Shown here piece by piece: positions 1 through 64,000 of a stretch of 64,000 bases of DNA. The stretch covers positions 1,724,011 through 1,788,010 of the forward strand of contig NZ_GL636091.1 in assembly GCF_000186465.1 (NCBI RefSeq), in the 5' to 3' direction. Every line of letters begins with the position of its first letter. Positions within the stretch are counted from its first letter, which is position 1. The stretch comes from Streptococcus australis ATCC 700641 (GTDB lineage: Bacteria; Bacillota; Bacilli; Lactobacillales; Streptococcaceae). The notes beneath the pieces are model-generated. The model worked only from the letters and a program-made list of their open reading frames with translations. It was not told the DNA's origin and did no database searches. Position numbers and translations under genes: made by a program.

Positions 1-39
1 TATTCTAACGAATTACCGATTTCTGTCCCACTCTCTTTT
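1..39 (-). repeat. End of an inverted-repeat element, cut by the window edge
   Basis: Reverse complement of the left end of the element at 34070-34248: it carries the same 20-bp terminal repeat (18-37 here) and the following bases up to the edge, with only the edge base differing. It lies about 12 bp beyond the stop codon of the CPBP gene, the same placement the other copy has relative to ciaH, so it may serve as a transcription end. Confidence 0.85.
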
Positions 40-50
40 CAACTATTTTT

Positions 51-817
51 TTAGCTTCCCCAATTGATCAAGAGATAGAGTATGCTAGAGCCAAACATAT
101 CGGCCAAAGCATGCATGAGGAAGAATGGCAAGAGGTTCTTGATCACCTTTTTGTAGAGAACATAATAGAAGAGTCCATAGATGACACCGATGACCACTGC
201 CCAAAGCAAACCTTGGTAGGTATGGAAGGAAATCCGAATCAAGGTCGAATAAGCCAGTGCCCACCACTTGTACTTCTGATTAACAGATGTCATGACTCCT
301 AAGAAGAAGAACTCTTCGTAGAAACCATTGAGCAAGGCATAAGCAATCGCCAAGGGACTGAGTGCTAAGAACTTGTGGATAATCTGCATGGGATCGATAT
401 AAGCAAAGAGATTAACATTGAAATAATCATACTCTCCGCTCACCGTTGTCACGATATCCCCAAACAAACCGACGATGGCAAAGATAAAGGGTACCCAAAA
501 GAGGACAGACCATTTGAAGCGAATCGGCAGCTGTTTAAAATCGAAATTCCTGAGAAGCAAGTAAGCCAAGGCAAGGGCTAATAAGATGATCTGCAAGGTG
601 AAGCTACTGGAGTATCTGCTCCATCCGTGGCTGTATTGGTGGCCGTTTCAGTAGCTGTGGTGACGGTTTGCGAAACTGGTTGAAGATTGGCAAGGAAGAG
701 TTCTGTAGACCAGACAATAAACTGCCCAAACATAATGGTAGTCACAATAGCGATATCATACCATTTAAGCTCTTTTAAAGGCTTTTCTGAACGTATAAAC
801 TTAAAAATTTTCATCAT
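51..817 (-). pseudogene. CPBP (CAAX/Abi) family membrane protease, frameshifted
   Basis: Two adjacent minus-strand frames together make one CPBP-family membrane protein. The 5' part (817-578) has a good AAGGATGA ribosome site, one membrane segment and a Thr/Ala-rich loop. The 3' part (596-51) has several membrane segments and the protease motifs: a YEEFFFLG box, an FHTYQG box and a terminal HALAD box. The two frames meet near 590-605 and would be joined by adding one base. The 3' frame has no ribosome site of its own, only a TTG codon. The first motif keeps the Glu pair but has Leu where the usual EExxxR motif has Arg, so activity is doubtful even if the frame is intact. Family members act in bacteriocin self-immunity or protein processing; nothing here says which. 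A sequencing error is the main alternative. Confidence 0.8.
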
Positions 818-951
818 TCATCCTTCTATTCCCACATTGGAAGTATTTTTGATAGTTCTACTATAAAAGAATATGCTTAAAGAAACTTTAATTCTTAGCT
901 AGTAATAAATTCATATCAGTAAAAAACGACCAGTTGGTCGTTTCTTTATTT

Positions 952-1620
952 CTATTCCTCTAAGAGGTCTTGGATTCTATCTAGATACTGGTTATCTGTC
1001 ACCGCCATTACTCGCACCCCTTGTGGCCAAATAAAGTCGGGACCAATCTGACTTCGCAAAGGCTGGTCTTCCGCATCTCGATAGCCAATAATATTGAGTT
1101 GATATTGGTCTCTGATTTCCAAGTCTCGGATGCTTTTTCCTACCCAGCTAGCTGGAACCGTAAACTCGACCACCACCACTTCTTCATCCAACTGGAAAAC
1201 TTCAATCCCATGTTGGAAGAGAATCATCTTAGCTAGGGACATTCCCGCTTCCACCTCTGGTAGGATGACCAAATCAGCCCCAATTTTCTCAAGGACTTCC
1301 TTGGTCACTTCATTCTTGACCTTGGCAATGACATGCTCGACGCCAAGTGACTTACAGTGCATAACAGCCAGCACACTGGACTCCAGGTTTTCACCCGTCG
1401 CGATCACGACTGTGTCACAGTTCCCAATATCTGCTGCATCCAAGAGGTCCAACTCCGTAATGTCTCCAACAATTCCAGTTGTAATCATGGATTCATACTG
1501 ATTAATCACATCTGCGTGATCATCAATTGCAATAATATCCACATCCTGGTCCTGTAGGGTTTTGAGGACACTCTGTCCAAAAATTCCTAATCCTAAAATT
1601 CCAATGGTTCGATTCGCCAT
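952..1620 (-). CDS. ktrA: Potassium uptake regulatory subunit KtrA (RCK protein)
   Basis: A 222-residue cytoplasmic RCK protein. Residues 7-14 form the GxGxxG nucleotide-binding loop of an N-terminal Rossmann (TrkA-N) domain and residues from about 140 form the C-terminal TrkA-C domain. KtrA rings bind ATP/ADP, and in relatives cyclic di-AMP, and gate the KtrB channel. It follows ktrB by 9 bases, with an AGGAG site before the ATG, so the two are cotranscribed. Length is normal for the family. Confidence 0.93.
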   Translation of the reverse strand: MANRTIGILGLGIFGQSVLKTLQDQDVDIIAIDDHADVINQYESMITTGIVGDITELDLLDAADIGNCDTVVIATGENLESSVLAVMHCKSLGVEHVIAKVKNEVTKEVLEKIGADLVILPEVEAGMSLAKMILFQHGIEVFQLDEEVVVVEFTVPASWVGKSIRDLEIRDQYQLNIIGYRDAEDQPLRSQIGPDFIWPQGVRVMAVTDNQYLDRIQDLLEE

Positions 1621-1629
1621 GAGTTTCTC

Positions 1630-3012
1630 CTATCCGATAATGATGTCTGCCTTGGCATACTGCAAGGTATCTGCTTTCTTAGCTTGGTAATTGTTTAAGC
1701 TAACCATGAGGGTCAAAGGACCAATCCGTCCGATAAACATGAGGACCATAATAATGGCTAGTCCCGCTCCATTTAAGGTCGAGGTTACATTAGCTGTCAC
1801 TCCCACTGTCGCTAGAGCGGATACCACCTCAAAGACCAAATAAATAAAGCGTTGGCCATCCGGCGTCACTAAACAGATTCCTAATAGACCCACTAAGAAG
1901 GTCAACTGGAAAATCACCGCCGTCCCAAAGGAACGTTGAACAATGTCTGGTGAAATCGTACGTTTTCCTAAATTGGTATGTGGTAGCCCCAATAGTTCCT
2001 TCCGAGCCAGGAGCAAGAGGACCAGGAAGGTGGTGATCTTCATGCCCCCTGCTGTCCCGCCTGGTGCTCCACCTAAAAACATCTGCAAGAGATAGACGAA
2101 GAGCGTCACTGGTCGGACTGCTGTATAATCTAAGGAAGCAAAACCAGCTGTCCGCATGCTGACGGTTTGGAAAAAGCTGACTAAAATTTTCTCTCCCAAG
2201 GGGAGGGCCCCAATGGTTGCCGGATTATCAAACTCGGTCAAGAGACTGGTTACTGTCCCAAAGAGAAGGATCGCAGCTGTTAACCAGAGAACCACCTTAG
2301 TATGGAAGCGAAGAGTCCGCCGTCCTGATTGGTTACAGGTCTTGGTAGCGAGGTCAAACCAAACCATAAAGCCCAAGCCCCCAGTAATAATAAGGGCAGA
2401 CAAGGTCAGGTTCACCAGCCAATCGGTCTGGAAACTCATCATACTATCGCCCCCAAAATTATCGAAGCCCGCATTACAAAAAGCTGAAATCGCGACAAAG
2501 ATGGAGTTAAAGACTCCATGCCCCCAGCCGAAGCGAGGAATGAAGCGAATCATGAGGAGCAAGGCCCCCAGTCCTTCGATGGTAAAGGTGGTTATGAAAA
2601 TAGAACGGACAAAACGGGCCAAGCTCTGGTTATTGCTAAAGCTAAAGCTGTCCCGAATGGTCTGTCGGTCCTTGTAGCTGAGCTTTTGACGACTTTCCAT
2701 AAAGAAGAGACCGATAAAGGTCAAGATCCCCAGGCCACCAATCTGAATCAAGAGCATACAGATCAACTGCCCCCAGGCATTGTAGGTCGAGGCTACTGAC
2801 TGGGTAAAGAGGCCCGTCACACAGACCATGGAGACTGCTGTAAAAAGGTGGTCGACATAACCTGCTTTTGAGCTTGCTTGCTGGACAAAAGGCAGACTCA
2901 ATAAGAGGGAGCCAATTAAGATAACCAAGAAAAAGCTGAAAAAGAGCCTCCTTGCTGGAGATAGACTTTTCATCTTGGACTGCCATTGTTTTAAAAATAA
3001 TTTGACTAACAT
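1630..3012 (-). CDS. ktrB: Potassium uptake channel subunit KtrB (TrkH family)
   Basis: A 460-residue polytopic membrane protein of the TrkH/KtrB superfamily. Four pore loops with selectivity-filter glycines are visible (VTGLF, NAGFDNF, TAGFASL and VGVTAN contexts). It imports K+ (Na+-dependent in characterised relatives) and pairs with KtrA encoded directly downstream. The ATG at 3012 has no Shine-Dalgarno, but an extended -10 box ends 6 bp before it, so the mRNA may begin at the ATG itself. A second Met at residue 14 also lacks a ribosome site. The promoter overlaps the end of the upstream phosphorylase gene. Confidence 0.92.
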   Translation of the reverse strand: MLVKLFLKQWQSKMKSLSPARRLFFSFFLVILIGSLLLSLPFVQQASSKAGYVDHLFTAVSMVCVTGLFTQSVASTYNAWGQLICMLLIQIGGLGILTFIGLFFMESRQKLSYKDRQTIRDSFSFSNNQSLARFVRSIFITTFTIEGLGALLLMIRFIPRFGWGHGVFNSIFVAISAFCNAGFDNFGGDSMMSFQTDWLVNLTLSALIITGGLGFMVWFDLATKTCNQSGRRTLRFHTKVVLWLTAAILLFGTVTSLLTEFDNPATIGALPLGEKILVSFFQTVSMRTAGFASLDYTAVRPVTLFVYLLQMFLGGAPGGTAGGMKITTFLVLLLLARKELLGLPHTNLGKRTISPDIVQRSFGTAVIFQLTFLVGLLGICLVTPDGQRFIYLVFEVVSALATVGVTANVTSTLNGAGLAIIMVLMFIGRIGPLTLMVSLNNYQAKKADTLQYAKADIIIG

Positions 3013-3018
3013 AGCTTC

Positions 3019-3027
3019 ATTGTACCA
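3019..3027 (-). promoter_or_regulatory. Extended -10 promoter of ktrB, 6 bp from the ATG
   Basis: On the minus strand the sequence reads TGG-TACAAT, then GAAGCT, then ATG. With normal spacing from -10 to transcription start, the first transcribed base is the A of the start codon. Confidence 0.6.
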
Positions 3028-3043
3028 TAAAAAGAGAATAGAC

Positions 3044-3808
3044 CTACAAGTGAAGAACCATTTCTAGGCACAATTCTAAGGCTTTATCGAATGCTTCAGA
3101 TCCCCAGTCACGCTGGTCATAATTTTCCAGGTCTGCAAGAGAATCTGCGGTAAATAGGAGCAAGCCCCAAACCGCATCACGAAGCTGGGCTACTGCTGCC
3201 AGTGAGGCGCACTCCATCTCCACCACACTACACCCTTCTTCAATGCGATAGGCCACCTTGTCAGGCGTTTCTCGATAAAAGCCGTCTGTCGACCAGGTCA
3301 TCACTTCTTGGTAGGGAATGGACTCTTGTTTTAGGACCCTTTCAATGGCAGTCAGTGCTCGACGATCTACTTCTATATAACGAGAAGGTGCTACATAATG
3401 GTAACTGGCTCCCTCATCTCGCAAAGCCTTGGTCGGGATTAAAAAGGCATTTTCTTCCATGTCCACCAAGACGCCACAGCTTCCTGCCGAAATGATCTTC
3501 TTCACCCCATAGCCGATCAACCAATCCATGAATTGGGCTGCTGCTGCAGATCCAACTGGCGCTTGAGCCAAGCAGATTTCCTCTCCTTGGTGCTCCATGA
3601 CATAAACCGGATAGGTCTTGGTAGCTGAGACAAAGCTAGCTACTTGTTTGGCTCCAGCAACTTTGGCAAAGCGGTCAATCTCATCCTCTAAGAAAGCATA
3701 AACGCATTTATCAGGCAAATGCAGGTCTAACCCCTCATGGGTCGGCATAATGACTGCCTGTGGGTTGTCGTCAAACTCTAAAATAGGAATTTCATGTTTA
3801 TGGATCAT
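3044..3808 (-). CDS. Nucleoside phosphorylase family protein
   Basis: 254 residues of the PNP/UDP (NP-I) phosphorylase family, which splits nucleosides with phosphate to a base and ribose-1-phosphate. The glycine-rich SAGSCGVL segment (about 107-114) and the EMECASLAAVA segment (about 193-203), holding the ribose-binding Met-Glu, are both present. Length and motifs fit the uridine-phosphorylase-like branch better than MTA/SAH nucleosidase, but substrate cannot be settled. A GGAGG site precedes the ATG and a TATAAT box lies at 3835-3840. It is divergent from the helicase gene and appears to be monocistronic. Confidence 0.82.
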   Translation of the reverse strand: MIHKHEIPILEFDDNPQAVIMPTHEGLDLHLPDKCVYAFLEDEIDRFAKVAGAKQVASFVSATKTYPVYVMEHQGEEICLAQAPVGSAAAAQFMDWLIGYGVKKIISAGSCGVLVDMEENAFLIPTKALRDEGASYHYVAPSRYIEVDRRALTAIERVLKQESIPYQEVMTWSTDGFYRETPDKVAYRIEEGCSVVEMECASLAAVAQLRDAVWGLLLFTADSLADLENYDQRDWGSEAFDKALELCLEMVLHL

Positions 3809-3964
3809 CTGTTGCCTCCAAACTTGTTTGTAACATTATATAAGTCTATCTAGCCGGTGTCAAGAAGAGATAGCAAAAAGGACTATTTTTCTTCCATAGC
3901 AACTCCCTTTCTAATGAATACCTTCAACTATGATATAATGGGGACAGTACAAGGGAGGAAACCA

Positions 3965-6679
3965 ATGTTACAAGAACTAGCCTTTACAGGCCAATGGAGA
4001 CACTATCAAAAACGCGTTCTCGATAAGAGTGACGCTTTTATGGCGGATGGCCACCTGCATTTGGTAGCAGCTCCTGGCTCTGGAAAAACAACCCTAGGAA
4101 TCGAATTTATCAGACGCTTTGGCCAGCCAACCCTGATCTTGGCTCCTACGGTCACCATTCGTCAACAATGGGTGGACCGGATTATCCAGGCATTCTTGAG
4201 TGATGAAAGCCAAGCAGAACAACTGATTTCACAAGACTTAAAACATCCTAAGCTGATTACAGTGGCTACCTATCAGGCCCTACACAGCGCCATGAACCAA
4301 GTCGTCGGTCAATCACAAGCTGAGGATACCGATGACCAGGCAGAGATTGAAACATTTGATTTCAAAGGCTTTGATATCTTTACTACTTTCAAGGCCATCT
4401 CACTTGGGACCCTTTGTTTAGATGAGTGCCACCACTTACGCAATGAATGGTGGAAGAGCTTGGAAGCTTTTCGTCAAGCCTTCCCTGACTTAAAGATGAT
4501 CTCCCTTACCGCCACCCCGCCCTATGAAGGGGATCCTGCCCTTTGGGATCGCTATATCCGCATGTGTGGTGAGATTGATGAGGAAATTACGGTTCCCGAA
4601 TTGGTCAAAGAAGATACCCTTTGTCCTCATCAGGACTATGTCTACTTCGCCTTTCCAACCAAGGAAGAGCAAGAGCAATTGGATGCCTTTAGCCAACAAA
4701 AGAATGCTCTCTTGCAACAACTGACTTCCGATCCCCTCTTTTGCCAACACCTCCAAAACTGCCAAGCCTTATCTGGTCAGATCAGCGACGATGAATTGCT
4801 CAATGAGCCCAAGTATCTCTCTGCTACCCTGATCTTTCTTCGAAGCAAGGGAATTGACTTTCCCAAACGTTTCCAGGACCTTTTAGGAGCCAAGAAACTA
4901 CCTGCTTTCACCCTGGACTGGCTTGAAATTCTCCTGCAAGGCCTGCTCTTTCAGGTGCCTCACTGGTACAATCTACCTGAGGAATACGAGAAGCAACTGC
5001 TTCATGAATTAAAAGCAGCCAGCTTGATCGATCGAAAACAAGTCAAACTGGTCCGCAACAAAAAACAAGACCTTCTACTCAACCAATCCCTCGGAAAACT
5101 TAATGCCGTCCGAGAGATTTTCAAGGCCGAATACCAGGCCCTTGGAAGCCAACTACGACAACTGGTCTTAACAGACTATATTCGTCAAGACTTTGAAGTT
5201 CATCTCGGGGATAAGGACGCCCAATTTACTCAATTGGGAGTACTCTCTTATTTCGAATCTATTCGCAGGGAAAGCTTAGAGCAAGCAACTCCTCCCGCCA
5301 TCGCTGTCTTAACCGGCAGCATCGTCATCATCCCGACGGTTGCTAAGTCAAGACTAGAAGAGCTTCTAGGTTCGGACAGACTGACATACCAAAGTGTCGG
5401 CCAATTATCTCCTGATGACTTTCTCAAGGTTCGCTTGGTTGGTTCTCAACATGATTTGGTGACAGCCGTGACCCAGCTCTTTCAAGAAGGGCTTATCCAA
5501 GTCGTCATTGGAACCAAGTCCCTTCTGGGAGAAGGCTGGGATGCTCCTTGCGTCAACTCTCTGATCCTAGCGAGCTTTGTCGGCAGTTTCATGCTCAGCA
5601 ACCAAATGCGGGGTCGTGCCATTCGAGTGTGGCCTGAGAATCCAGACAAGACTAGCAACATCTGGCACCTGGTCTCCATCAATCTTTCCCTAAAGAAATG
5701 GTATGAAAAGTCCGATCTTGAAAAGGAAGAGATCGAAGCCCTCACTGATCAGCTGAAAGAATACAGTCCTGATCTGGAACTCTTAGAAAGGCGGATGAAG
5801 CAATTTTTAGGCCTCCATTACAAGGAGCCCTTTATCGAATCCGGTATTGAACGTCTAGCCTTTGACAATATCCGCTATACCAAAAAACAGTTGCAAAAAC
5901 TCAATGAAGAAACCTTAGAGCGCTCCACCCATCGTCAAGAACTCCGAGACGGCTGGAAAAAAGCCCTGCCTATTCTGGAGAATATGGAGATTGCAAACGA
6001 GGTCCAAGTGGATAAACACTTCCTGCCCCTGGCCCTATTTTTTGACGCCAGGAAGCTAGCTCGTTGGCTGACGGCCGCTACTTTGACCGATTCTTTCGCC
6101 AACCTGATTTACTATTCACATAGAGGTGGATGGAATACAGCTTCTCTTATTCTTCTATTCGTCTTAGCTGTTCTCGCACTCCTTGCTTGGCTCCGTTACT
6201 ACCTCTATAAGAGTCCTTATAAACGGCTAGAAGTCTTCGGCCAGGCTATCCACCAAGCCCTACTCCGTTCTGGGCAGATCCAGACTCAAGCAACCCGCAT
6301 CCAAGTCGTACGAGACAGAAAGGATGCCATCAACACGCTAATCTATATGAAAGGCGGAACCATGCGGGAGAAGGAACTCTTCTCGCAAACCATGATCGAG
6401 TTTTTCGCTCCAATTGAAAATCAGCGCTATATCCTGAAAGCACAGGAAAAGGTGTCCGATCAAACAGAATATTTCGCTGTACCAAGCCTCTTTGACAAAC
6501 GGAAAGAGGATGCCCAAGCCTTTGTGGAGCAAATCCGAAAGAGCCTAGGTAAGTATGACCTCGTCTATACCCGAAGTGCCGAAGGTCGCGCTATTCTCCT
6601 TGATGCGCGCATTAAGGCCTTAGCTAATAAACAAGAGCGCACCTTCACCAAGAAACAAGTGATGTCGAATTTGAAATAA
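3965..6679 (+). CDS. Large SF2 (DEAD/DEAH, type III Res-like) helicase with a C-terminal membrane segment
   Basis: 904 residues from the ATG at 3965, chosen for its GGGAGGAAACC ribosome site; a TATAAT box sits about 30 bp upstream. The reading frame is open further 5' but the upstream start lacks such a site. Helicase motifs: Walker A GSGKT at 38-42, DECH at 153-156, TATPP at 182-186, and motif VI QMRGRAIR at 547-554. Between the two RecA domains (about 215-440) lies a long insert. Residues about 723-747 are a strongly hydrophobic stretch that looks like a transmembrane helix, followed by about 155 residues of unrecognised sequence ending in a basic tail. This architecture resembles the ResIII-type helicases of restriction and defence loci, but no nuclease, methylase or partner gene is adjacent. 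Function unknown; the ATPase fold is certain. Confidence 0.85.
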   Translation: MLQELAFTGQWRHYQKRVLDKSDAFMADGHLHLVAAPGSGKTTLGIEFIRRFGQPTLILAPTVTIRQQWVDRIIQAFLSDESQAEQLISQDLKHPKLITVATYQALHSAMNQVVGQSQAEDTDDQAEIETFDFKGFDIFTTFKAISLGTLCLDECHHLRNEWWKSLEAFRQAFPDLKMISLTATPPYEGDPALWDRYIRMCGEIDEEITVPELVKEDTLCPHQDYVYFAFPTKEEQEQLDAFSQQKNALLQQLTSDPLFCQHLQNCQALSGQISDDELLNEPKYLSATLIFLRSKGIDFPKRFQDLLGAKKLPAFTLDWLEILLQGLLFQVPHWYNLPEEYEKQLLHELKAASLIDRKQVKLVRNKKQDLLLNQSLGKLNAVREIFKAEYQALGSQLRQLVLTDYIRQDFEVHLGDKDAQFTQLGVLSYFESIRRESLEQATPPAIAVLTGSIVIIPTVAKSRLEELLGSDRLTYQSVGQLSPDDFLKVRLVGSQHDLVTAVTQLFQEGLIQVVIGTKSLLGEGWDAPCVNSLILASFVGSFMLSNQMRGRAIRVWPENPDKTSNIWHLVSINLSLKKWYEKSDLEKEEIEALTDQLKEYSPDLELLERRMKQFLGLHYKEPFIESGIERLAFDNIRYTKKQLQKLNEETLERSTHRQELRDGWKKALPILENMEIANEVQVDKHFLPLALFFDARKLARWLTAATLTDSFANLIYYSHRGGWNTASLILLFVLAVLALLAWLRYYLYKSPYKRLEVFGQAIHQALLRSGQIQTQATRIQVVRDRKDAINTLIYMKGGTMREKELFSQTMIEFFAPIENQRYILKAQEKVSDQTEYFAVPSLFDKRKEDAQAFVEQIRKSLGKYDLVYTRSAEGRAILLDARIKALANKQERTFTKKQVMSNLK

Positions 6680-6690
6680 AAGTTGTAAAA

Positions 6691-6725
6691 AACCATATTC
6701 CCATTGAAATGGAATATGGTTTTTT
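6691..6725. terminator. Bidirectional terminator
   Basis: Stem AACCATATTCC (6691-6701) pairs with GGAATATGGTT (6711-6721), flanked by A- and T-runs on either side, between the convergent helicase and tetR genes. Confidence 0.9.
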
Positions 6726-6747
6726 GGTTTGTTTCTATCAGATCCCC

Positions 6748-7371
6748 CTATTTCCACAAGCCACCTAAGATTTGCTTTTCGACCAAGGAAAGATCTTCAT
6801 CGGTCACTTGCCCATTAGTTCCAAGAATATAGAGCTGACCAAAATAGGCAAGCAGCGGGCCAATCAGAATACGCAGGAATTGGGAAATAGTCAGATCAGG
6901 ATTGATGCGAGGGTCCGCTTTCAGTTCTTGAAGGAGGTCACCAATTCTACCCTGAATGAAACTCCAAATATGTTCTTGCTCCTGCTTGATCTTTTCATTC
7001 GAAAATATCTCCTGTAACACGATTTTTAAGAGAGCTTGATTGGTTTTGAGGTAGTTCATTCGGTCATAAACGAAATAGTGAATTTTTTCCTCTGTTGTTT
7101 GAAAATTTAAGAGTTGATCCAGAAAATTTCCCAGAAGACTAGGAAGGATCGGATGTAAAATAGCCGTCAGCAACTCATCTTTGGTCTGGAAATACTTGAA
7201 GAGAGTGGCTTGGCTAAGCCCGGCATGCTCCGCAATTTGAAGGGTTGAAGTCCCATTATACCCCTTGGTCGAGATCAAATCGACGGCTGCCTGCATAATT
7301 TTCTTCTTTCCTTTGGGATAGTCTGCTCCCTCTAGATACGCTTCAAACGACTCAAAAATACTCTCGTTCAT
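6748..7371 (-). CDS. TetR-family regulator of the adjacent ABC exporter
   Basis: 207 residues. The N-terminal helix-turn-helix is clear (GTSTLQIAEHAGLSQATLFK) and the C-terminal ligand domain is divergent. I chose the ATG at 7371 because GAGG lies 6 bases upstream; a GTG at 7383 is in frame but its ribosome site is too close. It is the last gene of a three-gene minus-strand operon after an ABC ATPase and permease. The operon promoter carries two TetR-type palindromes, so the protein most likely represses its own operon until a ligand, probably an export substrate, binds. Ligand unknown. Confidence 0.88.
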   Translation of the reverse strand: MNESIFESFEAYLEGADYPKGKKKIMQAAVDLISTKGYNGTSTLQIAEHAGLSQATLFKYFQTKDELLTAILHPILPSLLGNFLDQLLNFQTTEEKIHYFVYDRMNYLKTNQALLKIVLQEIFSNEKIKQEQEHIWSFIQGRIGDLLQELKADPRINPDLTISQFLRILIGPLLAYFGQLYILGTNGQVTDEDLSLVEKQILGGLWK

Positions 7372-7398
7372 GTCCTTCCTCACATCCTCTTATTATTT

Positions 7399-8481
7399 TT
7401 ATACCTTACGATACCGACGCAATCCGACAATATTCAGCATTGTCAAAGCGACAAGGAAAAGCAGTAAAACACCGATATTTGGCAAAATATCCCCAAGGTT
7501 ACGTCCGTAAAGAATAATCTGACTCATGGCATCACCTGAGTAGGTCAAAGGCAAGAACTTCCCAATTGTTTTTGCCCATTCTCCCATTGAATCAAGAGGA
7601 ATGATTCCTGAGAAAAAGAGCTGCGGCATAATCACAAGAGGAATAAATTGCATCATTTGGAATTCTGATTTGGCCAAGGTGGACAAGAGAATTCCGAAGG
7701 CGAGTGCTACAAGAGCCAATACTACATTAACTATTATAATATTTAATAAACTTCCGACAACTTCAATATTCAACAACCAGATAGCTGCTAAAACAACAAC
7801 CGCTGTTTGAAGAATAGCGATGATCCCATAAGACATCATGTAACCATAGACGATTTCAGAGCGTTTAACTGGAGTGGCTAATAAGCGATCTAGGGTGCCG
7901 CTGGTGCGTTCTTTCAACAGCGCCATCCCTGAAATCAAGAAAACAAAGAAGAAAACGACAAATCCAATCAAGACTGGAATCATACTGGCAAAGAAGCCTG
8001 TATCTTCATTCCCATACTCATAAGATTCCTTAATTTCTGGTGATTTTGCATCCAGTTTCAATTGAGGAAGGGCCTGTTTAACACGAGTTAATAGTTGATT
8101 GGTGCCTTCACTGGCGATACTGGTTCGCAATACTTGACGGGTCATAGCAGTTTTCGAAGCATCTGTATTGGCATAATCTACCAGATACTCCCCGTCTTTA
8201 TAAGAAATGACGGCGTCGACTTTCTCATCAGCCAAGTCTTCTTTGGCTTGATCCATGTCTTTGTAAGTTTTCACACTGACATGGTCCATATCATCCATCT
8301 TCCTTACCAAACTAGTTGGTAGATCCCGTGTTGCAAGCTTGACGTTCACGGTTGTACTAGCCGAAAACATGAGGTTCATCAACCACATGATAAAGACTGG
8401 AGCCACAAACATCATGGCAAGGGTTCGTTTGTCACGAAGCAATTCTTTGATAACTTTTTTTGCAATGGCAAGGGTTCTCAT
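7399..8481 (-). CDS. ABC-2 type exporter permease
   Basis: 360 residues with the ABC2_membrane_3 layout: one N-terminal membrane helix (about 20-42), an extracytoplasmic domain of roughly 130 residues, then five membrane helices in the C-terminal half. The ATG follows the upstream ATPase stop by one base and has an AAGGAG site. Paired with the ATPase it would export a drug, lipid-like compound or peptide; the substrate cannot be read from sequence. Confidence 0.88.
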   Translation of the reverse strand: MRTLAIAKKVIKELLRDKRTLAMMFVAPVFIMWLMNLMFSASTTVNVKLATRDLPTSLVRKMDDMDHVSVKTYKDMDQAKEDLADEKVDAVISYKDGEYLVDYANTDASKTAMTRQVLRTSIASEGTNQLLTRVKQALPQLKLDAKSPEIKESYEYGNEDTGFFASMIPVLIGFVVFFFVFLISGMALLKERTSGTLDRLLATPVKRSEIVYGYMMSYGIIAILQTAVVVLAAIWLLNIEVVGSLLNIIIVNVVLALVALAFGILLSTLAKSEFQMMQFIPLVIMPQLFFSGIIPLDSMGEWAKTIGKFLPLTYSGDAMSQIILYGRNLGDILPNIGVLLLFLVALTMLNIVGLRRYRKV

Positions 8482-8482
8482 C

Positions 8483-9199
8483 TTATTCTCCTTCTGCTTT
8501 CAAAAAGACTTCTTCAATACTTGACACACCATAATTTTCTTTGAGTTTTTTTGGTGTATCAAAGGCAATGATGTTTCCACCTAACAAGAGGCCAACCTTA
8601 TCTGTCAACTCTGCTTCATCCATGACATGGGTGGTGACCAAAATGCCTACACCCTTGTCTCTAAGTGTGATTAATTCCTTCCAGATTTTCTTTCGAAGAG
8701 AAGGATCGATTCCAACCGTCGGTTCGTCCAAAATCAAGAGCTGAGGATTTCCTAAAAGCGCAATCGCCAGCGACAAGCGTCGTTTCATCCCTCCGGAATA
8801 ACCAGATACGGCCTTATTTAAGTGATCTGTCAGATCTACCACCTGAGCCACATGGGCAATTTCTGTTGTTAAGTCTTTTTTGGAAAGGCCTTTTAGCTGA
8901 CCGAAAAATTCCAAATTTTCTTGCCCTGACAAGGCCTCATATAAAGCATCAGACTGGGCCATATAGCCAATATCTCCCAGAATATGACGATTGGGCATGG
9001 TGTGGTCTAAGACTAAAGCGATACCGCTATCTGCCTTTTCCATTCCTAACATGGTTTTAATCATGGTTGATTTACCAGCACCAGAAGGACCGATTAGACC
9101 AATGATTTCCCCAGACTGTAATTCAAAACCAACGTGGTTTAACACCAGTTGTTGACCAAAAGATTTTTGTAAATCTTGTAAATGTAGCAATGTTTTCAT
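8483..9199 (-). CDS. ABC exporter ATP-binding protein
   Basis: 238 residues from the ATG at 9199, which has a perfect AGGAGG six bases upstream; the in-frame ATG only four codons earlier in the track would place the start inside the operator. Walker A GPSGAGKST, a signature variant YSGGMKRR, Walker B LLILDEPTVGID and the TTHVMDEA switch are all present, typical of DrrA/CcmA-like ATPases driving ABC-2 permeases. First gene of the ATPase-permease-tetR operon. Confidence 0.9.
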   Translation of the reverse strand: MKTLLHLQDLQKSFGQQLVLNHVGFELQSGEIIGLIGPSGAGKSTMIKTMLGMEKADSGIALVLDHTMPNRHILGDIGYMAQSDALYEALSGQENLEFFGQLKGLSKKDLTTEIAHVAQVVDLTDHLNKAVSGYSGGMKRRLSLAIALLGNPQLLILDEPTVGIDPSLRKKIWKELITLRDKGVGILVTTHVMDEAELTDKVGLLLGGNIIAFDTPKKLKENYGVSSIEEVFLKAEGE

Positions 9200-9211
9200 A
9201 TGCATCCTCCT

Positions 9212-9231
9212 AAGTGAGTGTTTACTCACTT
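9212..9231. promoter_or_regulatory. TetR operator O2
   Basis: AAGTGAGT-GTTT-ACTCACTT, an inverted repeat with 8-bp arms lying between the -10 box and the ribosome site of the ABC operon. Near copy of O1. Confidence 0.85.
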
Positions 9232-9246
9232 TTTAAGTATGAGACT

Positions 9247-9275
9247 ATTATAGTGAGTGAACACTCACTTGTCAA
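9247..9275 (-). promoter_or_regulatory. Perfect consensus promoter of the ABC-tetR operon
   Basis: TTGACA (9275-9270) and TATAAT (9252-9247) with exactly 17 bp between them. The spacer is almost entirely filled by operator O1, so bound repressor would block polymerase directly. Confidence 0.93.
9252..9269. promoter_or_regulatory. TetR operator O1 within the promoter spacer
   Basis: AGTGAGTG-AA-CACTCACT, a perfect 8+2+8 inverted repeat located between the -35 and -10 boxes. Confidence 0.88.
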
Positions 9276-9307
9276 GTAGAAAATTTCATTTTTTTCAGAA
9301 AGATAAA

Positions 9308-9333
9308 AACACCAGATGAATACATCTGGTGTT
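9308..9333 (-). terminator. Terminator hairpin
   Basis: 11-bp stem AACACCAGATG/CATCTGGTGTT with a 4-base loop, followed on the minus strand by TTTTT. It sits just beyond the AraC relic, whose terminator it probably once was. Confidence 0.85.
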
Positions 9334-9371
9334 GATAATGGAAATTTCTGCTGTTAAGCTTCTGTCTGCAT

Positions 9372-9480
9372 CTACTCGCGATACTCTGAAATAGTCTGTC
9401 CGGTCCATTTTTTAAAGGCTCGTGAGAAGGAAGACACTTCGGAGTATCCTAGTAAATAGGCTACATCAACTGTTGTCATG
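9372..9480 (-). pseudogene. 3' relic of an AraC-family regulator
   Basis: Too short for ordinary ORF calling. Translating the minus strand gives [20 protein letters not shown] followed by [10 protein letters not shown] and a stop (9372-9374), the hallmark second helix-turn-helix of AraC/XylS regulators. Upstream the frame is closed by a stop near 9519 and no sensor or first HTH is recognisable, so only the last 35 or so residues of the gene remain. Its terminator survives beside it. The 9276-9593 interval otherwise holds only the LtrA gene leader. Confidence 0.85.
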
Positions 9481-9593
9481 TAATGACAATTTGCGTCACA
9501 ATGAAATTGATTGGTCTACTCCCCTTCCTTCCATCATATACTGTCATTTTTCTGATATAATAAATTGTTCAAACATCGCAGAAAGGATAACCC

Positions 9594-10739
9594 ATGTCAA
9601 ATCTTATCAAACACAAACGGGTTGAGTATAGTGAACTCTTTTATGATCTGGTCTTTGTTTACGCTATTTCCAAAACCACTGCCCTTATCCATCATCTTCA
9701 CCATGGAGTCTTATCATTAGATGCCATCTTTGGTTTCCTGATGACACTTCTGGTTTTGGTCAATTCTTGGATGATTCAGACCGTCTATACCAACCGCTAT
9801 GGAAAGAATTCCCTTTTCAATATGACCGTCATGTTCATCAATATGGCAATGTTGCTCTTAATCTCAAACATGATTACCAATGACTGGCAGAGCTACTTTC
9901 ATACCTTCTGCTGGACAGTGGGAACCCTGACCTTAACCCTATTTCTCCAATACTTAGTAGAGTATTTGCGTAAGTCTACTACTCCAGCCAATCGAAAAAG
10001 TATCAAGGGCTTTCTTTGGATGACAGGGCTCAGGACCTTGGCTATCTACATAGCTGCACTTCTTCCGATAGATTTTGGTATCTATGTCTATATGCTAGGG
10101 ATTCTCTTGACCTTCGTCATGCCTATTATCTTAACTCGACATACAAGTCTTTTTCAGATTAATCTCCCCCACCTGATTGAACGCATCTCGCTTTTAGTTA
10201 TCATCACTTTTGGTGAGATGATTATGGGCCTTGCAGATTTTTTTACACTTGAAAATTTCTCTATCCACTCTATCCTTTACTTTATCATCATGGTCAACCT
10301 CTTTATGAATTACTTTGGTAAGTTTGACCATGCCATTGATGAAGAAGGAAAGAATAAGGGAATCTTCCTAATTTATAGTCACTATCCAATTTTCATCGGC
10401 TTGATTATGGTGACTGTGTCTATGAGTTTCTTGGTCAATCCAGAAGTCCATCACCATTTTGCGACTGGCTTCTTCTATACGGGTATCGGCCTCTTTCAAG
10501 CTGCTATCCTTGCAAATGGCTATTTTAACAAGAGTCACCTCAAGTATGACAAGCTCTATTATGGTTTGCAAGCAGGGATGTTCCTTATCGGACTGGTTCT
10601 CTCCCTTCTTTTCTCAGCCAATCCAACCATTGTCATTACCATCGCAACCGTGATGACTTTAGCAATGGAAGTTCACTTTATCCATTTTTATATGACCCGA
10701 ACCAAGAAATTTTCAAGTCCGGATTGGGAATTGTATTAA
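9594..10739 (+). CDS. Low temperature requirement protein A (LtrA) family membrane protein
   Basis: 381 residues with about ten to twelve hydrophobic helices. The opening VEYSELFYDLVFVYAIS and the internal ERISLLVIITFGEMIMG are the characteristic LtrA-family blocks. The family was named from a Listeria gene needed for growth in the cold; biochemical role unknown. Ribosome site AAAGGATAACCC before the ATG; a strong bidirectional terminator follows. The neighbouring regulator relic may once have controlled it. Confidence 0.88.
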   Translation: MSNLIKHKRVEYSELFYDLVFVYAISKTTALIHHLHHGVLSLDAIFGFLMTLLVLVNSWMIQTVYTNRYGKNSLFNMTVMFINMAMLLLISNMITNDWQSYFHTFCWTVGTLTLTLFLQYLVEYLRKSTTPANRKSIKGFLWMTGLRTLAIYIAALLPIDFGIYVYMLGILLTFVMPIILTRHTSLFQINLPHLIERISLLVIITFGEMIMGLADFFTLENFSIHSILYFIIMVNLFMNYFGKFDHAIDEEGKNKGIFLIYSHYPIFIGLIMVTVSMSFLVNPEVHHHFATGFFYTGIGLFQAAILANGYFNKSHLKYDKLYYGLQAGMFLIGLVLSLLFSANPTIVITIATVMTLAMEVHFIHFYMTRTKKFSSPDWELY

Positions 10740-10740
10740 A

Positions 10741-10774
10741 AAATTCTAGTAGATATTTTCTACTAGAATTTTTT
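10741..10774. terminator. Bidirectional terminator
   Basis: 13-bp stem AAATTCTAGTAGA/TCTACTAGAATTT with 5-base loop and T-runs in both directions, between the convergent ltrA-like and adh genes. Confidence 0.92.
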
Positions 10775-10776
10775 CG

Positions 10777-11814
10777 TTAGTCCAGTACAATCATAGCCTT
10801 AATCGTCTTACGTTCATCCATATCTTTATAGGCTTGATCAATCTCATCCAAGCTATAGCTATGAGTAAAGACGCGACCTGGGTTGATGTCGCCATCAAGT
10901 ACAGCCTTGAGCAAGAACTGCTTGTCATAGGTGGTGACAGAGGCTGCCCCACCTGCCACCGAAATGTTTTGGGCAAAGGTCGAACCAAGGGCACGATTAT
11001 TGTAATGAGGGACACCGACAAAACCTAAACGTCCTCCATTGTGAAGAACCCCAAGGGCTTGATCGACAGCTGCTGCGGTACCGACACATTCAAGGGCCGC
11101 ATCTGCTCCACCTCCGAGGATTTCACGAACCTTGGCAATGCCTTCTTCACCACGCTCAGCGACAACTGCTGTCGCGCCTGACTCCAAGGCCATCTGTTGG
11201 CGGTCTTGGTGACGGCTCATAAGGACGATTTGTGATGCTCCCCGCATTTTGGCTGCGATCACTGCACATTGACCAACGGCACCGTCCCCGATGACCACTA
11301 CTTTGTCACCAGGCTTCACGTCTGCTACACGCGCTGCATGGTAGCCCGTCGGCATGACATCTGCCAGCGTCAAGAAAGATTTGAGCATGGCTTCTGTATA
11401 ATCTGATGGTTGCCCTGGAATTTTGACAAGGGCCCAGTTGGCGTATTCGAAGCGCATGTACTCCGCTTGCACCCCATCAGACCAGTTGGTGCCGATATGA
11501 CGGTCACACGTCCCATCGTAGCCAGCACGACAGGCATCACACTCCCCACAACCATGGGTGAAAGGCGCGATAACAAAGTCTCCTGGTTTAACCGTTGTAA
11601 TGGCTTCTCCGATTTCTTCGACAATCCCAATGGCTTCGTGGCCACTATTTTGATGCCCTGCTTCAATATCTGGATTACGGTAGCTCCAGAGATCGGATCC
11701 ACAGACACATGTGCGGACGATGCGGAGAATAACATCATCCGGCGCTTCGATTTGCGGACGTTCAACTTCTACTAGACCCACTTGCCCAGCTTTTGTATAA
11801 ACTGTTTTCTTCAT
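10777..11814 (-). CDS. Zinc-dependent alcohol dehydrogenase family protein
   Basis: 345-residue medium-chain dehydrogenase. Catalytic zinc ligands Cys38 (CGSD) and His59-Glu60 (GHE) are present, as is the structural zinc lobe Cys89, Cys92, Cys95 and Cys103. The nucleotide-binding loop VIGDGAVGQ is near residue 172. In S. pneumoniae an adh gene sits beside czcD and the MerR regulator nmlR and is linked to aldehyde and NO stress; here adh follows czcD but no nmlR is seen. An AGG site lies 8 bases before the ATG. Specific alcohol or aldehyde substrate cannot be told. Confidence 0.88.
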   Translation of the reverse strand: MKKTVYTKAGQVGLVEVERPQIEAPDDVILRIVRTCVCGSDLWSYRNPDIEAGHQNSGHEAIGIVEEIGEAITTVKPGDFVIAPFTHGCGECDACRAGYDGTCDRHIGTNWSDGVQAEYMRFEYANWALVKIPGQPSDYTEAMLKSFLTLADVMPTGYHAARVADVKPGDKVVVIGDGAVGQCAVIAAKMRGASQIVLMSRHQDRQQMALESGATAVVAERGEEGIAKVREILGGGADAALECVGTAAAVDQALGVLHNGGRLGFVGVPHYNNRALGSTFAQNISVAGGAASVTTYDKQFLLKAVLDGDINPGRVFTHSYSLDEIDQAYKDMDERKTIKAMIVLD

Positions 11815-11892
11815 AGGAACAACCTACTTTCTATTGCTTACTTACCTACAGTATACACTTTTTCTTAGGCTTCTGCTCGTACCAACTCGTCA

Positions 11893-12798
11893 TTAATGAT
11901 GGTGATGAATATGTCCATGACTTTGATTCACTTCCAACTCTTCGATATTGCGCTTATGGGCTCGGTGGGTTGCCAGGTCTTCATCGACCTCAATAGTAAC
12001 ATTTTGAAAGCCACAATCTTTGAGCAAGGTACGAATAGACTCTTTACAGACCTCCATGTGGTTGACATGCTCTAGACAAACATGGACAATGGCGTTCTTT
12101 TCCAAACCATCCATGGTCCAGAGATTAAGCTGATTGATACTAGCCACATGCTCCAACTGCTCCAAATCACTCTTGACTTGCTGGATATCCACTCCTTCTG
12201 GCACGGCATCCAGGAAAATCCTGAGCGTGCTCCAAAAACGTGGAATGGCTTTGGACAGAATAAAGATGGAAATAGCAAGAGATAAGAGTGGATCTAGGAT
12301 GTACCAGTCGGTAAATCGGAGAACAATGGCCATTAAGATGACAGCCACCCAACCTAAGGTATCTTCAAGAAAATGCAGGCTGAGAATGGATTCGTTCTTG
12401 GTTTGCCCTTTGCGAATGACAAGACTCGCTAGCACATTGATGCTGACAGCTATGATTCCAAGCCAGAGGATGCCCTCATCATTGACAGGTTGTGGGTGAA
12501 AGAGTTTCGTTATATTTTCCAAAATAACTAGAACGGACCCTGTCATGAGAATCACAGCCGTTACCATGGCCCCTAAAAGGCTAAAGCGCTTGTAGCCCAA
12601 GGTATAGTGGCTGTCTTCTTCACGATTGGAAATACTCTCCAAAAAGGCAGAGATCCCAATAGCGATCGCATCCCCCAAGTCATGGACCGAATCCGCAAGG
12701 ACCGCACTGGATCCAAAAATCCCTCCTGCAATAAACTCAACAATGGCATAACTCAAATTCAAGAAAAAAGCGATCCAGACCGCATGTTTTGTCTTCAT
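11893..12798 (-). CDS. czcD: Zinc efflux protein CzcD (cation diffusion facilitator)
   Basis: 301 residues, six membrane helices then a cytoplasmic metal-binding domain. Helix II and V motifs SVHDLGDA and the HFLEDTLGW region supply the Asp/His metal site, and the C-terminus ends in a His-rich HGHIHHHH tail. The fold and the divergent TetR regulator match the pneumococcal Zn/Co exporter CzcD with SczA. The leader has an AGG site and an operator palindrome lies upstream of its -10 region, so zinc-responsive control is expected. Confidence 0.9.
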   Translation of the reverse strand: MKTKHAVWIAFFLNLSYAIVEFIAGGIFGSSAVLADSVHDLGDAIAIGISAFLESISNREEDSHYTLGYKRFSLLGAMVTAVILMTGSVLVILENITKLFHPQPVNDEGILWLGIIAVSINVLASLVIRKGQTKNESILSLHFLEDTLGWVAVILMAIVLRFTDWYILDPLLSLAISIFILSKAIPRFWSTLRIFLDAVPEGVDIQQVKSDLEQLEHVASINQLNLWTMDGLEKNAIVHVCLEHVNHMEVCKESIRTLLKDCGFQNVTIEVDEDLATHRAHKRNIEELEVNQSHGHIHHHH

Positions 12799-12815
12799 AA
12801 TCCTATTTCCTTTGT

Positions 12816-12821
12816 TATAAT
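12816..12821 (+). promoter_or_regulatory. sczA extended -10 box
   Basis: TGT-TATAAT on the plus strand; six bases later begins the czcD-sczA operator, which therefore covers the predicted transcription start of sczA. Confidence 0.65.
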
Positions 12822-12827
12822 AGATTC

Positions 12828-12844
12828 ATGAACATCATGTTCAT
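12828..12844. promoter_or_regulatory. Operator palindrome between czcD and sczA
   Basis: ATGAACAT-C-ATGTTCAT, a perfect 8-bp inverted repeat in the divergent intergenic region. Likely SczA binding site by position and symmetry. Confidence 0.8.
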
Positions 12845-12894
12845 TATCATTATCTAACATTCACAACAGAAAGGATAGGGGCAAACCGTTTAGG

Positions 12895-13470
12895 GTGTCC
12901 GTTACTGAACAGTTTGTTCGAAGTGTCCATATGACAGCACAGGATCGTCGCATCACCAAAACTCGAAAAGCTATCTATCAGGCGTTCTTACACTTACTCA
13001 ACCAAAAAGACTACGAGGCCATCACCGTTCAGGAAATCATTGACCTTGCTGATGTGGGGCGCTCAACCTTTTACAGCCATTACGAGAGCAAGGAATTATT
13101 ACTTGACGAGCTCTGTCAAAAACTCTTTCATCACCTCTTTGAGCGAGATGATCAGCTCTCTCCCCAAGACTACCTAGCCCATATCTTTCAGCATTTCAAG
13201 AAAAACCAAGACCATGTAACCAGTCTCTTGCTTTCCAAAAATGATTATTTTATCCGGCAACTGAGAAAAGAACTGGAACACGACGTCTACCCCATGGTAG
13301 CTGAAAAACTGATTCAATCGCACCCCAACATCCCCCACTCCTATCTCAAACACCTGGTCGTAACCAACTTCATTGAAACCCTCAGCTGGTGGCTCAAAAA
13401 AGGCAAGACTTACACCGAACAAGAAGTCATTCAGTTTTATTTGGAGATTTTAAACGTCGCTTCTAACTAA
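12895..13470 (+). CDS. sczA: TetR-family zinc-responsive regulator, SczA type
   Basis: 191 residues from a GTG at 12895, or 179 from the ATG at 12931; AGGATAGGGG lies about 12 bases before the GTG and neither start is ideal. TetR helix-turn-helix ITVQEIIDLADVGRSTFYSH at about 42-61 followed by the TetR_C_7-like helical domain. Divergent from czcD with a shared palindrome, exactly as sczA-czcD in S. pneumoniae, where SczA activates czcD when zinc is high. The symbol rests on that synteny and family. Confidence 0.85.
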   Translation: MSVTEQFVRSVHMTAQDRRITKTRKAIYQAFLHLLNQKDYEAITVQEIIDLADVGRSTFYSHYESKELLLDELCQKLFHHLFERDDQLSPQDYLAHIFQHFKKNQDHVTSLLLSKNDYFIRQLRKELEHDVYPMVAEKLIQSHPNIPHSYLKHLVVTNFIETLSWWLKKGKTYTEQEVIQFYLEILNVASN

Positions 13471-13508
13471 GGAGCGATCTTACATCATGTATCATAGAAA
13501 GGAAAACT

Positions 13509-13841
13509 ATGCTCATCCCCATTCTTCTCGGCTTTTTGACAGCCTTCTTAGCCCTTGCCTTTCCCCTCCTTCATTTATTGGCTAGCCTTTCAGAATTAAG
13601 AAAGGGCAAGAATACTCTAGGAAATCAGCTTCTGTTCATTGGAAGTTGCCTTACGACCTTTTCTCTTATCCTCTACTTCTTTTTGCCGATTGTTGCTTTA
13701 TTCCTTTGGATGATTGGCTGTGGTTTGATTTGCTACGGGGCCTATTGGAATGGCAAGCACAAAGAAAACTTCAAACCAGTTCATCATGTTATTCGAGTAG
13801 GTATCGCTCTGGTAATTACGATTTTATTAGCTCTCATATAA
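13509..13841 (+). CDS. Small three-helix membrane protein, unknown function
   Basis: 110 residues with an N-terminal membrane helix (about 3-28), a central pair (about 42-78) and a C-terminal helix (about 92-110). A GAAAGGAAAACT ribosome site precedes the ATG, 39 bases after sczA, so it is probably cotranscribed with it. I do not recognise the family. Confidence 0.75.
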   Translation: MLIPILLGFLTAFLALAFPLLHLLASLSELRKGKNTLGNQLLFIGSCLTTFSLILYFFLPIVALFLWMIGCGLICYGAYWNGKHKENFKPVHHVIRVGIALVITILLALI

Positions 13842-13879
13842 AAAAGCTCAGGTTTTTTCAATGAAAACTTGAGCTCTTT
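13841..13879. terminator. Bidirectional terminator
   Basis: AAAAAGCTCAGGTTTT pairs with GAAAACTTGAGCTCTTTTT (one bulge) between convergent genes. Confidence 0.85.
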
Positions 13880-13886
13880 TTATTTA

Positions 13887-14825
13887 TTAAGCCATCAACA
13901 GCATGAGAATAGGGATCACCACCATGGTTGCAAGGGTCGTCTCTGTCACCATGACCGCTGCATAATCACTATCAGCTCCGTAGAGTCTGGCAACAACTGG
14001 CGCATTGGTCATCACAGGCATGGCGGACTGGATGATAAAGACTTGCTTCATCAGGTTTGGAAGAGGCAACCAGTAGACGATGGAAGCCATCAAGAGAGGG
14101 GCAACCACGAAGCGACCTAGTAGAATGAGTAGCTGATTTTTTCCCAGAACCAACTGCTTCACACCTACATGAGACACTGACAAACCGATGAATATCATGG
14201 ATAAGGGGGTCGTTAAATTACCCAGATACTGCAAATCACTGGCTAGAAAGGCTGGCATCTTGATATGAAGGATCACAAAGACTAACCCTAAGAGAAAGCC
14301 CATCAGGGGCGGAGAAAAGACTTTTTTCAGACTGGTTTTAAGATCAAACTGCGCTTCTCCCTCACCATCCCGCTGAATCAGATAGGTCCCCAAAGTCCAG
14401 AAAAAGGTCGTATTACACATGTAATAGATCAAAACATAGGGAATGCTGGCATCTCCAAAGAGGGCTTGGTTAATAGGAAGCCCCACGAAGATGGTATTGG
14501 AATTAAAAAACATGGAAATAAAGAGGCCACGACGGTCCTGTCTTACTGCAAAGATCCTTGCTACCCCTGTCGCGATGCCAAGTAAAATAACCATAGACAG
14601 GGCAGGAAATCGCAAGGCTGGCAACATTTTAAGTAGATCTGCTGCTGTGAAGCGTTGCGTAATGGTGTAGAGCATATAGCAGGGAAGAGCGACTTGAGTA
14701 ACTAGCTTTGCAATCAAGCCACGTGACTTGTCATCAAACCAAGCTTTTTCACCAATGACAAAGCCCACTAAAATCATGCCCAGGATGACCAGGATGCCCG
14801 ATATGCTCCTCAAAAAGATGTCCAT
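13887..14825 (-). CDS. AEC-family transporter (auxin efflux carrier-like)
   Basis: 312 residues, about ten membrane helices in the two five-helix halves of the AEC family. Conserved segments FFNSNTIFVGLPINQALFG and the final PVMTNAPVVARLYGAD are visible. Bacterial members move dicarboxylates such as malate or amino-acid-like compounds; substrate unknown here. A GGGGAGAAC site precedes the ATG and a TATACT box lies near 14895-14900, directly after the upstream terminator. Confidence 0.87.
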   Translation of the reverse strand: MDIFLRSISGILVILGMILVGFVIGEKAWFDDKSRGLIAKLVTQVALPCYMLYTITQRFTAADLLKMLPALRFPALSMVILLGIATGVARIFAVRQDRRGLFISMFFNSNTIFVGLPINQALFGDASIPYVLIYYMCNTTFFWTLGTYLIQRDGEGEAQFDLKTSLKKVFSPPLMGFLLGLVFVILHIKMPAFLASDLQYLGNLTTPLSMIFIGLSVSHVGVKQLVLGKNQLLILLGRFVVAPLLMASIVYWLPLPNLMKQVFIIQSAMPVMTNAPVVARLYGADSDYAAVMVTETTLATMVVIPILMLLMA

Positions 14826-14904
14826 GTTCTCCCCTTTTCTTTTTTAAATTTGAACTAGAAAATCACATTTTTTACAAATCTCAAAAACTACTCTAGTATA
14901 TCAT

Positions 14905-14934
14905 AAAAAGAGGTGGGGCAATATGCCCAACCTC
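14905..14934 (-). terminator. Terminator of the egtV-egtU operon
   Basis: Minus-strand GAGGTTGGGCA/TGCCCCACCTC hairpin (one mismatch) followed by TTTTT. The 14826-15061 gap otherwise holds only the AEC promoter and A/T-rich sequence. Confidence 0.8.
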
Positions 14935-15061
14935 TAATGAGTTTTTGGTAATCCGTTTTTCTCCTTCTTAGTAACCTTTAAGCATTAAATAGATCAGGTT
15001 CATAGAGAAATCCTAGGTAAGTAACTTAAATAAAGTTTTTTTCAATTTAAAATTCGCATTA

Positions 15062-16579
15062 TTACTTGATGATCCCTTCCTGAATCAAAAAATCACGTGC
15101 CACTTGATTAGCTGACTTGCCTTCTACTCCGACTTGGTAGTTCATCTGGCTCATTTGCTCTGCTGTGATTTTACCAGCTAACTGGTTGAGAATCCCTTCC
15201 AATTCTGGATGTTTCTTAAGAAGAGCCTCTTTCATGAGGGGAGCCCCTTGATATGGCGGGAAGAGTTGCTTGTCATCTTGGAGGACCACGAGGTCATAGC
15301 GAGCAAGCTCGGCATCCGTTGAATAAGCATCTGTGACCTGGATATCACCGGACTGGATAGCCTGGTAACGAAGGGCTGGCTCCATGGTGGAGACTTGTAG
15401 ATGGAGTCCGTAAACTTTCTGCAAGCCCTTGTTCCCATCCTCTCGGTCATTAAACTCCAAGGTAAATCCAGCCTTAAGTTGTCCTTCCACCTTTCTCAAA
15501 TCTGAAATGGTCTTGAGGCCATACTCTTGGGCAATTTTCTTGGGCACTGCGACAGCATAGGTATTTTGATAAGCCATGGGTTTGAGCAAGGCCAGGTTGT
15601 CTTGTTTCTTGATCCCATCTCGAGCCGCTTGATAGACTGCTTCTGGATCATGGTCGACTTGCGGCGCCGGCTTGAGGAGACTTTCGGTCACGGTCCCTGT
15701 AAACTCTGGATAGATAGCAATATCCCCTTTTTTCAGAGCCTCATAGAGGAAGGTGGTCTTGCCAAAATTTGGTTTAACAGTCACTGTCATGTCTGTCTTT
15801 TCTTCGATCAAGATCTTGTACATATTGGCTAGAATTTCCGGTTCAGGCCCTAACTTCCCAGCAATGACCAGGTTTTCTTTTTCCGGTTTGGGAAGAAGAC
15901 TTGGTGTATAGCTAGCTCCCAATCCCAGGATCATGACCGCAAAGGCCGCAAAGATGGTCCGCAATTTGGCCTTTTCCATCCATTTGAGAAGAAGGTTAAA
16001 AGCAATGGCTAAGAAGGCAGAAGATAGGGCGCCGATCAAAATCAGACTGGCATTATTGCGGTCAATCCCCAGAAGGATAAAGGAACCGAGTCCCCCTGCT
16101 CCAATCAAGGCAGCTAGGGTAGCCGTCCCGATAATCATCACAGCTGCTGTCCGAATCCCAGACATGATGACGGGCATGGCCAAGGGAATCTCAAACTTCT
16201 TGAGTCGCTCCCACTTGGTCATCCCAAAGGCGATTCCCGCTTCTTCAAGGCTTGGGTCAATCCCTTGTAAACCGGTGATGGTATTTTGAAGGATGGGGAA
16301 AATGGCATAGATAACGAGAGCTGTCAAGGCAGGAAGTGTTCCAATTCCCATGATGGGAATGAAGAGCCCCAAAAGGGCCATGGAAGGAATGGTCTGGAAG
16401 ATCCCAGCTAGCTGTAAAACCCAGTTGCTGGCTCTCTTGCGTGTACTTAAATAAATAGCTAGAGGGACCGACAGAAAAATAGCAAGGAGTAAGGTCAGTA
16501 ATGACAGTTGCAAATGTTGCCCTAGTGCAGCGAGCCAGTCTCCAAAACGTTCTTGAAAGGTTGCAACTAGTTTAGACAT
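15062..16579 (-). CDS. egtU: ABC transporter permease fused to substrate-binding domain, EgtU type
   Basis: 505 residues from the ATG at 16579, which has GGAGGT seven bases upstream. Residues about 1-215 are an OpuCB/ProW-like permease with the [14 protein letters not shown] coupling-helix region and six membrane helices; from about 235 to the end is an OpuAC-type periplasmic binding domain tethered to the membrane. The fusion and location beside sczA match the pneumococcal transporter once annotated as choline/glycine betaine ProWX and later shown to be the ergothioneine importer EgtUV. Quaternary-amine import remains the alternative. It overlaps the ATPase gene by 8 bases. Confidence 0.82.
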
Positions 16580-17300
16580 GGTGAGCACCTCCAAATAAAT
16601 CCGCAACAAAGTCGTTTGCTGGCTGGGCTAGAATGGTATCAGAATCCGCCACCTGCACAATCTCTCCTTCTTGTAGCACCGCAATCCGATCGCCTAATTT
16701 CAAGGCCTCGTCCGTATCATGAGTCACGAAAATAGTCGTCATACCAAATTCTTTGTGCAAGTCTTTGGTGAGAGCCTGTAGCTGTTTGCGAGAAATGGCA
16801 TCCAAGGCTGAAAAGGGCTCGTCCATCAATAGAATCTTTGGCTCTGCAATGATGGCCCGCACAATGCCAATACGTTGTTGCTCCCCACCCGATAACTCGC
16901 TTGGCTTGCGATTTGCATACTCTGCAGCAGGCAGACCAACCTTGTCCAAGAGTTCTTCTGTTTTAGAGGCTATTTGGCTTTTAGTCCACCCTTTCATTTC
17001 TGGAATTAAAGCAATATTATCAGCGACAGTTAGATTTGGAAAGAGAGCAATGGCCTGCAAAACATAACCAGTAGAAAGACGTAACTCTCGTTCGTCATAG
17101 TCCTTGATGCGTTTTCTGTCCATATAAATATTGCCATCTGTCGGCTCCAAAAGACGATTGATCATCTTGAGCATGGTGGTTTTTCCAGATCCTGAAGGTC
17201 CTACCAAGACCATAAATTCTCCATCTTCAATACAGAGATTGACATCTTTTAAAATGTCCTTATCCGTGTAGCGCAAGGCTACATGTTTGTATTCAATCAT
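16572..17300 (-). CDS. egtV: ABC transporter ATP-binding protein, EgtV type
   Basis: 242 residues from the ATG at 17300, with GAGG seven bases upstream. Walker [10 protein letters not shown], signature [10 protein letters not shown] and Walker [17 protein letters not shown] place it in the OpuBA/ProV family, but it ends without the CBS pair that osmosensing ProV proteins carry. It is translationally coupled to the fused permease gene. Name by family and synteny; see the permease entry for the substrate question. Confidence 0.82.
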
Positions 17301-17374
17301 ATTCTTCCTCACCATCTCCTTAAAAGCTAAGATCCTTATCTCACTTTTTATAAGAGTGTAATCATTATTATAAC

Positions 17375-17403
17375 ATTGTAATGCTAGATATTAAATCTGT
17401 CAA
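17375..17403 (-). promoter_or_regulatory. Promoter of the egtVU operon
   Basis: TTGACA (17403-17398) and TACAAT (17380-17375) with a 17-bp spacer, about 75 bp before the ATG. Confidence 0.85.
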
Positions 17404-17435
17404 CGATTTTGATTTAAAATCATATATAAGAAAAG

Positions 17436-17457
17436 GAGCTTGGCCAAGGCCAAACTC
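17436..17457 (-). terminator. Terminator of the 17472 lipoprotein gene
   Basis: GAGCTTGGCC-AA-GGCCAAACTC (one mismatch) hairpin with a CTTTTCTT tail on the minus strand. Confidence 0.75.
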
Positions 17458-17471
17458 TTCATTATGATGAA

Positions 17472-18620
17472 CTATTCTTCTTCTACCAAACGTTTAAACT
17501 CCGCTTGGATTTCTGTATTTTCTGTTTGTTTTAAGTACATGACTCCACCATTAGTCGTCGGTGAATGAAAGACAATCGCTTCTCCTGTATTGGTTATCGC
17601 AAAGAAGTAACTATGAACATCCGGGTACTTATCCCAATTGCTATAACGCTCTACTATTCGGTACTGGGCATTTCCGAGACCTGTATCCGTATACTCAGCA
17701 TTCATTTTCTCACTTGGTCCATCATCCCTAAGTGTATAGAGGTGGTCAGTACCGACATCTCCTCCTGCGATCCCCTTTTGGTAATTGGGTTGTCCTAGTT
17801 TTTCCCCCCAGTCCTTTATAAAAGCTTCTAGCTTGGCAGATTTGTTGGGATTCCATGGTGCTTTTTGCTCAGTTGTTGACTTAGATGAACGACTTGGAAC
17901 TTCAAATTCCTGCCAATCGAGGCCTCTTAAGTCAATTTGATCCGATGCATTTTTTCCAAAATCAGCAGCAATATCATTTGCTTGTATTTGAATCTCTTTT
18001 TCTTGGAGTATAGTCGCTTGCTCTTGCTTAGCATTAAGCTGATAAAGAGTTCCATAACCTTGACCCGTACCTGAGGACCAGCTAAGCTCCAGTACCTCTC
18101 CTCCTTTATAGACAAGGACTGCATTTCTTGCTCCACCATGACCAGCAGTAAATCCTTCAGCTAAAAGGACTGGTTTCTCGGCTTTCAAATAATATAGGCC
18201 GGTTAAGAAATATTTGCCACTCAAATTTAGGTCCGCAATCAGAAGTTCCTCTATCCCATCGTTATTTAAATCTGCAAAGGCATAACGCATTTCATCTGCC
18301 TGGTTAACCGCATTTTCGATTGCCCAACTATTGATTGGACGCTCAGTTGCATGTAAACTTTGAGAGAGACTTGCGATGCTTGCTGTATCCTTTGGCGAGG
18401 TCAAAATCTTTTGATAATCCTCAAATACAGGCTGGTACAACTTCTTGTAATCTTTTTTTACTTCTTTTTTAGTGACCTTTTTACTAGAAGATGATAAAGT
18501 CGTTGTTTCCGCGCTGTTATTCAACTGACTAGAATGTCGAGGAGTTCGTTTGCTACAACCAACCGTAATAAGTCCTGCTAGTAAGAGAATAAAGGCTCCT
18601 AACTTCTCTTTTCGTTTCAT
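17472..18620 (-). CDS. Lipoprotein with a C-terminal DUF4767-like domain
   Basis: 382 residues from the ATG at 18620, with AAGGAG six bases upstream. Signal peptide and lipobox LITVGC give a lipid-anchored mature protein starting at Cys. After a Ser/Thr-rich linker, the middle part has ADLNNDGIEELLIADL, like an EF-hand/FG-GAP type segment in which a protein measures calcium or forms a propeller blade. The last about 120 residues, beginning WNPNKSAKLEAFIKDW, resemble the DUF4767 family of Lactobacillales lipoproteins. Function unknown. Single-gene unit with a promoter near 18665-18675. Confidence 0.75.
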   Translation of the reverse strand: MKRKEKLGAFILLLAGLITVGCSKRTPRHSSQLNNSAETTTLSSSSKKVTKKEVKKDYKKLYQPVFEDYQKILTSPKDTASIASLSQSLHATERPINSWAIENAVNQADEMRYAFADLNNDGIEELLIADLNLSGKYFLTGLYYLKAEKPVLLAEGFTAGHGGARNAVLVYKGGEVLELSWSSGTGQGYGTLYQLNAKQEQATILQEKEIQIQANDIAADFGKNASDQIDLRGLDWQEFEVPSRSSKSTTEQKAPWNPNKSAKLEAFIKDWGEKLGQPNYQKGIAGGDVGTDHLYTLRDDGPSEKMNAEYTDTGLGNAQYRIVERYSNWDKYPDVHSYFFAITNTGEAIVFHSPTTNGGVMYLKQTENTEIQAEFKRLVEEE

Positions 18621-18680
18621 AAGCTTCTCCTTTTGTGCCATCCTTGACATTTGTACTTTTCTCTTTATATTATACCAAAA

Positions 18681-18718
18681 AAGAAGGCTACACCTGATGA
18701 TTTGTGTAAAACCTTCTT
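18681..18718 (-). terminator. Terminator hairpin
   Basis: AAGAAGGCTACAC and GTGTAAAACCTTCTT pair with a small bulge and are followed by TTCTTTTTT on the minus strand; it closes transcription from the 19491 lipoprotein gene and its trailing remnant. Confidence 0.75.
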
Positions 18719-18736
18719 ATTCCATTTCATTTTGAT

Positions 18737-18905
18737 CTAATTTGGGTCCTTTTGCTCTCGACGACCCAGATTGTCCTGACTTTCGATATGTTGCTTGATC
18801 AAGGCGACCACTTCATTATTGCTTGGAAGACATAATCCTTGTTCACGATTTGGTCATCACTAGCCTTAGCAAAGCGAAAAATCTGACCGATTAGAATATC
18901 AAAAC
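18737..18905 (-). pseudogene. Gene remnant with a one-base frameshift, unrecognised
   Basis: Directly after the stop of the DUF1307 lipoprotein and in the same frame, the minus strand encodes DILIGQIFRFAKASDDQIVN, then KDYVFQ and, one frame away, SNNEVVALIKQHIESQDNLG to a stop at 18737. Restoring one C in a CC run would join the halves as VFPSNNE. There is no start codon or ribosome site. This is the decayed 3' end of a gene I cannot name. Confidence 0.6.
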
Positions 18906-18906
18906 A

Positions 18907-19491
18907 TTATTTTTCGACCATACCACTGTTAATGAGACTTTCTTTCGTTACTGAATAACTAACTGTTTTGTCATCTAGGGGATTAAAGCCTGGGACGATT
19001 TCTTTTAATTTATTAAAATCGATTTTTGTGTAATCAATGGTATTGCGGATATAAAAGATTCCATCTTTGTATTCTGATGTTAGTTCAAATCCTTGTCCCA
19101 TCAAATCTTTGAACATTTCTTGGCTCTTAGCAACGGCTTCTTTCATGGATTCAAGAGGGTTTTCACCAGGAACTTTTGAGACGTCGTAATCATCAACTTT
19201 TTCTTGTACTAACAAGGTATCTCCCTTGTAATACAAGGTTACAGTGGACTTACCTGCTTCATCACTCGATTCAAGAACCGTTTTTTGAGCACCTGCTAGT
19301 GCATCCTCTTTTTGGCTTTCATCCGTTGATGACTCTTTTGTCTTCTCTTTAGCGGATGATTTGCTTGTTGCTTTACTAGTCGCCTTAGTGGACGATGGAC
19401 TAGTAGATTTTGTACTCTCTTTTTGTGCGCAACCAGCTAAAAGAAGACCCGCTGTCAAGAAGACGGCTAACATTTTTGTGGTTTTATTCAT
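18907..19491 (-). CDS. DUF1307 (YehR-like) lipoprotein
   Basis: 194 residues. Signal peptide with lipobox LLLAGC, then a Ser/Thr/Lys-rich linker (about 23-65), then a globular domain with the DUF1307 pattern (ALAGAQKTVLESSDE, a hydrophobic strand pair, and a C-terminal YSVTKESLI). The YehR family is of unknown function. A GAGGT site precedes the ATG. Probably a single-gene unit. Confidence 0.82.
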   Translation of the reverse strand: MNKTTKMLAVFLTAGLLLAGCAQKESTKSTSPSSTKATSKATSKSSAKEKTKESSTDESQKEDALAGAQKTVLESSDEAGKSTVTLYYKGDTLLVQEKVDDYDVSKVPGENPLESMKEAVAKSQEMFKDLMGQGFELTSEYKDGIFYIRNTIDYTKIDFNKLKEIVPGFNPLDDKTVSYSVTKESLINSGMVEK

Positions 19492-19620
19492 TTTGAATAC
19501 CTCACTTTTTTATGATGGTTAGGGAAATGACTGACATCTGAAACGAGTCATTTAGCAGGATCAACTGTCGTTTTAGATGTTATTAGAAAAGTCTCAAAAA
19601 TAATGTTCGCAGTCCCCTAC

Positions 19621-20619
19621 TTATCGATCATTGTAGCCATCTGGGTGGCTGGAATGCCATTCCCAGGCTGTTTGGATAATGGTTTCGATATTGTCAAATT
19701 TTGGCTGCCAGCCGAGGATGGCACGCGCCTTCTCAGATGACGCGATCAGGGTATCTGGATCTCCTGGTCTACGATCTGCAATCTCCAGAGGGATTGGATG
19801 TCCCGTCACCTTGCGGGCTGCTTCTACGATTTGAAGATTGGAGAATCCAGTCGACGAGCCCAGGTTAAAGGCAGTAGATGGGTTGCCATTACGCAGATAC
19901 TCCACTGCTAAAAGATGGGCATCCGCCAAGTCAAATGGATGGACATAGTCCCGAACATTGGTGCCATCTGGTGTCTGGTAGTCATCTCCAAAAATAGAGA
20001 TCTTCTCGCGTTTTCCTTGGGCCACTTGTAAGACGATCGGTAAGAGATGGGTCTCTGGTCCATGGTCTTCCCCAATAGATCCGTCAGGCTTAGCACCCGC
20101 AACATTAAAGTAACGAAGGGGCACATACTTGATGCCGTAGGCTTGATCAGCCCAACGCATGATGGTTTCCATCATGAGCTTGCTTTCGCCATAAGGGTTG
20201 ATTGGTTTTTGCGGAGTGGTTTCAAGAATCGGAATTTCTTCTGGAATGCCGTAGGTGGCAGCAGTTGAAGAAAAGACGATGTAGTGCACCCCACATTCAT
20301 GCATGACTTCCAAGAGTTTAACCATGCCTGCTGTATTATTGTCAAAATATTTCAATGGATCTGCCATGGATTCAGCAACCAGTGAGTAGGCCGCAAAGTG
20401 GATGACCGCATCGATATCTGCATGTTCCTTAAAAACCCTGCGCATAAAGTCTTGATCCGCCAGGTCTCCATGGTAAAAGACCGCATCTGGATGCACCGCT
20501 GCACGGTGGCCTGTGACCAGGCTATCGACCACGACGACTTTTTCCTGTCCTTCATTGACCAAACGGTCCACCATGTGGGAACCGATATAGCCAGCTCCTC
20601 CGAGTACGAGTATTGCCAT
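19621..20619 (-). CDS. galE: UDP-glucose 4-epimerase
   Basis: 332 residues of the short-chain dehydrogenase family. NAD-binding GGAGYIGSH at 7-15, catalytic Ser-Tyr-Lys set (SSTAATYG and YGESK) and the C-terminal sugar-binding RRPGDPD. Interconverts UDP-glucose and UDP-galactose in the Leloir pathway. Last of the galK-galT-galE operon, 64 bases after galT, with an AAAGGAAAATAA ribosome site. Confidence 0.96.
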
Positions 20620-20683
20620 TTATTTTCCTTTCGCTTCTTTGTTTTCTCTCTTATTGTACCAAATTTCTGCCTCTTCTCCACAC

Positions 20684-22156
20684 TTAAAGTGTCGCAACAA
20701 AGCGTCTAAAGGCTGTCTGGCCTTCTGCTGTTCGCTTGTAGACACCAGCATCTTCCAGCACCCGCGCAAAGATTTGACCGACTGATTTACGGACAAGGGC
20801 TTCTGCCTCTGCTTCATCTGTGAGGGATGGGTGAGTGGCTTTCAAATCATCTGCCCAAGGCTGGTGGTAGGTCGCTACCGTGCTCTCACGTCCAAGTAGA
20901 TAGTCTTGGACCTGCTTGAGTTCTTCCTTAAGACGAGGTGGCAAAATCGCTAGCCCCATGACTTCGATCAGGCCGATATTTTCTTTTTTGATGTGTTGCA
21001 CATCTGCATGCGGGTGATAGATACCATCTGGATGCTCTGGTGAGGTTTGGTTGTCACGGAGCACCAAGTCCAGTTCATAATGCCCATCACGAATTCGTGC
21101 AATGGGGGTAATGGTATGGTGGGGCTGACCGTCGGATGCCGCTAAGACTTGAACGGCTGGATCCGAGTAGCCACGCCAGGCTGTAAGGATATGGTCTGCC
21201 AGAGCAATCAATTGTTCCTTGTCGTCTGATTGCAAACGTAGAACCGACATGGGCCAGTTGACAATCCCTAGCGATACAGCCTCAAAGCCCTCAATGGTAA
21301 AACTTTCCTCAACAGGAGCTAGCTCCATAGGGAAGGTGTGCCGTCCGCCTTGGTAGTGGTCATGAGTCAGGATGGATCCCCCTACAATGGGCAGATCTGC
21401 ATTAGACCCCGCAAAATAGCCTGGAAAAGTCTCAACAATGGTCAAAAGTCGCTCAAAGGTCTTGCGACTAATGGCCATGGGCACATGCTGGCTATCAAGG
21501 AAAATGCAGTGTTCATTGAAGTAGGCATAAGGGGAATACTGGAAGCCCCAGTCATGACCGTCCATATCAAAGCGAATAATCCGGTGATTGGCCCGAGCTG
21601 GATGGTCTAGGCGACCTTGATAGCCTTCATTTTCAAAGCACAATTGGCAGGCTGGATAATGACTGGTTTTGGCAAGTTTGGCCGCCGCAATGTCTTTAGG
21701 ATCTTTTTCAGGTTTTGACAGATTGATGGTGATTTCAAGAGAACCGTAGGGAGTTTCTGCCTCAAAGGCAATGTTTTGCGCAATGGCCTCTACCTTGATG
21801 TAATCATTGCGCTTAGAGAGGGCATAGAAATCAGCAATCGCGTCTTCTTTAGACTGACGATAGGTCTCCCAGAAAAGATGGTTGACCTGACTAGGGCTAG
21901 GTGTGATCCAATCCATCAACTCCGCACCTAGGCTGTCCTTGGCGGCCATGCTATCTTGAATCATATTATTCGCAACCGCAATCTCTACCAGCTGATCTTT
22001 GAGCGCGATCAAGTCTTCTTTTTGGGCTGGTCCATCTAGTCCTTCTTCTCCAACGCGACTCATGATGCGATTTTTTAGATAAATCCGATCCATCTCTTCG
22101 TAGTCACTCGCCGCAATGACGGCTGTGACAAATGCATCTAGAATTCCTTGTGGCAT
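20684..22156 (-). CDS. galT: UDP-glucose--hexose-1-phosphate uridylyltransferase
   Basis: 490 residues, the class II GalT found in Firmicutes, longer than and distinct from the roughly 350-residue E. coli type. Segments such as [20 protein letters not shown] and [15 protein letters not shown] are typical. Transfers UMP between UDP-glucose and galactose-1-phosphate. Second gene of the gal operon, 15 bases after galK, with GAGGAG before the ATG. Confidence 0.96.
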
Positions 22157-22171
22157 TTTGTCTCCTCTCTC

Positions 22172-23338
22172 CTAATCTAAGACGCGACTGCCCCCTGCTA
22201 CTTCAGCAATGTAGAAGCTTGGAGCATAGCCGACAACTTCCTCATAACGTTTGCCGACAGCTTCTTCAAAGTCTTGGACCTTATCCTTGTTGACAAGGGC
22301 GATGGCACACCCACCAAAGCCGGCTCCTGTCATGCGGGCACCAAGCACACCTTCTTGTTCCCAAGCCGTATGCACCAAGGTGTCCAATTCAAGTCCAGTT
22401 ACCTCATAATCGTGTTCTAATGATACGTGGGAAGCATTCATGAAACGGCCAAAAGCTTCTAAATTTCCTTCCTCCAGAGCCTTACGAGCTTGGAGAGTCC
22501 GTTGGTTTTCGAGTACAGCATGGCGAGCTCGTTTGATGCGATTTTCATCCTTGATCAAGTAGCTATAGGTATCAAAATCCCAGACATCCAATTCACCCAA
22601 GGTTTGGATGTCTAGTTTGGCTTGCAATTCTGAGACAGCTGTTTCACATTCCGCACGGCGTTCATTGTATTTTGAATCAATCAATTCCCGACGTTTGTTG
22701 GTATTCATAATCACGACGACATTGTCTTTCAAATCAAGGGGCACCAAGTCATATTCCAAGGTGTTGGTATCCAGATAAATGGCCCGTTGGTCAGCTCCCA
22801 TGCCGATCGCGAACTGGTCCATGATGCCAGAGTTGACCCCGATAAAGTGGTTTTCTGTTTGTTTTCCAATTTTAACCAAGTCCACCCGATCCACTGTCAA
22901 ACCGTAGATCCTTTCTGCAATGACGCCCGTCAGCATCTCTAGTGAGGCTGAAGAAGAGAGACCAGATCCATTTGGAATATTCCCGTAGACATAGACATCC
23001 ATCCCCACATCAATGGTGTGACCAGCTTCTTGCAAGAAATGAAGAACACCTTTTGGATAGTTGGTCCAGTTGTGCTCCTCTTCAAACTGAAGGTTTTCAA
23101 GTGGGACTTCAATGATCCCCTTGTCTTCAAAGTTTCCTGAGAAGAAACGCAAGACCTTATCCTCACGCTTTCTGGCCGCTCCGTAGGTACCAAGTGTGAT
23201 AGCTGCTGGGAAGACATGGCCTCCATTATAGTCAGTATGTTCACCGATCAGATTAATCCGCCCTGGTGAGAAAAAAGTATGATCCGCTTCTGCTCCAAAG
23301 ACTGTTTGAAAAGCGTTCCGAAGTTCTAGAGTATTCAT
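22172..23338 (-). CDS. galK: Galactokinase
   Basis: 388 residues from the ATG at 23338, with GAGGT seven bases upstream; the open frame upstream to 23401 lacks a ribosome site. GHMP kinase signature [13 protein letters not shown], the galactokinase signature [15 protein letters not shown] near residue 26, and [12 protein letters not shown] near the end. Phosphorylates galactose with ATP. First gene of the operon; divergent from galR. Confidence 0.96.
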
Positions 23339-23405
23339 TGAGATTACCTCACTTATATAGTTATTTATTTTTAGTGTAACCCTTTTCATCAAGCAAATCA
23401 ATTAA

Positions 23406-23425
23406 TTTACTAAAATTTTAGTAAA
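23406..23425. promoter_or_regulatory. GalR operator
   Basis: TTTACTAAAATTTTAGTAAA, a perfect 20-bp palindrome between divergent galK and galR, upstream of the galR -10 region. LacI-family operators have this symmetry. Two further half-sites of TTAGTGTA type (near 23371-23381 and, inverted, 23427-23434) could be weaker sites. Confidence 0.82.
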
Positions 23426-23434
23426 ATACACTAA

Positions 23435-24481
<1,047 letters not shown>

Positions 24482-24510
24482 TCTTCCATCCTTTTCGAAA
24501 ATAAGAAACT

Positions 24511-25452
24511 ATGAAAACACACGAAATTTTATACCAAACTTTGGCCCAAGCCCAGGATTATGTCAACGGCGAGCAACTAGCCCAGGAAATGGGCCTGTCT
24601 CGCACCTCTATCTGGAAGGCCATCCAGCGTCTAGAAAAAGAAGGCATCGAGATTGAGTCTGTTAAAAATCGAGGCTACAAGATCCTTTCTGGAGACCTCT
24701 TAATCCCCCAAGTCATCGAAGACCTTTGTCCATTGACAGTCTCCTATAATCCCCAGTGCCAATCCACCCAGTTAGACGCTAAGAATGCCATGGAAGCGGG
24801 TGGCCAATCTGCTACTCTGTATCTAGCTCCTTTCCAAACAGCTGGTAAGGGGCGTTTTGGGCGCGACTACTTCTGTCCTTCTCAAGGGGGAATCTACATG
24901 TCTCTCCACCTCAAGCCCAACCTCCCTTTCGATCAAGCACCTGCCTATACCCTCATGGTCGCAGCTGCTATCTATAAGGCTCTGAAAAATCTAGCCTTAC
25001 TGGATGTCGATATCAAGTGGGTCAATGACATCTACTACAAGGGGAAAAAAGTTGGAGGCATTCTGACTGAAGCCATCAGTTCTATCGAAACAGGCCTCAT
25101 CACAGATGTCATTATTGGTGTGGGGCTCAATTTTTCCATCACTGATTTTCCAAAGGAACTGAAAGACAAGGCAGGGTCCCTCTTTGGTGCCCAGCCTCCC
25201 ATTTCCCGCAATGAACTGATTGCTGAGATTTGGAAGGAATTTTTCACCACTCCAGAAGAGGAGCTGATCTACCTCTACAAGCAACGTTCACTGGTCCTAG
25301 GTAAGGAAGTCCGCTTCGAACAAAATCAGACTAGCTACCAAGGCCTAGCCAAGGATATTTCGGACAGTGGACAACTACTAGTCCAACTGACGGACGGCAA
25401 AGAACGCTGGCTCAACAGTGGCGAAATCTCTATCAAGCAGTGGGATCTATAA
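24511..25452 (+). CDS. birA: Bifunctional biotin ligase / biotin repressor BirA
   Basis: 313 residues. An N-terminal winged helix (QLAQEMGLSRTSIWKAIQRL, about 27-46) marks the class II, DNA-binding type. The ligase centre has GKGRFGRDY, KWVNDIYY and GVGLNF, and a C-terminal SH3-like domain follows. It activates biotin and attaches it to acetyl-CoA carboxylase, and as biotinyl-5'-AMP complex represses biotin genes; bioY in this window has a matching site. Ribosome site is weak (AAGAAACT). It follows galR by 29 bases, so partial readthrough is likely. Confidence 0.94.
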   Translation: MKTHEILYQTLAQAQDYVNGEQLAQEMGLSRTSIWKAIQRLEKEGIEIESVKNRGYKILSGDLLIPQVIEDLCPLTVSYNPQCQSTQLDAKNAMEAGGQSATLYLAPFQTAGKGRFGRDYFCPSQGGIYMSLHLKPNLPFDQAPAYTLMVAAAIYKALKNLALLDVDIKWVNDIYYKGKKVGGILTEAISSIETGLITDVIIGVGLNFSITDFPKELKDKAGSLFGAQPPISRNELIAEIWKEFFTTPEEELIYLYKQRSLVLGKEVRFEQNQTSYQGLAKDISDSGQLLVQLTDGKERWLNSGEISIKQWDL

Positions 25453-25471
25453 AACAGAGCTAACAGCTCAT

Positions 25472-25503
25472 AAAAAATAAGCACCTCTTGGTGCTTATTT
25501 TTT
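25472..25503. terminator. Bidirectional terminator
   Basis: ATAAGCACC/GGTGCTTAT stem with TCTT loop and A/T runs on both sides. The stop codon of the convergent DUF3272 gene lies inside the right arm. Confidence 0.92.
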
Positions 25504-25707
25504 ATACTTATCTCGTTTTTTCTGATTGAGCTGTTGATCGATACTTTCGACCAACTTCCCTAAGATATAGCTGACTTGTAAATTTCTCAATATCAAGAGA
25601 GCCCAAAAGATAGCTGCTAGGTAGCTTTCCCTCATCACAGCATCATTAAAAAAATAGGTTTCCAAGGCTGTAAAGATAGCCATAGTCCAAAATTGACGTT
25701 TATTCAT
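25495..25707 (-). CDS. DUF3272 family small membrane protein
   Basis: 70 residues, with a hydrophobic stretch from about 6 to 50 broken by a short polar turn, and a Lys-rich tail (NQKKRDKYKK). This small family is streptococcal and commonly sits beside dnaX; function unknown. No Shine-Dalgarno: an extended -10 TGG-TAGAAT ends six bases before the ATG, predicting a leaderless mRNA. Confidence 0.82.
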   Translation of the reverse strand: MNKRQFWTMAIFTALETYFFNDAVMRESYLAAIFWALLILRNLQVSYILGKLVESIDQQLNQKKRDKYKK

Positions 25708-25713
25708 ATTGTT

Positions 25714-25722
25714 ATTCTACCA
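25714..25722 (-). promoter_or_regulatory. Extended -10 promoter of the DUF3272 gene, 6 bp from the ATG
   Basis: TGG-TAGAAT, AACAAT, ATG on the minus strand. Confidence 0.55.
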
Positions 25723-25745
25723 TGATTTTCTGTAAAAAGCACATC

Positions 25746-27422
25746 CTAGTCTTCCTGAACTATAATTTTATCAGAGAGGAAATCGAAGCCCTCCGGAATG
25801 ACTGACTCTTCTGTCACTTCTGCCTCTTCCTTGTGACCACGAGCTTTCTTAGAGAATTCCGCCCGAACCTGGGTCCATTCCTCCATTGAAATAGCCAGAA
25901 TCTCCGGAGAGAAACCTGCCGCATTGCTTAAAATATTGCCAAACATGGTATTGAGGTTATCTCGCTTCATGGTCTGTTCGGCATTAAAGGCAGACTCAAA
26001 AGCTAAAATCGCATGGCGTTCATTGGCCGCAACCGGCTGTGAACCAACCAGTAAAGCCCTATCTGCCCCTGCTAGGCTTTCAATAATTTCCCCCCAAGCA
26101 TTCTGTAGGCGAATGAGATTGTTACGGGCTAAATCTGGATTTTCAACTGCTTCTTGTAAGATAGCTTGAAGCTTATTACGGTCCACTCGATAGCCCTTGC
26201 TAGACTTCTGAGGACGAGCAGGTGCGGGCTTGGCTACAGGAGCCCCACTTGCTACTTGAGCTAATTGACTTTTCAGTAACTCCACTTCTCTTTTGAGTTG
26301 GTCCATTTGTGCTGAAAAATCTGCTGGAAGAGCCACTTGGCTAGCCGAAGGGCCCTCACCCTTGTATTCTGCCAAACGAATGGTCATCATCTCCGTATAG
26401 ATTTTCGGCTGCAGGCTGTTTTTGATATCCGCTAAACTCCTTGTCGCAAGATCAATCCAAGCAAAGAGGGTGGCTTGTGGTATGGCTAGATTCTGATTAA
26501 ATCGCTCACTGACATGGAGATTTTCCCCACCTGTCTGAACGATCAAGAGATCCCGTAAATACTGTAAGAGGTCCGTCACAAAGCGGGCCATGTTTTTCCC
26601 ATTATCAAAGATCAGGTTCAACTGGTCCAAGGCAGCTGTTGCATCTTGTGCTGACAAGGCTGCAACATAAAGATCTAAGGCTTCTTGACTGATGGAACCT
26701 GTGATTTCTTCAGCCGTCGCAGTGGTCAATTGGGCACCAGCTGTCAGGCTGAGGGCCTGGTCCAAAATGGACAAGGCATCCCGCATCCCACCTTCTGCCC
26801 GACGGGCAATTATGGCTACAGCTTCTTCTTCGTAATCAATCCCTTCTTTATCCAAAACAGCTTTTAGGTGGTCTTGAATGGCTGGCGTCTTGATGGATTT
26901 AAACTCAAAGCGTTGAACCCGTGAAAGGATGGTTGCTGGAATCTTGTGCAATTCCGTTGTTGCTAGGATAAAGACTACATTTTCTGTTGGTTCTTCCAAG
27001 GTCTTGAGAAGAGCATTAAAGGCTCCCGTCGAAAGCATGTGCACCTCGTCGATAATATAGACCTTATGAGGAGCCAAACTAGGCGCATAGGTAGATTTAT
27101 CGCGGATATCTCGGATCTCATCTACCCCATTATTTGAGGCTGCGTCAATCTCGATAACATCCTCTAAACTGCCATTGGTAATGGCTTCACAGATATAGCA
27201 ATCATTACAAGGCTCTCCCCCTTTTTGGTTGGGGCAGTTCATGGCCTTGGCAAAGATTTTTGCCACACTGGTCTTCCCCGTCCCACGAGGTCCAGAAAAG
27301 AGATAGGCATGGCTAATTTTCCCCTGTTCGACAGCTTGTCGAAGGGTCGTCGCAATAACCTCCTGCCCTACAAGTTGGCCAAAGGTCTGGCTACGGTATT
27401 TACGATAGAGGGCTTGATACAT
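25746..27422 (-). CDS. dnaX: DNA polymerase III subunits gamma/tau
   Basis: 558 residues. AAA+ clamp-loader core with Walker A GPRGTGKTS (about 44-52), zinc module of four cysteines (CPNQKGGEPCNDCYIC), Walker B IIDEVHM and the SRVQRFEFK arginine finger. Domain IV-V (about 385-558) is tau-specific and contacts polymerase and helicase. Its ATG overlaps the stop of the upstream fRMsr gene (TAATG), so the two are coupled. Confidence 0.96.
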   Translation of the reverse strand: MYQALYRKYRSQTFGQLVGQEVIATTLRQAVEQGKISHAYLFSGPRGTGKTSVAKIFAKAMNCPNQKGGEPCNDCYICEAITNGSLEDVIEIDAASNNGVDEIRDIRDKSTYAPSLAPHKVYIIDEVHMLSTGAFNALLKTLEEPTENVVFILATTELHKIPATILSRVQRFEFKSIKTPAIQDHLKAVLDKEGIDYEEEAVAIIARRAEGGMRDALSILDQALSLTAGAQLTTATAEEITGSISQEALDLYVAALSAQDATAALDQLNLIFDNGKNMARFVTDLLQYLRDLLIVQTGGENLHVSERFNQNLAIPQATLFAWIDLATRSLADIKNSLQPKIYTEMMTIRLAEYKGEGPSASQVALPADFSAQMDQLKREVELLKSQLAQVASGAPVAKPAPARPQKSSKGYRVDRNKLQAILQEAVENPDLARNNLIRLQNAWGEIIESLAGADRALLVGSQPVAANERHAILAFESAFNAEQTMKRDNLNTMFGNILSNAAGFSPEILAISMEEWTQVRAEFSKKARGHKEEAEVTEESVIPEGFDFLSDKIIVQED

Positions 27423-27919
27423 TAGTCTACTACTCCAAACATCCTAAAATTCCAATTTGTTTTTTCAAGCAAGATAGCTACAAAACGTTCCAAATAAAGG
27501 CGATCTAGATCATCATAATCTCCCACTCGGTCCGAATCTAGATCCAACACTCCCAGCAACTGGTCTTTCAAGACCATGGGAACCACAATCTCACTCATGG
27601 CGCGACTGTCACAAGAGATATAATTGGCATGCTGGGTCACATCCTCAATTACCAGCGTCTCTCTTTTCTCTGCTGCTTCTCCACAGACGCCTTTTCCTAA
27701 GGCAATGTGGACACAGGAAACCTGACCTTGAAAGGGGCCTAAAATCAGCTCTTTTTGATCATAAAGATAAAAACCTGCAAAGACCGAATGTGGTAGGGCT
27801 TGATTGAGCAAAGCACTGGCATTGGATAAATTGGCCAAGGCATTGCTTTCACCCTCTAAAAGAGCTTCTAACTGGGCTAGTAAGAGTTGGTAACGTGATT
27901 CTTTTTCCTGTATATTCAT
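27422..27919 (-). CDS. Free methionine-(R)-sulfoxide reductase (GAF domain)
   Basis: 165-residue single GAF domain of the fRMsr (YebR-like) family. The three cysteines used by the enzyme are in place: [16 protein letters not shown] supplies two and [15 protein letters not shown] the third. It reduces free Met-R-sulfoxide with thioredoxin and helps repair oxidative damage. The start ATG at 27919 has an extended -10 box 7 bp upstream, AAAGG being too close to act as ribosome site, so translation may be leaderless. Overlaps dnaX. Confidence 0.88.
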
Positions 27920-27926
27920 AACCTTT

Positions 27927-27935
27927 ATTATACCA
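27927..27935 (-). promoter_or_regulatory. Extended -10 promoter of the fRMsr-dnaX unit, 7 bp from the ATG
   Basis: TGG-TATAAT, AAAGGTT, ATG on the minus strand. Confidence 0.6.
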
Positions 27936-28028
27936 AACTTTAGTTAGAAAATTAAGTATTTACAACGGAGCAACCTTTGATAACAACCCAGCTTGCCATC
28001 AGAAGTATCAAGCAAATGTTCTCAATAA

Positions 28029-28057
28029 AAAAGCCAGGGAGCAAGGTCCCTGACTTT
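28029..28057 (-). terminator. Terminator of the DUF1275 gene
   Basis: AAAGCCAGGGA/TCCCTGACTTT stem (one mismatch) followed by a T-run on the minus strand. Confidence 0.85.
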
Positions 28058-28069
28058 GTAAAAATTCAT

Positions 28070-28741
28070 CTAAGCGTCTCTCCGAACATATTGAATCGCC
28101 CGATAAGAGAGAAAAAGGGTCAGAACAAGGGAGACAAACCAGATGGTCCGAAGGCCATAATATTGGATGAGGAAGGTGGAAAGAATAGCTCCTCCCACAA
28201 AGCTCCCAATCAAAGAAGTCATAAAGAGAGACTCCCAAAAAAACTCCATCTTCCGCTCCCGTACAAAATTCCCGTAAGCGACCATGGTCTTCTTGAGATT
28301 CCCTGTCATAAAGGAATGGTTATAAGCATAGCTATCGACTTCTCCAAAGGAAATGGCTACAATCCCCAAGCTTAGCCCAAAGAAAGGTACAATTAGAACA
28401 TTGGGCACTTCTTTGGGAAGAGATCCTGCCACCAAGGTCGTCAGAACCAAGGGAACCAAGGTACTGAGTCGCCAAACGGAATGGCTAAAGAAGCGTTGAA
28501 AGACGGTCATCAAGAAAATCCCGATCATAAAGGCCAACATGGTGGCTAGTTTGACCTCCACATCCGCGATTTCATGGCCAATTAAACCAACAGATAGAAA
28601 GACCACGTTTCCCGTTTGGCCCGCGGCCAAGGTCCCTCCTCTTTCGATAAAGGTGTAGGCATCTGAAAAACCTGCACACATGGTCAGTAGGCAGGCAAAG
28701 GCCTTACTTCTGGAGTGAAACTCCCTTCTTAACTTTTTCAT
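28070..28741 (-). CDS. DUF1275 (YoaK) family membrane protein
   Basis: 223 residues, six or seven membrane helices. The family's signatures GFSDAYTF near residue 25 and AAGQTGNVVFL near residue 40 are clear, with the repeat-like SYAYNHSFMTGNLKK in the second half. No function is established for the family, though a transport role is assumed. AGGGAG site before the ATG; monocistronic. Confidence 0.88.
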   Translation of the reverse strand: MKKLRREFHSRSKAFACLLTMCAGFSDAYTFIERGGTLAAGQTGNVVFLSVGLIGHEIADVEVKLATMLAFMIGIFLMTVFQRFFSHSVWRLSTLVPLVLTTLVAGSLPKEVPNVLIVPFFGLSLGIVAISFGEVDSYAYNHSFMTGNLKKTMVAYGNFVRERKMEFFWESLFMTSLIGSFVGGAILSTFLIQYYGLRTIWFVSLVLTLFLSYRAIQYVRRDA

Positions 28742-28764
28742 ATTTCTCCCTATTTGTCATGGAA

Positions 28765-28796
28765 AAGAGGCTGGGACACTACTTCCTAACCTCTCT
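28765..28796 (-). terminator. Terminator of udk
   Basis: GAGGTTAGGA pairs imperfectly with TCCCAGCCTC across a 7-base loop on the minus strand, followed by TTTT. Confidence 0.7.
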
Positions 28797-28807
28797 CACT
28801 TGTTATC

Positions 28808-29443
28808 TTATCCTTCACGTGATTCGCTCAAAATCTTCTCAATCTTGGTCGTAATCAAATCAATGGCTACAGTATTGGTCACGCCTTCTGGAATGATAAC
28901 ATCCGCATAACGCTTGGTTGGCTCGATAAACTGATGGTACATCGGCTTCACCACTCCCAAGTACTGCTCGATGACGCTGTCCAAACTCCGACCGCGCTCT
29001 TCCATATCTCGCTTGATCCGGCGAATGATCCGCACATCATCGTCGGTATCAACGAAAATCTTGATATCCATCAAGTCACGAAGACGCTTGTCCTCCAAGA
29101 CCAAAATCCCCTCAACGATAAAGACATCCTGAGGCTCTTGACGATAGGTCTTAGAACTACGCGTGTGCTCTGCGTAGTCATAAGTAGGAATATCAACTGG
29201 ACGGCCAGCCAACAACTCATTGATTTGCTCAATCATGAGGTCTGTATCAAAGGCAAAAGGATGGTCATAGTTGGTCTGAATCCGCTCTTCAAAGGTTAGA
29301 TGACTTTGATCCTTGTAATAAGAATCGTGCTCAATCATAGCAATTTTTTCATCTGGGAAGTGGGACAAAATTGCACGAGAAACACTGGTTTTCCCCCCAC
29401 CAGAACCACCTGTTACACCGATAATAATTGGTCTGTTTCGCAT
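28808..29443 (-). CDS. udk: Uridine kinase
   Basis: 211 residues from the ATG at 29443, with GGAG six bases upstream. P-loop [12 protein letters not shown] at about 10-21, then the family's [23 protein letters not shown] and FIVEGILVL blocks. Phosphorylates uridine and cytidine in pyrimidine salvage. The window also holds a nucleoside phosphorylase of possible uridine type, but far away. Single-gene unit. Confidence 0.95.
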
Positions 29444-29652
29444 CTTCTTCTCCATTTTCTATAATCTTATTTATTCTATCACAAAAGCGGTCTCTTGACC
29501 ACGACTTAAACCTTTTTTCTAAGGATTTTCATCAACCTTCCAAGAAGACCTTCCCTCCTATCCTCCATCCCAATTAGAAAGGCCCATTCCATCTTTTTAG
29601 GATGAAACATGATATAATGAAACCAGTAAATACCTGATTGAAAGGAGCTGCC

Positions 29653-30630
29653 ATGCTGAAACTTGGTATCATCGGCACCAGTGCCATCTCCCATTCCTTC
29701 CTTGCTGCAGCTAAAGAAACAGGCCAGTATGAGTTAAGAGCGGTCTATTCACGGACCTTGGAGAAAGCTCGTAGTTTCACCCAACCTTATGGACAAGTGG
29801 CCCTCTATGATGACCTGATTGCCTTTTTAGATAGTGATCTGGATGTCATCTACATTGCTAGTCCTAATTCACTCCACTATCCCCAGGCAAAATTAGCCCT
29901 CTTGGCTAAGAAACATGTCATCCTTGAAAAACCAGCTGTCACCACTCCCAAGGAATGGAAAGAGTTGGTTAAATTAGCCCAGGAGCACCAGGTCTATCTC
30001 TTTGAAGCCGCTCGCAACTATCATGAAAAAGCCTTTGCAACCATCCAAGACTTTTTCAAAGACAAGACCATCTTGGGTGGCCACATGACTTATGCCAAAT
30101 ACTCTTCTAAAATGCCTGAGCTCTTGAAAGGAAATACTCCCAATATTTTCTCCGACCAATTTGCGGGTGGAGCCCTCATGGATTTGGGAGTCTATCCTCT
30201 CTACTTTGCAATCGGCCTCTTTGGTCAACCTGAATCAGTAACTTATCAAGCGCGGCAATTGCCTAATTCAATCGATTTGAACGGACATGGTAGCTTGGTT
30301 TATTCTGACTTTATCATTGGCATTCAAGCCGGCAAAGATGTGACCAGCAATCTTCCTGCTGAAATTTACACGACAGACGGCACCCTTTTCTTAAGTGGAA
30401 TCGAAGCCGTTAACGAGGCTGTTTTTCAAGATCATTCTGGAACTAGTTACCAACTTCCGATTACTCCTGCTTCTCATAACATGCTCGAAGAAGCTCAGGC
30501 CTTTGCAAGTATAATGACAGAAGGCAACCAGACACTTTACCAGACTTGGCTTCAAACAGGACAGATGGTTCACCAAACCCTCTACGCTATGCGCCAAGAT
30601 GCTGGAATACACTTTAAGGACGAACATTAA
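29653..30630 (+). CDS. Gfo/Idh/MocA-family oxidoreductase
   Basis: 325 residues from the ATG at 29653, with AAAGGAG five bases upstream; a TATAAT box is near 29611-29616. N-terminal Rossmann fold opens LGIIGTSAIS, and the NAD-adjacent EKPAVTT holds the family's catalytic Lys. The C-terminal alpha/beta domain has YHEKAFATI and GGALMDLGVYPLYF, which matches the streptococcal branch. NAD(P)-dependent sugar or inositol oxidation is typical; substrate unknown. The next gene starts two bases after its stop. Confidence 0.88.
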   Translation: MLKLGIIGTSAISHSFLAAAKETGQYELRAVYSRTLEKARSFTQPYGQVALYDDLIAFLDSDLDVIYIASPNSLHYPQAKLALLAKKHVILEKPAVTTPKEWKELVKLAQEHQVYLFEAARNYHEKAFATIQDFFKDKTILGGHMTYAKYSSKMPELLKGNTPNIFSDQFAGGALMDLGVYPLYFAIGLFGQPESVTYQARQLPNSIDLNGHGSLVYSDFIIGIQAGKDVTSNLPAEIYTTDGTLFLSGIEAVNEAVFQDHSGTSYQLPITPASHNMLEEAQAFASIMTEGNQTLYQTWLQTGQMVHQTLYAMRQDAGIHFKDEH

Positions 30631-30631
30631 T

Positions 30632-31720
30632 ATGACACTAGCATTTCCACCGCTCTGGCAAGAGCAACTCAAAACCCTCGGCTTTGAGCAACTGACTGAA
30701 ATCCAAGAACGCCTCTTCGAGCCGATCACCCAAGGGGAGAACGTGCTTGGAGTCAGCCCGACAGGAACCGGAAAGACCCTGGCCTATCTCTTCCCTAGTC
30801 TTCTCAAGCTAAAACCTAAAAAAGCACAACAATTGTTGATCCTATCACCCAATACAGAATTGGCCGGACAAATCTTTGATGTTGCCAAACAATGGGCGGA
30901 ACCTCTTGGACTCAGTGCCCAACTCTTCCTTTCAGGCTCTAGTCAAAAACGGCAAATCGAACGCCTCAAAAAGGGACCCGAAATTCTCATTGGAACTCCA
31001 GGACGTATTTTTGAATTGATCAAGTTAAAGAAAATCAAGATGATGAATGTTGATACCATCATCCTGGATGAATTTGATCAACTGTTTAGCGACTCTCAGT
31101 ATCACTTTGTCGATAAGATTTGCCACTACGCGCCCCGAGATCATCAATTTATCTATATGAGTGCAACGACCAAGTTTGATCCAGAACAAATCGAACCTAA
31201 TACTCTAACCATTCAAGTGGAAGGACAAAACTTGGACAATATCCAGCACTTCTATATGGAAGTGGACAAGCGAGAAAAGGTTGAACTCCTCAGAAAACTC
31301 TCCAATGTCGAAGACTTTCGTGGCCTCGTTTTCTTCAACAGCTTGTCAGACCTAGGAAGCGCCGAAGAAAAACTCCAATACCGGGAAGTTAGCGCCGTCT
31401 CACTTGCTAGTGACGTTAATGTCAAGTTCCGAAAAGTCATTCTGGAACGCTTTAAGGACCACCAGCTGACACTCCTTCTTGCAACAGATTTGGTGGCACG
31501 AGGAATTGATATTGACTCTCTAGAATGTGTCGTCAACTATGAAGTTCCTCGAGATACCGAAACCTACATCCACCGATCTGGACGTACCGGACGTATGGGT
31601 AAAGAGGGCTATGTCATCACCTTGGTCAGCCATCCAGAAGAATTGAAAAGTTTGAAAAAATTAACCCCCGTTCGTCCCTTGATTCTCAAAGGAGCTCAAC
31701 TTTATATAGGGGAAGAATAA
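30632..31720 (+). CDS. Short DEAD-box RNA helicase
   Basis: 362 residues from the ATG at 30632, one base after the upstream stop. Q motif region GFEQLTEIQ, Walker A SPTGTGKT at 42-49, PGRI, motif II DEFD instead of DEAD, SAT, and C-terminal ARGIDID and HRSGRTGRMG. There is no tail beyond the two RecA domains, so it is a minimal DEAD-box protein, probably in RNA or ribosome handling. The Ala to Phe change in motif II is a family variant and keeps the catalytic Asp-Glu and last Asp. Confidence 0.9.
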   Translation: MTLAFPPLWQEQLKTLGFEQLTEIQERLFEPITQGENVLGVSPTGTGKTLAYLFPSLLKLKPKKAQQLLILSPNTELAGQIFDVAKQWAEPLGLSAQLFLSGSSQKRQIERLKKGPEILIGTPGRIFELIKLKKIKMMNVDTIILDEFDQLFSDSQYHFVDKICHYAPRDHQFIYMSATTKFDPEQIEPNTLTIQVEGQNLDNIQHFYMEVDKREKVELLRKLSNVEDFRGLVFFNSLSDLGSAEEKLQYREVSAVSLASDVNVKFRKVILERFKDHQLTLLLATDLVARGIDIDSLECVVNYEVPRDTETYIHRSGRTGRMGKEGYVITLVSHPEELKSLKKLTPVRPLILKGAQLYIGEE

Positions 31721-32028
31721 GAAAATCGTTCGTAGCATTACGAACGATTCAGATTGAAGATAAAGTCATTTTTAAAACTTTCCTTAGGTGAGTACGGACG
31801 TCAGCGAACTTCGTAGAAGTTCCATGACTTAGTTTTGAACCTAAAGTTTCAAAACTCCCGAGTGCCTGAAACAATTGTGTTTCAGGCATTTTTCTCACAG
31901 CGGAAAGTTTTTCATATTCTTAAATGATTAAAAAATAAAAGTCAATTTTTGAAAATCATCCCGCTGTTTTATGTAAAACAATAGTTTGTCTACATTCAAA
32001 ATCGTTCGTAATAATACGAACGATTTTT
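31721..32028. other. Hairpin-rich intergenic region
   Basis: No ORF. It is bounded by two hairpins with the same 11-bp stem AATCGTTCGTA/TACGAACGATT (31724-31749, loop GCAT; 32000-32025, loop ATAA). Between are a nested stem: TTAGGT (31784-31789) with ACCTAA (31839-31844), GTCA (31800-31803) with TGAC (31825-31828), and GAACTTC (31806-31812) with GAAGTTC (31816-31822); an alternative stem AGTTTTGAA (31831-31839) with TTCAAAACT (31848-31856) that overlaps the first; a strong terminator; and a long-range CAGCGG (31898-31903) with CCGCTG (31961-31966). Confidence 0.75.
31863..31893 (+). terminator. Terminator of the helicase transcript
   Basis: TGCCTGAAACA/TGTTTCAGGCA perfect 11-bp stem, ATTG loop, TTTTT tail. 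Confidence 0.9.
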
Positions 32029-32030
32029 TT
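32000..32030. terminator. Terminator of pgdA, also active in the plus direction
   Basis: AATCGTTCGTA-ATAA-TACGAACGATT with a T-run on the plus strand (7 T) and a shorter run of 4 T on the minus strand. Its T-run abuts the pgdA stop codon, so on the minus strand it lies one to two bases after the gene. Confidence 0.85.
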
Positions 32031-33414
32031 AATTGCGATTGTAATAGAGGCGATGACTTTCCACTTGGTGGTTTAAGAGTTCATCAACCGTCACGATGGT
32101 GTAGCCTTGCGATTGAAGGTATTCAATCACGGCTGGAAGGGCATTAATAGATGTTTGGTGAATATCGTGCATCAGGATGATCGATCCTGGTTTGACTTGT
32201 TTTTTCACTTCTGCCAAGATGGCTTGTGTATTGTGGGTCTTCCAATCCAGAGTATCCACATCCCACATGATAAAGGCCTGATCAACGGCATATTGAATGG
32301 CACTATTAATCGAACCATAAGGAGGACGAGTAATCTTCGTTTGCACTCCTGTGACCTTTTGAATCACTTCCTTCGTATCCATGATTTCTTTTTGGGCAGC
32401 CTCCAAAGGCAACTTGGTTAAGACAGGATGATTCCAGGTATGGATTCCGATTTCATGTCCTTCCTGACGTACCCGTTTAGCCACTTCAGGATAGGCCGAG
32501 ACATTCTTCCCAAGCATAAAGAAAGTCGCCTTAACATGGTACTTGTTGAGGATATCCAGGGCTTGAGGGGTCGTCGTTGGATCTGGACCATCATCAAATG
32601 TTAAGGCAACCATCTTAGCATGACGTTGAGTTTGGTAGGCCTCATAAGCTTGAAGATCTCCAGGATTCAGACGAGCAGAATCAATCACATCATAGAGCTT
32701 CGAAAGGGGTACATCGAAGGTTTCCATGCCCTCAATAGTAACTGGAAGGGTAATAGAAAGAACCCCTTGATTGTAGGTGAACTGCCAGCCTGCCATATCA
32801 CTTGCTGAGACAGCTTGCATTATCTCCTCAATTCTTTCTTCCCCTAACTGTAGAAAGACCAGCTGGGAACGCAATTCTGTTAGGAGAATTTCTTTGGATA
32901 GATCTGCATCCGTAAACAATTGTGAAAAATGGAAGACAGCTCCTTCATCCGTTAGATAAAGGAGAGGAAGTTTGTCGATCCCATCTTTGATAAACTTGCC
33001 ATTTTTCCACTTGTACTGGGTCTTCTTCACCTGATAAGGATGAACCCCTACAAATGGGTCTTCTGAACGTTCGGTATGGTAGAACAAAAGCTCTTTTGCT
33101 TGCTGGTTCTTTTTCTCTTCTTGGGGAAGAGAGCCAACGTCAGCCAAAATTCTCTCTTTAACCACTGCGATGGGTTCTTCATTATTTTTCGGGTAGTAAG
33201 CCGCGACATATGTTTGACCAACCATTCCTTTTTGAAGGCTGGTATCCTTGTCTTTTTCAATTGCTTCTTCTTCCCGAATTGCTTTGGAAAACTGTTGATT
33301 ATAATTTTTGATGGCGCGTGCTTCCTCAATCTTCTGATAAGCTAGGTAAATTCCTCCGATAAAAAGGAGGTTTAGAATAATGAGGATAAACATTTTCAAG
33401 TAGGAATTCTTCAT
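32029..33414 (-). CDS. pgdA: Peptidoglycan N-acetylglucosamine deacetylase PgdA
   Basis: 461 residues. Membrane anchor at about 8-25, a middle region (about 40-265), then a C-terminal NodB deacetylase domain: TFDDGP with Asp274-Asp275, metal ligands His325 and His329, RPPYG at 363-367, DTLDW near 387-391 and His416 in LMHDIH. These match the pneumococcal enzyme almost residue for residue. It removes acetyl groups from GlcNAc in peptidoglycan, giving lysozyme resistance. The ATG is 6 bases beyond an extended -10 box and has no Shine-Dalgarno. Single-gene unit. Confidence 0.95.
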   Translation of the reverse strand: MKNSYLKMFILIILNLLFIGGIYLAYQKIEEARAIKNYNQQFSKAIREEEAIEKDKDTSLQKGMVGQTYVAAYYPKNNEEPIAVVKERILADVGSLPQEEKKNQQAKELLFYHTERSEDPFVGVHPYQVKKTQYKWKNGKFIKDGIDKLPLLYLTDEGAVFHFSQLFTDADLSKEILLTELRSQLVFLQLGEERIEEIMQAVSASDMAGWQFTYNQGVLSITLPVTIEGMETFDVPLSKLYDVIDSARLNPGDLQAYEAYQTQRHAKMVALTFDDGPDPTTTPQALDILNKYHVKATFFMLGKNVSAYPEVAKRVRQEGHEIGIHTWNHPVLTKLPLEAAQKEIMDTKEVIQKVTGVQTKITRPPYGSINSAIQYAVDQAFIMWDVDTLDWKTHNTQAILAEVKKQVKPGSIILMHDIHQTSINALPAVIEYLQSQGYTIVTVDELLNHQVESHRLYYNRN

Positions 33415-33420
33415 ACTCTT

Positions 33421-33429
33421 ATTATAGCA
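33421..33429 (-). promoter_or_regulatory. Extended -10 promoter of pgdA, 6 bp from the ATG
   Basis: TGC-TATAAT, AAGAGT, ATG on the minus strand. The predicted first transcribed base is the A of ATG. Confidence 0.65.
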
Positions 33430-33557
33430 ATTTTATCACTAAAAAAACAGGAGAAAACTCTAGAATCTAGAAAATAAAACCTAAAAAATAGTAGGAAAAT
33501 AGAATCAATCCTGTCCTATCTCCTGTCACTCCCTAGAGGCCATCTTCATGCACAAAA

Positions 33558-33587
33558 AAAGAACAGGTCAATTCTCGCCTGCTCTTT
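33558..33587 (-). terminator. Terminator of gloA
   Basis: AAAGAACAGG/CCTGCTCTTT stem (one mismatch) with a 7-T tail on the minus strand. Confidence 0.85.
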
Positions 33588-33609
33588 ATCACATGTTATA
33601 TGATGCTGA

Positions 33610-33996
33610 TTATAAGGAGTTTTCACGAATCACTTCTACTTTGTAGCCATCTGGGTCCACAATAAAGTAATAGTTTGGAAGCGTTCCTGGCAATCCTTTT
33701 GGATCAGTTACTTGGTAACCTTTTTCCTTATGCTCTGCATGAAGGGCTTCAAGGTCTGGGGTACTTAAGGCAACATGGGCAAAACCATCTCCAATGACAT
33801 AAGGACCATGATCATAGTTGTAAGTTAATTCTAACTCATAGTCATCTCCTTCTAAGCCAAGATAGACGATCGTAAATTTGTATTCAGGAAAATCCTTGCG
33901 ACGCAATTCCTTAAATCCAAACGCATCTGCATAAAAAGCAATTGATTTTTCTAAATTCTCCACTCGTAAACAAGTGTGTAACATTTTTGAAGCCAT
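33610..33996 (-). CDS. gloA: Lactoylglutathione lyase / VOC family protein
   Basis: 128 residues from the ATG at 33996, with AGAGGT six bases upstream. Glyoxalase I fold of two beta-alpha-beta-beta-beta modules: MLHTCLRVENLEKSIAFYAD opens the first and GFAHVALSTPDLEA the second. His5, Glu near 56 and 121 (the LELTYN and KVEVIREN contexts) and His in FAHVAL are the expected metal ligands. Detoxifies methylglyoxal. Single-gene unit. Confidence 0.9.
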   Translation of the reverse strand: MASKMLHTCLRVENLEKSIAFYADAFGFKELRRKDFPEYKFTIVYLGLEGDDYELELTYNYDHGPYVIGDGFAHVALSTPDLEALHAEHKEKGYQVTDPKGLPGTLPNYYFIVDPDGYKVEVIRENSL

Positions 33997-34069
33997 AAGA
34001 CACCTCTTTCTTTTTTTACTATTATACACTAGTCAGATAAAAATAGCGATTATTTGAAATGGATGAAAA

Positions 34070-34248
34070 AAGAGAGTGGGACAGAAATCGGTAATTCGTT
34101 AGAATTCGATTTTGTCGTCCCACCTCCGCACAGTTGAGTAGGGCTGTAAAAACTGATGTAATCAGCGTAGTAGAGCCCACTCAACCACTGCATCTTGCTC
34201 GACAATCCAAAGACAATTGAGAGGCTAGGATTTCTGTCCCACTCTCTT
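34070..34248. repeat. 179-bp element with 20-bp terminal inverted repeats
   Basis: Ends are AAGAGAGTGGGACAGAAATC (34070-34089) and its exact reverse complement (34229-34248). Inside are GTTGAGTAGGGCT (34133-34145) with AGCCCACTCAAC (34174-34185) capped by CTGAT/ATCAG, and a GTCCCAC (34117-34123) that can pair with the left end instead. No coding frame of note. One end touches the ciaH stop. A partial inverted copy is at 1-39. It has MITE-like form but may equally be a structured terminator. Confidence 0.85.
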
Positions 34249-35620
34249 ACTTGTTCTTCGTTGATTTAGAACTGGATTTCTTTTTACTATCTGATTTAGT
34301 TGCTAGCTTTACCTCAAAAATAGCACCTTTAGGCTTGTTATCTCGAACAGTAATGGTACCATTAAAAGCTTCTACGATTTGCTTGGCTAAAGAAAGACCT
34401 AACCCAAAACCACCCTTTTGACGGGTCCGCGCCTTATCCACTCGGTAGAATCGATCAAAAATCCGTTTTTTATCTTCGTCTGCAATCCCTGGTCCATTAT
34501 CCTCTACCCTAAGATAGAGATAACGATCCTTGAATTGGGCGACAAATCGTATCTTTCCTTCTTCCTCTGTGTATTTGAGGGCATTGTCATACAAAATGGT
34601 CATCAGCTGTTTCAGTAGGACCTTGTCAGACACCAGACTCCTTTCGACATGATTCTCATACTCGAAGATTTTATCATTTTCCTCGGCAATGATTTCATAA
34701 TTGGCAAAGGTTTGATCGAAAAAAGAGGGAGGGATTTCACAAAACTCAGGTTTAATCCCATCATCTCGGCGGGCTAAGTTTAAGAGATTGGTCGTCAGTA
34801 AGCGCATATTGCGAACCTCATCCAAAGAGGAGGCGATGTTCTCACTGGATTCCATGATCGTTGCCTCTGGTTTTCGGAACAGGGTTTCCAAACGATTTTG
34901 CAAAACGGCTAAAGGTGTCCGCAATTCATGAGAAGCATTTTCAACAAAAGCCTTCTGCCGATTCATGCTCTCTAAGAGAGGTTTCACACTCATCTTAGCC
35001 AGAAAGATACTTGCAAAGAGAGAAATGCCCCAGAAGCAAATCATGACCAAGGCGATTTGGCTCTCATGTTTTTCACTAGTCTGCTCCAACTGGCTGATGT
35101 TGGTCATGATCACGGCATATTTCACCCCGTCGATATAATCATCGGGATCAATATCTACCAAATAAGCTCGGTAACTTTCCTTCTGCTTATAATGGTTGGT
35201 GATTTGAATCTGCTTGATCTTATTTAAATAACCGCGACTAAAGGTCACTGTTTTTAGATCCAGGAAACCATTATCCGTCGTTATATTTTCAAAATTATCA
35301 TTTAAGAGGATGGCTGTACTATTAGAAGTGACCGATGGTCTAGGGCCATTCTCGGGACCAAGTTCATCATCTTCTGGTCGGTCATCATCTGGTTCGTCTC
35401 TTCCCATCCCATTTCCTGTACGATTGGCCAAGCTAATAATAGAATAACGATCTTTACTCAGCATCTTTAAATTTTCATCAACCGTTGTATAAAGACTTGA
35501 CCGCATCACTTGAATAATAATCAAGGTCATGGTTGAGAAAATTAAGGTAAAGAGTCCGAAATAGCGGATGAAATAAGAAAAGTCATCCGCATTAACAGTT
35601 TTTTTAATTTTATTGAGCAT
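34247..35620 (-). CDS. ciaH: Sensor histidine kinase CiaH
   Basis: 457 residues. Membrane helix at about 21-42, a roughly 150-residue extracellular region with an acidic Asp/Glu-rich stretch ([12 protein letters not shown]), a second helix near 195-215, then HAMP-like linker, HisKA ([16 protein letters not shown] with the phosphorylated His) and HATPase ([19 protein letters not shown]). It matches pneumococcal CiaH throughout the cytoplasmic half. CiaRH controls competence, bacteriocin and cell-wall stress traits. It overlaps ciaR by 11 bases. The acidic insert is longer than in pneumococcus as I recall it. Confidence 0.95.
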
Positions 35621-36284
35621 CTTTCAGAATGTACCCCACGCTACGCAATGTTTGGAGATTTTTTGCAAAGTCTGTTCCTTTTAACTTCTTACGAATCTTA
35701 GAAACATACACTTCGACAACCGAGATAGTCGTATCACTATCAAATCCCCAAAGTCGATCAAAGATTTGTGTTTTTGGCAGGATAACATTTTGATTTTGAA
35801 GGAAATAGACCAAGAGATCAAATTCTTTTCCTAATAGTTCTACTTCTTTTCCTTCAACAAGCGTAGAGTTAGTCGAGAGATTAACGGTCACATTCCCATA
35901 CGAAAGGGTATTTTCATTGACCTTACCAGAGCGCTTCAACAATGCTTGGATCCGCATCTTGAGTTCTTCTAGGTAGAATGGCTTGGTCAGATAGTCATCT
36001 GCCCCTAGCTCAAACCCATGGCCCTTATCGTCCAAACTCTCTTTGGCTGTCATAATCAATACTGGAGTGGAGACACCCTTATCTCTCAATTCTTTCAGAA
36101 CTTGGAAACCATCTTTTTCAGGAAGCATGAGATCTAGCAAAATGAGGTCATAGATGCCACTTTCAGCCTCATACAGACCTTCATCCCCATCAAAGACTTG
36201 CATGACATCCGCAAAATCATCTAAAAAATCAAATACTGAATTAGACAAACCGAGGTCGTCTTCGACTAATAAAATCTTAATCAT
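35610..36284 (-). CDS. ciaR: Response regulator CiaR
   Basis: 224 residues, OmpR/PhoB class. Receiver with phospho-acceptor Asp51 in [13 protein letters not shown], Thr in MTAKES and Lys in LTKPF, then a winged-helix DNA-binding domain. Sequence is close to pneumococcal CiaR, which binds TTTAAG direct repeats. Own TATAAT promoter lies about 55 bp upstream, plus AAGGAGAAAGTAAAC before the ATG. Confidence 0.95.
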
Positions 36285-36397
36285 GTTTACTTTCTCCTTC
36301 TCATTCTTCCATACAGGGATGATGAGTATTTTCTACTCTATTATAACATGACCGGGCTTCATTCAGTAGCATCCAGATAACGATTTCAACTTTTTTC

Positions 36398-36994
36398 TTA
36401 GCCCGCTGTCCCTGTCTCATCCTTTGATGAATTGTTTGTATTGCTAGACGATTTTTTAGAAGAGGACTTCTTGGAGGATTTCTTATTGGATTTTCCATTT
36501 TGTTGGTTATCTTGTTGACCTTGAGGTCCTCCATCTTGTGGTGGTTGTCCATTCCTATTCCCCTGGTCTGGCCCACCATTTTGACCATCTTGAGGAGGCA
36601 TACCGCCTGGTCCTCCACCAAAGCCATCTTGTCCTTGACCACCTTGTGAGCCCCCTCCTTGAGGTGGTTGACCGTTCATTTGTCCTTTCCCTGGACCACC
36701 ATTTTGGCCATCAAAACCTTGTGAGTTAGAAGGTCCATTTTGTTCTTGATGATTCCCATGGCCATTTTGTCCTTGAGAATTTTGGGCAGGATGGTTACTA
36801 TTTTGTGTAGCTATCGCTGCTTGTTGGCGTTGGGAAGTTGTATTGGCTGTCGCCAACATTCCCAATCCAAATCCACCTGTCATTCCTACGACGAGTCCTC
36901 CTGTTGCTGCGGCAGTTGCCCACCATTTAGGACTTTTCTTAACGACAATCATTTTTTCAGTTCTTTCTTGCTTTTGTTCATTCGAAGCGTGCAT
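36398..36994 (-). CDS. Membrane-anchored Gly/Gln/Asn-rich low-complexity protein
   Basis: 198 residues. A positively charged start is followed by a hydrophobic Gly/Ala-rich segment (about 25-50) that looks like a membrane anchor or uncleaved signal. Residues about 65-165 are nearly all Gly, Gln, Asn, Pro and Asp, with an imperfect duplication: DGQNGGPGKGQMNGQPPQ and DGQNGGPDQGNRNGQPPQ. The tail is Lys/Ser-rich (about 167-190). No catalytic fold; likely disordered and surface-exposed. AAGGA lies nine bases before the ATG. It lies between bioY and ciaR. I do not recognise the family. Confidence 0.75.
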   Translation of the reverse strand: MHASNEQKQERTEKMIVVKKSPKWWATAAATGGLVVGMTGGFGLGMLATANTTSQRQQAAIATQNSNHPAQNSQGQNGHGNHQEQNGPSNSQGFDGQNGGPGKGQMNGQPPQGGGSQGGQGQDGFGGGPGGMPPQDGQNGGPDQGNRNGQPPQDGGPQGQQDNQQNGKSNKKSSKKSSSKKSSSNTNNSSKDETGTAG

Positions 36995-37065
36995 TCTTTT
37001 ATTTCCTTATATTTTTATTTAAACAAGGCCTTTGTTTAGATAGGGATAGTTTACCGACTCTTCCT

Positions 37066-37112
37066 TAACCGTGACTAAATTTTTTCTTAAACTTTCCTAA
37101 AATGATTAAGGA
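37066..37112 (-). promoter_or_regulatory. Helically phased TTTAAG-like repeats before the Gly-rich gene
   Basis: The minus strand carries TTTAGG, TTTAAG, TTTAGT and TTAAGG at successive offsets of about 10-12 bp. This resembles a response-regulator site (CiaR uses TTTAAG direct repeats), although the spacing is not the canonical N5 pair. Confidence 0.4.
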
Positions 37113-37139
37113 GACATTTGTCACAGCTGAAAAGAGGAC

Positions 37140-37169
37140 TTGACAGGTTTGCCTTCATTTTTGTAGAAT
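37140..37169 (+). promoter_or_regulatory. Promoter of bioY
   Basis: TTGACA (37140-37145) and TAGAAT (37164-37169), 18-bp spacer. Confidence 0.75.
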
Positions 37170-37199
37170 AGTTACCATAAAAACAAAGCGAGGTTTACT
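37170..37199. promoter_or_regulatory. Candidate BirA operator upstream of bioY
   Basis: AGTTACC-N15-GGTTTACT, an imperfect inverted repeat with the 15-bp gap typical of BirA sites in Gram-positive bacteria. It starts right after the -10 box and ends just before the start codon. Confidence 0.6.
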
Positions 37200-37202
37200 G
37201 TT

Positions 37203-37745
37203 TTGAAAAAAATAGAATCAATGACATTAATTGCTCTTGGAGCAGCTTTGATTGCTGCCCTATCCCCTTTTACAATCCCACTTGGACCCATTCCTATCAC
37301 GCTTCAGACTTTAGCCATTGGATTAATTGCCAGCATCTATCGTCCAAAAGAAGCTACCCTTTCCGTTCTCATTTACCTCCTCTTAGGTGCCATTGGACTT
37401 CCCGTCTTTGCAGGTGGTCACGGAGGCATCAGCTCCTTTTACGGTCCCACTGCCGGATTCCTTTTCTTCTTTCCCCTTCGTGCTTTGGTTACTTCTATCT
37501 TTGCTGGTCAAAAGGGACAGCCCATTCGTATTTTTCTTGCTAACGCTTTAGGAGAAGTCGTTCTCTTTATTGGGGGTGCCTTAGGGTTTATGCTCATTGC
37601 CCATAAATCTTTAGATTTTGCAGTAAAATTTGTCGTCCTACCTTTTGTATTACCAGATTTGATTAAAATGACTTTGACAACTGTTTTCGCAGTTATTCTC
37701 TATCGCAATCTCAAACATCTCCCATATTTCAAAAAAGCAAAATAA
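37203..37745 (+). CDS. bioY: Biotin transporter substrate-binding subunit BioY
   Basis: 180 residues, six membrane helices of the ECF S-component type. GALIAALSPFTIPLGPIP near the start and the GLPVFAGGHGGISSFYGPTAGFLF biotin-binding block are diagnostic. It works with the ECF energy module encoded elsewhere. The start is TTG at 37203 with GCGAGG eight bases upstream. Biotin ligase BirA is in the same window and no biotin synthesis genes are seen, so this organism likely scavenges biotin. Confidence 0.94.
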   Translation: MKKIESMTLIALGAALIAALSPFTIPLGPIPITLQTLAIGLIASIYRPKEATLSVLIYLLLGAIGLPVFAGGHGGISSFYGPTAGFLFFFPLRALVTSIFAGQKGQPIRIFLANALGEVVLFIGGALGFMLIAHKSLDFAVKFVVLPFVLPDLIKMTLTTVFAVILYRNLKHLPYFKKAK

Positions 37746-37748
37746 AAA

Positions 37749-37797
37749 CTCTTAGAGAGGCTTGCAGATCTGCAGAGCACTCTCTAGGAGCTTTTTT
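37749..37797. terminator. Bidirectional terminator
   Basis: CTCTTAGAGAG/CTCTCTAGGAG outer arms with an inner TGCAGATCTGCA palindrome, T-run following on the plus strand. Confidence 0.75.
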
Positions 37798-37799
37798 CA

Positions 37800-40343
37800 T
37801 TATTTAGTTGCTAGAAGGGCTGCTTCGACAGCTGCTTTCTCCCGCTCAATAAGATCGATACGAGCCGCGATTTCTTTGATTCCCATCTTGATATTGCGGC
37901 TGATCGCCATATCATCCAATTGAGGCTCAAAGAAGGCCTTGTATTCATTCAACCGTTCACGAGTCTTGAAACAGTTAGCTGGGTAGATGACAAACTTATC
38001 AAAGCTCATATCACCACCGAGTGCCTTCTTGATCCAGTCCCAGTTCTCACGTGCCCAAGTCCAGGTTCTTCCTTGGGTAAAGTCATGGTGCAAGAAATTG
38101 AAGTACCAGCTCATAGCCAAGTCCTGAGGTTTCACCACATCCTTGTTCTTCCACTCCTTCAATAGAGCTTCCAAGGTTTCCGCATCCTTGGTATAAGAAA
38201 GTGCAGCCGCCAACTGGCGTTTAAAGTTTCCATCAACTGTCTTCACATAGGTATCCAGATATTGTTGGCTAAGCGCCTTGGTTTCCTGGTGCTTGATTTG
38301 GTTGACCAAGATTTGCAAGCGAATAGCAGCTGGAAGGTTTTCTAGATCAGATGCATGCGCTTCAAAGATGGCACTCGCTTGTGCTTGTGCAGCTTCGTCA
38401 TTGGCCTTGATCATATTAGCAATCATTAGTTGACGAACTTTTTCGTCCTCTTCTGCTTCACCTGGCTTAGCTTCTAGTCCCAAGCGTTCAAAGTTGTAAC
38501 GGTTCATCCGTTTCAACAGCTCATGGAAGGCAGCTTCTGTTTCAGTTCCTTCATCCACAAAGAGACTGATTCCACTTAAGACGCTCGAAACAGCAGAAAC
38601 AACCAAGAAGGAACTTTCTTCTGTCAAATGTTCAATCACTGGCAAGAGGCTTGCATAAGAAATTTGACCGCTTTCCGCTAAGAGACGGCGTTCTTGAACC
38701 ACTTGCAATTTCGAAGTGCTATCTAAGCTAGCAAGGTCAGCAAGGATGTCTTCTAACAATTCCCCACGGTAATCACTGATATAGTGAGCCGTATTTTCTG
38801 TATTGAAGCGAAGAGCTCCGCTGTTAGCTGCTTTCAAGGCACTATAGTTTGGAATTTCTAAGACTTCTGTTTCCAAGGTATCTGGAATACCTGTCCAGTT
38901 GCTGTTCAAAGGAACAACCCACTTGCGACCTTTTTCTTCTTTTTCTCCGATAAAGAACTGCTCTTGACGGATGATCAAGGTGTCGTTCTCTACAGAAGCT
39001 GAGACAACAGGGTATCCAGGTTGCTCCAACCAAGAATCCATAAAGGCTGCGACATCACGACCTGAAGCTTGACCAAGAGCATCCCAAAGGTCACGACCGA
39101 TGGTATTGCCGTATTGGTGTTTTTCAAAGTAGATCTTCAAACCTTTACGGAAGGCATCATCGCCTAACCAACGGCGAAGCATGTGCATGAGCCGGCTACC
39201 CTTGGCGTAAACGATCGCTGGGTCAAAGAGGGTGTTGATCTCGTCTGGGTGTTTCACTTCTACATGGACGGATTGAACGCCATCTGTAGCATCGCGTTTC
39301 AAGGCAGCAGGTACACCGGTTGTTTGGAAGTCTTCAAAGATATTCCAGCTTGGTTCGATGGCATCCAAGCAGACATATTCCATCATATTGGCGAAGCTTT
39401 CATTCAACCAGAGGTCATCCCACCACTTCATGGTCACGAGGTTTCCGAACCATTGGTGAGCCAATTCATGAGCCACCACCAAGGCTACTGTTTGACGGCT
39501 TTGGGCCGTCGAGTTTTCATCTACAAGGAGATAAACTTCACGGTAGGTTACCAAGCCCCAGTTTTCCATAGCTCCTGAAGAGAAGTCTGGAAGCGCAATA
39601 TGAAGGGATTGAGGGATTGGATAAGCCACTCCATAATAGTCCTCGTAGAATTCGATGGCACGAACGGCAATATCTAATGAGAAGTCTAAGTTTTCTAATG
39701 GGTGAGCTTTGGTAGAGTAGACACCGACTAGGGTTCCATTCTTGGTCTTAGCTGTCACACCCTGCAAATCTCCAGCCGCAAAGGCCAAGAGATAAGAAGA
39801 CATACGAGGAGTCGTATCAAACTTCCAAATACCTGTTTCTTTCCGACTTTCGACATCGATTTCAGGCATATTAGAAAGAACGATTTCTCCTTCTTCTTGG
39901 TCAAATTTCACAGCCAAATCAAAGGTCGCTTTGGCTTCTGGTTCATCTACACTTGGGAAGGCTTCACGAGCAAAGTGACTTTCAAATTGAGTAGAGATCA
40001 CTTCTTTTTTAAGGCCATCTACTGTGTAGTAAGACGGATAAATCCCTGTCATATTATCGGTAATTTTCCCTGTATAAGTGAGGGTAAGGTTTACTTTACC
40101 TGTAGCAGGAACTTCGACAAAGACAGCTTCTTCCTCATCATTGACTGTAAAGGCACAATCTTGCCCACCTACTTGAGCCGATTCGATTGTCAAATCCTTT
40201 TGGTGAAGAGAGATGCGAGTCTCCTTTGCCTCTCCAGTTATGGTCACTTTCCCCGAGAAAGTTTTGTCTGAGCGGTTTAAATCTAAGAATAGATCATAGT
40301 GCTCAGGTACAAATGTATCAATAAAATGTGCAACTGCTTGCAT
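37800..40343 (-). CDS. pepN: Aminopeptidase N (M1 family)
   Basis: 847 residues from the ATG at 40343, with AAGGAG six bases upstream; an earlier in-frame ATG at 40361 has none. Exopeptidase motif GAMENWG and zinc site HELAHQ with the downstream Glu in WLNESFAN are intact, and the C-terminal ERAP1-like helical domain is full length. Releases N-terminal residues from peptides for amino-acid nutrition. In S. pneumoniae pepN lies directly before ciaR; here bioY and the Gly-rich gene lie between. Confidence 0.96.
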   Translation of the reverse strand: MQAVAHFIDTFVPEHYDLFLDLNRSDKTFSGKVTITGEAKETRISLHQKDLTIESAQVGGQDCAFTVNDEEEAVFVEVPATGKVNLTLTYTGKITDNMTGIYPSYYTVDGLKKEVISTQFESHFAREAFPSVDEPEAKATFDLAVKFDQEEGEIVLSNMPEIDVESRKETGIWKFDTTPRMSSYLLAFAAGDLQGVTAKTKNGTLVGVYSTKAHPLENLDFSLDIAVRAIEFYEDYYGVAYPIPQSLHIALPDFSSGAMENWGLVTYREVYLLVDENSTAQSRQTVALVVAHELAHQWFGNLVTMKWWDDLWLNESFANMMEYVCLDAIEPSWNIFEDFQTTGVPAALKRDATDGVQSVHVEVKHPDEINTLFDPAIVYAKGSRLMHMLRRWLGDDAFRKGLKIYFEKHQYGNTIGRDLWDALGQASGRDVAAFMDSWLEQPGYPVVSASVENDTLIIRQEQFFIGEKEEKGRKWVVPLNSNWTGIPDTLETEVLEIPNYSALKAANSGALRFNTENTAHYISDYRGELLEDILADLASLDSTSKLQVVQERRLLAESGQISYASLLPVIEHLTEESSFLVVSAVSSVLSGISLFVDEGTETEAAFHELLKRMNRYNFERLGLEAKPGEAEEDEKVRQLMIANMIKANDEAAQAQASAIFEAHASDLENLPAAIRLQILVNQIKHQETKALSQQYLDTYVKTVDGNFKRQLAAALSYTKDAETLEALLKEWKNKDVVKPQDLAMSWYFNFLHHDFTQGRTWTWARENWDWIKKALGGDMSFDKFVIYPANCFKTRERLNEYKAFFEPQLDDMAISRNIKMGIKEIAARIDLIEREKAAVEAALLATK

Positions 40344-40440
40344 GAGTAACTCCTTCTTCATTTTTTATCATCTTCTATTCTAACATAAATCCTACTAACT
40401 GTAAGGTAAGAGGGGGCAAAACCAGATCTATAAAAAAATA

Positions 40441-40466
40441 AAGTCTGAGATGATGACCTCAGACTT
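40441..40466 (-). terminator. Terminator of the pst operon
   Basis: AAGTCTGAG/CTCAGACTT stem with an 8-base loop, minus-strand TTTATTTTTT tail. Confidence 0.8.
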
Positions 40467-40473
40467 TCTTTTC

Positions 40474-41127
40474 TTATAATTCCACAATTTTTCCTGTTTC
40501 GAAGTAGACAACCCACTCACAGATATTTTTAGCATAATCCCCAATACGTTCCAAGTAGTTGATCACTTGGAAGTAATCCCGACCAGTGATAATCAAATCA
40601 GGATTATGTTTGATTTCTTCCGTTGCCAACTCTTGAATACGATCATAGTACTCATTAATTTTTTCATCGCGAGTTGCAACTTCATAGGCCGTTTCTACAT
40701 CCCCTTTTAAGTATAGTTCCAAGGTTGCTTCAACAAAGTCTTTGACTTCTCGACCCATTTTGCTGATTTCTTCTTCTACAACCTTACTACGAAGTTCTCC
40801 CTTCATACGGATGGTTGCTCGAGCGATAGATACCGCATGGTCTCCCATCCGCTCAACGTCAGATACAGCTTTTAAGACTGTCATCACCATCCGAAGGTCC
40901 TGAGAAACCGGTTGTTGAAGGGCAATCATCTCAAAGGATTTGCGCTCCAACTTCACTTCATACTCATTAATCTCTGCATCATCTTCAATCACCTGGCGTG
41001 CCAGATCACGGTCATGAGTGACAAAAGCTCGAACCGTGCGGTTGATCTGGGTCAAGACTTCATTTCCCATGGCATAAAACTGATTATGAAGCTTTTCTAA
41101 ATCTTCTTCAAATTGTACACGTAACAT
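40474..41127 (-). CDS. phoU: Phosphate signalling protein PhoU
   Basis: 217 residues, two repeated three-helix bundles each with the metal-binding E(D)xxxD-type motif (VSDVERMGDHA and YLERIGDYAKN). Damps phosphate uptake and links the Pst transporter to its two-component system. Last gene of the pst operon, 14 bases after pstB. Confidence 0.95.
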   Translation of the reverse strand: MLRVQFEEDLEKLHNQFYAMGNEVLTQINRTVRAFVTHDRDLARQVIEDDAEINEYEVKLERKSFEMIALQQPVSQDLRMVMTVLKAVSDVERMGDHAVSIARATIRMKGELRSKVVEEEISKMGREVKDFVEATLELYLKGDVETAYEVATRDEKINEYYDRIQELATEEIKHNPDLIITGRDYFQVINYLERIGDYAKNICEWVVYFETGKIVEL

Positions 41128-41141
41128 TTACTTTCCCTTTC

Positions 41142-41900
41142 TTATCCAAACTTCCCTGATACATAATCTTCTGTTTCCTTCCGAGCAGGGTTCAAGAAGA
41201 TTTTTGAGGTGTCATCATACTCGATGAGGTCCCCATCCAAGAAAAAGGCCGTCCTATCCGAAATCCGACTGGCTTGTTGCATAGACCGCGTCACCAAAAG
41301 CATGGTGTAACGATCCTTCAAGCCATAAAGTGTTTCTTCAATCTTTCCAGCAGAAATCGGGTCCAAGGCTGAGGTCGGCTCATCCAAGAGGATAATCTTA
41401 GGGCTGGTTGCCAATACACGCGCCACACAAACCCGTTGTTGTTGCCCCCCTGATAACCCAATCGCTGAATCATGGAGACGATCCTTGACCTCATCCCAAA
41501 TAGAAGCATTTTTCAAAGAGGTTTCGACTGCTTCATCCAAGACTTGCTTGTCCTTGACCCCATTGATCATGAGTCCGTATGTGACATTGTCATAGATAGA
41601 CATAGGGAAGGGGTTGGGCTGTTGGAAGACCATCCCGATTTCCTTACGAAGTTCTACTGTATCTGTCCGAGGACTATAGATATTGTGACCATTATAGAGG
41701 ACGGTTCCTGTCGTCGTTACCTCATGGTTCAAATCGCCCATTCGGTTGATAGCTTTGAGCAGGGTAGACTTCCCAGATCCAGAAGGACCGATTAAAGCCG
41801 TGATTTCTTTAGGGGTGAAATCCAGTGACACACTATTCAGTGCCTTTTTCTTATTGTAATAAACCGACAAGTCCTTGACTTGCAAAATTGGTTCTGTCAT
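41142..41900 (-). CDS. pstB: Phosphate ABC transporter ATP-binding protein (second copy)
   Basis: 252 residues from the ATG at 41900, with AAGGATGAAAAC upstream. Walker [10 protein letters not shown], signature LSGGQQQR, Walker [14 protein letters not shown]. Switch reads VTRSMQQA rather than the VTHSMQQA of its neighbour, so the H-loop His is replaced by Arg; this copy may be catalytically asymmetric. Duplicated pstB genes are usual in streptococci. Confidence 0.94.
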
Positions 41901-41936
41901 GTTTTCATCCTTATGTTGTTTCAATGTTGCCAAATC

Positions 41937-42740
41937 CTATCCAAAGTGACCAGACACATAATCGTTAGTCGATTGCAGTTTTGCATTTTGGAAGATATTG
42001 GCTGTTTTATCATACTCGATCAAATCGCCTAGATAGAAGAATCCTGTATAATCGCTGGCCCGAGCTGCCTGTTGCATGCTGTGGGTCACGATGATAATAG
42101 TATAGTCCTTCTTCAACTCCAACATGGTTTCTTCCAACTGAGCAGTCGCGATAGGATCCAAGGCTGAAGCTGGCTCGTCCATGAGCAAAATCTCTGGTTT
42201 AACGGAGATGGCACGGGCAATACAAAGGCGTTGCTGTTGACCACCAGAGAGGGTCAATGCGGACTTGTGCAAGTCATCCTTGACCTGATCCCAGAGGGCT
42301 GCTTGCTTCAAAGATTTTTCAACGATTTCGTCCAAAATCTTCTTGTCTTTGACACCTGCCCGCTCGTGGGGGAAGGTGATATTGCGGTAGATAGACTTGG
42401 CAAAGGGATTTGGTCGTTGAAAGACCATTCCGATATGCTTTCTCATTTCATAGACATTGATATCTGGACGGTTAACGTCAATCCCTTCGTACCAGATCTC
42501 CCCAGTCACACGCGCAATATCAATGGTATCGTTCATCCGGTTCAAACTTCTAAGATAGGTAGATTTCCCAGATCCAGAAGGACCGATCAAAGCTGTGATT
42601 TTATTCTTCTCAAATTGCATATCCACGCCTTTGATGGATTCATTTGAACCATAGTAGACATGCAGATCTTTGGTCGAAAGGACCACTTTTTCTTCAGGAA
42701 AAGTAATGATATGTTTCTCATCCCAATTGTACTTTGACAT
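41937..42740 (-). CDS. pstB: Phosphate ABC transporter ATP-binding protein (first copy)
   Basis: 267 residues with full ATPase motifs: Walker [10 protein letters not shown], signature LSGGQQQR, Walker B ILLMDEPASALDP and switch VTHSMQQA. The extra N-terminal about 15 residues (SKYNWDEKHIITFPE) mark the longer of the two streptococcal PstB types. AAAGGAGAAGAA precedes the ATG. Confidence 0.95.
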   Translation of the reverse strand: MSKYNWDEKHIITFPEEKVVLSTKDLHVYYGSNESIKGVDMQFEKNKITALIGPSGSGKSTYLRSLNRMNDTIDIARVTGEIWYEGIDVNRPDINVYEMRKHIGMVFQRPNPFAKSIYRNITFPHERAGVKDKKILDEIVEKSLKQAALWDQVKDDLHKSALTLSGGQQQRLCIARAISVKPEILLMDEPASALDPIATAQLEETMLELKKDYTIIIVTHSMQQAARASDYTGFFYLGDLIEYDKTANIFQNAKLQSTNDYVSGHFG

Positions 42741-42751
42741 TTCTTCTCCTT

Positions 42752-43636
42752 TTATGCTGAGGTTAATTTCTTATGGAGGTAAGTACCGAGCTTACGCGCT
42801 CCAAAGTTGAAAATCAAAATGAAGATCAACAAGACTGCAGCCGATCCAGCGGATACTTCAATCGCATCTGGAATGGTTCCTTCACTATTGACCTTCCAAA
42901 TGTGCACCGCTAGAGTTTCTGCTTGACGGAAAATGGAGATTGGACTGGTGACACTAAAGAGGTTCCAGTTACTCCAATCCAAGGCTGGGGCAGACTGACC
43001 AGCAGTATAAATCAAGGCCGCTGCTTCCCCAAAAATCCGCCCAGAAGCTAGTACGACACCCGTAATAATACTTGGTAAGGCTTCAGGTACCACCACGTGA
43101 ATCACGGTTTCCCAACGAGATATTCCAAGCGCAAGCCCAGCTTCTCTCTGTGTATGGTGGACATTCTGCAAACTATCTTCAATGTTTCGTGTCATCTGTG
43201 GCAGGTTAAAGACCGTCAAGGCCAAGGCTCCAGAAATAATCGAGAAGCCATATTGGAACTGCACTACAAAGACCAAGTAACCAAATAGACCGACTACAAC
43301 CGATGGTAGAGAAGACAAGATCTCAATACAGGTCCGAACCAAATTGGTCAATGGGCCCTTCTTGGCATACTCTGACAAGTAGATCCCTGCCCCTAATGAA
43401 AGAGGGAAGGAAATAATCAAGGTAATGACTAAGAGGAAGAAGGAATTATAGAGCTGAATCCCAATCCCTCCCCCTGCTTGGTAAGAAGAGGATTTGCTGG
43501 TCAAGAAGGTCCAAGACACATGCGGCAACCCTCTAACCAGGATATAGAGAATCAAAGAAGCAAGAATAGTGACAATAATTCCAGCAATTGCATAGAGAAC
43601 CCCTGTCGCTATCTTATCTATTTTTTTAGCGTGCAT
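42752..43636 (-). CDS. pstA: Phosphate ABC transporter permease PstA
   Basis: 294 residues, six membrane helices, with the coupling EAGLALGISRWETVIHVVVPEA segment. Overlaps pstC by 11 bases and forms the channel with it. Confidence 0.95.
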   Translation of the reverse strand: MHAKKIDKIATGVLYAIAGIIVTILASLILYILVRGLPHVSWTFLTSKSSSYQAGGGIGIQLYNSFFLLVITLIISFPLSLGAGIYLSEYAKKGPLTNLVRTCIEILSSLPSVVVGLFGYLVFVVQFQYGFSIISGALALTVFNLPQMTRNIEDSLQNVHHTQREAGLALGISRWETVIHVVVPEALPSIITGVVLASGRIFGEAAALIYTAGQSAPALDWSNWNLFSVTSPISIFRQAETLAVHIWKVNSEGTIPDAIEVSAGSAAVLLIFILIFNFGARKLGTYLHKKLTSA

Positions 43637-44537
43637 AGTTCTTCTTACCTCTTTCTTTCGTGATCAATTTGATAACGCTGTTGAATGCCAAACTCATCAG
43701 CAAGAGCACCAAGGCAAGTGACCAGAGAACGTTGTTGTTAACAGTTCCCATAACCGTATTTCCGATACCCATAGTCAAGATAGAGGTCAAGGTGGAAGCT
43801 GGAGTCGTTAAAGATGTTGGAACAACCGCTGAGTTTCCGACCACCATCTGAATCGCCAAGGCTTCACCGAAGGCACGGGCCATTCCAAAGACAACTGCCG
43901 TAAAAATACCTGAGCGAGCGGCCTTTAAGGTGACATGCCAAATCGTTTGCCAGCGAGTCGCTCCCATAGCCATACTCGCTTCCCGATAGTGACGAGGTAC
44001 TGCCCGTAAGCTGTCTGTTGTCATAAAGGTCACAGTTGGAAGGATCATGACAAAGAGGACAAAGACCCCTGACAAGATCCCAAATCCTGTCCCACCAAAG
44101 ATGGAACGAACAAATGGAACCACCACTTGCAAACCAATAAATCCGTAAACAACAGAAGGGATCCCTACCAACAACTCAATGGCTGGTTGTAAGAGACGAG
44201 CTCCCTTTGGAGAAACCTCTGTCATAAAGACTGCCGCACCGATGGCAAAAGGCGTCGCCACCAAGGCAGACAAAAGGGTTACAATGAAGGAACCCAAGAT
44301 CATTGGCAAAGCCCCAAATTCTTTCCCTGACGGATTCCAAGTGGATCCAAAAAGGAAACTAAAGACATTAACCTTGTTGACAAAGAAGGTCGATAATCCC
44401 TTTTGGGCTACAAAAATCAAAATCAAAGCTACAACAAAGACAATCAAACTCATACAGCAGAAAGTAATGGTTTTACCAAATTTTTCCAAACGAGAATTAT
44501 TGGACTTTGCGAGCATTTTTTTTGCTACTTCGTTCAT
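43626..44537 (-). CDS. pstC: Phosphate ABC transporter permease PstC
   Basis: 303 residues, six membrane helices, with the EAA-type EASMAMGATRWQTIWHVTLK segment. 17 bases after pstS in the operon. Confidence 0.95.
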   Translation of the reverse strand: MNEVAKKMLAKSNNSRLEKFGKTITFCCMSLIVFVVALILIFVAQKGLSTFFVNKVNVFSFLFGSTWNPSGKEFGALPMILGSFIVTLLSALVATPFAIGAAVFMTEVSPKGARLLQPAIELLVGIPSVVYGFIGLQVVVPFVRSIFGGTGFGILSGVFVLFVMILPTVTFMTTDSLRAVPRHYREASMAMGATRWQTIWHVTLKAARSGIFTAVVFGMARAFGEALAIQMVVGNSAVVPTSLTTPASTLTSILTMGIGNTVMGTVNNNVLWSLALVLLLMSLAFNSVIKLITKERGKKNYAR

Positions 44538-44554
44538 GTTTTACCTAATTCTTC

Positions 44555-45421
44555 TTATTTCTTCGTAATGTTACCGTCAAGATCACGGCTGATTTTCATA
44601 TCATTGATTGGGATATAGCCCATCTTACCAACGATTTCCTGCTGGACCTCATCTGTCATCATATAATCCAAGAATTTCTTTGCCAGTTTACTTGGCTCAC
44701 CCTTGGTATACATGTGTTCATAGGACCAAATTGGCCAGTTATTATTCACTACGTTTTTCTTAGTTGGTTCATAGCCATTTAACTTCATGGTTTTGACACT
44801 ATCATCCACGTAGGTAAAAGCCAAATAAGAAATGGCACCTGGAGTCTGGGAAACAATGTTCTTCACCATTCCGTTGGAATCCTGTTCTTGAGCCTGTTTA
44901 GGATCTTTGCCGTCCATGATGATGTCATCAAACACAGCACGGCTACCAGATCCTACTGCCCGGTTCACAATGGTAATTTCCAAGTCCTCACCACCCAATT
45001 GCTTCCAGTTGGTATATTCACCAGTAAAAATCTTACGCAATTGTTCAGTAGTTAAATCGTCTACGGAAATCCCCTTGTTCGCAATGATAGCTGTTCCTGC
45101 TACTGCTACTTGATGATCCACCAAGCTAGAAGCAGCGATACCATCTTTTTCCTCTGCAAAGAGGTCACTATTTCCAATGTCGACAGCTCCTGATTGGACC
45201 TGAGAAAGACCTGTACCAGATCCACCCCCTTGGACATTGACAATCTTACCGGGATGCTCTTCAATATAACGATCTACCACCCCTTCAACGAGCGGTTGTA
45301 GGGCTGTTGATCCAACAGCTGTAATCGCTTCTCCACGGTCAATCCAAGACGCACAGGCAGATAGAGAAGCTGCAAGTGCTACTGTTGCTAGCCCAAGGAC
45401 TAGCTTTTTGCATTTATTCAA
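44555..45421 (-). CDS. pstS: Phosphate-binding lipoprotein PstS
   Basis: 288 residues. Signal peptide with lipobox LSACAS places Cys at the mature N-terminus. Phosphate-binding segments [20 protein letters not shown] and [11 protein letters not shown] are present. Initiates at TTG 45421 with GGAG seven bases upstream. Captures phosphate for PstCAB. An extended -10 (TGT-TATAGT, 45528-45533) lies about 105 bp upstream. Confidence 0.95.
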
Positions 45422-45527
45422 TGTAAGTCTCCTTGAATCATAATCAAATATCGTTTAAATCTTATCTCTAAACACTTGGTCATCTTCTAGTATTCTAGCA
45501 AGAATCACTTTATTTCCACTATAACAT

Positions 45528-45536
45528 AGAAAGACG
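45528..45536 (-). promoter_or_regulatory. Promoter -10 region of the pst operon
   Basis: TGT-TATAGT on the minus strand, leaving a leader of about 100 bases. No clear PhoP/PnpR box was recognised. Confidence 0.45.
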
Positions 45537-45551
45537 GCATTTCCTAATAAT

Positions 45552-46856
45552 TTATCTAAATCTCAAACCTTTAGGAAAGAAATTTTTTAAGGTCCGTCCA
45601 GTCACTTTTGCAAAACCTAAACCATTGCCTCCAGCTAAGACCTGATACCAACCATTTTGGTAGTCTTGATCTAGCTGAATAGTCTCTCCAGCCACGTACT
45701 TCATAAAGTCTGGATCCGACAAGCTGACCGATTTCTTCGCTTGATCTGGTTTCAGAGCTAAGCCCAAAGCAAAGCTAGGTTCAAAGCGATTTTTCTTGAA
45801 AGTTCCAAGGTGCAAGCCATTGCGAGCAATCTTGACTTTTTTCAAATCAGGAAGTCCAACTGGCAAGAGATAAAGCTGGTCTCCAAAACATTGGTAGAGG
45901 CCCTCTAAATCAATGGCTAAACAGTCCTTGGCAAAAGCTTGCCACAGTTTCTTCTGCTCAGCCGTTAGATTGGAACGTCCTTCCTTGATCTTCTTAACTT
46001 CAGGCTTTCCGTGATAAAGGAATTTAGCAACAAATTGCCCTTCCCCTTTGAAACGATGGGGATACATCCGGGCTGTTTCAGGATAGCCGATCCCCTCTAC
46101 CATGCCATTGATTTTTTCAATCGGTAGCAATTCCAACTCATATTCTTCTAAGAGCCAAGAGACAATCTCTTCATTCTCTTCCGGTGCCCAGGTACAGGTC
46201 GAATAAACTAGCTGTCCACCTGGTGCCAGCATCTTGATAGCATCTGTTAAAATTTCTCTTTGGAGACCAGCACATTGGGCTGGATAATCAGGATGCCAAT
46301 AGTCCATAGCATCTGGCTGCTTTCTAAACATTCCTTCACCAGAGCATGGTGCGTCCAAAACAATCAAATCAAAATAGGCTGGGAAAACCTTAGCCAAGCG
46401 ATCGGCTGATTCATTGGTCACCACGACATTACGGGCTCCAAAGCGTTCGACATTCTCGACCAAAATCTTAGAGCGGCCCTTGTGGATTTCATTGGAAACG
46501 AGGAGTCCTTGATTGTCTAAATAAGAGAGCAAGTGGGTCGTCTTGCCACCCGGTGCTGCCGCAAGATCCAAGACCTTCATACCTGGTTTTGGATGAGCTA
46601 CTTGTGCTACCATTTGGGCAGCCGGTTCTTGCGAATAGACCAGTCCAGTGACATGGGCAATGGATTTCCCTGATACCTTGCCATAGTAACTCCAAGGCAT
46701 GCCTGGAATAGGTTCATCACCTCTGATTTGCTCCGCCTTCAATGGATTAGTCCGATAGGCAGATATTGCTGGATCGTCAAAGGTTTGAAAGAAGGCCTTG
46801 GCCTCTTTTCCAAGTAATTGGGTATATTTTTCTTTGAATCCTTGAGGAAAGGTCAT
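45552..46856 (-). CDS. rsmF: RsmF-type rRNA cytosine-C5 methyltransferase
   Basis: 434 residues of the NOL1/NOP2/Sun family. SAM site LDLAAAPGGKTTHL, and the two catalytic cysteines in LDAPCSGEG and YSTCTWAPEEN. A C-terminal RNA-binding domain (from about 300) is as in RsmF/YebU. Methylates 16S rRNA; the exact base cannot be read. The ATG overlaps the upstream stop by four bases. Confidence 0.9.
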   Translation of the reverse strand: MTFPQGFKEKYTQLLGKEAKAFFQTFDDPAISAYRTNPLKAEQIRGDEPIPGMPWSYYGKVSGKSIAHVTGLVYSQEPAAQMVAQVAHPKPGMKVLDLAAAPGGKTTHLLSYLDNQGLLVSNEIHKGRSKILVENVERFGARNVVVTNESADRLAKVFPAYFDLIVLDAPCSGEGMFRKQPDAMDYWHPDYPAQCAGLQREILTDAIKMLAPGGQLVYSTCTWAPEENEEIVSWLLEEYELELLPIEKINGMVEGIGYPETARMYPHRFKGEGQFVAKFLYHGKPEVKKIKEGRSNLTAEQKKLWQAFAKDCLAIDLEGLYQCFGDQLYLLPVGLPDLKKVKIARNGLHLGTFKKNRFEPSFALGLALKPDQAKKSVSLSDPDFMKYVAGETIQLDQDYQNGWYQVLAGGNGLGFAKVTGRTLKNFFPKGLRFR

Positions 46857-47626
46857 GCGTCTTTTCCTTTCGTCAAAAAAGGTTGAATCTCATCTAGTTT
46901 ACAAGTTGGTACCATCATGATGGGCTCCAAGGTCTCATAGTTAGGTTCTTTTCCTTCCAAAGTCAAGACAGAGTAGCCTAGGCACTCGCCCATAATAGCT
47001 GCAGCGGCATAATCCCAAGGCCAGATATAGCTAAAGTACCCTAAAATGCCACCAGATAGAATCTTGGTAAAGCTGATACCAGCGCTCCCGTAGACCCGAA
47101 TCCCCAAGCATTCTGCTCCCAGATCCGCCATGCCCCAAGCATTGGACTTGAGCATGCCGACATTAGAAGCCACTAATAAGTCCCCAAGAGGCCGATTTTG
47201 AAACGGTTTTAGTTCTTTGTCATTGCAAAAGACTCCAAAATCCTTTCCACCAAAAAAGAGATGGTCGCGCATGACATCATAGATCAAGCCAAACTGGCCA
47301 AGACCTTCTTCAAAATAGGCAACCATAACAGCAAAATCTTCTTTTTGGGTCACAAAATTATTGGTCCCATCAATGGGATCAATCACCCAAACCTTACCGA
47401 AGTGAATAGGAGCACGAAGTTCATCTTCTTCAGCAAAAATTTGATCTTCTGGATAAGCTTCCAAAATCTTACGGACCAGGGTTGCTTGCACTTCTTGGTC
47501 CATCTGCGTCACCAAATCTGTCGGATTTGTTTTGACAGTAATCGCTAGCTGGTCATGTAAGTGTTCTCTTAGATAGCTTCCTGCTTCTTTGACAATGGTC
47601 TTAGCAAATTCTAATTTATTGATCAA
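46853..47626 (-). CDS. Inositol monophosphatase family protein
   Basis: 257 residues starting at TTG 47626, which has GGA upstream and gives the normal family length. The open frame upstream to 47743 runs through the overlapping UPF0223 gene and is spurious. Metal-binding motifs are EEDE near 65, [13 protein letters not shown] near 80-92, and [10 protein letters not shown] near 205. In SuhB-like proteins these hydrolyse inositol-1-phosphate or similar. It overlaps the UPF0223 gene by 11 bases, so translation is coupled. Confidence 0.85.
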
Positions 47627-47894
47627 TCGAAAACCATCCTTCCCCTTTTTCTTTCGCGGCTTTGGTTGCACGGTAAAGTGAGTAGTCGCTGACCTCTTCA
47701 AACTCCTTGCCCAGACGCTTTTCTTCGCCAATACTTGGGACAACTTTCTTAAAGGCCTTATAGGCTTCTAGGTAGATACGAGCATCTGCCTTTTGTTCAT
47801 AGGCTTGTTCAACCTGATTAAAAAAAGAAAGCACCGAAGCAAGCTCTTCAGTGCTCCACGATAAATCGAGTGGGTAACTATAATTTTTATTCAT
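47616..47894 (-). CDS. UPF0223 family protein
   Basis: 92 residues, all helical, starting [20 protein letters not shown] and ending EGWFSIDQ, the family pattern. Function unknown. Starts one base after the Spx stop region in a tight minus-strand operon. Confidence 0.9.
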
Positions 47895-47895
47895 A

Positions 47896-48297
47896 TTAAT
47901 GGATCTCCGCTCTTAATGTAGCAGATCTTAACTCTTCCTTACGATATCCTCGAGGGAGAAATGCACGGATTTCATCCTCATTAAAACCAATTTGCATCCG
48001 TTTCTTATCTAGAATAATTGGGCGACGCAAAAGACTAGGATTCTCCTCAATCAACTTGATTAAAGCAGAAATCGATAAATCCTCTACATCAACATTTAAC
48101 TTCTGAAAAATTTTAGAACGAGTTGAAATAATATCGTCTGTACCGTTCTCAGTTAGAGCTAAAATATTACGCAACTCCTCAGTTGTTAAAGGACTCGTCA
48201 TAATATTGTGTTCCTTAAAAGGAACCTCATGTTTTTCTAACCAAGCCCGGGCCTTCCGACAGGATGTACAACTCGGAGACAAAAATAATGTAATCAT
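47896..48297 (-). CDS. Spx-family transcriptional regulator
   Basis: 132 residues from the ATG at 48297 (GAAGAGAAGAAC upstream). ArsC-like fold with redox switch Cys10-Thr-Ser-Cys13, and [13 protein letters not shown] segment [15 protein letters not shown]. Binds RNA polymerase alpha subunit and redirects transcription in thiol stress. Streptococci have two Spx proteins; location suggests SpxA1, but I cannot separate them by sequence alone. First gene of the spx-UPF0223-IMPase-rsmF cluster. Confidence 0.9.
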
Positions 48298-48390
48298 GTT
48301 CTTCTCTTCTTTTTTTGGACACACTTAGCTGACTCTATTATACAAAATTATTCCATGCTTGCATAGTGATTTTTTAATTTAGACAAAGAA

Positions 48391-48413
48391 AATTCTCCCC
48401 TTAAGGGAGAATT
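48391..48413 (-). terminator. Terminator of ribF
   Basis: AATTCTCCC/GGGAGAATT palindrome with short minus-strand T-run. Confidence 0.75.
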
Positions 48414-48424
48414 TCTAACAAAAA

Positions 48425-49342
48425 TTAATTTGTCCATTTACGAGCCAAAATCTCATCCTGGCGCAGTTGCTCCACAAGAGCTTCTACACTGTCAAATTTG
48501 ACCATTTCTCGAATTTTGTCTAACCAAAAAATCCGAATGGTGTGCCCATAAATATCTTTTGAAAAATCAAAAATATTGGCTTCAAAGCGAAGCTCCGTCC
48601 CATCAAAGGTAGAGTTTTTCCCTACAGAAGCCATCCCACGGTGACGTTTCCCCAGCACTTCTACTTCAACCACATAAACACCATCTTGAGGAAGATGGGT
48701 CCGATCGATCGGTGCAAGGTTGGCTGTTGGAAAACCAATGGTGCGCCCTCTTGCATCTCCATGAACTACGATGCCACGGCTGGATAAGGGATACCCCAAA
48801 AGATTGGCTGCTTCTTTCACTTGGCCAGAGGCAATGGCCTGGCGAATACGGGTCGAGCTGATTTTTTCGCCCTGGTCTAGGACAGGTGGAACCACTATGA
48901 CTTGGCCTTTAAAATAGGTTCCTAAATCACTAGCTACTTTCTTGTCGCTACCAAAGCTATAATCAAAGCCTGCCACTAAGACACGCGCTCGAAGTCTTGT
49001 TAGGTAGGTAGCCACGAATTCTTCAGCTGTATGAGCCGCAAAATCACTGGTAAAATCAATGAGATAAAGATCATCGACTCCAAGTTCTTCCATTCGTTTA
49101 AAACGCTCCTCTGGATTTTGGAGGTGGAGGAGTAATTCTGGTTGGTAACGAGCAAAAGCCAATTTTGGAGATTCTGGAAAGGTCAAAACAGCTACTCGAA
49201 GTCCTTGCTCATCGGCAATGGCGCGAGCTGTCCGAAAGAGCTCCTGATGCCCACGATGAAGACCGTCAAAATAGCCCAAGACAAGAACGGCATCTGCTTG
49301 AGCTTTTATTTCTTTTTCACTAGTTACATAACAAATGTTCAT
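48425..49342 (-). CDS. ribF: Bifunctional riboflavin kinase / FAD synthetase
   Basis: 305 residues from the ATG at 49342. N-terminal FAD synthetase (VLVLGYFDGLHRGHQ, STRIRQAI) and C-terminal riboflavin kinase (GRTIGFPTANL, FDGTELRFEAN). An extended -10 TGT-TACAAT ends six bases before this ATG with no Shine-Dalgarno, so I prefer it over the in-frame GTG at 49360, and a leaderless mRNA is likely. The promoter overlaps the truB stop. Confidence 0.94.
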   Translation of the reverse strand: MNICYVTSEKEIKAQADAVLVLGYFDGLHRGHQELFRTARAIADEQGLRVAVLTFPESPKLAFARYQPELLLHLQNPEERFKRMEELGVDDLYLIDFTSDFAAHTAEEFVATYLTRLRARVLVAGFDYSFGSDKKVASDLGTYFKGQVIVVPPVLDQGEKISSTRIRQAIASGQVKEAANLLGYPLSSRGIVVHGDARGRTIGFPTANLAPIDRTHLPQDGVYVVEVEVLGKRHRGMASVGKNSTFDGTELRFEANIFDFSKDIYGHTIRIFWLDKIREMVKFDSVEALVEQLRQDEILARKWTN

Positions 49343-49346
49343 AAAT

Positions 49347-50243
49347 TTATTGTAACACACTTTCTGTCAGAAAAACCTTGCGAGGTTTGTAAAGTTCTTC
49401 CCTTTTTTCCAAAATGGCTATCAATTTCTCTTGGTAAAAAGCAGCTAACTCTCTGGCTTCGCTCTCAACTGGAATAAAGCGTCCCACTTGGACTTCACCG
49501 ACCTCTTCTACTGTCAGCTCCACTTTTTCCAGATCCCCGGTTCCAATCTCAAGTGGATGAAGGAAGCTCAAATCTCCTTGACTTACCTTTTCAGCCACTT
49601 CTTCCAGGGTTAGGGCATCTTCTAGTGACAAACCAGCGGCACTGGTTCTGGTCAAATGAGACATATGGGCTGCATAACCCAACTTTTGACCAAGGTCCAC
49701 CGACAAGGTCCGGATATAGGTACCCTTGCTGCATTTGACCCGGAAGCGAAAACGGGCCAGGCCTTCCTTGTAGCCAATATCACTGGTACGCGTAAAGTCA
49801 TAAATGGTCACCTGTCGAACCGGCCGTTCCACTTCTTCACCTGCACGCGCATATTCATAGAGCTTGCGACCATTGACCTTGACAGCCGAGTACATGGGCG
49901 GTACCTGCTCGATCTCTCCCACCATTTGGGCAATCATGTGGTCTACCTCTGCTGCATCTAAAGGTGATTCCACTGGAGTCCGCTCAACGATTTCCCCACT
50001 GGCATCTTCCGTCGTGGTAGAAAATCCCAAAGTGATTTCTCCCTCGTAGATTTTACCCTCATCTTGCATAAATTCGACCATACGGGTCGCTTTTCCTACG
50101 GCAATCGGAAGCACCCCGACCACATCCGGGTCCAGAGTCCCTCCATGGCCAATCTTCTTGGTGCCTAAGATTTTCCGAAGTTTAAAGACCACATCATGCG
50201 AAGTCATGCCCGCTTCTTTTTTTATATTAATAATTCCATCCAT
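49347..50243 (-). CDS. truB: tRNA pseudouridine-55 synthase
   Basis: 298 residues from the ATG at 50243. Catalytic Asp in [20 protein letters not shown], plus [25 protein letters not shown]. Converts U55 of tRNA to pseudouridine. An in-frame GTG at 50285 lies only 9 bp after a TGG-TATAAT box; which start is used is open. ribF begins five bases after its stop. Confidence 0.93.
49349..49357 (-). promoter_or_regulatory. Extended -10 promoter of ribF, 6 bp from the ATG
   Basis: TGT-TACAAT, AAATTT, ATG on the minus strand, overlapping the end of truB. Confidence 0.55.
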
Positions 50244-50423
50244 TAGATTTGCTCTTTCTATCTCATGTGTGACCATGACGGTCACCGACCCTTTATTATA
50301 CCATGAAATGAGACTTCTTGTCCCTGTTTCCTCGTTCTGATGAGCCTTTTAAAAATCCCGTAGCAGATTTCAGACTTTTTAATATGGGTTTGATACAATA
50401 GAAAACGAAAGAAGGTGTAACAT

Positions 50424-51740
50424 ATGTTAATGTATGATGTTATTGTTATTGGATTTGGTAAAGCTGGTAAAACACTCGCAGCGAAATTATCAAGCCAAGG
50501 TAAAAAAGTCGCTCTGATTGAAAAGAGCAAATCTATGTACGGTGGTACTTGTATCAATATCGCTTGTATTCCCACCAAGACCTTGATTGTTGCCGCAGAA
50601 AAAGGCTTGGATTTTGAGCAAGCCATGAATGAGAAAAATGCAGTCACCACTCGTCTCAATGGCAAGAACTACGCAACTATTGCTGGAACTGGTGTAGACA
50701 TCATCGATGCGACAGCTCGTTTCCTTTCCAACAAGGTCATCGAAATTCAAGCTGGAGATGAAAAGGAAGAATTGACAGCTGAAACCATTATTATCAATAC
50801 TGGTGCTGTGCCAACTATCCTTCCAATCCCAGGATTGGCTGAAAGTAAATTTGCAGTGGATTCAACCGGTATTCAACGTTTGGAAAATCTACCTAAACGC
50901 CTGGGCGTCCTTGGTGGTGGACCTATCGGATTGGAATTTGCTCATCTCTACAATACCTTGGGTAGCCAAGTAACAGTACTGGACGCTTCTGAAGCATTCT
51001 TGCCACGGGTCGAGCCAAGCATTGCAGCTCTTGCAAAAGGCTACCTGGAAGAAGATGGCATTCAATTCTTGCAAGGCGTTCATACCCAAGAAATCAAAGA
51101 TGGTGACAATAGCTTAACTGTTGTAACGGATAAGGGAGACTTCGAGTTCGATATCCTTCTCTACGCAACAGGTCGTAAGCCAAACACAGCTGGACTTGGT
51201 CTTGAAAACACAGACATCCAAGTCACTGATCGTGGAGCGATTCAAGTCAACCGTCATTTGGAAACCAGCGTCCCTGGCGTCTTTGCAGTTGGAGATGTCA
51301 ATGGTGGCCCTCAATTCACCTACATGTCACTTGATGACTTCCGCATTGTTTTCAACTACCTTACAGGTGATGGTAGCTACAACCTAGAAGCTCGTAACAA
51401 TTATGCAACAACACTCTTTATTGCTCCTCCACTTGCCCAAGTCGGCTTGACCGAGCAAGAAGCACGTGACAAAGGACTTCCAGTTGCTGTTAAAGAATTA
51501 CCAGTTGCTGCCATGCCTCGCGGACATGTCAATGCAGACCTCCGAGGTGCTTTCAAAGCTGTAGTCAATCCAGAAACCAAAGAAATTCTTGGAGCAACTC
51601 TCTTTGGAGAAGCTGCAGGCGAACTCATCAACCTGATCACCATGGCCATGGACAACAAGATCCCTTATATTTACATTGCAAAACAAATCTTTACCCACCC
51701 AACCATGGCAGAAAACCTAAACGATCTCTTTGCGATTTAA
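50424..51740 (+). CDS. Har/RclA-type pyridine nucleotide-disulfide oxidoreductase
   Basis: 438 residues. FAD-binding VIVIGFGKAGKT at 7-18, redox-active Cys43 and Cys48 in GGTCINIACIPTK, NAD(P)-binding GVLGGGPIGLEFA, second FAD loop VFAVGDVNGG, and C-terminal dimerisation domain with HPTMAENL. The Cys-x4-Cys pattern and short length match the RclA/Har branch, in which the pneumococcal enzyme reduces hypothiocyanous acid; a mercuric or glutathione reductase assignment fits less well. Ribosome site AGAAGGTGTAACAT. Single-gene unit. Confidence 0.9.
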   Translation: MLMYDVIVIGFGKAGKTLAAKLSSQGKKVALIEKSKSMYGGTCINIACIPTKTLIVAAEKGLDFEQAMNEKNAVTTRLNGKNYATIAGTGVDIIDATARFLSNKVIEIQAGDEKEELTAETIIINTGAVPTILPIPGLAESKFAVDSTGIQRLENLPKRLGVLGGGPIGLEFAHLYNTLGSQVTVLDASEAFLPRVEPSIAALAKGYLEEDGIQFLQGVHTQEIKDGDNSLTVVTDKGDFEFDILLYATGRKPNTAGLGLENTDIQVTDRGAIQVNRHLETSVPGVFAVGDVNGGPQFTYMSLDDFRIVFNYLTGDGSYNLEARNNYATTLFIAPPLAQVGLTEQEARDKGLPVAVKELPVAAMPRGHVNADLRGAFKAVVNPETKEILGATLFGEAAGELINLITMAMDNKIPYIYIAKQIFTHPTMAENLNDLFAI

Positions 51741-51748
51741 CTAACATA

Positions 51749-51775
51749 AAAACGCTGGAATTTTTCCAGCGTTTT
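51749..51775. terminator. Bidirectional terminator
   Basis: AAAACGCTGGAA/TTCCAGCGTTTT stem with TTT loop and T-run; the convergent hydrolase stop codon follows directly. Confidence 0.93.
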
Positions 51776-52576
51776 TTAATGTAAAAATCCACAGACAGCC
51801 TCTTGAAATACTTTATTTTCTTCATACAGAGCATGACCTGAATGCTTAAGAATAAGGAGCTGACAACCCGAAATCGCTTTTGCCAGTTCCTTGGACCCAT
51901 CCACACCAATCACATCATCTTCAAGCGCACCAAGAACCAAAGTCGGACATTGAATTTCTTTTAAGACCCCAAGGCTATCATGAGTAAGGCAAGACTGAGA
52001 CTGAATAGCAATTCGTTTCTCATCTTTGATTCGTCCCAAGCGCCCCATAATGTTAGAAAGCAAGCGCCACTTTTGGTAGCTCTTTTGCGTATAGGAGTGC
52101 TTTGCGATATCCAGCATGAGGTCTCTAAAAGTTCCAGATTGACTAAGCTTTTGCCAATGCTCAATTCGTTCTCTAGCAAGTTGACTAGGCTTCGCTGTTG
52201 TCACAGCTAGGATAAGCCTTTGAACCCTTTTTGGAAAATCAACAGCTAACCATTGAGCAATCATTCCACCTTGTGAAATCCCCATAACATAAGCGACATC
52301 TAGGTTTAGTGTCTCCATTGCTTCTGCTACATCTGCTGCCATATCCCGTGTCGTATAACCCTGCCTCAACTCATTGATTCGAGAAAAAACATAGATTTTA
52401 TAGTGCTTAGCAAGTAGACGATAAGAGAGGGAAAAGAGTTGGGCCTTTCCTTTAACCGTCTGCACCCCATCCCCCAAGCCTGGTATGATAACGAGAGGCT
52501 TCTTTCCTTTACCAAAAGTCACATAATCCATGGTTTTCCCATTCATGGACAAGGTAGCGTTCTTAGCTGAATACAA
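51776..52576 (-). CDS. Alpha/beta hydrolase
   Basis: 266 residues. Nucleophile elbow GISQGG (Ser96-Gln97 region), oxyanion GLGDG near residue 35, and the acid/His pair in ALEDDVIG and KHSGHALY. Starts at TTG 52576 with AGGGGG eight bases upstream, three bases after the DUF2130 stop, so the two genes form an operon. Substrate unknown. Confidence 0.85.
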   Translation of the reverse strand: MYSAKNATLSMNGKTMDYVTFGKGKKPLVIIPGLGDGVQTVKGKAQLFSLSYRLLAKHYKIYVFSRINELRQGYTTRDMAADVAEAMETLNLDVAYVMGISQGGMIAQWLAVDFPKRVQRLILAVTTAKPSQLARERIEHWQKLSQSGTFRDLMLDIAKHSYTQKSYQKWRLLSNIMGRLGRIKDEKRIAIQSQSCLTHDSLGVLKEIQCPTLVLGALEDDVIGVDGSKELAKAISGCQLLILKHSGHALYEENKVFQEAVCGFLH

Positions 52577-52579
52577 AGA

Positions 52580-53854
52580 TTATTCCCCCTTCAAGGCATC
52601 AAACTTAGCCTTCATGGTTGGATTCTTCCGAGTCAATTTTTTAACGGAAACATCATCCAATTTGTTGTTGGCAAGTCGGAGTTGATTTTCGGATGTGGTG
52701 AGGAATTTCTTGACTTCTTCCATCCGTTTGATGGCCTTGTCAATTTCGTCAATAGCCTTACCGAAGTTGACAGATGCTGAATTGTAGTTTTTAGCAAAGG
52801 CAAGCTTGAAGGCGTCTAGGTCTTCTTCAAAGTGGGTGATGTCAATATTTTGCTCACGGATAAGTGCTAGTTCTTGCTTGTATTTTAGAGAGTTAAGAGC
52901 CGCATTGCGTAAGAGACCAATCAACTGGATAAAGAACTGAGGACGAACGACGTACATCTTCTCATACTCGTGGCTGACATCGACAATCCCTGTGTTGAAG
53001 TAATCGTTATCAGCTTCAAGCATACTTACCAAAACAGCATACTCACAGTTCTTTTCTCGACGATCCTTGTCCAACTCCTTGTAGAAATCGGCATTCTTAT
53101 GCTTCTTCTCAGTTCCATCCGCTTCATTTTTCATCTCAAACATGATGGAAATGAATTCCAGCCCATTTTCATCAAAATCACGGAAGATGAAGTCTCCTTT
53201 AGAACCACGCGCAGAAATCTTGTTATCCTTTTCGAAATAAGCATTTGGAAAAGCAAAACTGCGAACCTTGTTGAATTCACTTTCCGCATACTGTTCCAGA
53301 CTTTCTCCGATTGCCTTGGTCGACTGTTGGGCCTTGAAGTTCTTATAGAACTCAACCTGTTCATTGGCTGCCTTAAGCTGGGCTTCGTAGTTTTGCTTAA
53401 CAGAAGTCAGAGAAAGCTCGTTTTCTTTTTCTTGTAATAGGAGCTGATTTTTGACCTGATCTCTTTCTTTCTCTAGATCAGACAGTGTTTTTTGAAGCTG
53501 ATTTTCATGCTCCAAGCGCAAGGTAGCCAGCTGATTCTCAAGTTGTTGAACTTCTTTTTCTTTCTCTAGCAGACTTTGGCTAGCGGTTTGCTCCACCTCT
53601 TTTTTGGCCAATTCTTTTTCAGTATCAAACTGTTGAATCTGGTTTTGTAACTGGGCAATTTCTTGGTCCTTCTTGGCTAACTTCTCTTGCTGCTCATTGA
53701 GGGCCTTTTGCTCAGCTAAAGCCAACTCTTGCTGAATCCGCTCATGAATTTCCTTGTCAAACTCCGCTGTCCGTACCTGTGACAAGAGTTCGCTGTATTG
53801 ACTTTCATTGACTGTAAATACTTCCCCACAGTTGGGGCACTTGATTTCGTTCAT
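52580..53854 (-). CDS. DUF2130 domain protein with zinc ribbon and coiled coil
   Basis: 424 residues. N-terminal CPNCGEVF half zinc ribbon, a long coiled coil (about 30-180, rich in Gln, Glu and Lys), and a C-terminal DUF2130 domain (GSKGDFIFRDFDENGLEFISIMFEMKNE, ending with DVSHEYEKMYVVRPQFFI). The C-terminal domain has a PD-(D/E)xK-like look (D, E and xK order), but I would not call it a nuclease on this alone. Function unknown. GAGGCATGCT before ATG; TATAAT near 53885. Confidence 0.85.
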   Translation of the reverse strand: MNEIKCPNCGEVFTVNESQYSELLSQVRTAEFDKEIHERIQQELALAEQKALNEQQEKLAKKDQEIAQLQNQIQQFDTEKELAKKEVEQTASQSLLEKEKEVQQLENQLATLRLEHENQLQKTLSDLEKERDQVKNQLLLQEKENELSLTSVKQNYEAQLKAANEQVEFYKNFKAQQSTKAIGESLEQYAESEFNKVRSFAFPNAYFEKDNKISARGSKGDFIFRDFDENGLEFISIMFEMKNEADGTEKKHKNADFYKELDKDRREKNCEYAVLVSMLEADNDYFNTGIVDVSHEYEKMYVVRPQFFIQLIGLLRNAALNSLKYKQELALIREQNIDITHFEEDLDAFKLAFAKNYNSASVNFGKAIDEIDKAIKRMEEVKKFLTTSENQLRLANNKLDDVSVKKLTRKNPTMKAKFDALKGE

Positions 53855-53907
53855 AGCATGCCTCTTTCTCTATTCTTAGTATATTATATCATGCCACCAG
53901 TAAAATC

Positions 53908-53936
53908 AAAACCAGCAAACGAGGCTTGCTGGTTTT
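53908..53936 (-). terminator. Terminator of pcrA
   Basis: AAAACCAGCAA/TTGCTGGTTTT stem with 7-base loop. It lies about 177 bases after the pcrA stop; the 53937-54112 interval between shows nothing else. Confidence 0.7.
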
Positions 53937-54112
53937 AACTGAATATTCATTTCTCTATTGAGACTTTCCTCACGGCGAAAAGCCTCAATCTATTTTGCAC
54001 TAGTTCCAAAATATCTTTTTTCAATAGTCTCATTCAGTAATAACTTTAGATTTCTAAAGAGATGTTGCTTGTTTATAATCTGAAACAGTGGACTTAGCTT
54101 CCTGATCTCCAC

Positions 54113-56398
54113 CTATTTCTTCTCAATCGGAGCGACACTGGCCAAGAGTTTCTTGAGCCCCACTTCTGGGAAGTTGATCTTGAGTTCTTGGGTGTTGCCA
54201 CTACCAGAGACTTCAAGCACAGTTCCTTCTCCCCACTTCTTGTGAAGGGCAATATCGCCAATGGCCCAGGCGACACTTTCTTTGGCACTAGAACGGTTGC
54301 TATTGCCAAAGGGGAGGCTTGAGGACGTGAGCGCACTTGGAGCTGCTTGTCTCTTGCGCTCTTGAAGGGCTTGTGACAGACTCATGCCTTTTCCAAAGGT
54401 CGTTCCGCCACCATTGCTATAAGAAGCCTTAAAGCTAGTGTTGGCCGGACGCGCTAATCCTTGGTAAGTTAACAAATCTGAGCTAATTTCATTGATAAAG
54501 CGCGTCGGACGGTTGTAGCTGGTCCGCCCAAAGAGCAAACGAGAATTGGCATTGGTCAAGAAGAGAACCTTCTCTGCCCGCGTGATACCCACGTAAGCCA
54601 AACGACGTTCTTCTTCCAACTCATCCGGATCCTCTGCCGCTCGACTAAGAGGAAAGACGTTTTCTTCCATCCCAATCAAGAAGACCACTGGGAATTCCAA
54701 ACCTTTGGCCGCGTGAAGGGTCATCAAGGTGACTTCTGAGGTCTCTTGCGCTCCATCGTCTGTATCGGCAATCAAGGCTAAGTCGTTCAAGAAACGACTC
54801 AAGGTGTCCACACCTGATTCGTCTTCAACAGAATCGCCATTTTCATCAAAATTCTTGGTAACAGATAGGAACTCTTGGATATTCTCGATGCGGGCCTGAC
54901 TTTCCAGATTTCCCTGATTGGTTAGGGCCGTCATATAACCTGTCTTGTCAAGGACTTCTTCGACCAACTCTGTAATGGTCATCTGGTCCAATTTTTCTCT
55001 CAAATCAAGAATGAGATTGGCAAAGTCCCAGATGGCTTGGGCAGCCTTTCCTTTGATGCCTGAGAGCATGATATTGGCTGAAGCATCCAGAAGTGAGGTC
55101 CCTTGCATTTGGGCAAAATCACGAATCTTATCCACTGTACCTGGCCCGATTCCCCGCTTGGGTTCATTGATAATGCGCTCAAAACTGATATTGTCACTGA
55201 GGTTGGCAATCAAGTTCAGATAAGCAATGACATCCCGAATTTCCTTCCGGCTGTAGAACTTGGTGCCCCCTACCATGGTGTAGGGAATATTGGATTTGAG
55301 CAGGGCTTCTTCAATGGTCCGTGACTGGGCATTGGTCCGGTAAAGAACCGCAAAATCACGATGCTTATAGCCAGCTTCGCGACTGAGCTCTTCAATGGTT
55401 TTGGCAACAAAGACCGCTTCATCCTGCTCATCATTGGCCCGGTAATAAACAATCTCTTCACCGTCTGCATTTTGGGTCCAAAGATTCTTCGGACGGCGGT
55501 TCCGATTGTTTTTGATCACATCGTTAGCTGCTTGGAGGATGGTTTTAGTGGAGCGATAATTTTCCTCTAACAAGACGACCTTGGCATCGGGATAATCCTT
55601 TTCAAAGTCGAGAATATTTTGCATGTCTGCTCCCCGCCAGCCATAAATAGACTGGTCAGCATCCCCAACAACACAGATATTTTTAAAGCGAGAAGCCAAG
55701 AGTTTGACCAATTGGTATTGGGCATGGTTGGTATCTTGGTACTCATCTACATGGATGTATTGGAACTTCTGCTGGTAATAGGTCAGCACATCAGGATGCT
55801 GGTCAAAGAGACGCAAGGTCAGCATGATCAAATCATCAAAGTCCACCGCTTCTGACTGACGGAGTTCCTTTTGGTAAGCCTCATAGCACTTGGCGACGAT
55901 CTGGGTGTACATATCTCCCGCTTGGGCAGCATAGGCCACTTCATCGATCAAGTCATTCTTGGCATTGGAAATAGTTCCCAAAATGGTTCGTTCATTCCAT
56001 TTCTTAGGATCCAAGTTTAACTGCTTGAGAATACGTTTCATCAGTGTTCGTTGCTCACCTGGATCAACAATGGTAAAGTTGCGATTGTAACCAATGTGAT
56101 CCGCATCGCGGCGAAGGATACGCACACACATGGAGTGGAAGGTGGCGATCAAGCAATCTTGAGTCGCCGGATTTAGCTGATAAGCCCGCTCTTTCATCTC
56201 GCGAGCGGCTTTATTGGTAAAGGTAATGGCCAAAATATTCCAAGGATTGACCATTTTTTCATCAATCAAGTAAGCAATCCGATGGGTCAAGACACGTGTC
56301 TTACCAGAACCTGCCCCCGCCATAATTAAGAGGGGACCTTCTGTCGTTTGGACCGCCTCCGCTTGGCGCTCATTCATACCATTCAATAAAGGATTCAT
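54113..56398 (-). CDS. pcrA: ATP-dependent DNA helicase PcrA/UvrD
   Basis: 761 residues from the ATG at 56398, with GAGGAG six bases upstream. SF1A motifs: Walker [48 protein letters not shown] and VGITRAE. C-terminal KxN-type tail [18 protein letters not shown] is the RNA-polymerase-interacting Tudor-like domain of PcrA. Acts in repair and replication-transcription conflict. Confidence 0.95.
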
Positions 56399-56589
56399 CT
56401 CATACTCCTCGTTCATTCAATCGTTCTATTATACCACAATTTGCCTCTTTCTCCTTGAGAAAATGGTCGGCTTCATTTGAATTTTAAGCGTAAAAAGTCT
56501 ATAATGAATCTTTAAGAAGAAACGTTTTTCTTTATCAAAGGAAAACGAGGAAACGAATGAAATAAAAAATGAAAAGTAAGGAGGGACTC

Positions 56590-57783
56590 GTGGAAAAGTC
56601 ACAAAGTAATTTAAAACTAGCCGAACGTGGAGCCCTGATCAGTATCGTGGCCTACCTGCTCCTATCCGCTGCCAAATTAGCAACAGGCCACCTCCTTCAC
56701 TCGTCTAGTTTGGTTGCTGATGGTTTTAATAACTTATCAGATATTATCAGTAATGTCGCCCTTCTCATCGGCATTCGCATGGCCCGCCAGCCAGCTGACC
56801 GCGACCACCGATTTGGTCATTGGAAGATTGAAGATCTAGCTAGCCTGGTAACTTCCATCATCATGTTTTATGTGGGCTTTGATGTCCTACGAGATACGGT
56901 TCAAAAAATTCTCAGCAGGGAAACAACTGTTATTGATCCTTTAGGAGCCATTGTTGGAGTTGGGTCAGCCCTTGTCATGTTTGCGGTCTATCTTCATAAC
57001 CGCACTTTAGCCAAGAAAGCCCAATCCAAGGCCCTCAATGCTGCTGCCAAAGATAACCTGTCTGATGTGGTCACTTCTTTAGGAACCTCTGTTGCGATTG
57101 GAGCTAGTGCTCTTAACTATCCAATTGTGGACCAATTAGTGGCCATCGTTATTACCTTCTTTATCCTAAAAACTGCCTACGACATTTTCATTGAATCCTC
57201 CTTCAGCCTCTCAGATGGATTTGATGAAAGTCTTCTTGATAAATACAAGGCTGCCATTCTAGAATTACCCAAAGTCAGCCGGGTCAAATCCCAACGGGGA
57301 CGGACCTATGGAAGCAACATTTACCTAGATGTCGTCATCGAAATGAATCCAGACCTCTCTGTTTATGAGAGTCATGCCATTACCGAAGAGGTCGAGCGCC
57401 TTCTCAAGCAACAGTTTGGCGTCTTTGATATCGATGTCCATGTGGAGCCAAGTTCTATCCCTGAAGATGAGATTTTGGACAATGTCCTTCTCAAATTGAA
57501 AACTTATGAAGAACGCTTGCAGGCTCAGCAGGAATATTCAACCCTCCTAGCAGACAACTTCACCCTCATTAATGAATTCGGCCAAGAAAGCCACAAAGAG
57601 GACCTAGTCCGTTTGCAAGAAGAGCATCAAATTCCCTTTAAGAATTTCGAGATCGAATCCATCAGTCAAAAGACCAAATTGATTCGCTATGAATTACACA
57701 ACCAGGTTCACACCAGTCTCTGGCGTCGCCATGAACACTGGCAAAAGGTCTTTCATCAAATTACAAATAAACAGGAAAAATAG
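56590..57783 (+). CDS. mntE: Manganese efflux protein MntE (CDF family)
   Basis: 397 residues from GTG at 56590, which has GGAGG five bases upstream; an in-frame ATG at 56569 lacks a site. Six membrane helices, metal residues in DGFNNLSDI and AAKDNLSDVVTSLGT, then the CDF cytoplasmic domain. A further C-terminal domain of about 110 residues after the DIDVHVEPS end follows. The Asn-Asp pairs match pneumococcal MntE, a manganese exporter. The C-terminal stretch (LLADNFTLINEFGQESHKED through WRRHEHWQKVFHQ) looks like the NTF2/SnoaL-type fold. Confidence 0.9.
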   Translation: MEKSQSNLKLAERGALISIVAYLLLSAAKLATGHLLHSSSLVADGFNNLSDIISNVALLIGIRMARQPADRDHRFGHWKIEDLASLVTSIIMFYVGFDVLRDTVQKILSRETTVIDPLGAIVGVGSALVMFAVYLHNRTLAKKAQSKALNAAAKDNLSDVVTSLGTSVAIGASALNYPIVDQLVAIVITFFILKTAYDIFIESSFSLSDGFDESLLDKYKAAILELPKVSRVKSQRGRTYGSNIYLDVVIEMNPDLSVYESHAITEEVERLLKQQFGVFDIDVHVEPSSIPEDEILDNVLLKLKTYEERLQAQQEYSTLLADNFTLINEFGQESHKEDLVRLQEEHQIPFKNFEIESISQKTKLIRYELHNQVHTSLWRRHEHWQKVFHQITNKQEK

Positions 57784-57811
57784 ATCCCTCTCCCTCAATC
57801 TAAACTAGAAC

Positions 57812-57849
57812 AAAAAGCTACTGCAATTCCTTTCTGCAGTAGCTTTTTT
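57812..57849. terminator. Bidirectional terminator
   Basis: AAAAAGCTACTGCA/TGCAGTAGCTTTTTT stem with 9-base loop between convergent genes. Confidence 0.93.
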
Positions 57850-57873
57850 GTAAGAAAAAATAGTCCTCATGGA

Positions 57874-58431
57874 CTATTCTTCTTCTTTAATAAAACCAAA
57901 TTTATTTAGAGGGTACAATCTGAAATCGACAACACCCTCAATCTGATCTGCTTGAATATAACCAAATTCACGACTGTCTTTGGTATTGTTGCGATCATCA
58001 TTTAGGACTAAGTAACTATTACTAGGTACTTTTCCAGCCTTGGTTCCCTTGAGTTCTCTAGAGAAAAAATCATTTGTAAAATAATCGCCACTTGGGGCAG
58101 CCAAATGTTTGGTCTTCATCTTGTCCAAATACGGCTCTGCTGTAGCTACACCATTCAGATAAAAGACATCATCCACATAGCTGACCTCATCGCTCTCTAT
58201 CGCAATGACACGTCCAAGATATTGTTTCTCTTTTACATGATAGAGGACCAAGTCCGTTCGATCAATTTTCCCCTTTTTAGTCGCTAATACTAAATCATCT
58301 TTCTTAACGGAGGCATTGGCCATTTGATCAGATACCCACAATGGTTGAAAAACAAATAGGCGCAAAGTAATAAGTACCAAGCCCAATATTCCAATGATGA
58401 TAATATTCCGAATCAAATCCCTTTTCGACAT
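57874..58431 (-). CDS. Signal peptidase I-like protein lacking the catalytic Ser-Lys dyad
   Basis: 185 residues with one N-terminal membrane anchor (about 9-28) and the S26 fold. Where type I signal peptidases have SMxPT, this protein reads WVSDQMANASVKKDD (Gln36 and Met37, no Ser before Met). The Lys of KRVIG is Gly73 in YLGRVIAIE. Box D/E is recognisable as NDDRNNTKDSREFG. The loss of both residues matches the non-catalytic SipA pilus-assembly proteins of S. pyogenes. AGGGGGGATAG precedes the ATG. Sits right after pyk, a usual place for a functional lepB. Confidence 0.8.
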   Translation of the reverse strand: MSKRDLIRNIIIIGILGLVLITLRLFVFQPLWVSDQMANASVKKDDLVLATKKGKIDRTDLVLYHVKEKQYLGRVIAIESDEVSYVDDVFYLNGVATAEPYLDKMKTKHLAAPSGDYFTNDFFSRELKGTKAGKVPSNSYLVLNDDRNNTKDSREFGYIQADQIEGVVDFRLYPLNKFGFIKEEE

Positions 58432-58528
58432 TCCTATCCCCCCTTTCAGCTCATTTCATTATACCATTTTATTAGACAATAAAAAAGGCCCACATTCCCA
58501 AATTGTCAGAAAATTGCTCTAAAAAGAA

Positions 58529-58568
58529 AAACCTTGTCTCCAAGCTTTAAACTTAGAAAACAAGGTTT
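58529..58568 (-). terminator. Terminator of pyk
   Basis: AAACCTTGT/ACAAGGTTT stem with long loop containing AAGCTTTAAACTT, and TTTTTCTTTTT tail on the minus strand. Confidence 0.8.
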
Positions 58569-58582
58569 GTTCATTGATTAGA

Positions 58583-60088
58583 TTAACGGACTGTACGGAT
58601 ACGCATTGTGTTTGTACGAACAGCTTCGCCAAGTGGTACACCTGCAACGATAACGATATCGTCACCAGATTGTACAAGACCTGCTTCTACTGCTTTACGT
58701 TCTGCGATTTCGAACATATCGTCAGTTGATGATGGAGCTTCAGTCAACATTGGGATAACACCCCAGTTCAACATCAATCCACGCTCTGTCAATTCGTCAA
58801 ATGTCAAGGCCAAGATGTCAGCATCTGGACGGTATTTAGAAATCAAACGTGCTGTGTGACCAGTCTTAGTCAATGTTACAATCAATTTGATGTCCATTGA
58901 GTTTGTAGCATCTTTAACAGCTGAAGCCATAACTTCTGTCTTAGAGTTACGTTCGAATGAATCTGAGTTCAAACGTCCGTATTCGTTAAGAAGAGTTTGA
59001 GCGTTCTTGTCAATAGTTGCCATTGTTGTTACAGACTCAAGTGGGTATTTACCATTTGCAGACTCACCTGAAAGCATAGTAGCGTCAGTTCCGTCGATAA
59101 CTGCGTTGAAGACGTCAGATACTTCTGAGCGAGTTGCACGTGGTTTTTCAGTCATTGTTTCAAGCATGTTTGTTGCAGTGATAACAACTTTACCAGCAGC
59201 GTTCACTTTTGTGATGATCATTTTTTGGTAAACTGGAACCATTTCGAATGGTACTTCGATACCCATGTCACCACGAGCAATCATGATACCGTCAGCAGCT
59301 TCAATGATTTCATCCAAGTTATCGATACCTTGTTGGTTTTCGATTTTCGCAAACAATTGAACGTGACCGTTACCAGTTTCTTCACAGATGGCACGAACTT
59401 CGTTCACGTCTTTTGCAGTACGTACGAATGAGATCGCGATGAAGTTGATACCTTGTTCCAAACCAAAACGGATATCATCGTTATCGCGTTCAGCAAGAGC
59501 TGGGAAAGGAATTTTCGTGTTAGGGATGTTCACACCTTTCTGCTTAGCAATAATACCGTCATTTTCAACAACTACTTCAAATTCACGAGTTTCATCGTCT
59601 TTAGCGAAAATACGAAGACCCAATTTACCATCGTCAACCAAGACTTGATGACCAACTTCAACATCATCGTAGATATCAAGACCACCAGCAACGTTCAAAG
59701 CAATCACTTCACGAGTTGATTTTATACCTTGTTTAGTCGCAACACGGATCTTTTCACCAGTCTTGTATGAGTACTCTTTAGCATCGCCTTCGAACAATTC
59801 AGTACGGATTTCTGGACCTTTAGTATCGAGAAGGAAACCAACTTTTTTACCTGCAAGTTTTTCTGCGAGTTTAACAGTTGCCATACGGTCACCTTGTTCT
59901 TGGTGGTCACCGTGTGAGAAGTTGAAACGGAAAGTGTTTGCTCCAGCTTCGATCAATTGAGCAATGTTTTCAGCTGAAGCTTCAACATCAAGTTTTTCAC
60001 CCCAGTATCCGTCATCACCGAATTTTTTACCACCACGGATTTCTACCGCAGGACCTAAGGTTGCAACGATTTTTACACGTTTGTTCAT
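58583..60088 (-). CDS. pyk: Pyruvate kinase
   Basis: 501 residues with the LDTKGPEIRTE segment, catalytic Lys in FAKIENQQG and the MIARGDMGIEVP block. Last committed step of glycolysis, makes ATP and pyruvate. Follows pfkA by 60 bases and has AAAAGGAG upstream, so the pair is probably coexpressed. Confidence 0.97.
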   Translation of the reverse strand: MNKRVKIVATLGPAVEIRGGKKFGDDGYWGEKLDVEASAENIAQLIEAGANTFRFNFSHGDHQEQGDRMATVKLAEKLAGKKVGFLLDTKGPEIRTELFEGDAKEYSYKTGEKIRVATKQGIKSTREVIALNVAGGLDIYDDVEVGHQVLVDDGKLGLRIFAKDDETREFEVVVENDGIIAKQKGVNIPNTKIPFPALAERDNDDIRFGLEQGINFIAISFVRTAKDVNEVRAICEETGNGHVQLFAKIENQQGIDNLDEIIEAADGIMIARGDMGIEVPFEMVPVYQKMIITKVNAAGKVVITATNMLETMTEKPRATRSEVSDVFNAVIDGTDATMLSGESANGKYPLESVTTMATIDKNAQTLLNEYGRLNSDSFERNSKTEVMASAVKDATNSMDIKLIVTLTKTGHTARLISKYRPDADILALTFDELTERGLMLNWGVIPMLTEAPSSTDDMFEIAERKAVEAGLVQSGDDIVIVAGVPLGEAVRTNTMRIRTVR

Positions 60089-60148
60089 GATTTCTATGAC
60101 TCCTTTTAAAATACACTGTCTTTTTAGACAAATTTTAACAAAAAAATA

Positions 60149-61246
<1,098 letters not shown>

Positions 61247-64000
61247 TTATCGATAAATCGTTTTCATAGCAATACTTGCCAGTTCATTTTCTAACTTATC
61301 GTTTTTCTGGACGGAAACTCCTTTTAATTGAATGGTCTTTTTCTCCTCTTCATAGCGAATAACGACAGGATAGGGACCCGGATAGGCTTTTAAAATATCT
61401 AAGACTGCCCGGTCCTCTTGGTGATCAAACAATTGAATCCAAAAACGCTGATTGGTAGCTTCTTCTGCTTCCATCAAAATCATTTGGAGACGACCATCTC
61501 TAGATTGTACTTTCCCCTTGAGATAGTAATAGCCCTTCTCTCTTATTTTTACACTATACTGGCGATAAGTATCTGGGAAAAGGGTGACATCCATCTTCTT
61601 TTGGAGATCGGAAACTTGTAAAAAGGCCATATTTTCCCCATTTTTGGTTCGAATGGTCCGGATGGATTGGACTTCGACTAGAATGGTGGCCTGTTCTCCT
61701 TCACTTAAAGAAGCAATCGGTCGAGTCGGTTGGCTACTTGCTGCTACAATTTCCACCAGAGGATGAGGGCTGAGACCGACCCCAATGACCCTCTGCTCCA
61801 TTTCATACTTCTCGGCCTTGCTATAATCCTCAGCATCCGTCCAGGAATAATTAGCCTGGCCAAATAAGCTACCCAATTCATCCGCAAAGACAAATAGATT
61901 GGGAAGATTTTGAAGGACTTTTCTGCGATTCTTTTCAAAGCAGTCAAACAAGCCCAATTCTACCAGTGGCGTTAAGAGAGGAAGTTTGTGGTACTGGTTG
62001 GGCAAGCGCAAGATAAAATCTTCAATACTCTCAAAGGGACGTTGGTCAATAATCCAATAGGCTAGATCTTTGGGAAGACCCTTGATATTTTTCATTCCTA
62101 GATAAATCTTCTGATCTTGGAACTTATCCTTATAAGGAATGGTATTAATGGTCAAAGGAGCTACTTGGAAGTCAAATTGCAAAGCATCTGTCAAATAGTC
62201 ACTACTAGAGTAGTTGAGCATAATGTCAAAGAAGACATCTGGATAATGGACTTTAAAGTAAGCCAATTGGAAGGCCAAGGCAGAGTAGGCATAGGCATGG
62301 GAACGGTTGAAGCCATAGCCAGCAAATTTTTCCATAATGGCAAAGACTTGCTTGGCTTTTTCTGCACTATGCCCAAGCGCGATAGCCCCCTTGATAAAGT
62401 CATCTTCCATCCGATGCATTTCTGCCACGTTCTTTTTCCCCATGGCCCGTCTGAGAATATCGGCCTTTCCTAGACTAAAGCCAGCAAAGGTCTGTGCCAC
62501 CTGCATGACTTGTTCCTGATAGAGCATGATGCCATAAGTTGGTGCTAGAATCCCTTCCAAACTAGGATCAATCATATCGACCTTCTCTTTGCCATGCTTG
62601 CGTTTGACGAAATTATCGATATAGTCACTAGCCCCTGGCCGGTTCAAAGAAGTCGTCGCAACAATTTCTTCAAAACAGCTAGGTTGAACTCGTCTAAGCA
62701 AACGGATAGCACCCGTTTGCTCAAACTGGAAGATTCCCTTGGTATTACCCGCAGCAAATAAAGCAATCGTTTCTGGATCTTCTAGAGGAATATCCTCGAT
62801 TTTAATATCCTTTTGATATTTTTCCTTCACTGCTTCCTGCATCCGTTGAGCAAAGGTTAAATTTCGTAGTCCTAAGAAGTCCATCTTGAGCAAGCCATTT
62901 GCCTCAACACCATGGGCATCATATTGGGTCAGATTCATCTCCTCACCCATCTTGATTGGAATTTGATTGGTGAGGTCTTCTCCACTCATGACGACACCTG
63001 CCGCATGAATCGACGTCTGACGCGGTTGCCCTTCAATCCTCTTCGCAATTTCAAACCCCTTACGGTATTCTGGACGACTTTGGATGGCTTGACGGAAGGC
63101 TAAATTCTTTTCATAAGCAGAGGCTAAGGTGTCCCGTAAGCCAATCCGCTTGGTAAGGTTGGTTAACTCATACTCTGGAGTTCCAAATCTCTTAAAGACA
63201 TCTCGAATGGCTTGTTTGGCTCCAAAAGTTGAGAAGGTCACAATTTGAGCCACATGAGGACTGCGGTAGCGATTTTTAACATACTGGATAAATTTGGGAC
63301 GATAGACATCTGGAATATCAATATCAATATCTGGCATAGTATAGCGTTCCAGATTCAAAAAGCGCTCAAAGAGGAGATTGTTCTTGACTGGATCAATCCC
63401 TGTGATATCCAAGGCATAGGCTACTAGACTACCAACTGCTGATCCACGGCCCATCCCCATATAGTATCCCTGACTTCGACCAAACCGTAATAAATCCCAG
63501 ACAATCAAGAAATAGTCATCAAAGCCCATCTGATGGATGACCGCTAATTCATGACGCAAACGCTCTTGGTAAACCGTCTGGTCCAGCCCCTTGCTTCTCA
63601 AACCTTCTTCAGACAATTCACGTAATTCCTCGACAGCAGGTTTCTCCGGATTAAAACGGGGAAGCTTTAATTGCGTATCAATCTCATAATGAACAGCCAC
63701 AAGGGCCTTCTCTAGATAGGCAATACTATCTGGATAATTATGCACAAAGGCCCGCTCCAACTCTTCTGGTGGCAGGAACATCATAGAAGTGTCAACAGCT
63801 CCTACTTCCTTCAGACTGCAATTATTACGAATAGCGTGGAGCATCTGAAGACTCTCCAAATCACTCGTAGAAAAATAGCGGACCGTATGGAGTGGGAAAA
63901 CAGGACGAGAAAACTGTTTCGCTGGAGTATCTGGAAAGACACCAATCGCAAAGTCTTGGCCCAAGTCTAAATACTCAATCCCTTCAAAATAGGGAACGAC
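61247..64000 (-). CDS. dnaE: DNA polymerase III subunit alpha DnaE, 5' end beyond the window
   Basis: Frame stays open to the last base, so the N-terminal PHP domain lies mostly outside. Visible: end of PHP, then palm with the catalytic PDIDIDIPD triad, fingers, and C-terminal beta-binding and OB-fold region (IRTIRTKNGENMAFLQVSDL). Lengths fit the about 1,030-residue DnaE, the second replicative polymerase in Firmicutes. It precedes pfkA in the same direction. Confidence 0.95.
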   Translation of the reverse strand, partial: VVPYFEGIEYLDLGQDFAIGVFPDTPAKQFSRPVFPLHTVRYFSTSDLESLQMLHAIRNNCSLKEVGAVDTSMMFLPPEELERAFVHNYPDSIAYLEKALVAVHYEIDTQLKLPRFNPEKPAVEELRELSEEGLRSKGLDQTVYQERLRHELAVIHQMGFDDYFLIVWDLLRFGRSQGYYMGMGRGSAVGSLVAYALDITGIDPVKNNLLFERFLNLERYTMPDIDIDIPDVYRPKFIQYVKNRYRSPHVAQIVTFSTFGAKQAIRDVFKRFGTPEYELTNLTKRIGLRDTLASAYEKNLAFRQAIQSRPEYRKGFEIAKRIEGQPRQTSIHAAGVVMSGEDLTNQIPIKMGEEMNLTQYDAHGVEANGLLKMDFLGLRNLTFAQRMQEAVKEKYQKDIKIEDIPLEDPETIALFAAGNTKGIFQFEQTGAIRLLRRVQPSCFEEIVATTSLNRPGASDYIDNFVKRKHGKEKVDMIDPSLEGILAPTYGIMLYQEQVMQVAQTFAGFSLGKADILRRAMGKKNVAEMHRMEDDFIKGAIALGHSAEKAKQVFAIMEKFAGYGFNRSHAYAYSALAFQLAYFKVHYPDVFFDIMLNYSSSDYLTDALQFDFQVAPLTINTIPYKDKFQDQKIYLGMKNIKGLPKDLAYWIIDQRPFESIEDFILRLPNQYHKLPLLTPLVELGLFDCFEKNRRKVLQNLPNLFVFADELGSLFGQANYSWTDAEDYSKAEKYEMEQRVIGVGLSPHPLVEIVAASSQPTRPIASLSEGEQATILVEVQSIRTIRTKNGENMAFLQVSDLQKKMDVTLFPDTYRQYSVKIREKGYYYLKGKVQSRDGRLQMILMEAEEATNQRFWIQLFDHQEDRAVLDILKAYPGPYPVVIRYEEEKKTIQLKGVSVQKNDKLENELASIAMKTIYR

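Follow-up and report, generated by a model that had tools for sequence, protein, structure and literature searches.

Extended -10 promoters 6-7 bp before ATG point to ordinary leaderless genes in a streptococcus of the Streptococcus australis/S. rubneri group

In Streptococcus pneumoniae D39, whose 5' ends have been mapped, 70 of 768 operons (~9%) are reported to be leaderless, and many transcription start sites are described as having a -10 or an extended -10 element only (PMC6212727). The same report includes a leaderless pbp2a reporter that was translated well and in which the addition of a Shine-Dalgarno (SD) site changed nothing (PMC6212727). For S. pyogenes, 67 leaderless mRNAs (8.6%) have been described, with extended -10 boxes (PMC6431027), and for S. 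agalactiae 78 leaderless genes, all with AUG and 90% starting on A (PMC4448216); the S. agalactiae share is put at 8% in that paper and at 9% where it is cited by PMC6431027. Fifty-four leaderless transcripts are given as common to S. pyogenes and S. agalactiae, 39 of which are also found in S. pneumoniae (PMC6431027), and in two enterococci the reported leaderless fraction is below 1% (PMC7724050). An in silico study of 2011 predicted TA-led leaderless genes in the Lactococcus-Streptococcus clade and elsewhere, from a TANNNT signal ~12 bp ahead of the start codon (PMC3160421).

The window (the whole 64-kb stretch of DNA that was analysed) comes from a streptococcus of the S. australis/S. rubneri group and contains five genes, ktrB, a DUF3272 gene, fRMsr, pgdA and ribF, that are very probably leaderless in the ordinary way, judging by their sequence geometry, the spacing statistics of related genomes and conservation. 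All five lie on the minus strand and carry, as the initial annotation described, an extended -10 box 6-7 bp before ATG and no usable SD site (Table 1). The spacer between the -10 box and ATG is 6 bp in ktrB, the DUF3272 gene, pgdA and ribF (TGnTAnAAT-N6-ATG) and 7 bp in fRMsr; the first T of the hexamer falls at -12 in those four genes and at -13 in fRMsr, in agreement with the ~12 bp of the TA-led genes. The geometry is thus like that of the TA-led genes, whereas the signal described there is the TANNNT core without the TGn extension (PMC3160421). The extended -10 boxes are also like those of S. pyogenes and S. agalactiae, although these are other species (PMC6431027, PMC4448216), and the comparison with S. 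pneumoniae D39 is one within the same genus, between mapped 5' ends there and sequence geometry here (PMC6212727). The start codon is ATG in all five genes, as expected of bacterial leaderless genes with their AUG starts, and a start point set by the -10 box would fall on or within a few nucleotides of the start codon in each of them.

Table 1. Positions in the window of the five promoter/start sites, their coding sequences and one further pattern match.
Feature	Position	Strand	Comment
ktrB promoter/start, TGGTACAAT-N6-ATG	3010..3027	-	predicted transcript start at A of ATG, 3012
ktrB coding sequence, 460 codons, TrkH/Ktr-type K+ channel subunit	1630..3012	-	Pfam TrkH match
DUF3272 gene promoter/start, TGGTAGAAT-N6-ATG	25705..25722	-	predicted leaderless start 25707
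DUF3272 small protein, 70 codons	25495..25707	-	PF11676
fRMsr promoter/start, TGGTATAAT-N7-ATG	27917..27935	-	predicted leaderless start 27919
fRMsr coding sequence, GAF-domain protein, 165 codons	27422..27919	-	Pfam GAF
pgdA promoter/start, TGCTATAAT-N6-ATG	33412..33429	-	predicted leaderless start 33414
pgdA-type peptidoglycan deacetylase, 461 codons	32029..33414	-	Pfam PgdA_N + Polysacc_deac_1
ribF promoter/start, TGTTACAAT-N6-ATG, overlaps truB end	49340..49357	-	predicted leaderless start 49342
ribF coding sequence, riboflavin kinase/FAD synthetase, 305 codons	48425..49342	-	Pfam + NCBIfam
Additional N6 match, not regarded as a leaderless gene	12813..12830	+	ATG in inverted repeat before TetR-family gene

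The five proteins belong to ordinary cellular families according to Pfam and NCBIfam. In NCBIfam, RibF passes its cut-off, the matches to TrkH and PgdA fall below theirs (an equivalog cut-off in the case of PgdA), and the DUF3272 and fRMsr proteins have no match. The name fRMsr is that of the initial annotation, its profile basis being Pfam GAF only; the protein is 96-98% identical to those of the six nearest loci, which come from S. australis, S. rubneri, S. xiaochunlingii and another Streptococcus. Pfam also supports dnaX directly behind fRMsr and truB before ribF. Five of the 56 genes listed for the window is of the same order as the published 8-9%, although that figure counts operons or mRNAs and not genes. 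A narrow literature search, centered on dnaX and ribF, returned nothing useful on these genes as leaderless, and one on dnpM's counterpart dpnM was equally unproductive.

None of the five starts has an SD match of at least 4 nt at a usable distance; the AAGG before fRMsr is only 2 nt from the ATG, and so is no usable SD site. A scripted scan of the first 45 codons found no SD-led start in ktrB, the DUF3272 gene, pgdA or ribF, and a single one in fRMsr, a TTG at codon 27, which we discounted. When the best start within 45 codons was taken for each of the 56 genes, the SD match was at least 5 nt long in 38, 4 nt in 10 and shorter in 8. These figures are biased towards SD sites, since the best of several starts was taken, from a list hand-chosen from the table of open reading frames, and the 38 include fRMsr by way of its codon-27 TTG. 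Read with this bias in mind, the contrast that had been drawn with AGGAG-type sites elsewhere in the window broadly holds. No good -35 box was found, the best agreeing at 2-3 of 6 positions. One further start was considered, the truB GTG at 50285, which has an extended -10 box at 9 bp; we rejected it as leaderless because the usual N-terminus of TruB seems to begin 14 codons further in, where the frame contains a 12-residue stretch that we take to be this N-terminus.

What decides the matter is how far the ATG lies from the -10 box. We measured this distance in the nearest genome (G001), which shares 24% of the window's sampled 31-letter words, from each TGnTAnAAT to the ATG of frames of at least 50 codons in 20 stretches totalling 400 kb, counting all ATGs after a box, true starts or otherwise. 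There were 11 cases at 6 bp and 5 at 7 bp, flanked by 2 over 0-5 bp and 12 over 8-24 bp; at longer distances there were 44 over 25-37 bp and 1 over 38-40 bp. Once three stretches in synteny with the window had been removed (leaving 17 stretches, 340 kb), the counts were 11 (6-7 bp), 2 (0-5), 9 (8-24), 33 (25-37) and 1 (38-40). In this reduced set, 24 of the 33 starts at 25-37 bp have a 4-nt SD match, against 3 of the 11 at 6-7 bp; in two of these three the match is a GTGA that overlaps the extended -10 box itself. Sorted by start codon, the 6-7 bin holds 11 ATG, no GTG and 2 TTG frames. This two-peaked spacing is the expectation for a leaderless class alongside a leadered class.

The spacing is specific across the genus as well. 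In 13 Streptococcus genomes the pattern TGnTATAAT-N6-ATG occurs 289 times, with 15-27 sites per genome, against 7 in total for the reversed pattern; the counterpart with N12 occurs 59 times, against 11 reversed. The looser pattern gave 93 matches in G001 against 55 reversed. Overall, the genus-wide evidence from the spacer is strong. A pair of leaderless-type starts was also seen at locus L014, at ATG 9288 on the plus strand and ATG 10728 on the minus strand (locus coordinates), each with TGnTAnAAT at 6 bp; the two lie near 1109.3 and 1110.7 kb of G001, 1.4 kb from each other and convergent.

Conservation was surveyed gene by gene in a sample of 31 genomes of the genus, from which at most 30 loci were taken for each gene, with a classifier that tries every upstream in-frame ATG, so that false positives are possible. 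For fRMsr, 26 of 30 loci have the extended -10 box, three are SD-led and one has neither. All 34 named Streptococcus loci keep TGnTAnnnT before an in-frame ATG, at 6 bp in 12 and at 7 bp in 22, in a scan that used words of the query peptide, among them the eight residues at its N-terminus, and hence favours like N-termini. Among the 22 distinct upstream sequences of fRMsr, the columns of TGnTATAAT and of ATG do not vary, unlike most of the others. The only Lactococcus fRMsr locus (L055) has a leader: its TGATATAAT box stands 34 bp upstream of the ATG, with AGGTG between them. The DUF3272 gene has an extended -10 box at N5-8 in 24 of the 29 loci with a tblastn match (a plain -10 box in one, neither in four; the thirtieth locus had no tblastn match). 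For ribF, the survey gave 19 extended and six plain -10 boxes, two SD sites and three loci with neither out of 30; over all 53 ribF loci fetched, the box is extended in 33, plain (without TGn) in 14 and missing from the expected place in six. At one ribF locus (L075) a TGATAAAAT box is followed 6 bp downstream by a GTG just before the ATG, possibly a leaderless GTG start or a 3-nt leader.

The leaderless form of ktrB and pgdA is not retained genus-wide. Ten of 30 ktrB loci have the extended -10 box, 15 are SD-led and five have neither, three of these five being broken or remote matches. In the SD-led ktrB loci (L112-L115, L125-L135) the start lies 6-9 codons further in than in the ktrB of the window, and the leaderless state of this gene appears to come and go between clades by a switch of start. 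The pgdA survey likewise gave ten loci of 30 with the extended -10 box, 13 SD-led and seven with neither, many of the 30 being remote homologs.

Because the spacing shows these peaks and the orthologs keep the geometry, we favor leaderless mRNAs from extended -10 promoters, as first proposed for these genes; the same evidence favors the starts put forward for ribF and the DUF3272 gene. The mechanism that we infer for 5' ends, sigma factor, growth conditions and ribosome route would run as follows. The housekeeping sigma-70-type RNA polymerase would use the extended -10 promoter, TGn-TAnAAT, without a clear -35 box, and would start transcription 6-7 bp downstream of the -10 box, at the A of the AUG. 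The resulting mRNA would have neither 5' leader nor SD site, and ribosomes, probably 70S, could load directly onto the 5'-terminal AUG in ordinary growth. As a rule, TGnTAnAAT-N6-ATG helps to place the starts of genes with no SD site, such as ribF, the DUF3272 gene and ktrB, and flags internal promoters within apparent operons, for example at truB|ribF. The ktrB orthologs form a natural series from leaderless to SD-led, in which it can be asked why streptococci retain leaderless genes. One answer, speculative and in our view improbable, is that fRMsr (with dnaX behind it), the DUF3272 gene and ribF form a core kept leaderless across most of the genus by a common response to a signal at the level of translation (the IF2/IF3 balance, for instance, or the supply of free 70S ribosomes), and that genes like ktrB would join or leave this regulon by switching between the leaderless start and the SD-led start 6-9 codons in.

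Among the alternatives to leaderless transcription, the one that fares best is that the five genes are read from longer read-through transcripts and translated by coupling or reinitiation, the -10-like boxes being incidental. It fits ribF best: in the window, 4 nt separate its ATG from the stop codon of truB, and the eight loci closest in ribF identity (72-99%) show the same gap. In addition, ktrB, the DUF3272 gene and ribF all follow closely behind a same-strand frame. Against this, in the 28 ribF loci with the -10 box in place and truB upstream, the gap measures 4 nt in eight, 19-246 nt in another 19 and 902 nt in the last, while the distance from the -10 box to the ATG stays at 5-8. We therefore rejected reinitiation after truB as a general explanation for ribF, and reinitiation does not account for the spacing-specific enrichment across genomes; for the set as a whole we regard it as very unlikely.

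Less likely again is that the genes form a class apart, whose translation depends on ribosomes altered under stress, such as those with MazF-trimmed 16S rRNA. Such a proposal has been published for E. coli, and it is named in a discussion of the conservation of streptococcal leaderless transcripts (PMC6431027). A regulon of the MazF type would be expected to have the toxin in the genomes that carry the feature. Our toxin search, which covered the PF02452 family (MazF/PemK), instead found no match in 25 of 31 Streptococcus genomes, including G001 and 24 of the 30 others, yet each of the 13 scanned genomes has 15-27 strict sites; the family is present in six of the 31 genomes and in three of 14 named control genomes. 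Ribosomes altered by MazF are thus left unsupported by the distribution of the toxin, and the membership of the five genes in ordinary cellular families also speaks against a stress class. The authors of the E. coli model have reportedly published a reply to criticism of it. That model is contested (PMC6561025), and the good translation of the pneumococcal leaderless reporter, on which an added ribosome-binding site had no effect (PMC6212727), also speaks against the proposal. A separate translation route, which had been suggested from the shared design, is not supported; the geometry is general in streptococci and was predicted in 2011 (PMC3160421). The leaderless geometry of the five genes is an already known, genus-wide streptococcal feature.

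The weakest alternative, that AT-rich DNA by chance yields TGnTAnAAT boxes near ATGs from which five were picked, is scarcely credible for the whole set given the 6-7 bp peak with low counts on either side in G001, the genus-wide excess over the reversed controls and the retention of the spacing in diverged orthologs, although the single members pgdA and ktrB are backed by fewer relatives. Taken alone, the window is weak evidence, its pattern being only weakly above chance: TGnTAnnnT-N6-ATG has 5 matches in the 64 kb where 2.10 are expected, a number reached by 6 of 100 shuffles, and the N7 variant gave 4 matches against 2.21 expected (17 of 100 shuffles).

One of the five N6 matches in the window, overlooked in the initial annotation, is probably no gene start. 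We rejected this plus-strand match at 12813 as a further leaderless gene: its frame has 9 codons in the window and 16 in G001, and its ATG lies inside a perfect inverted repeat, TGAACATCATGTTCA. Downstream of the repeat is a TetR-family gene (12895-13470, Pfam), and the match is probably a TetR-type operator and not a member of the set. Between 12813 and 12930 on the plus strand, the TGAACATCATGTTCA repeat comes immediately after a TGTTATAAT box, and a similar CTGAACAGTTTGTTC is found further down, before the TetR-family gene; from this arrangement the repeats are possibly a candidate autoregulatory operator that would overlap the transcription start.
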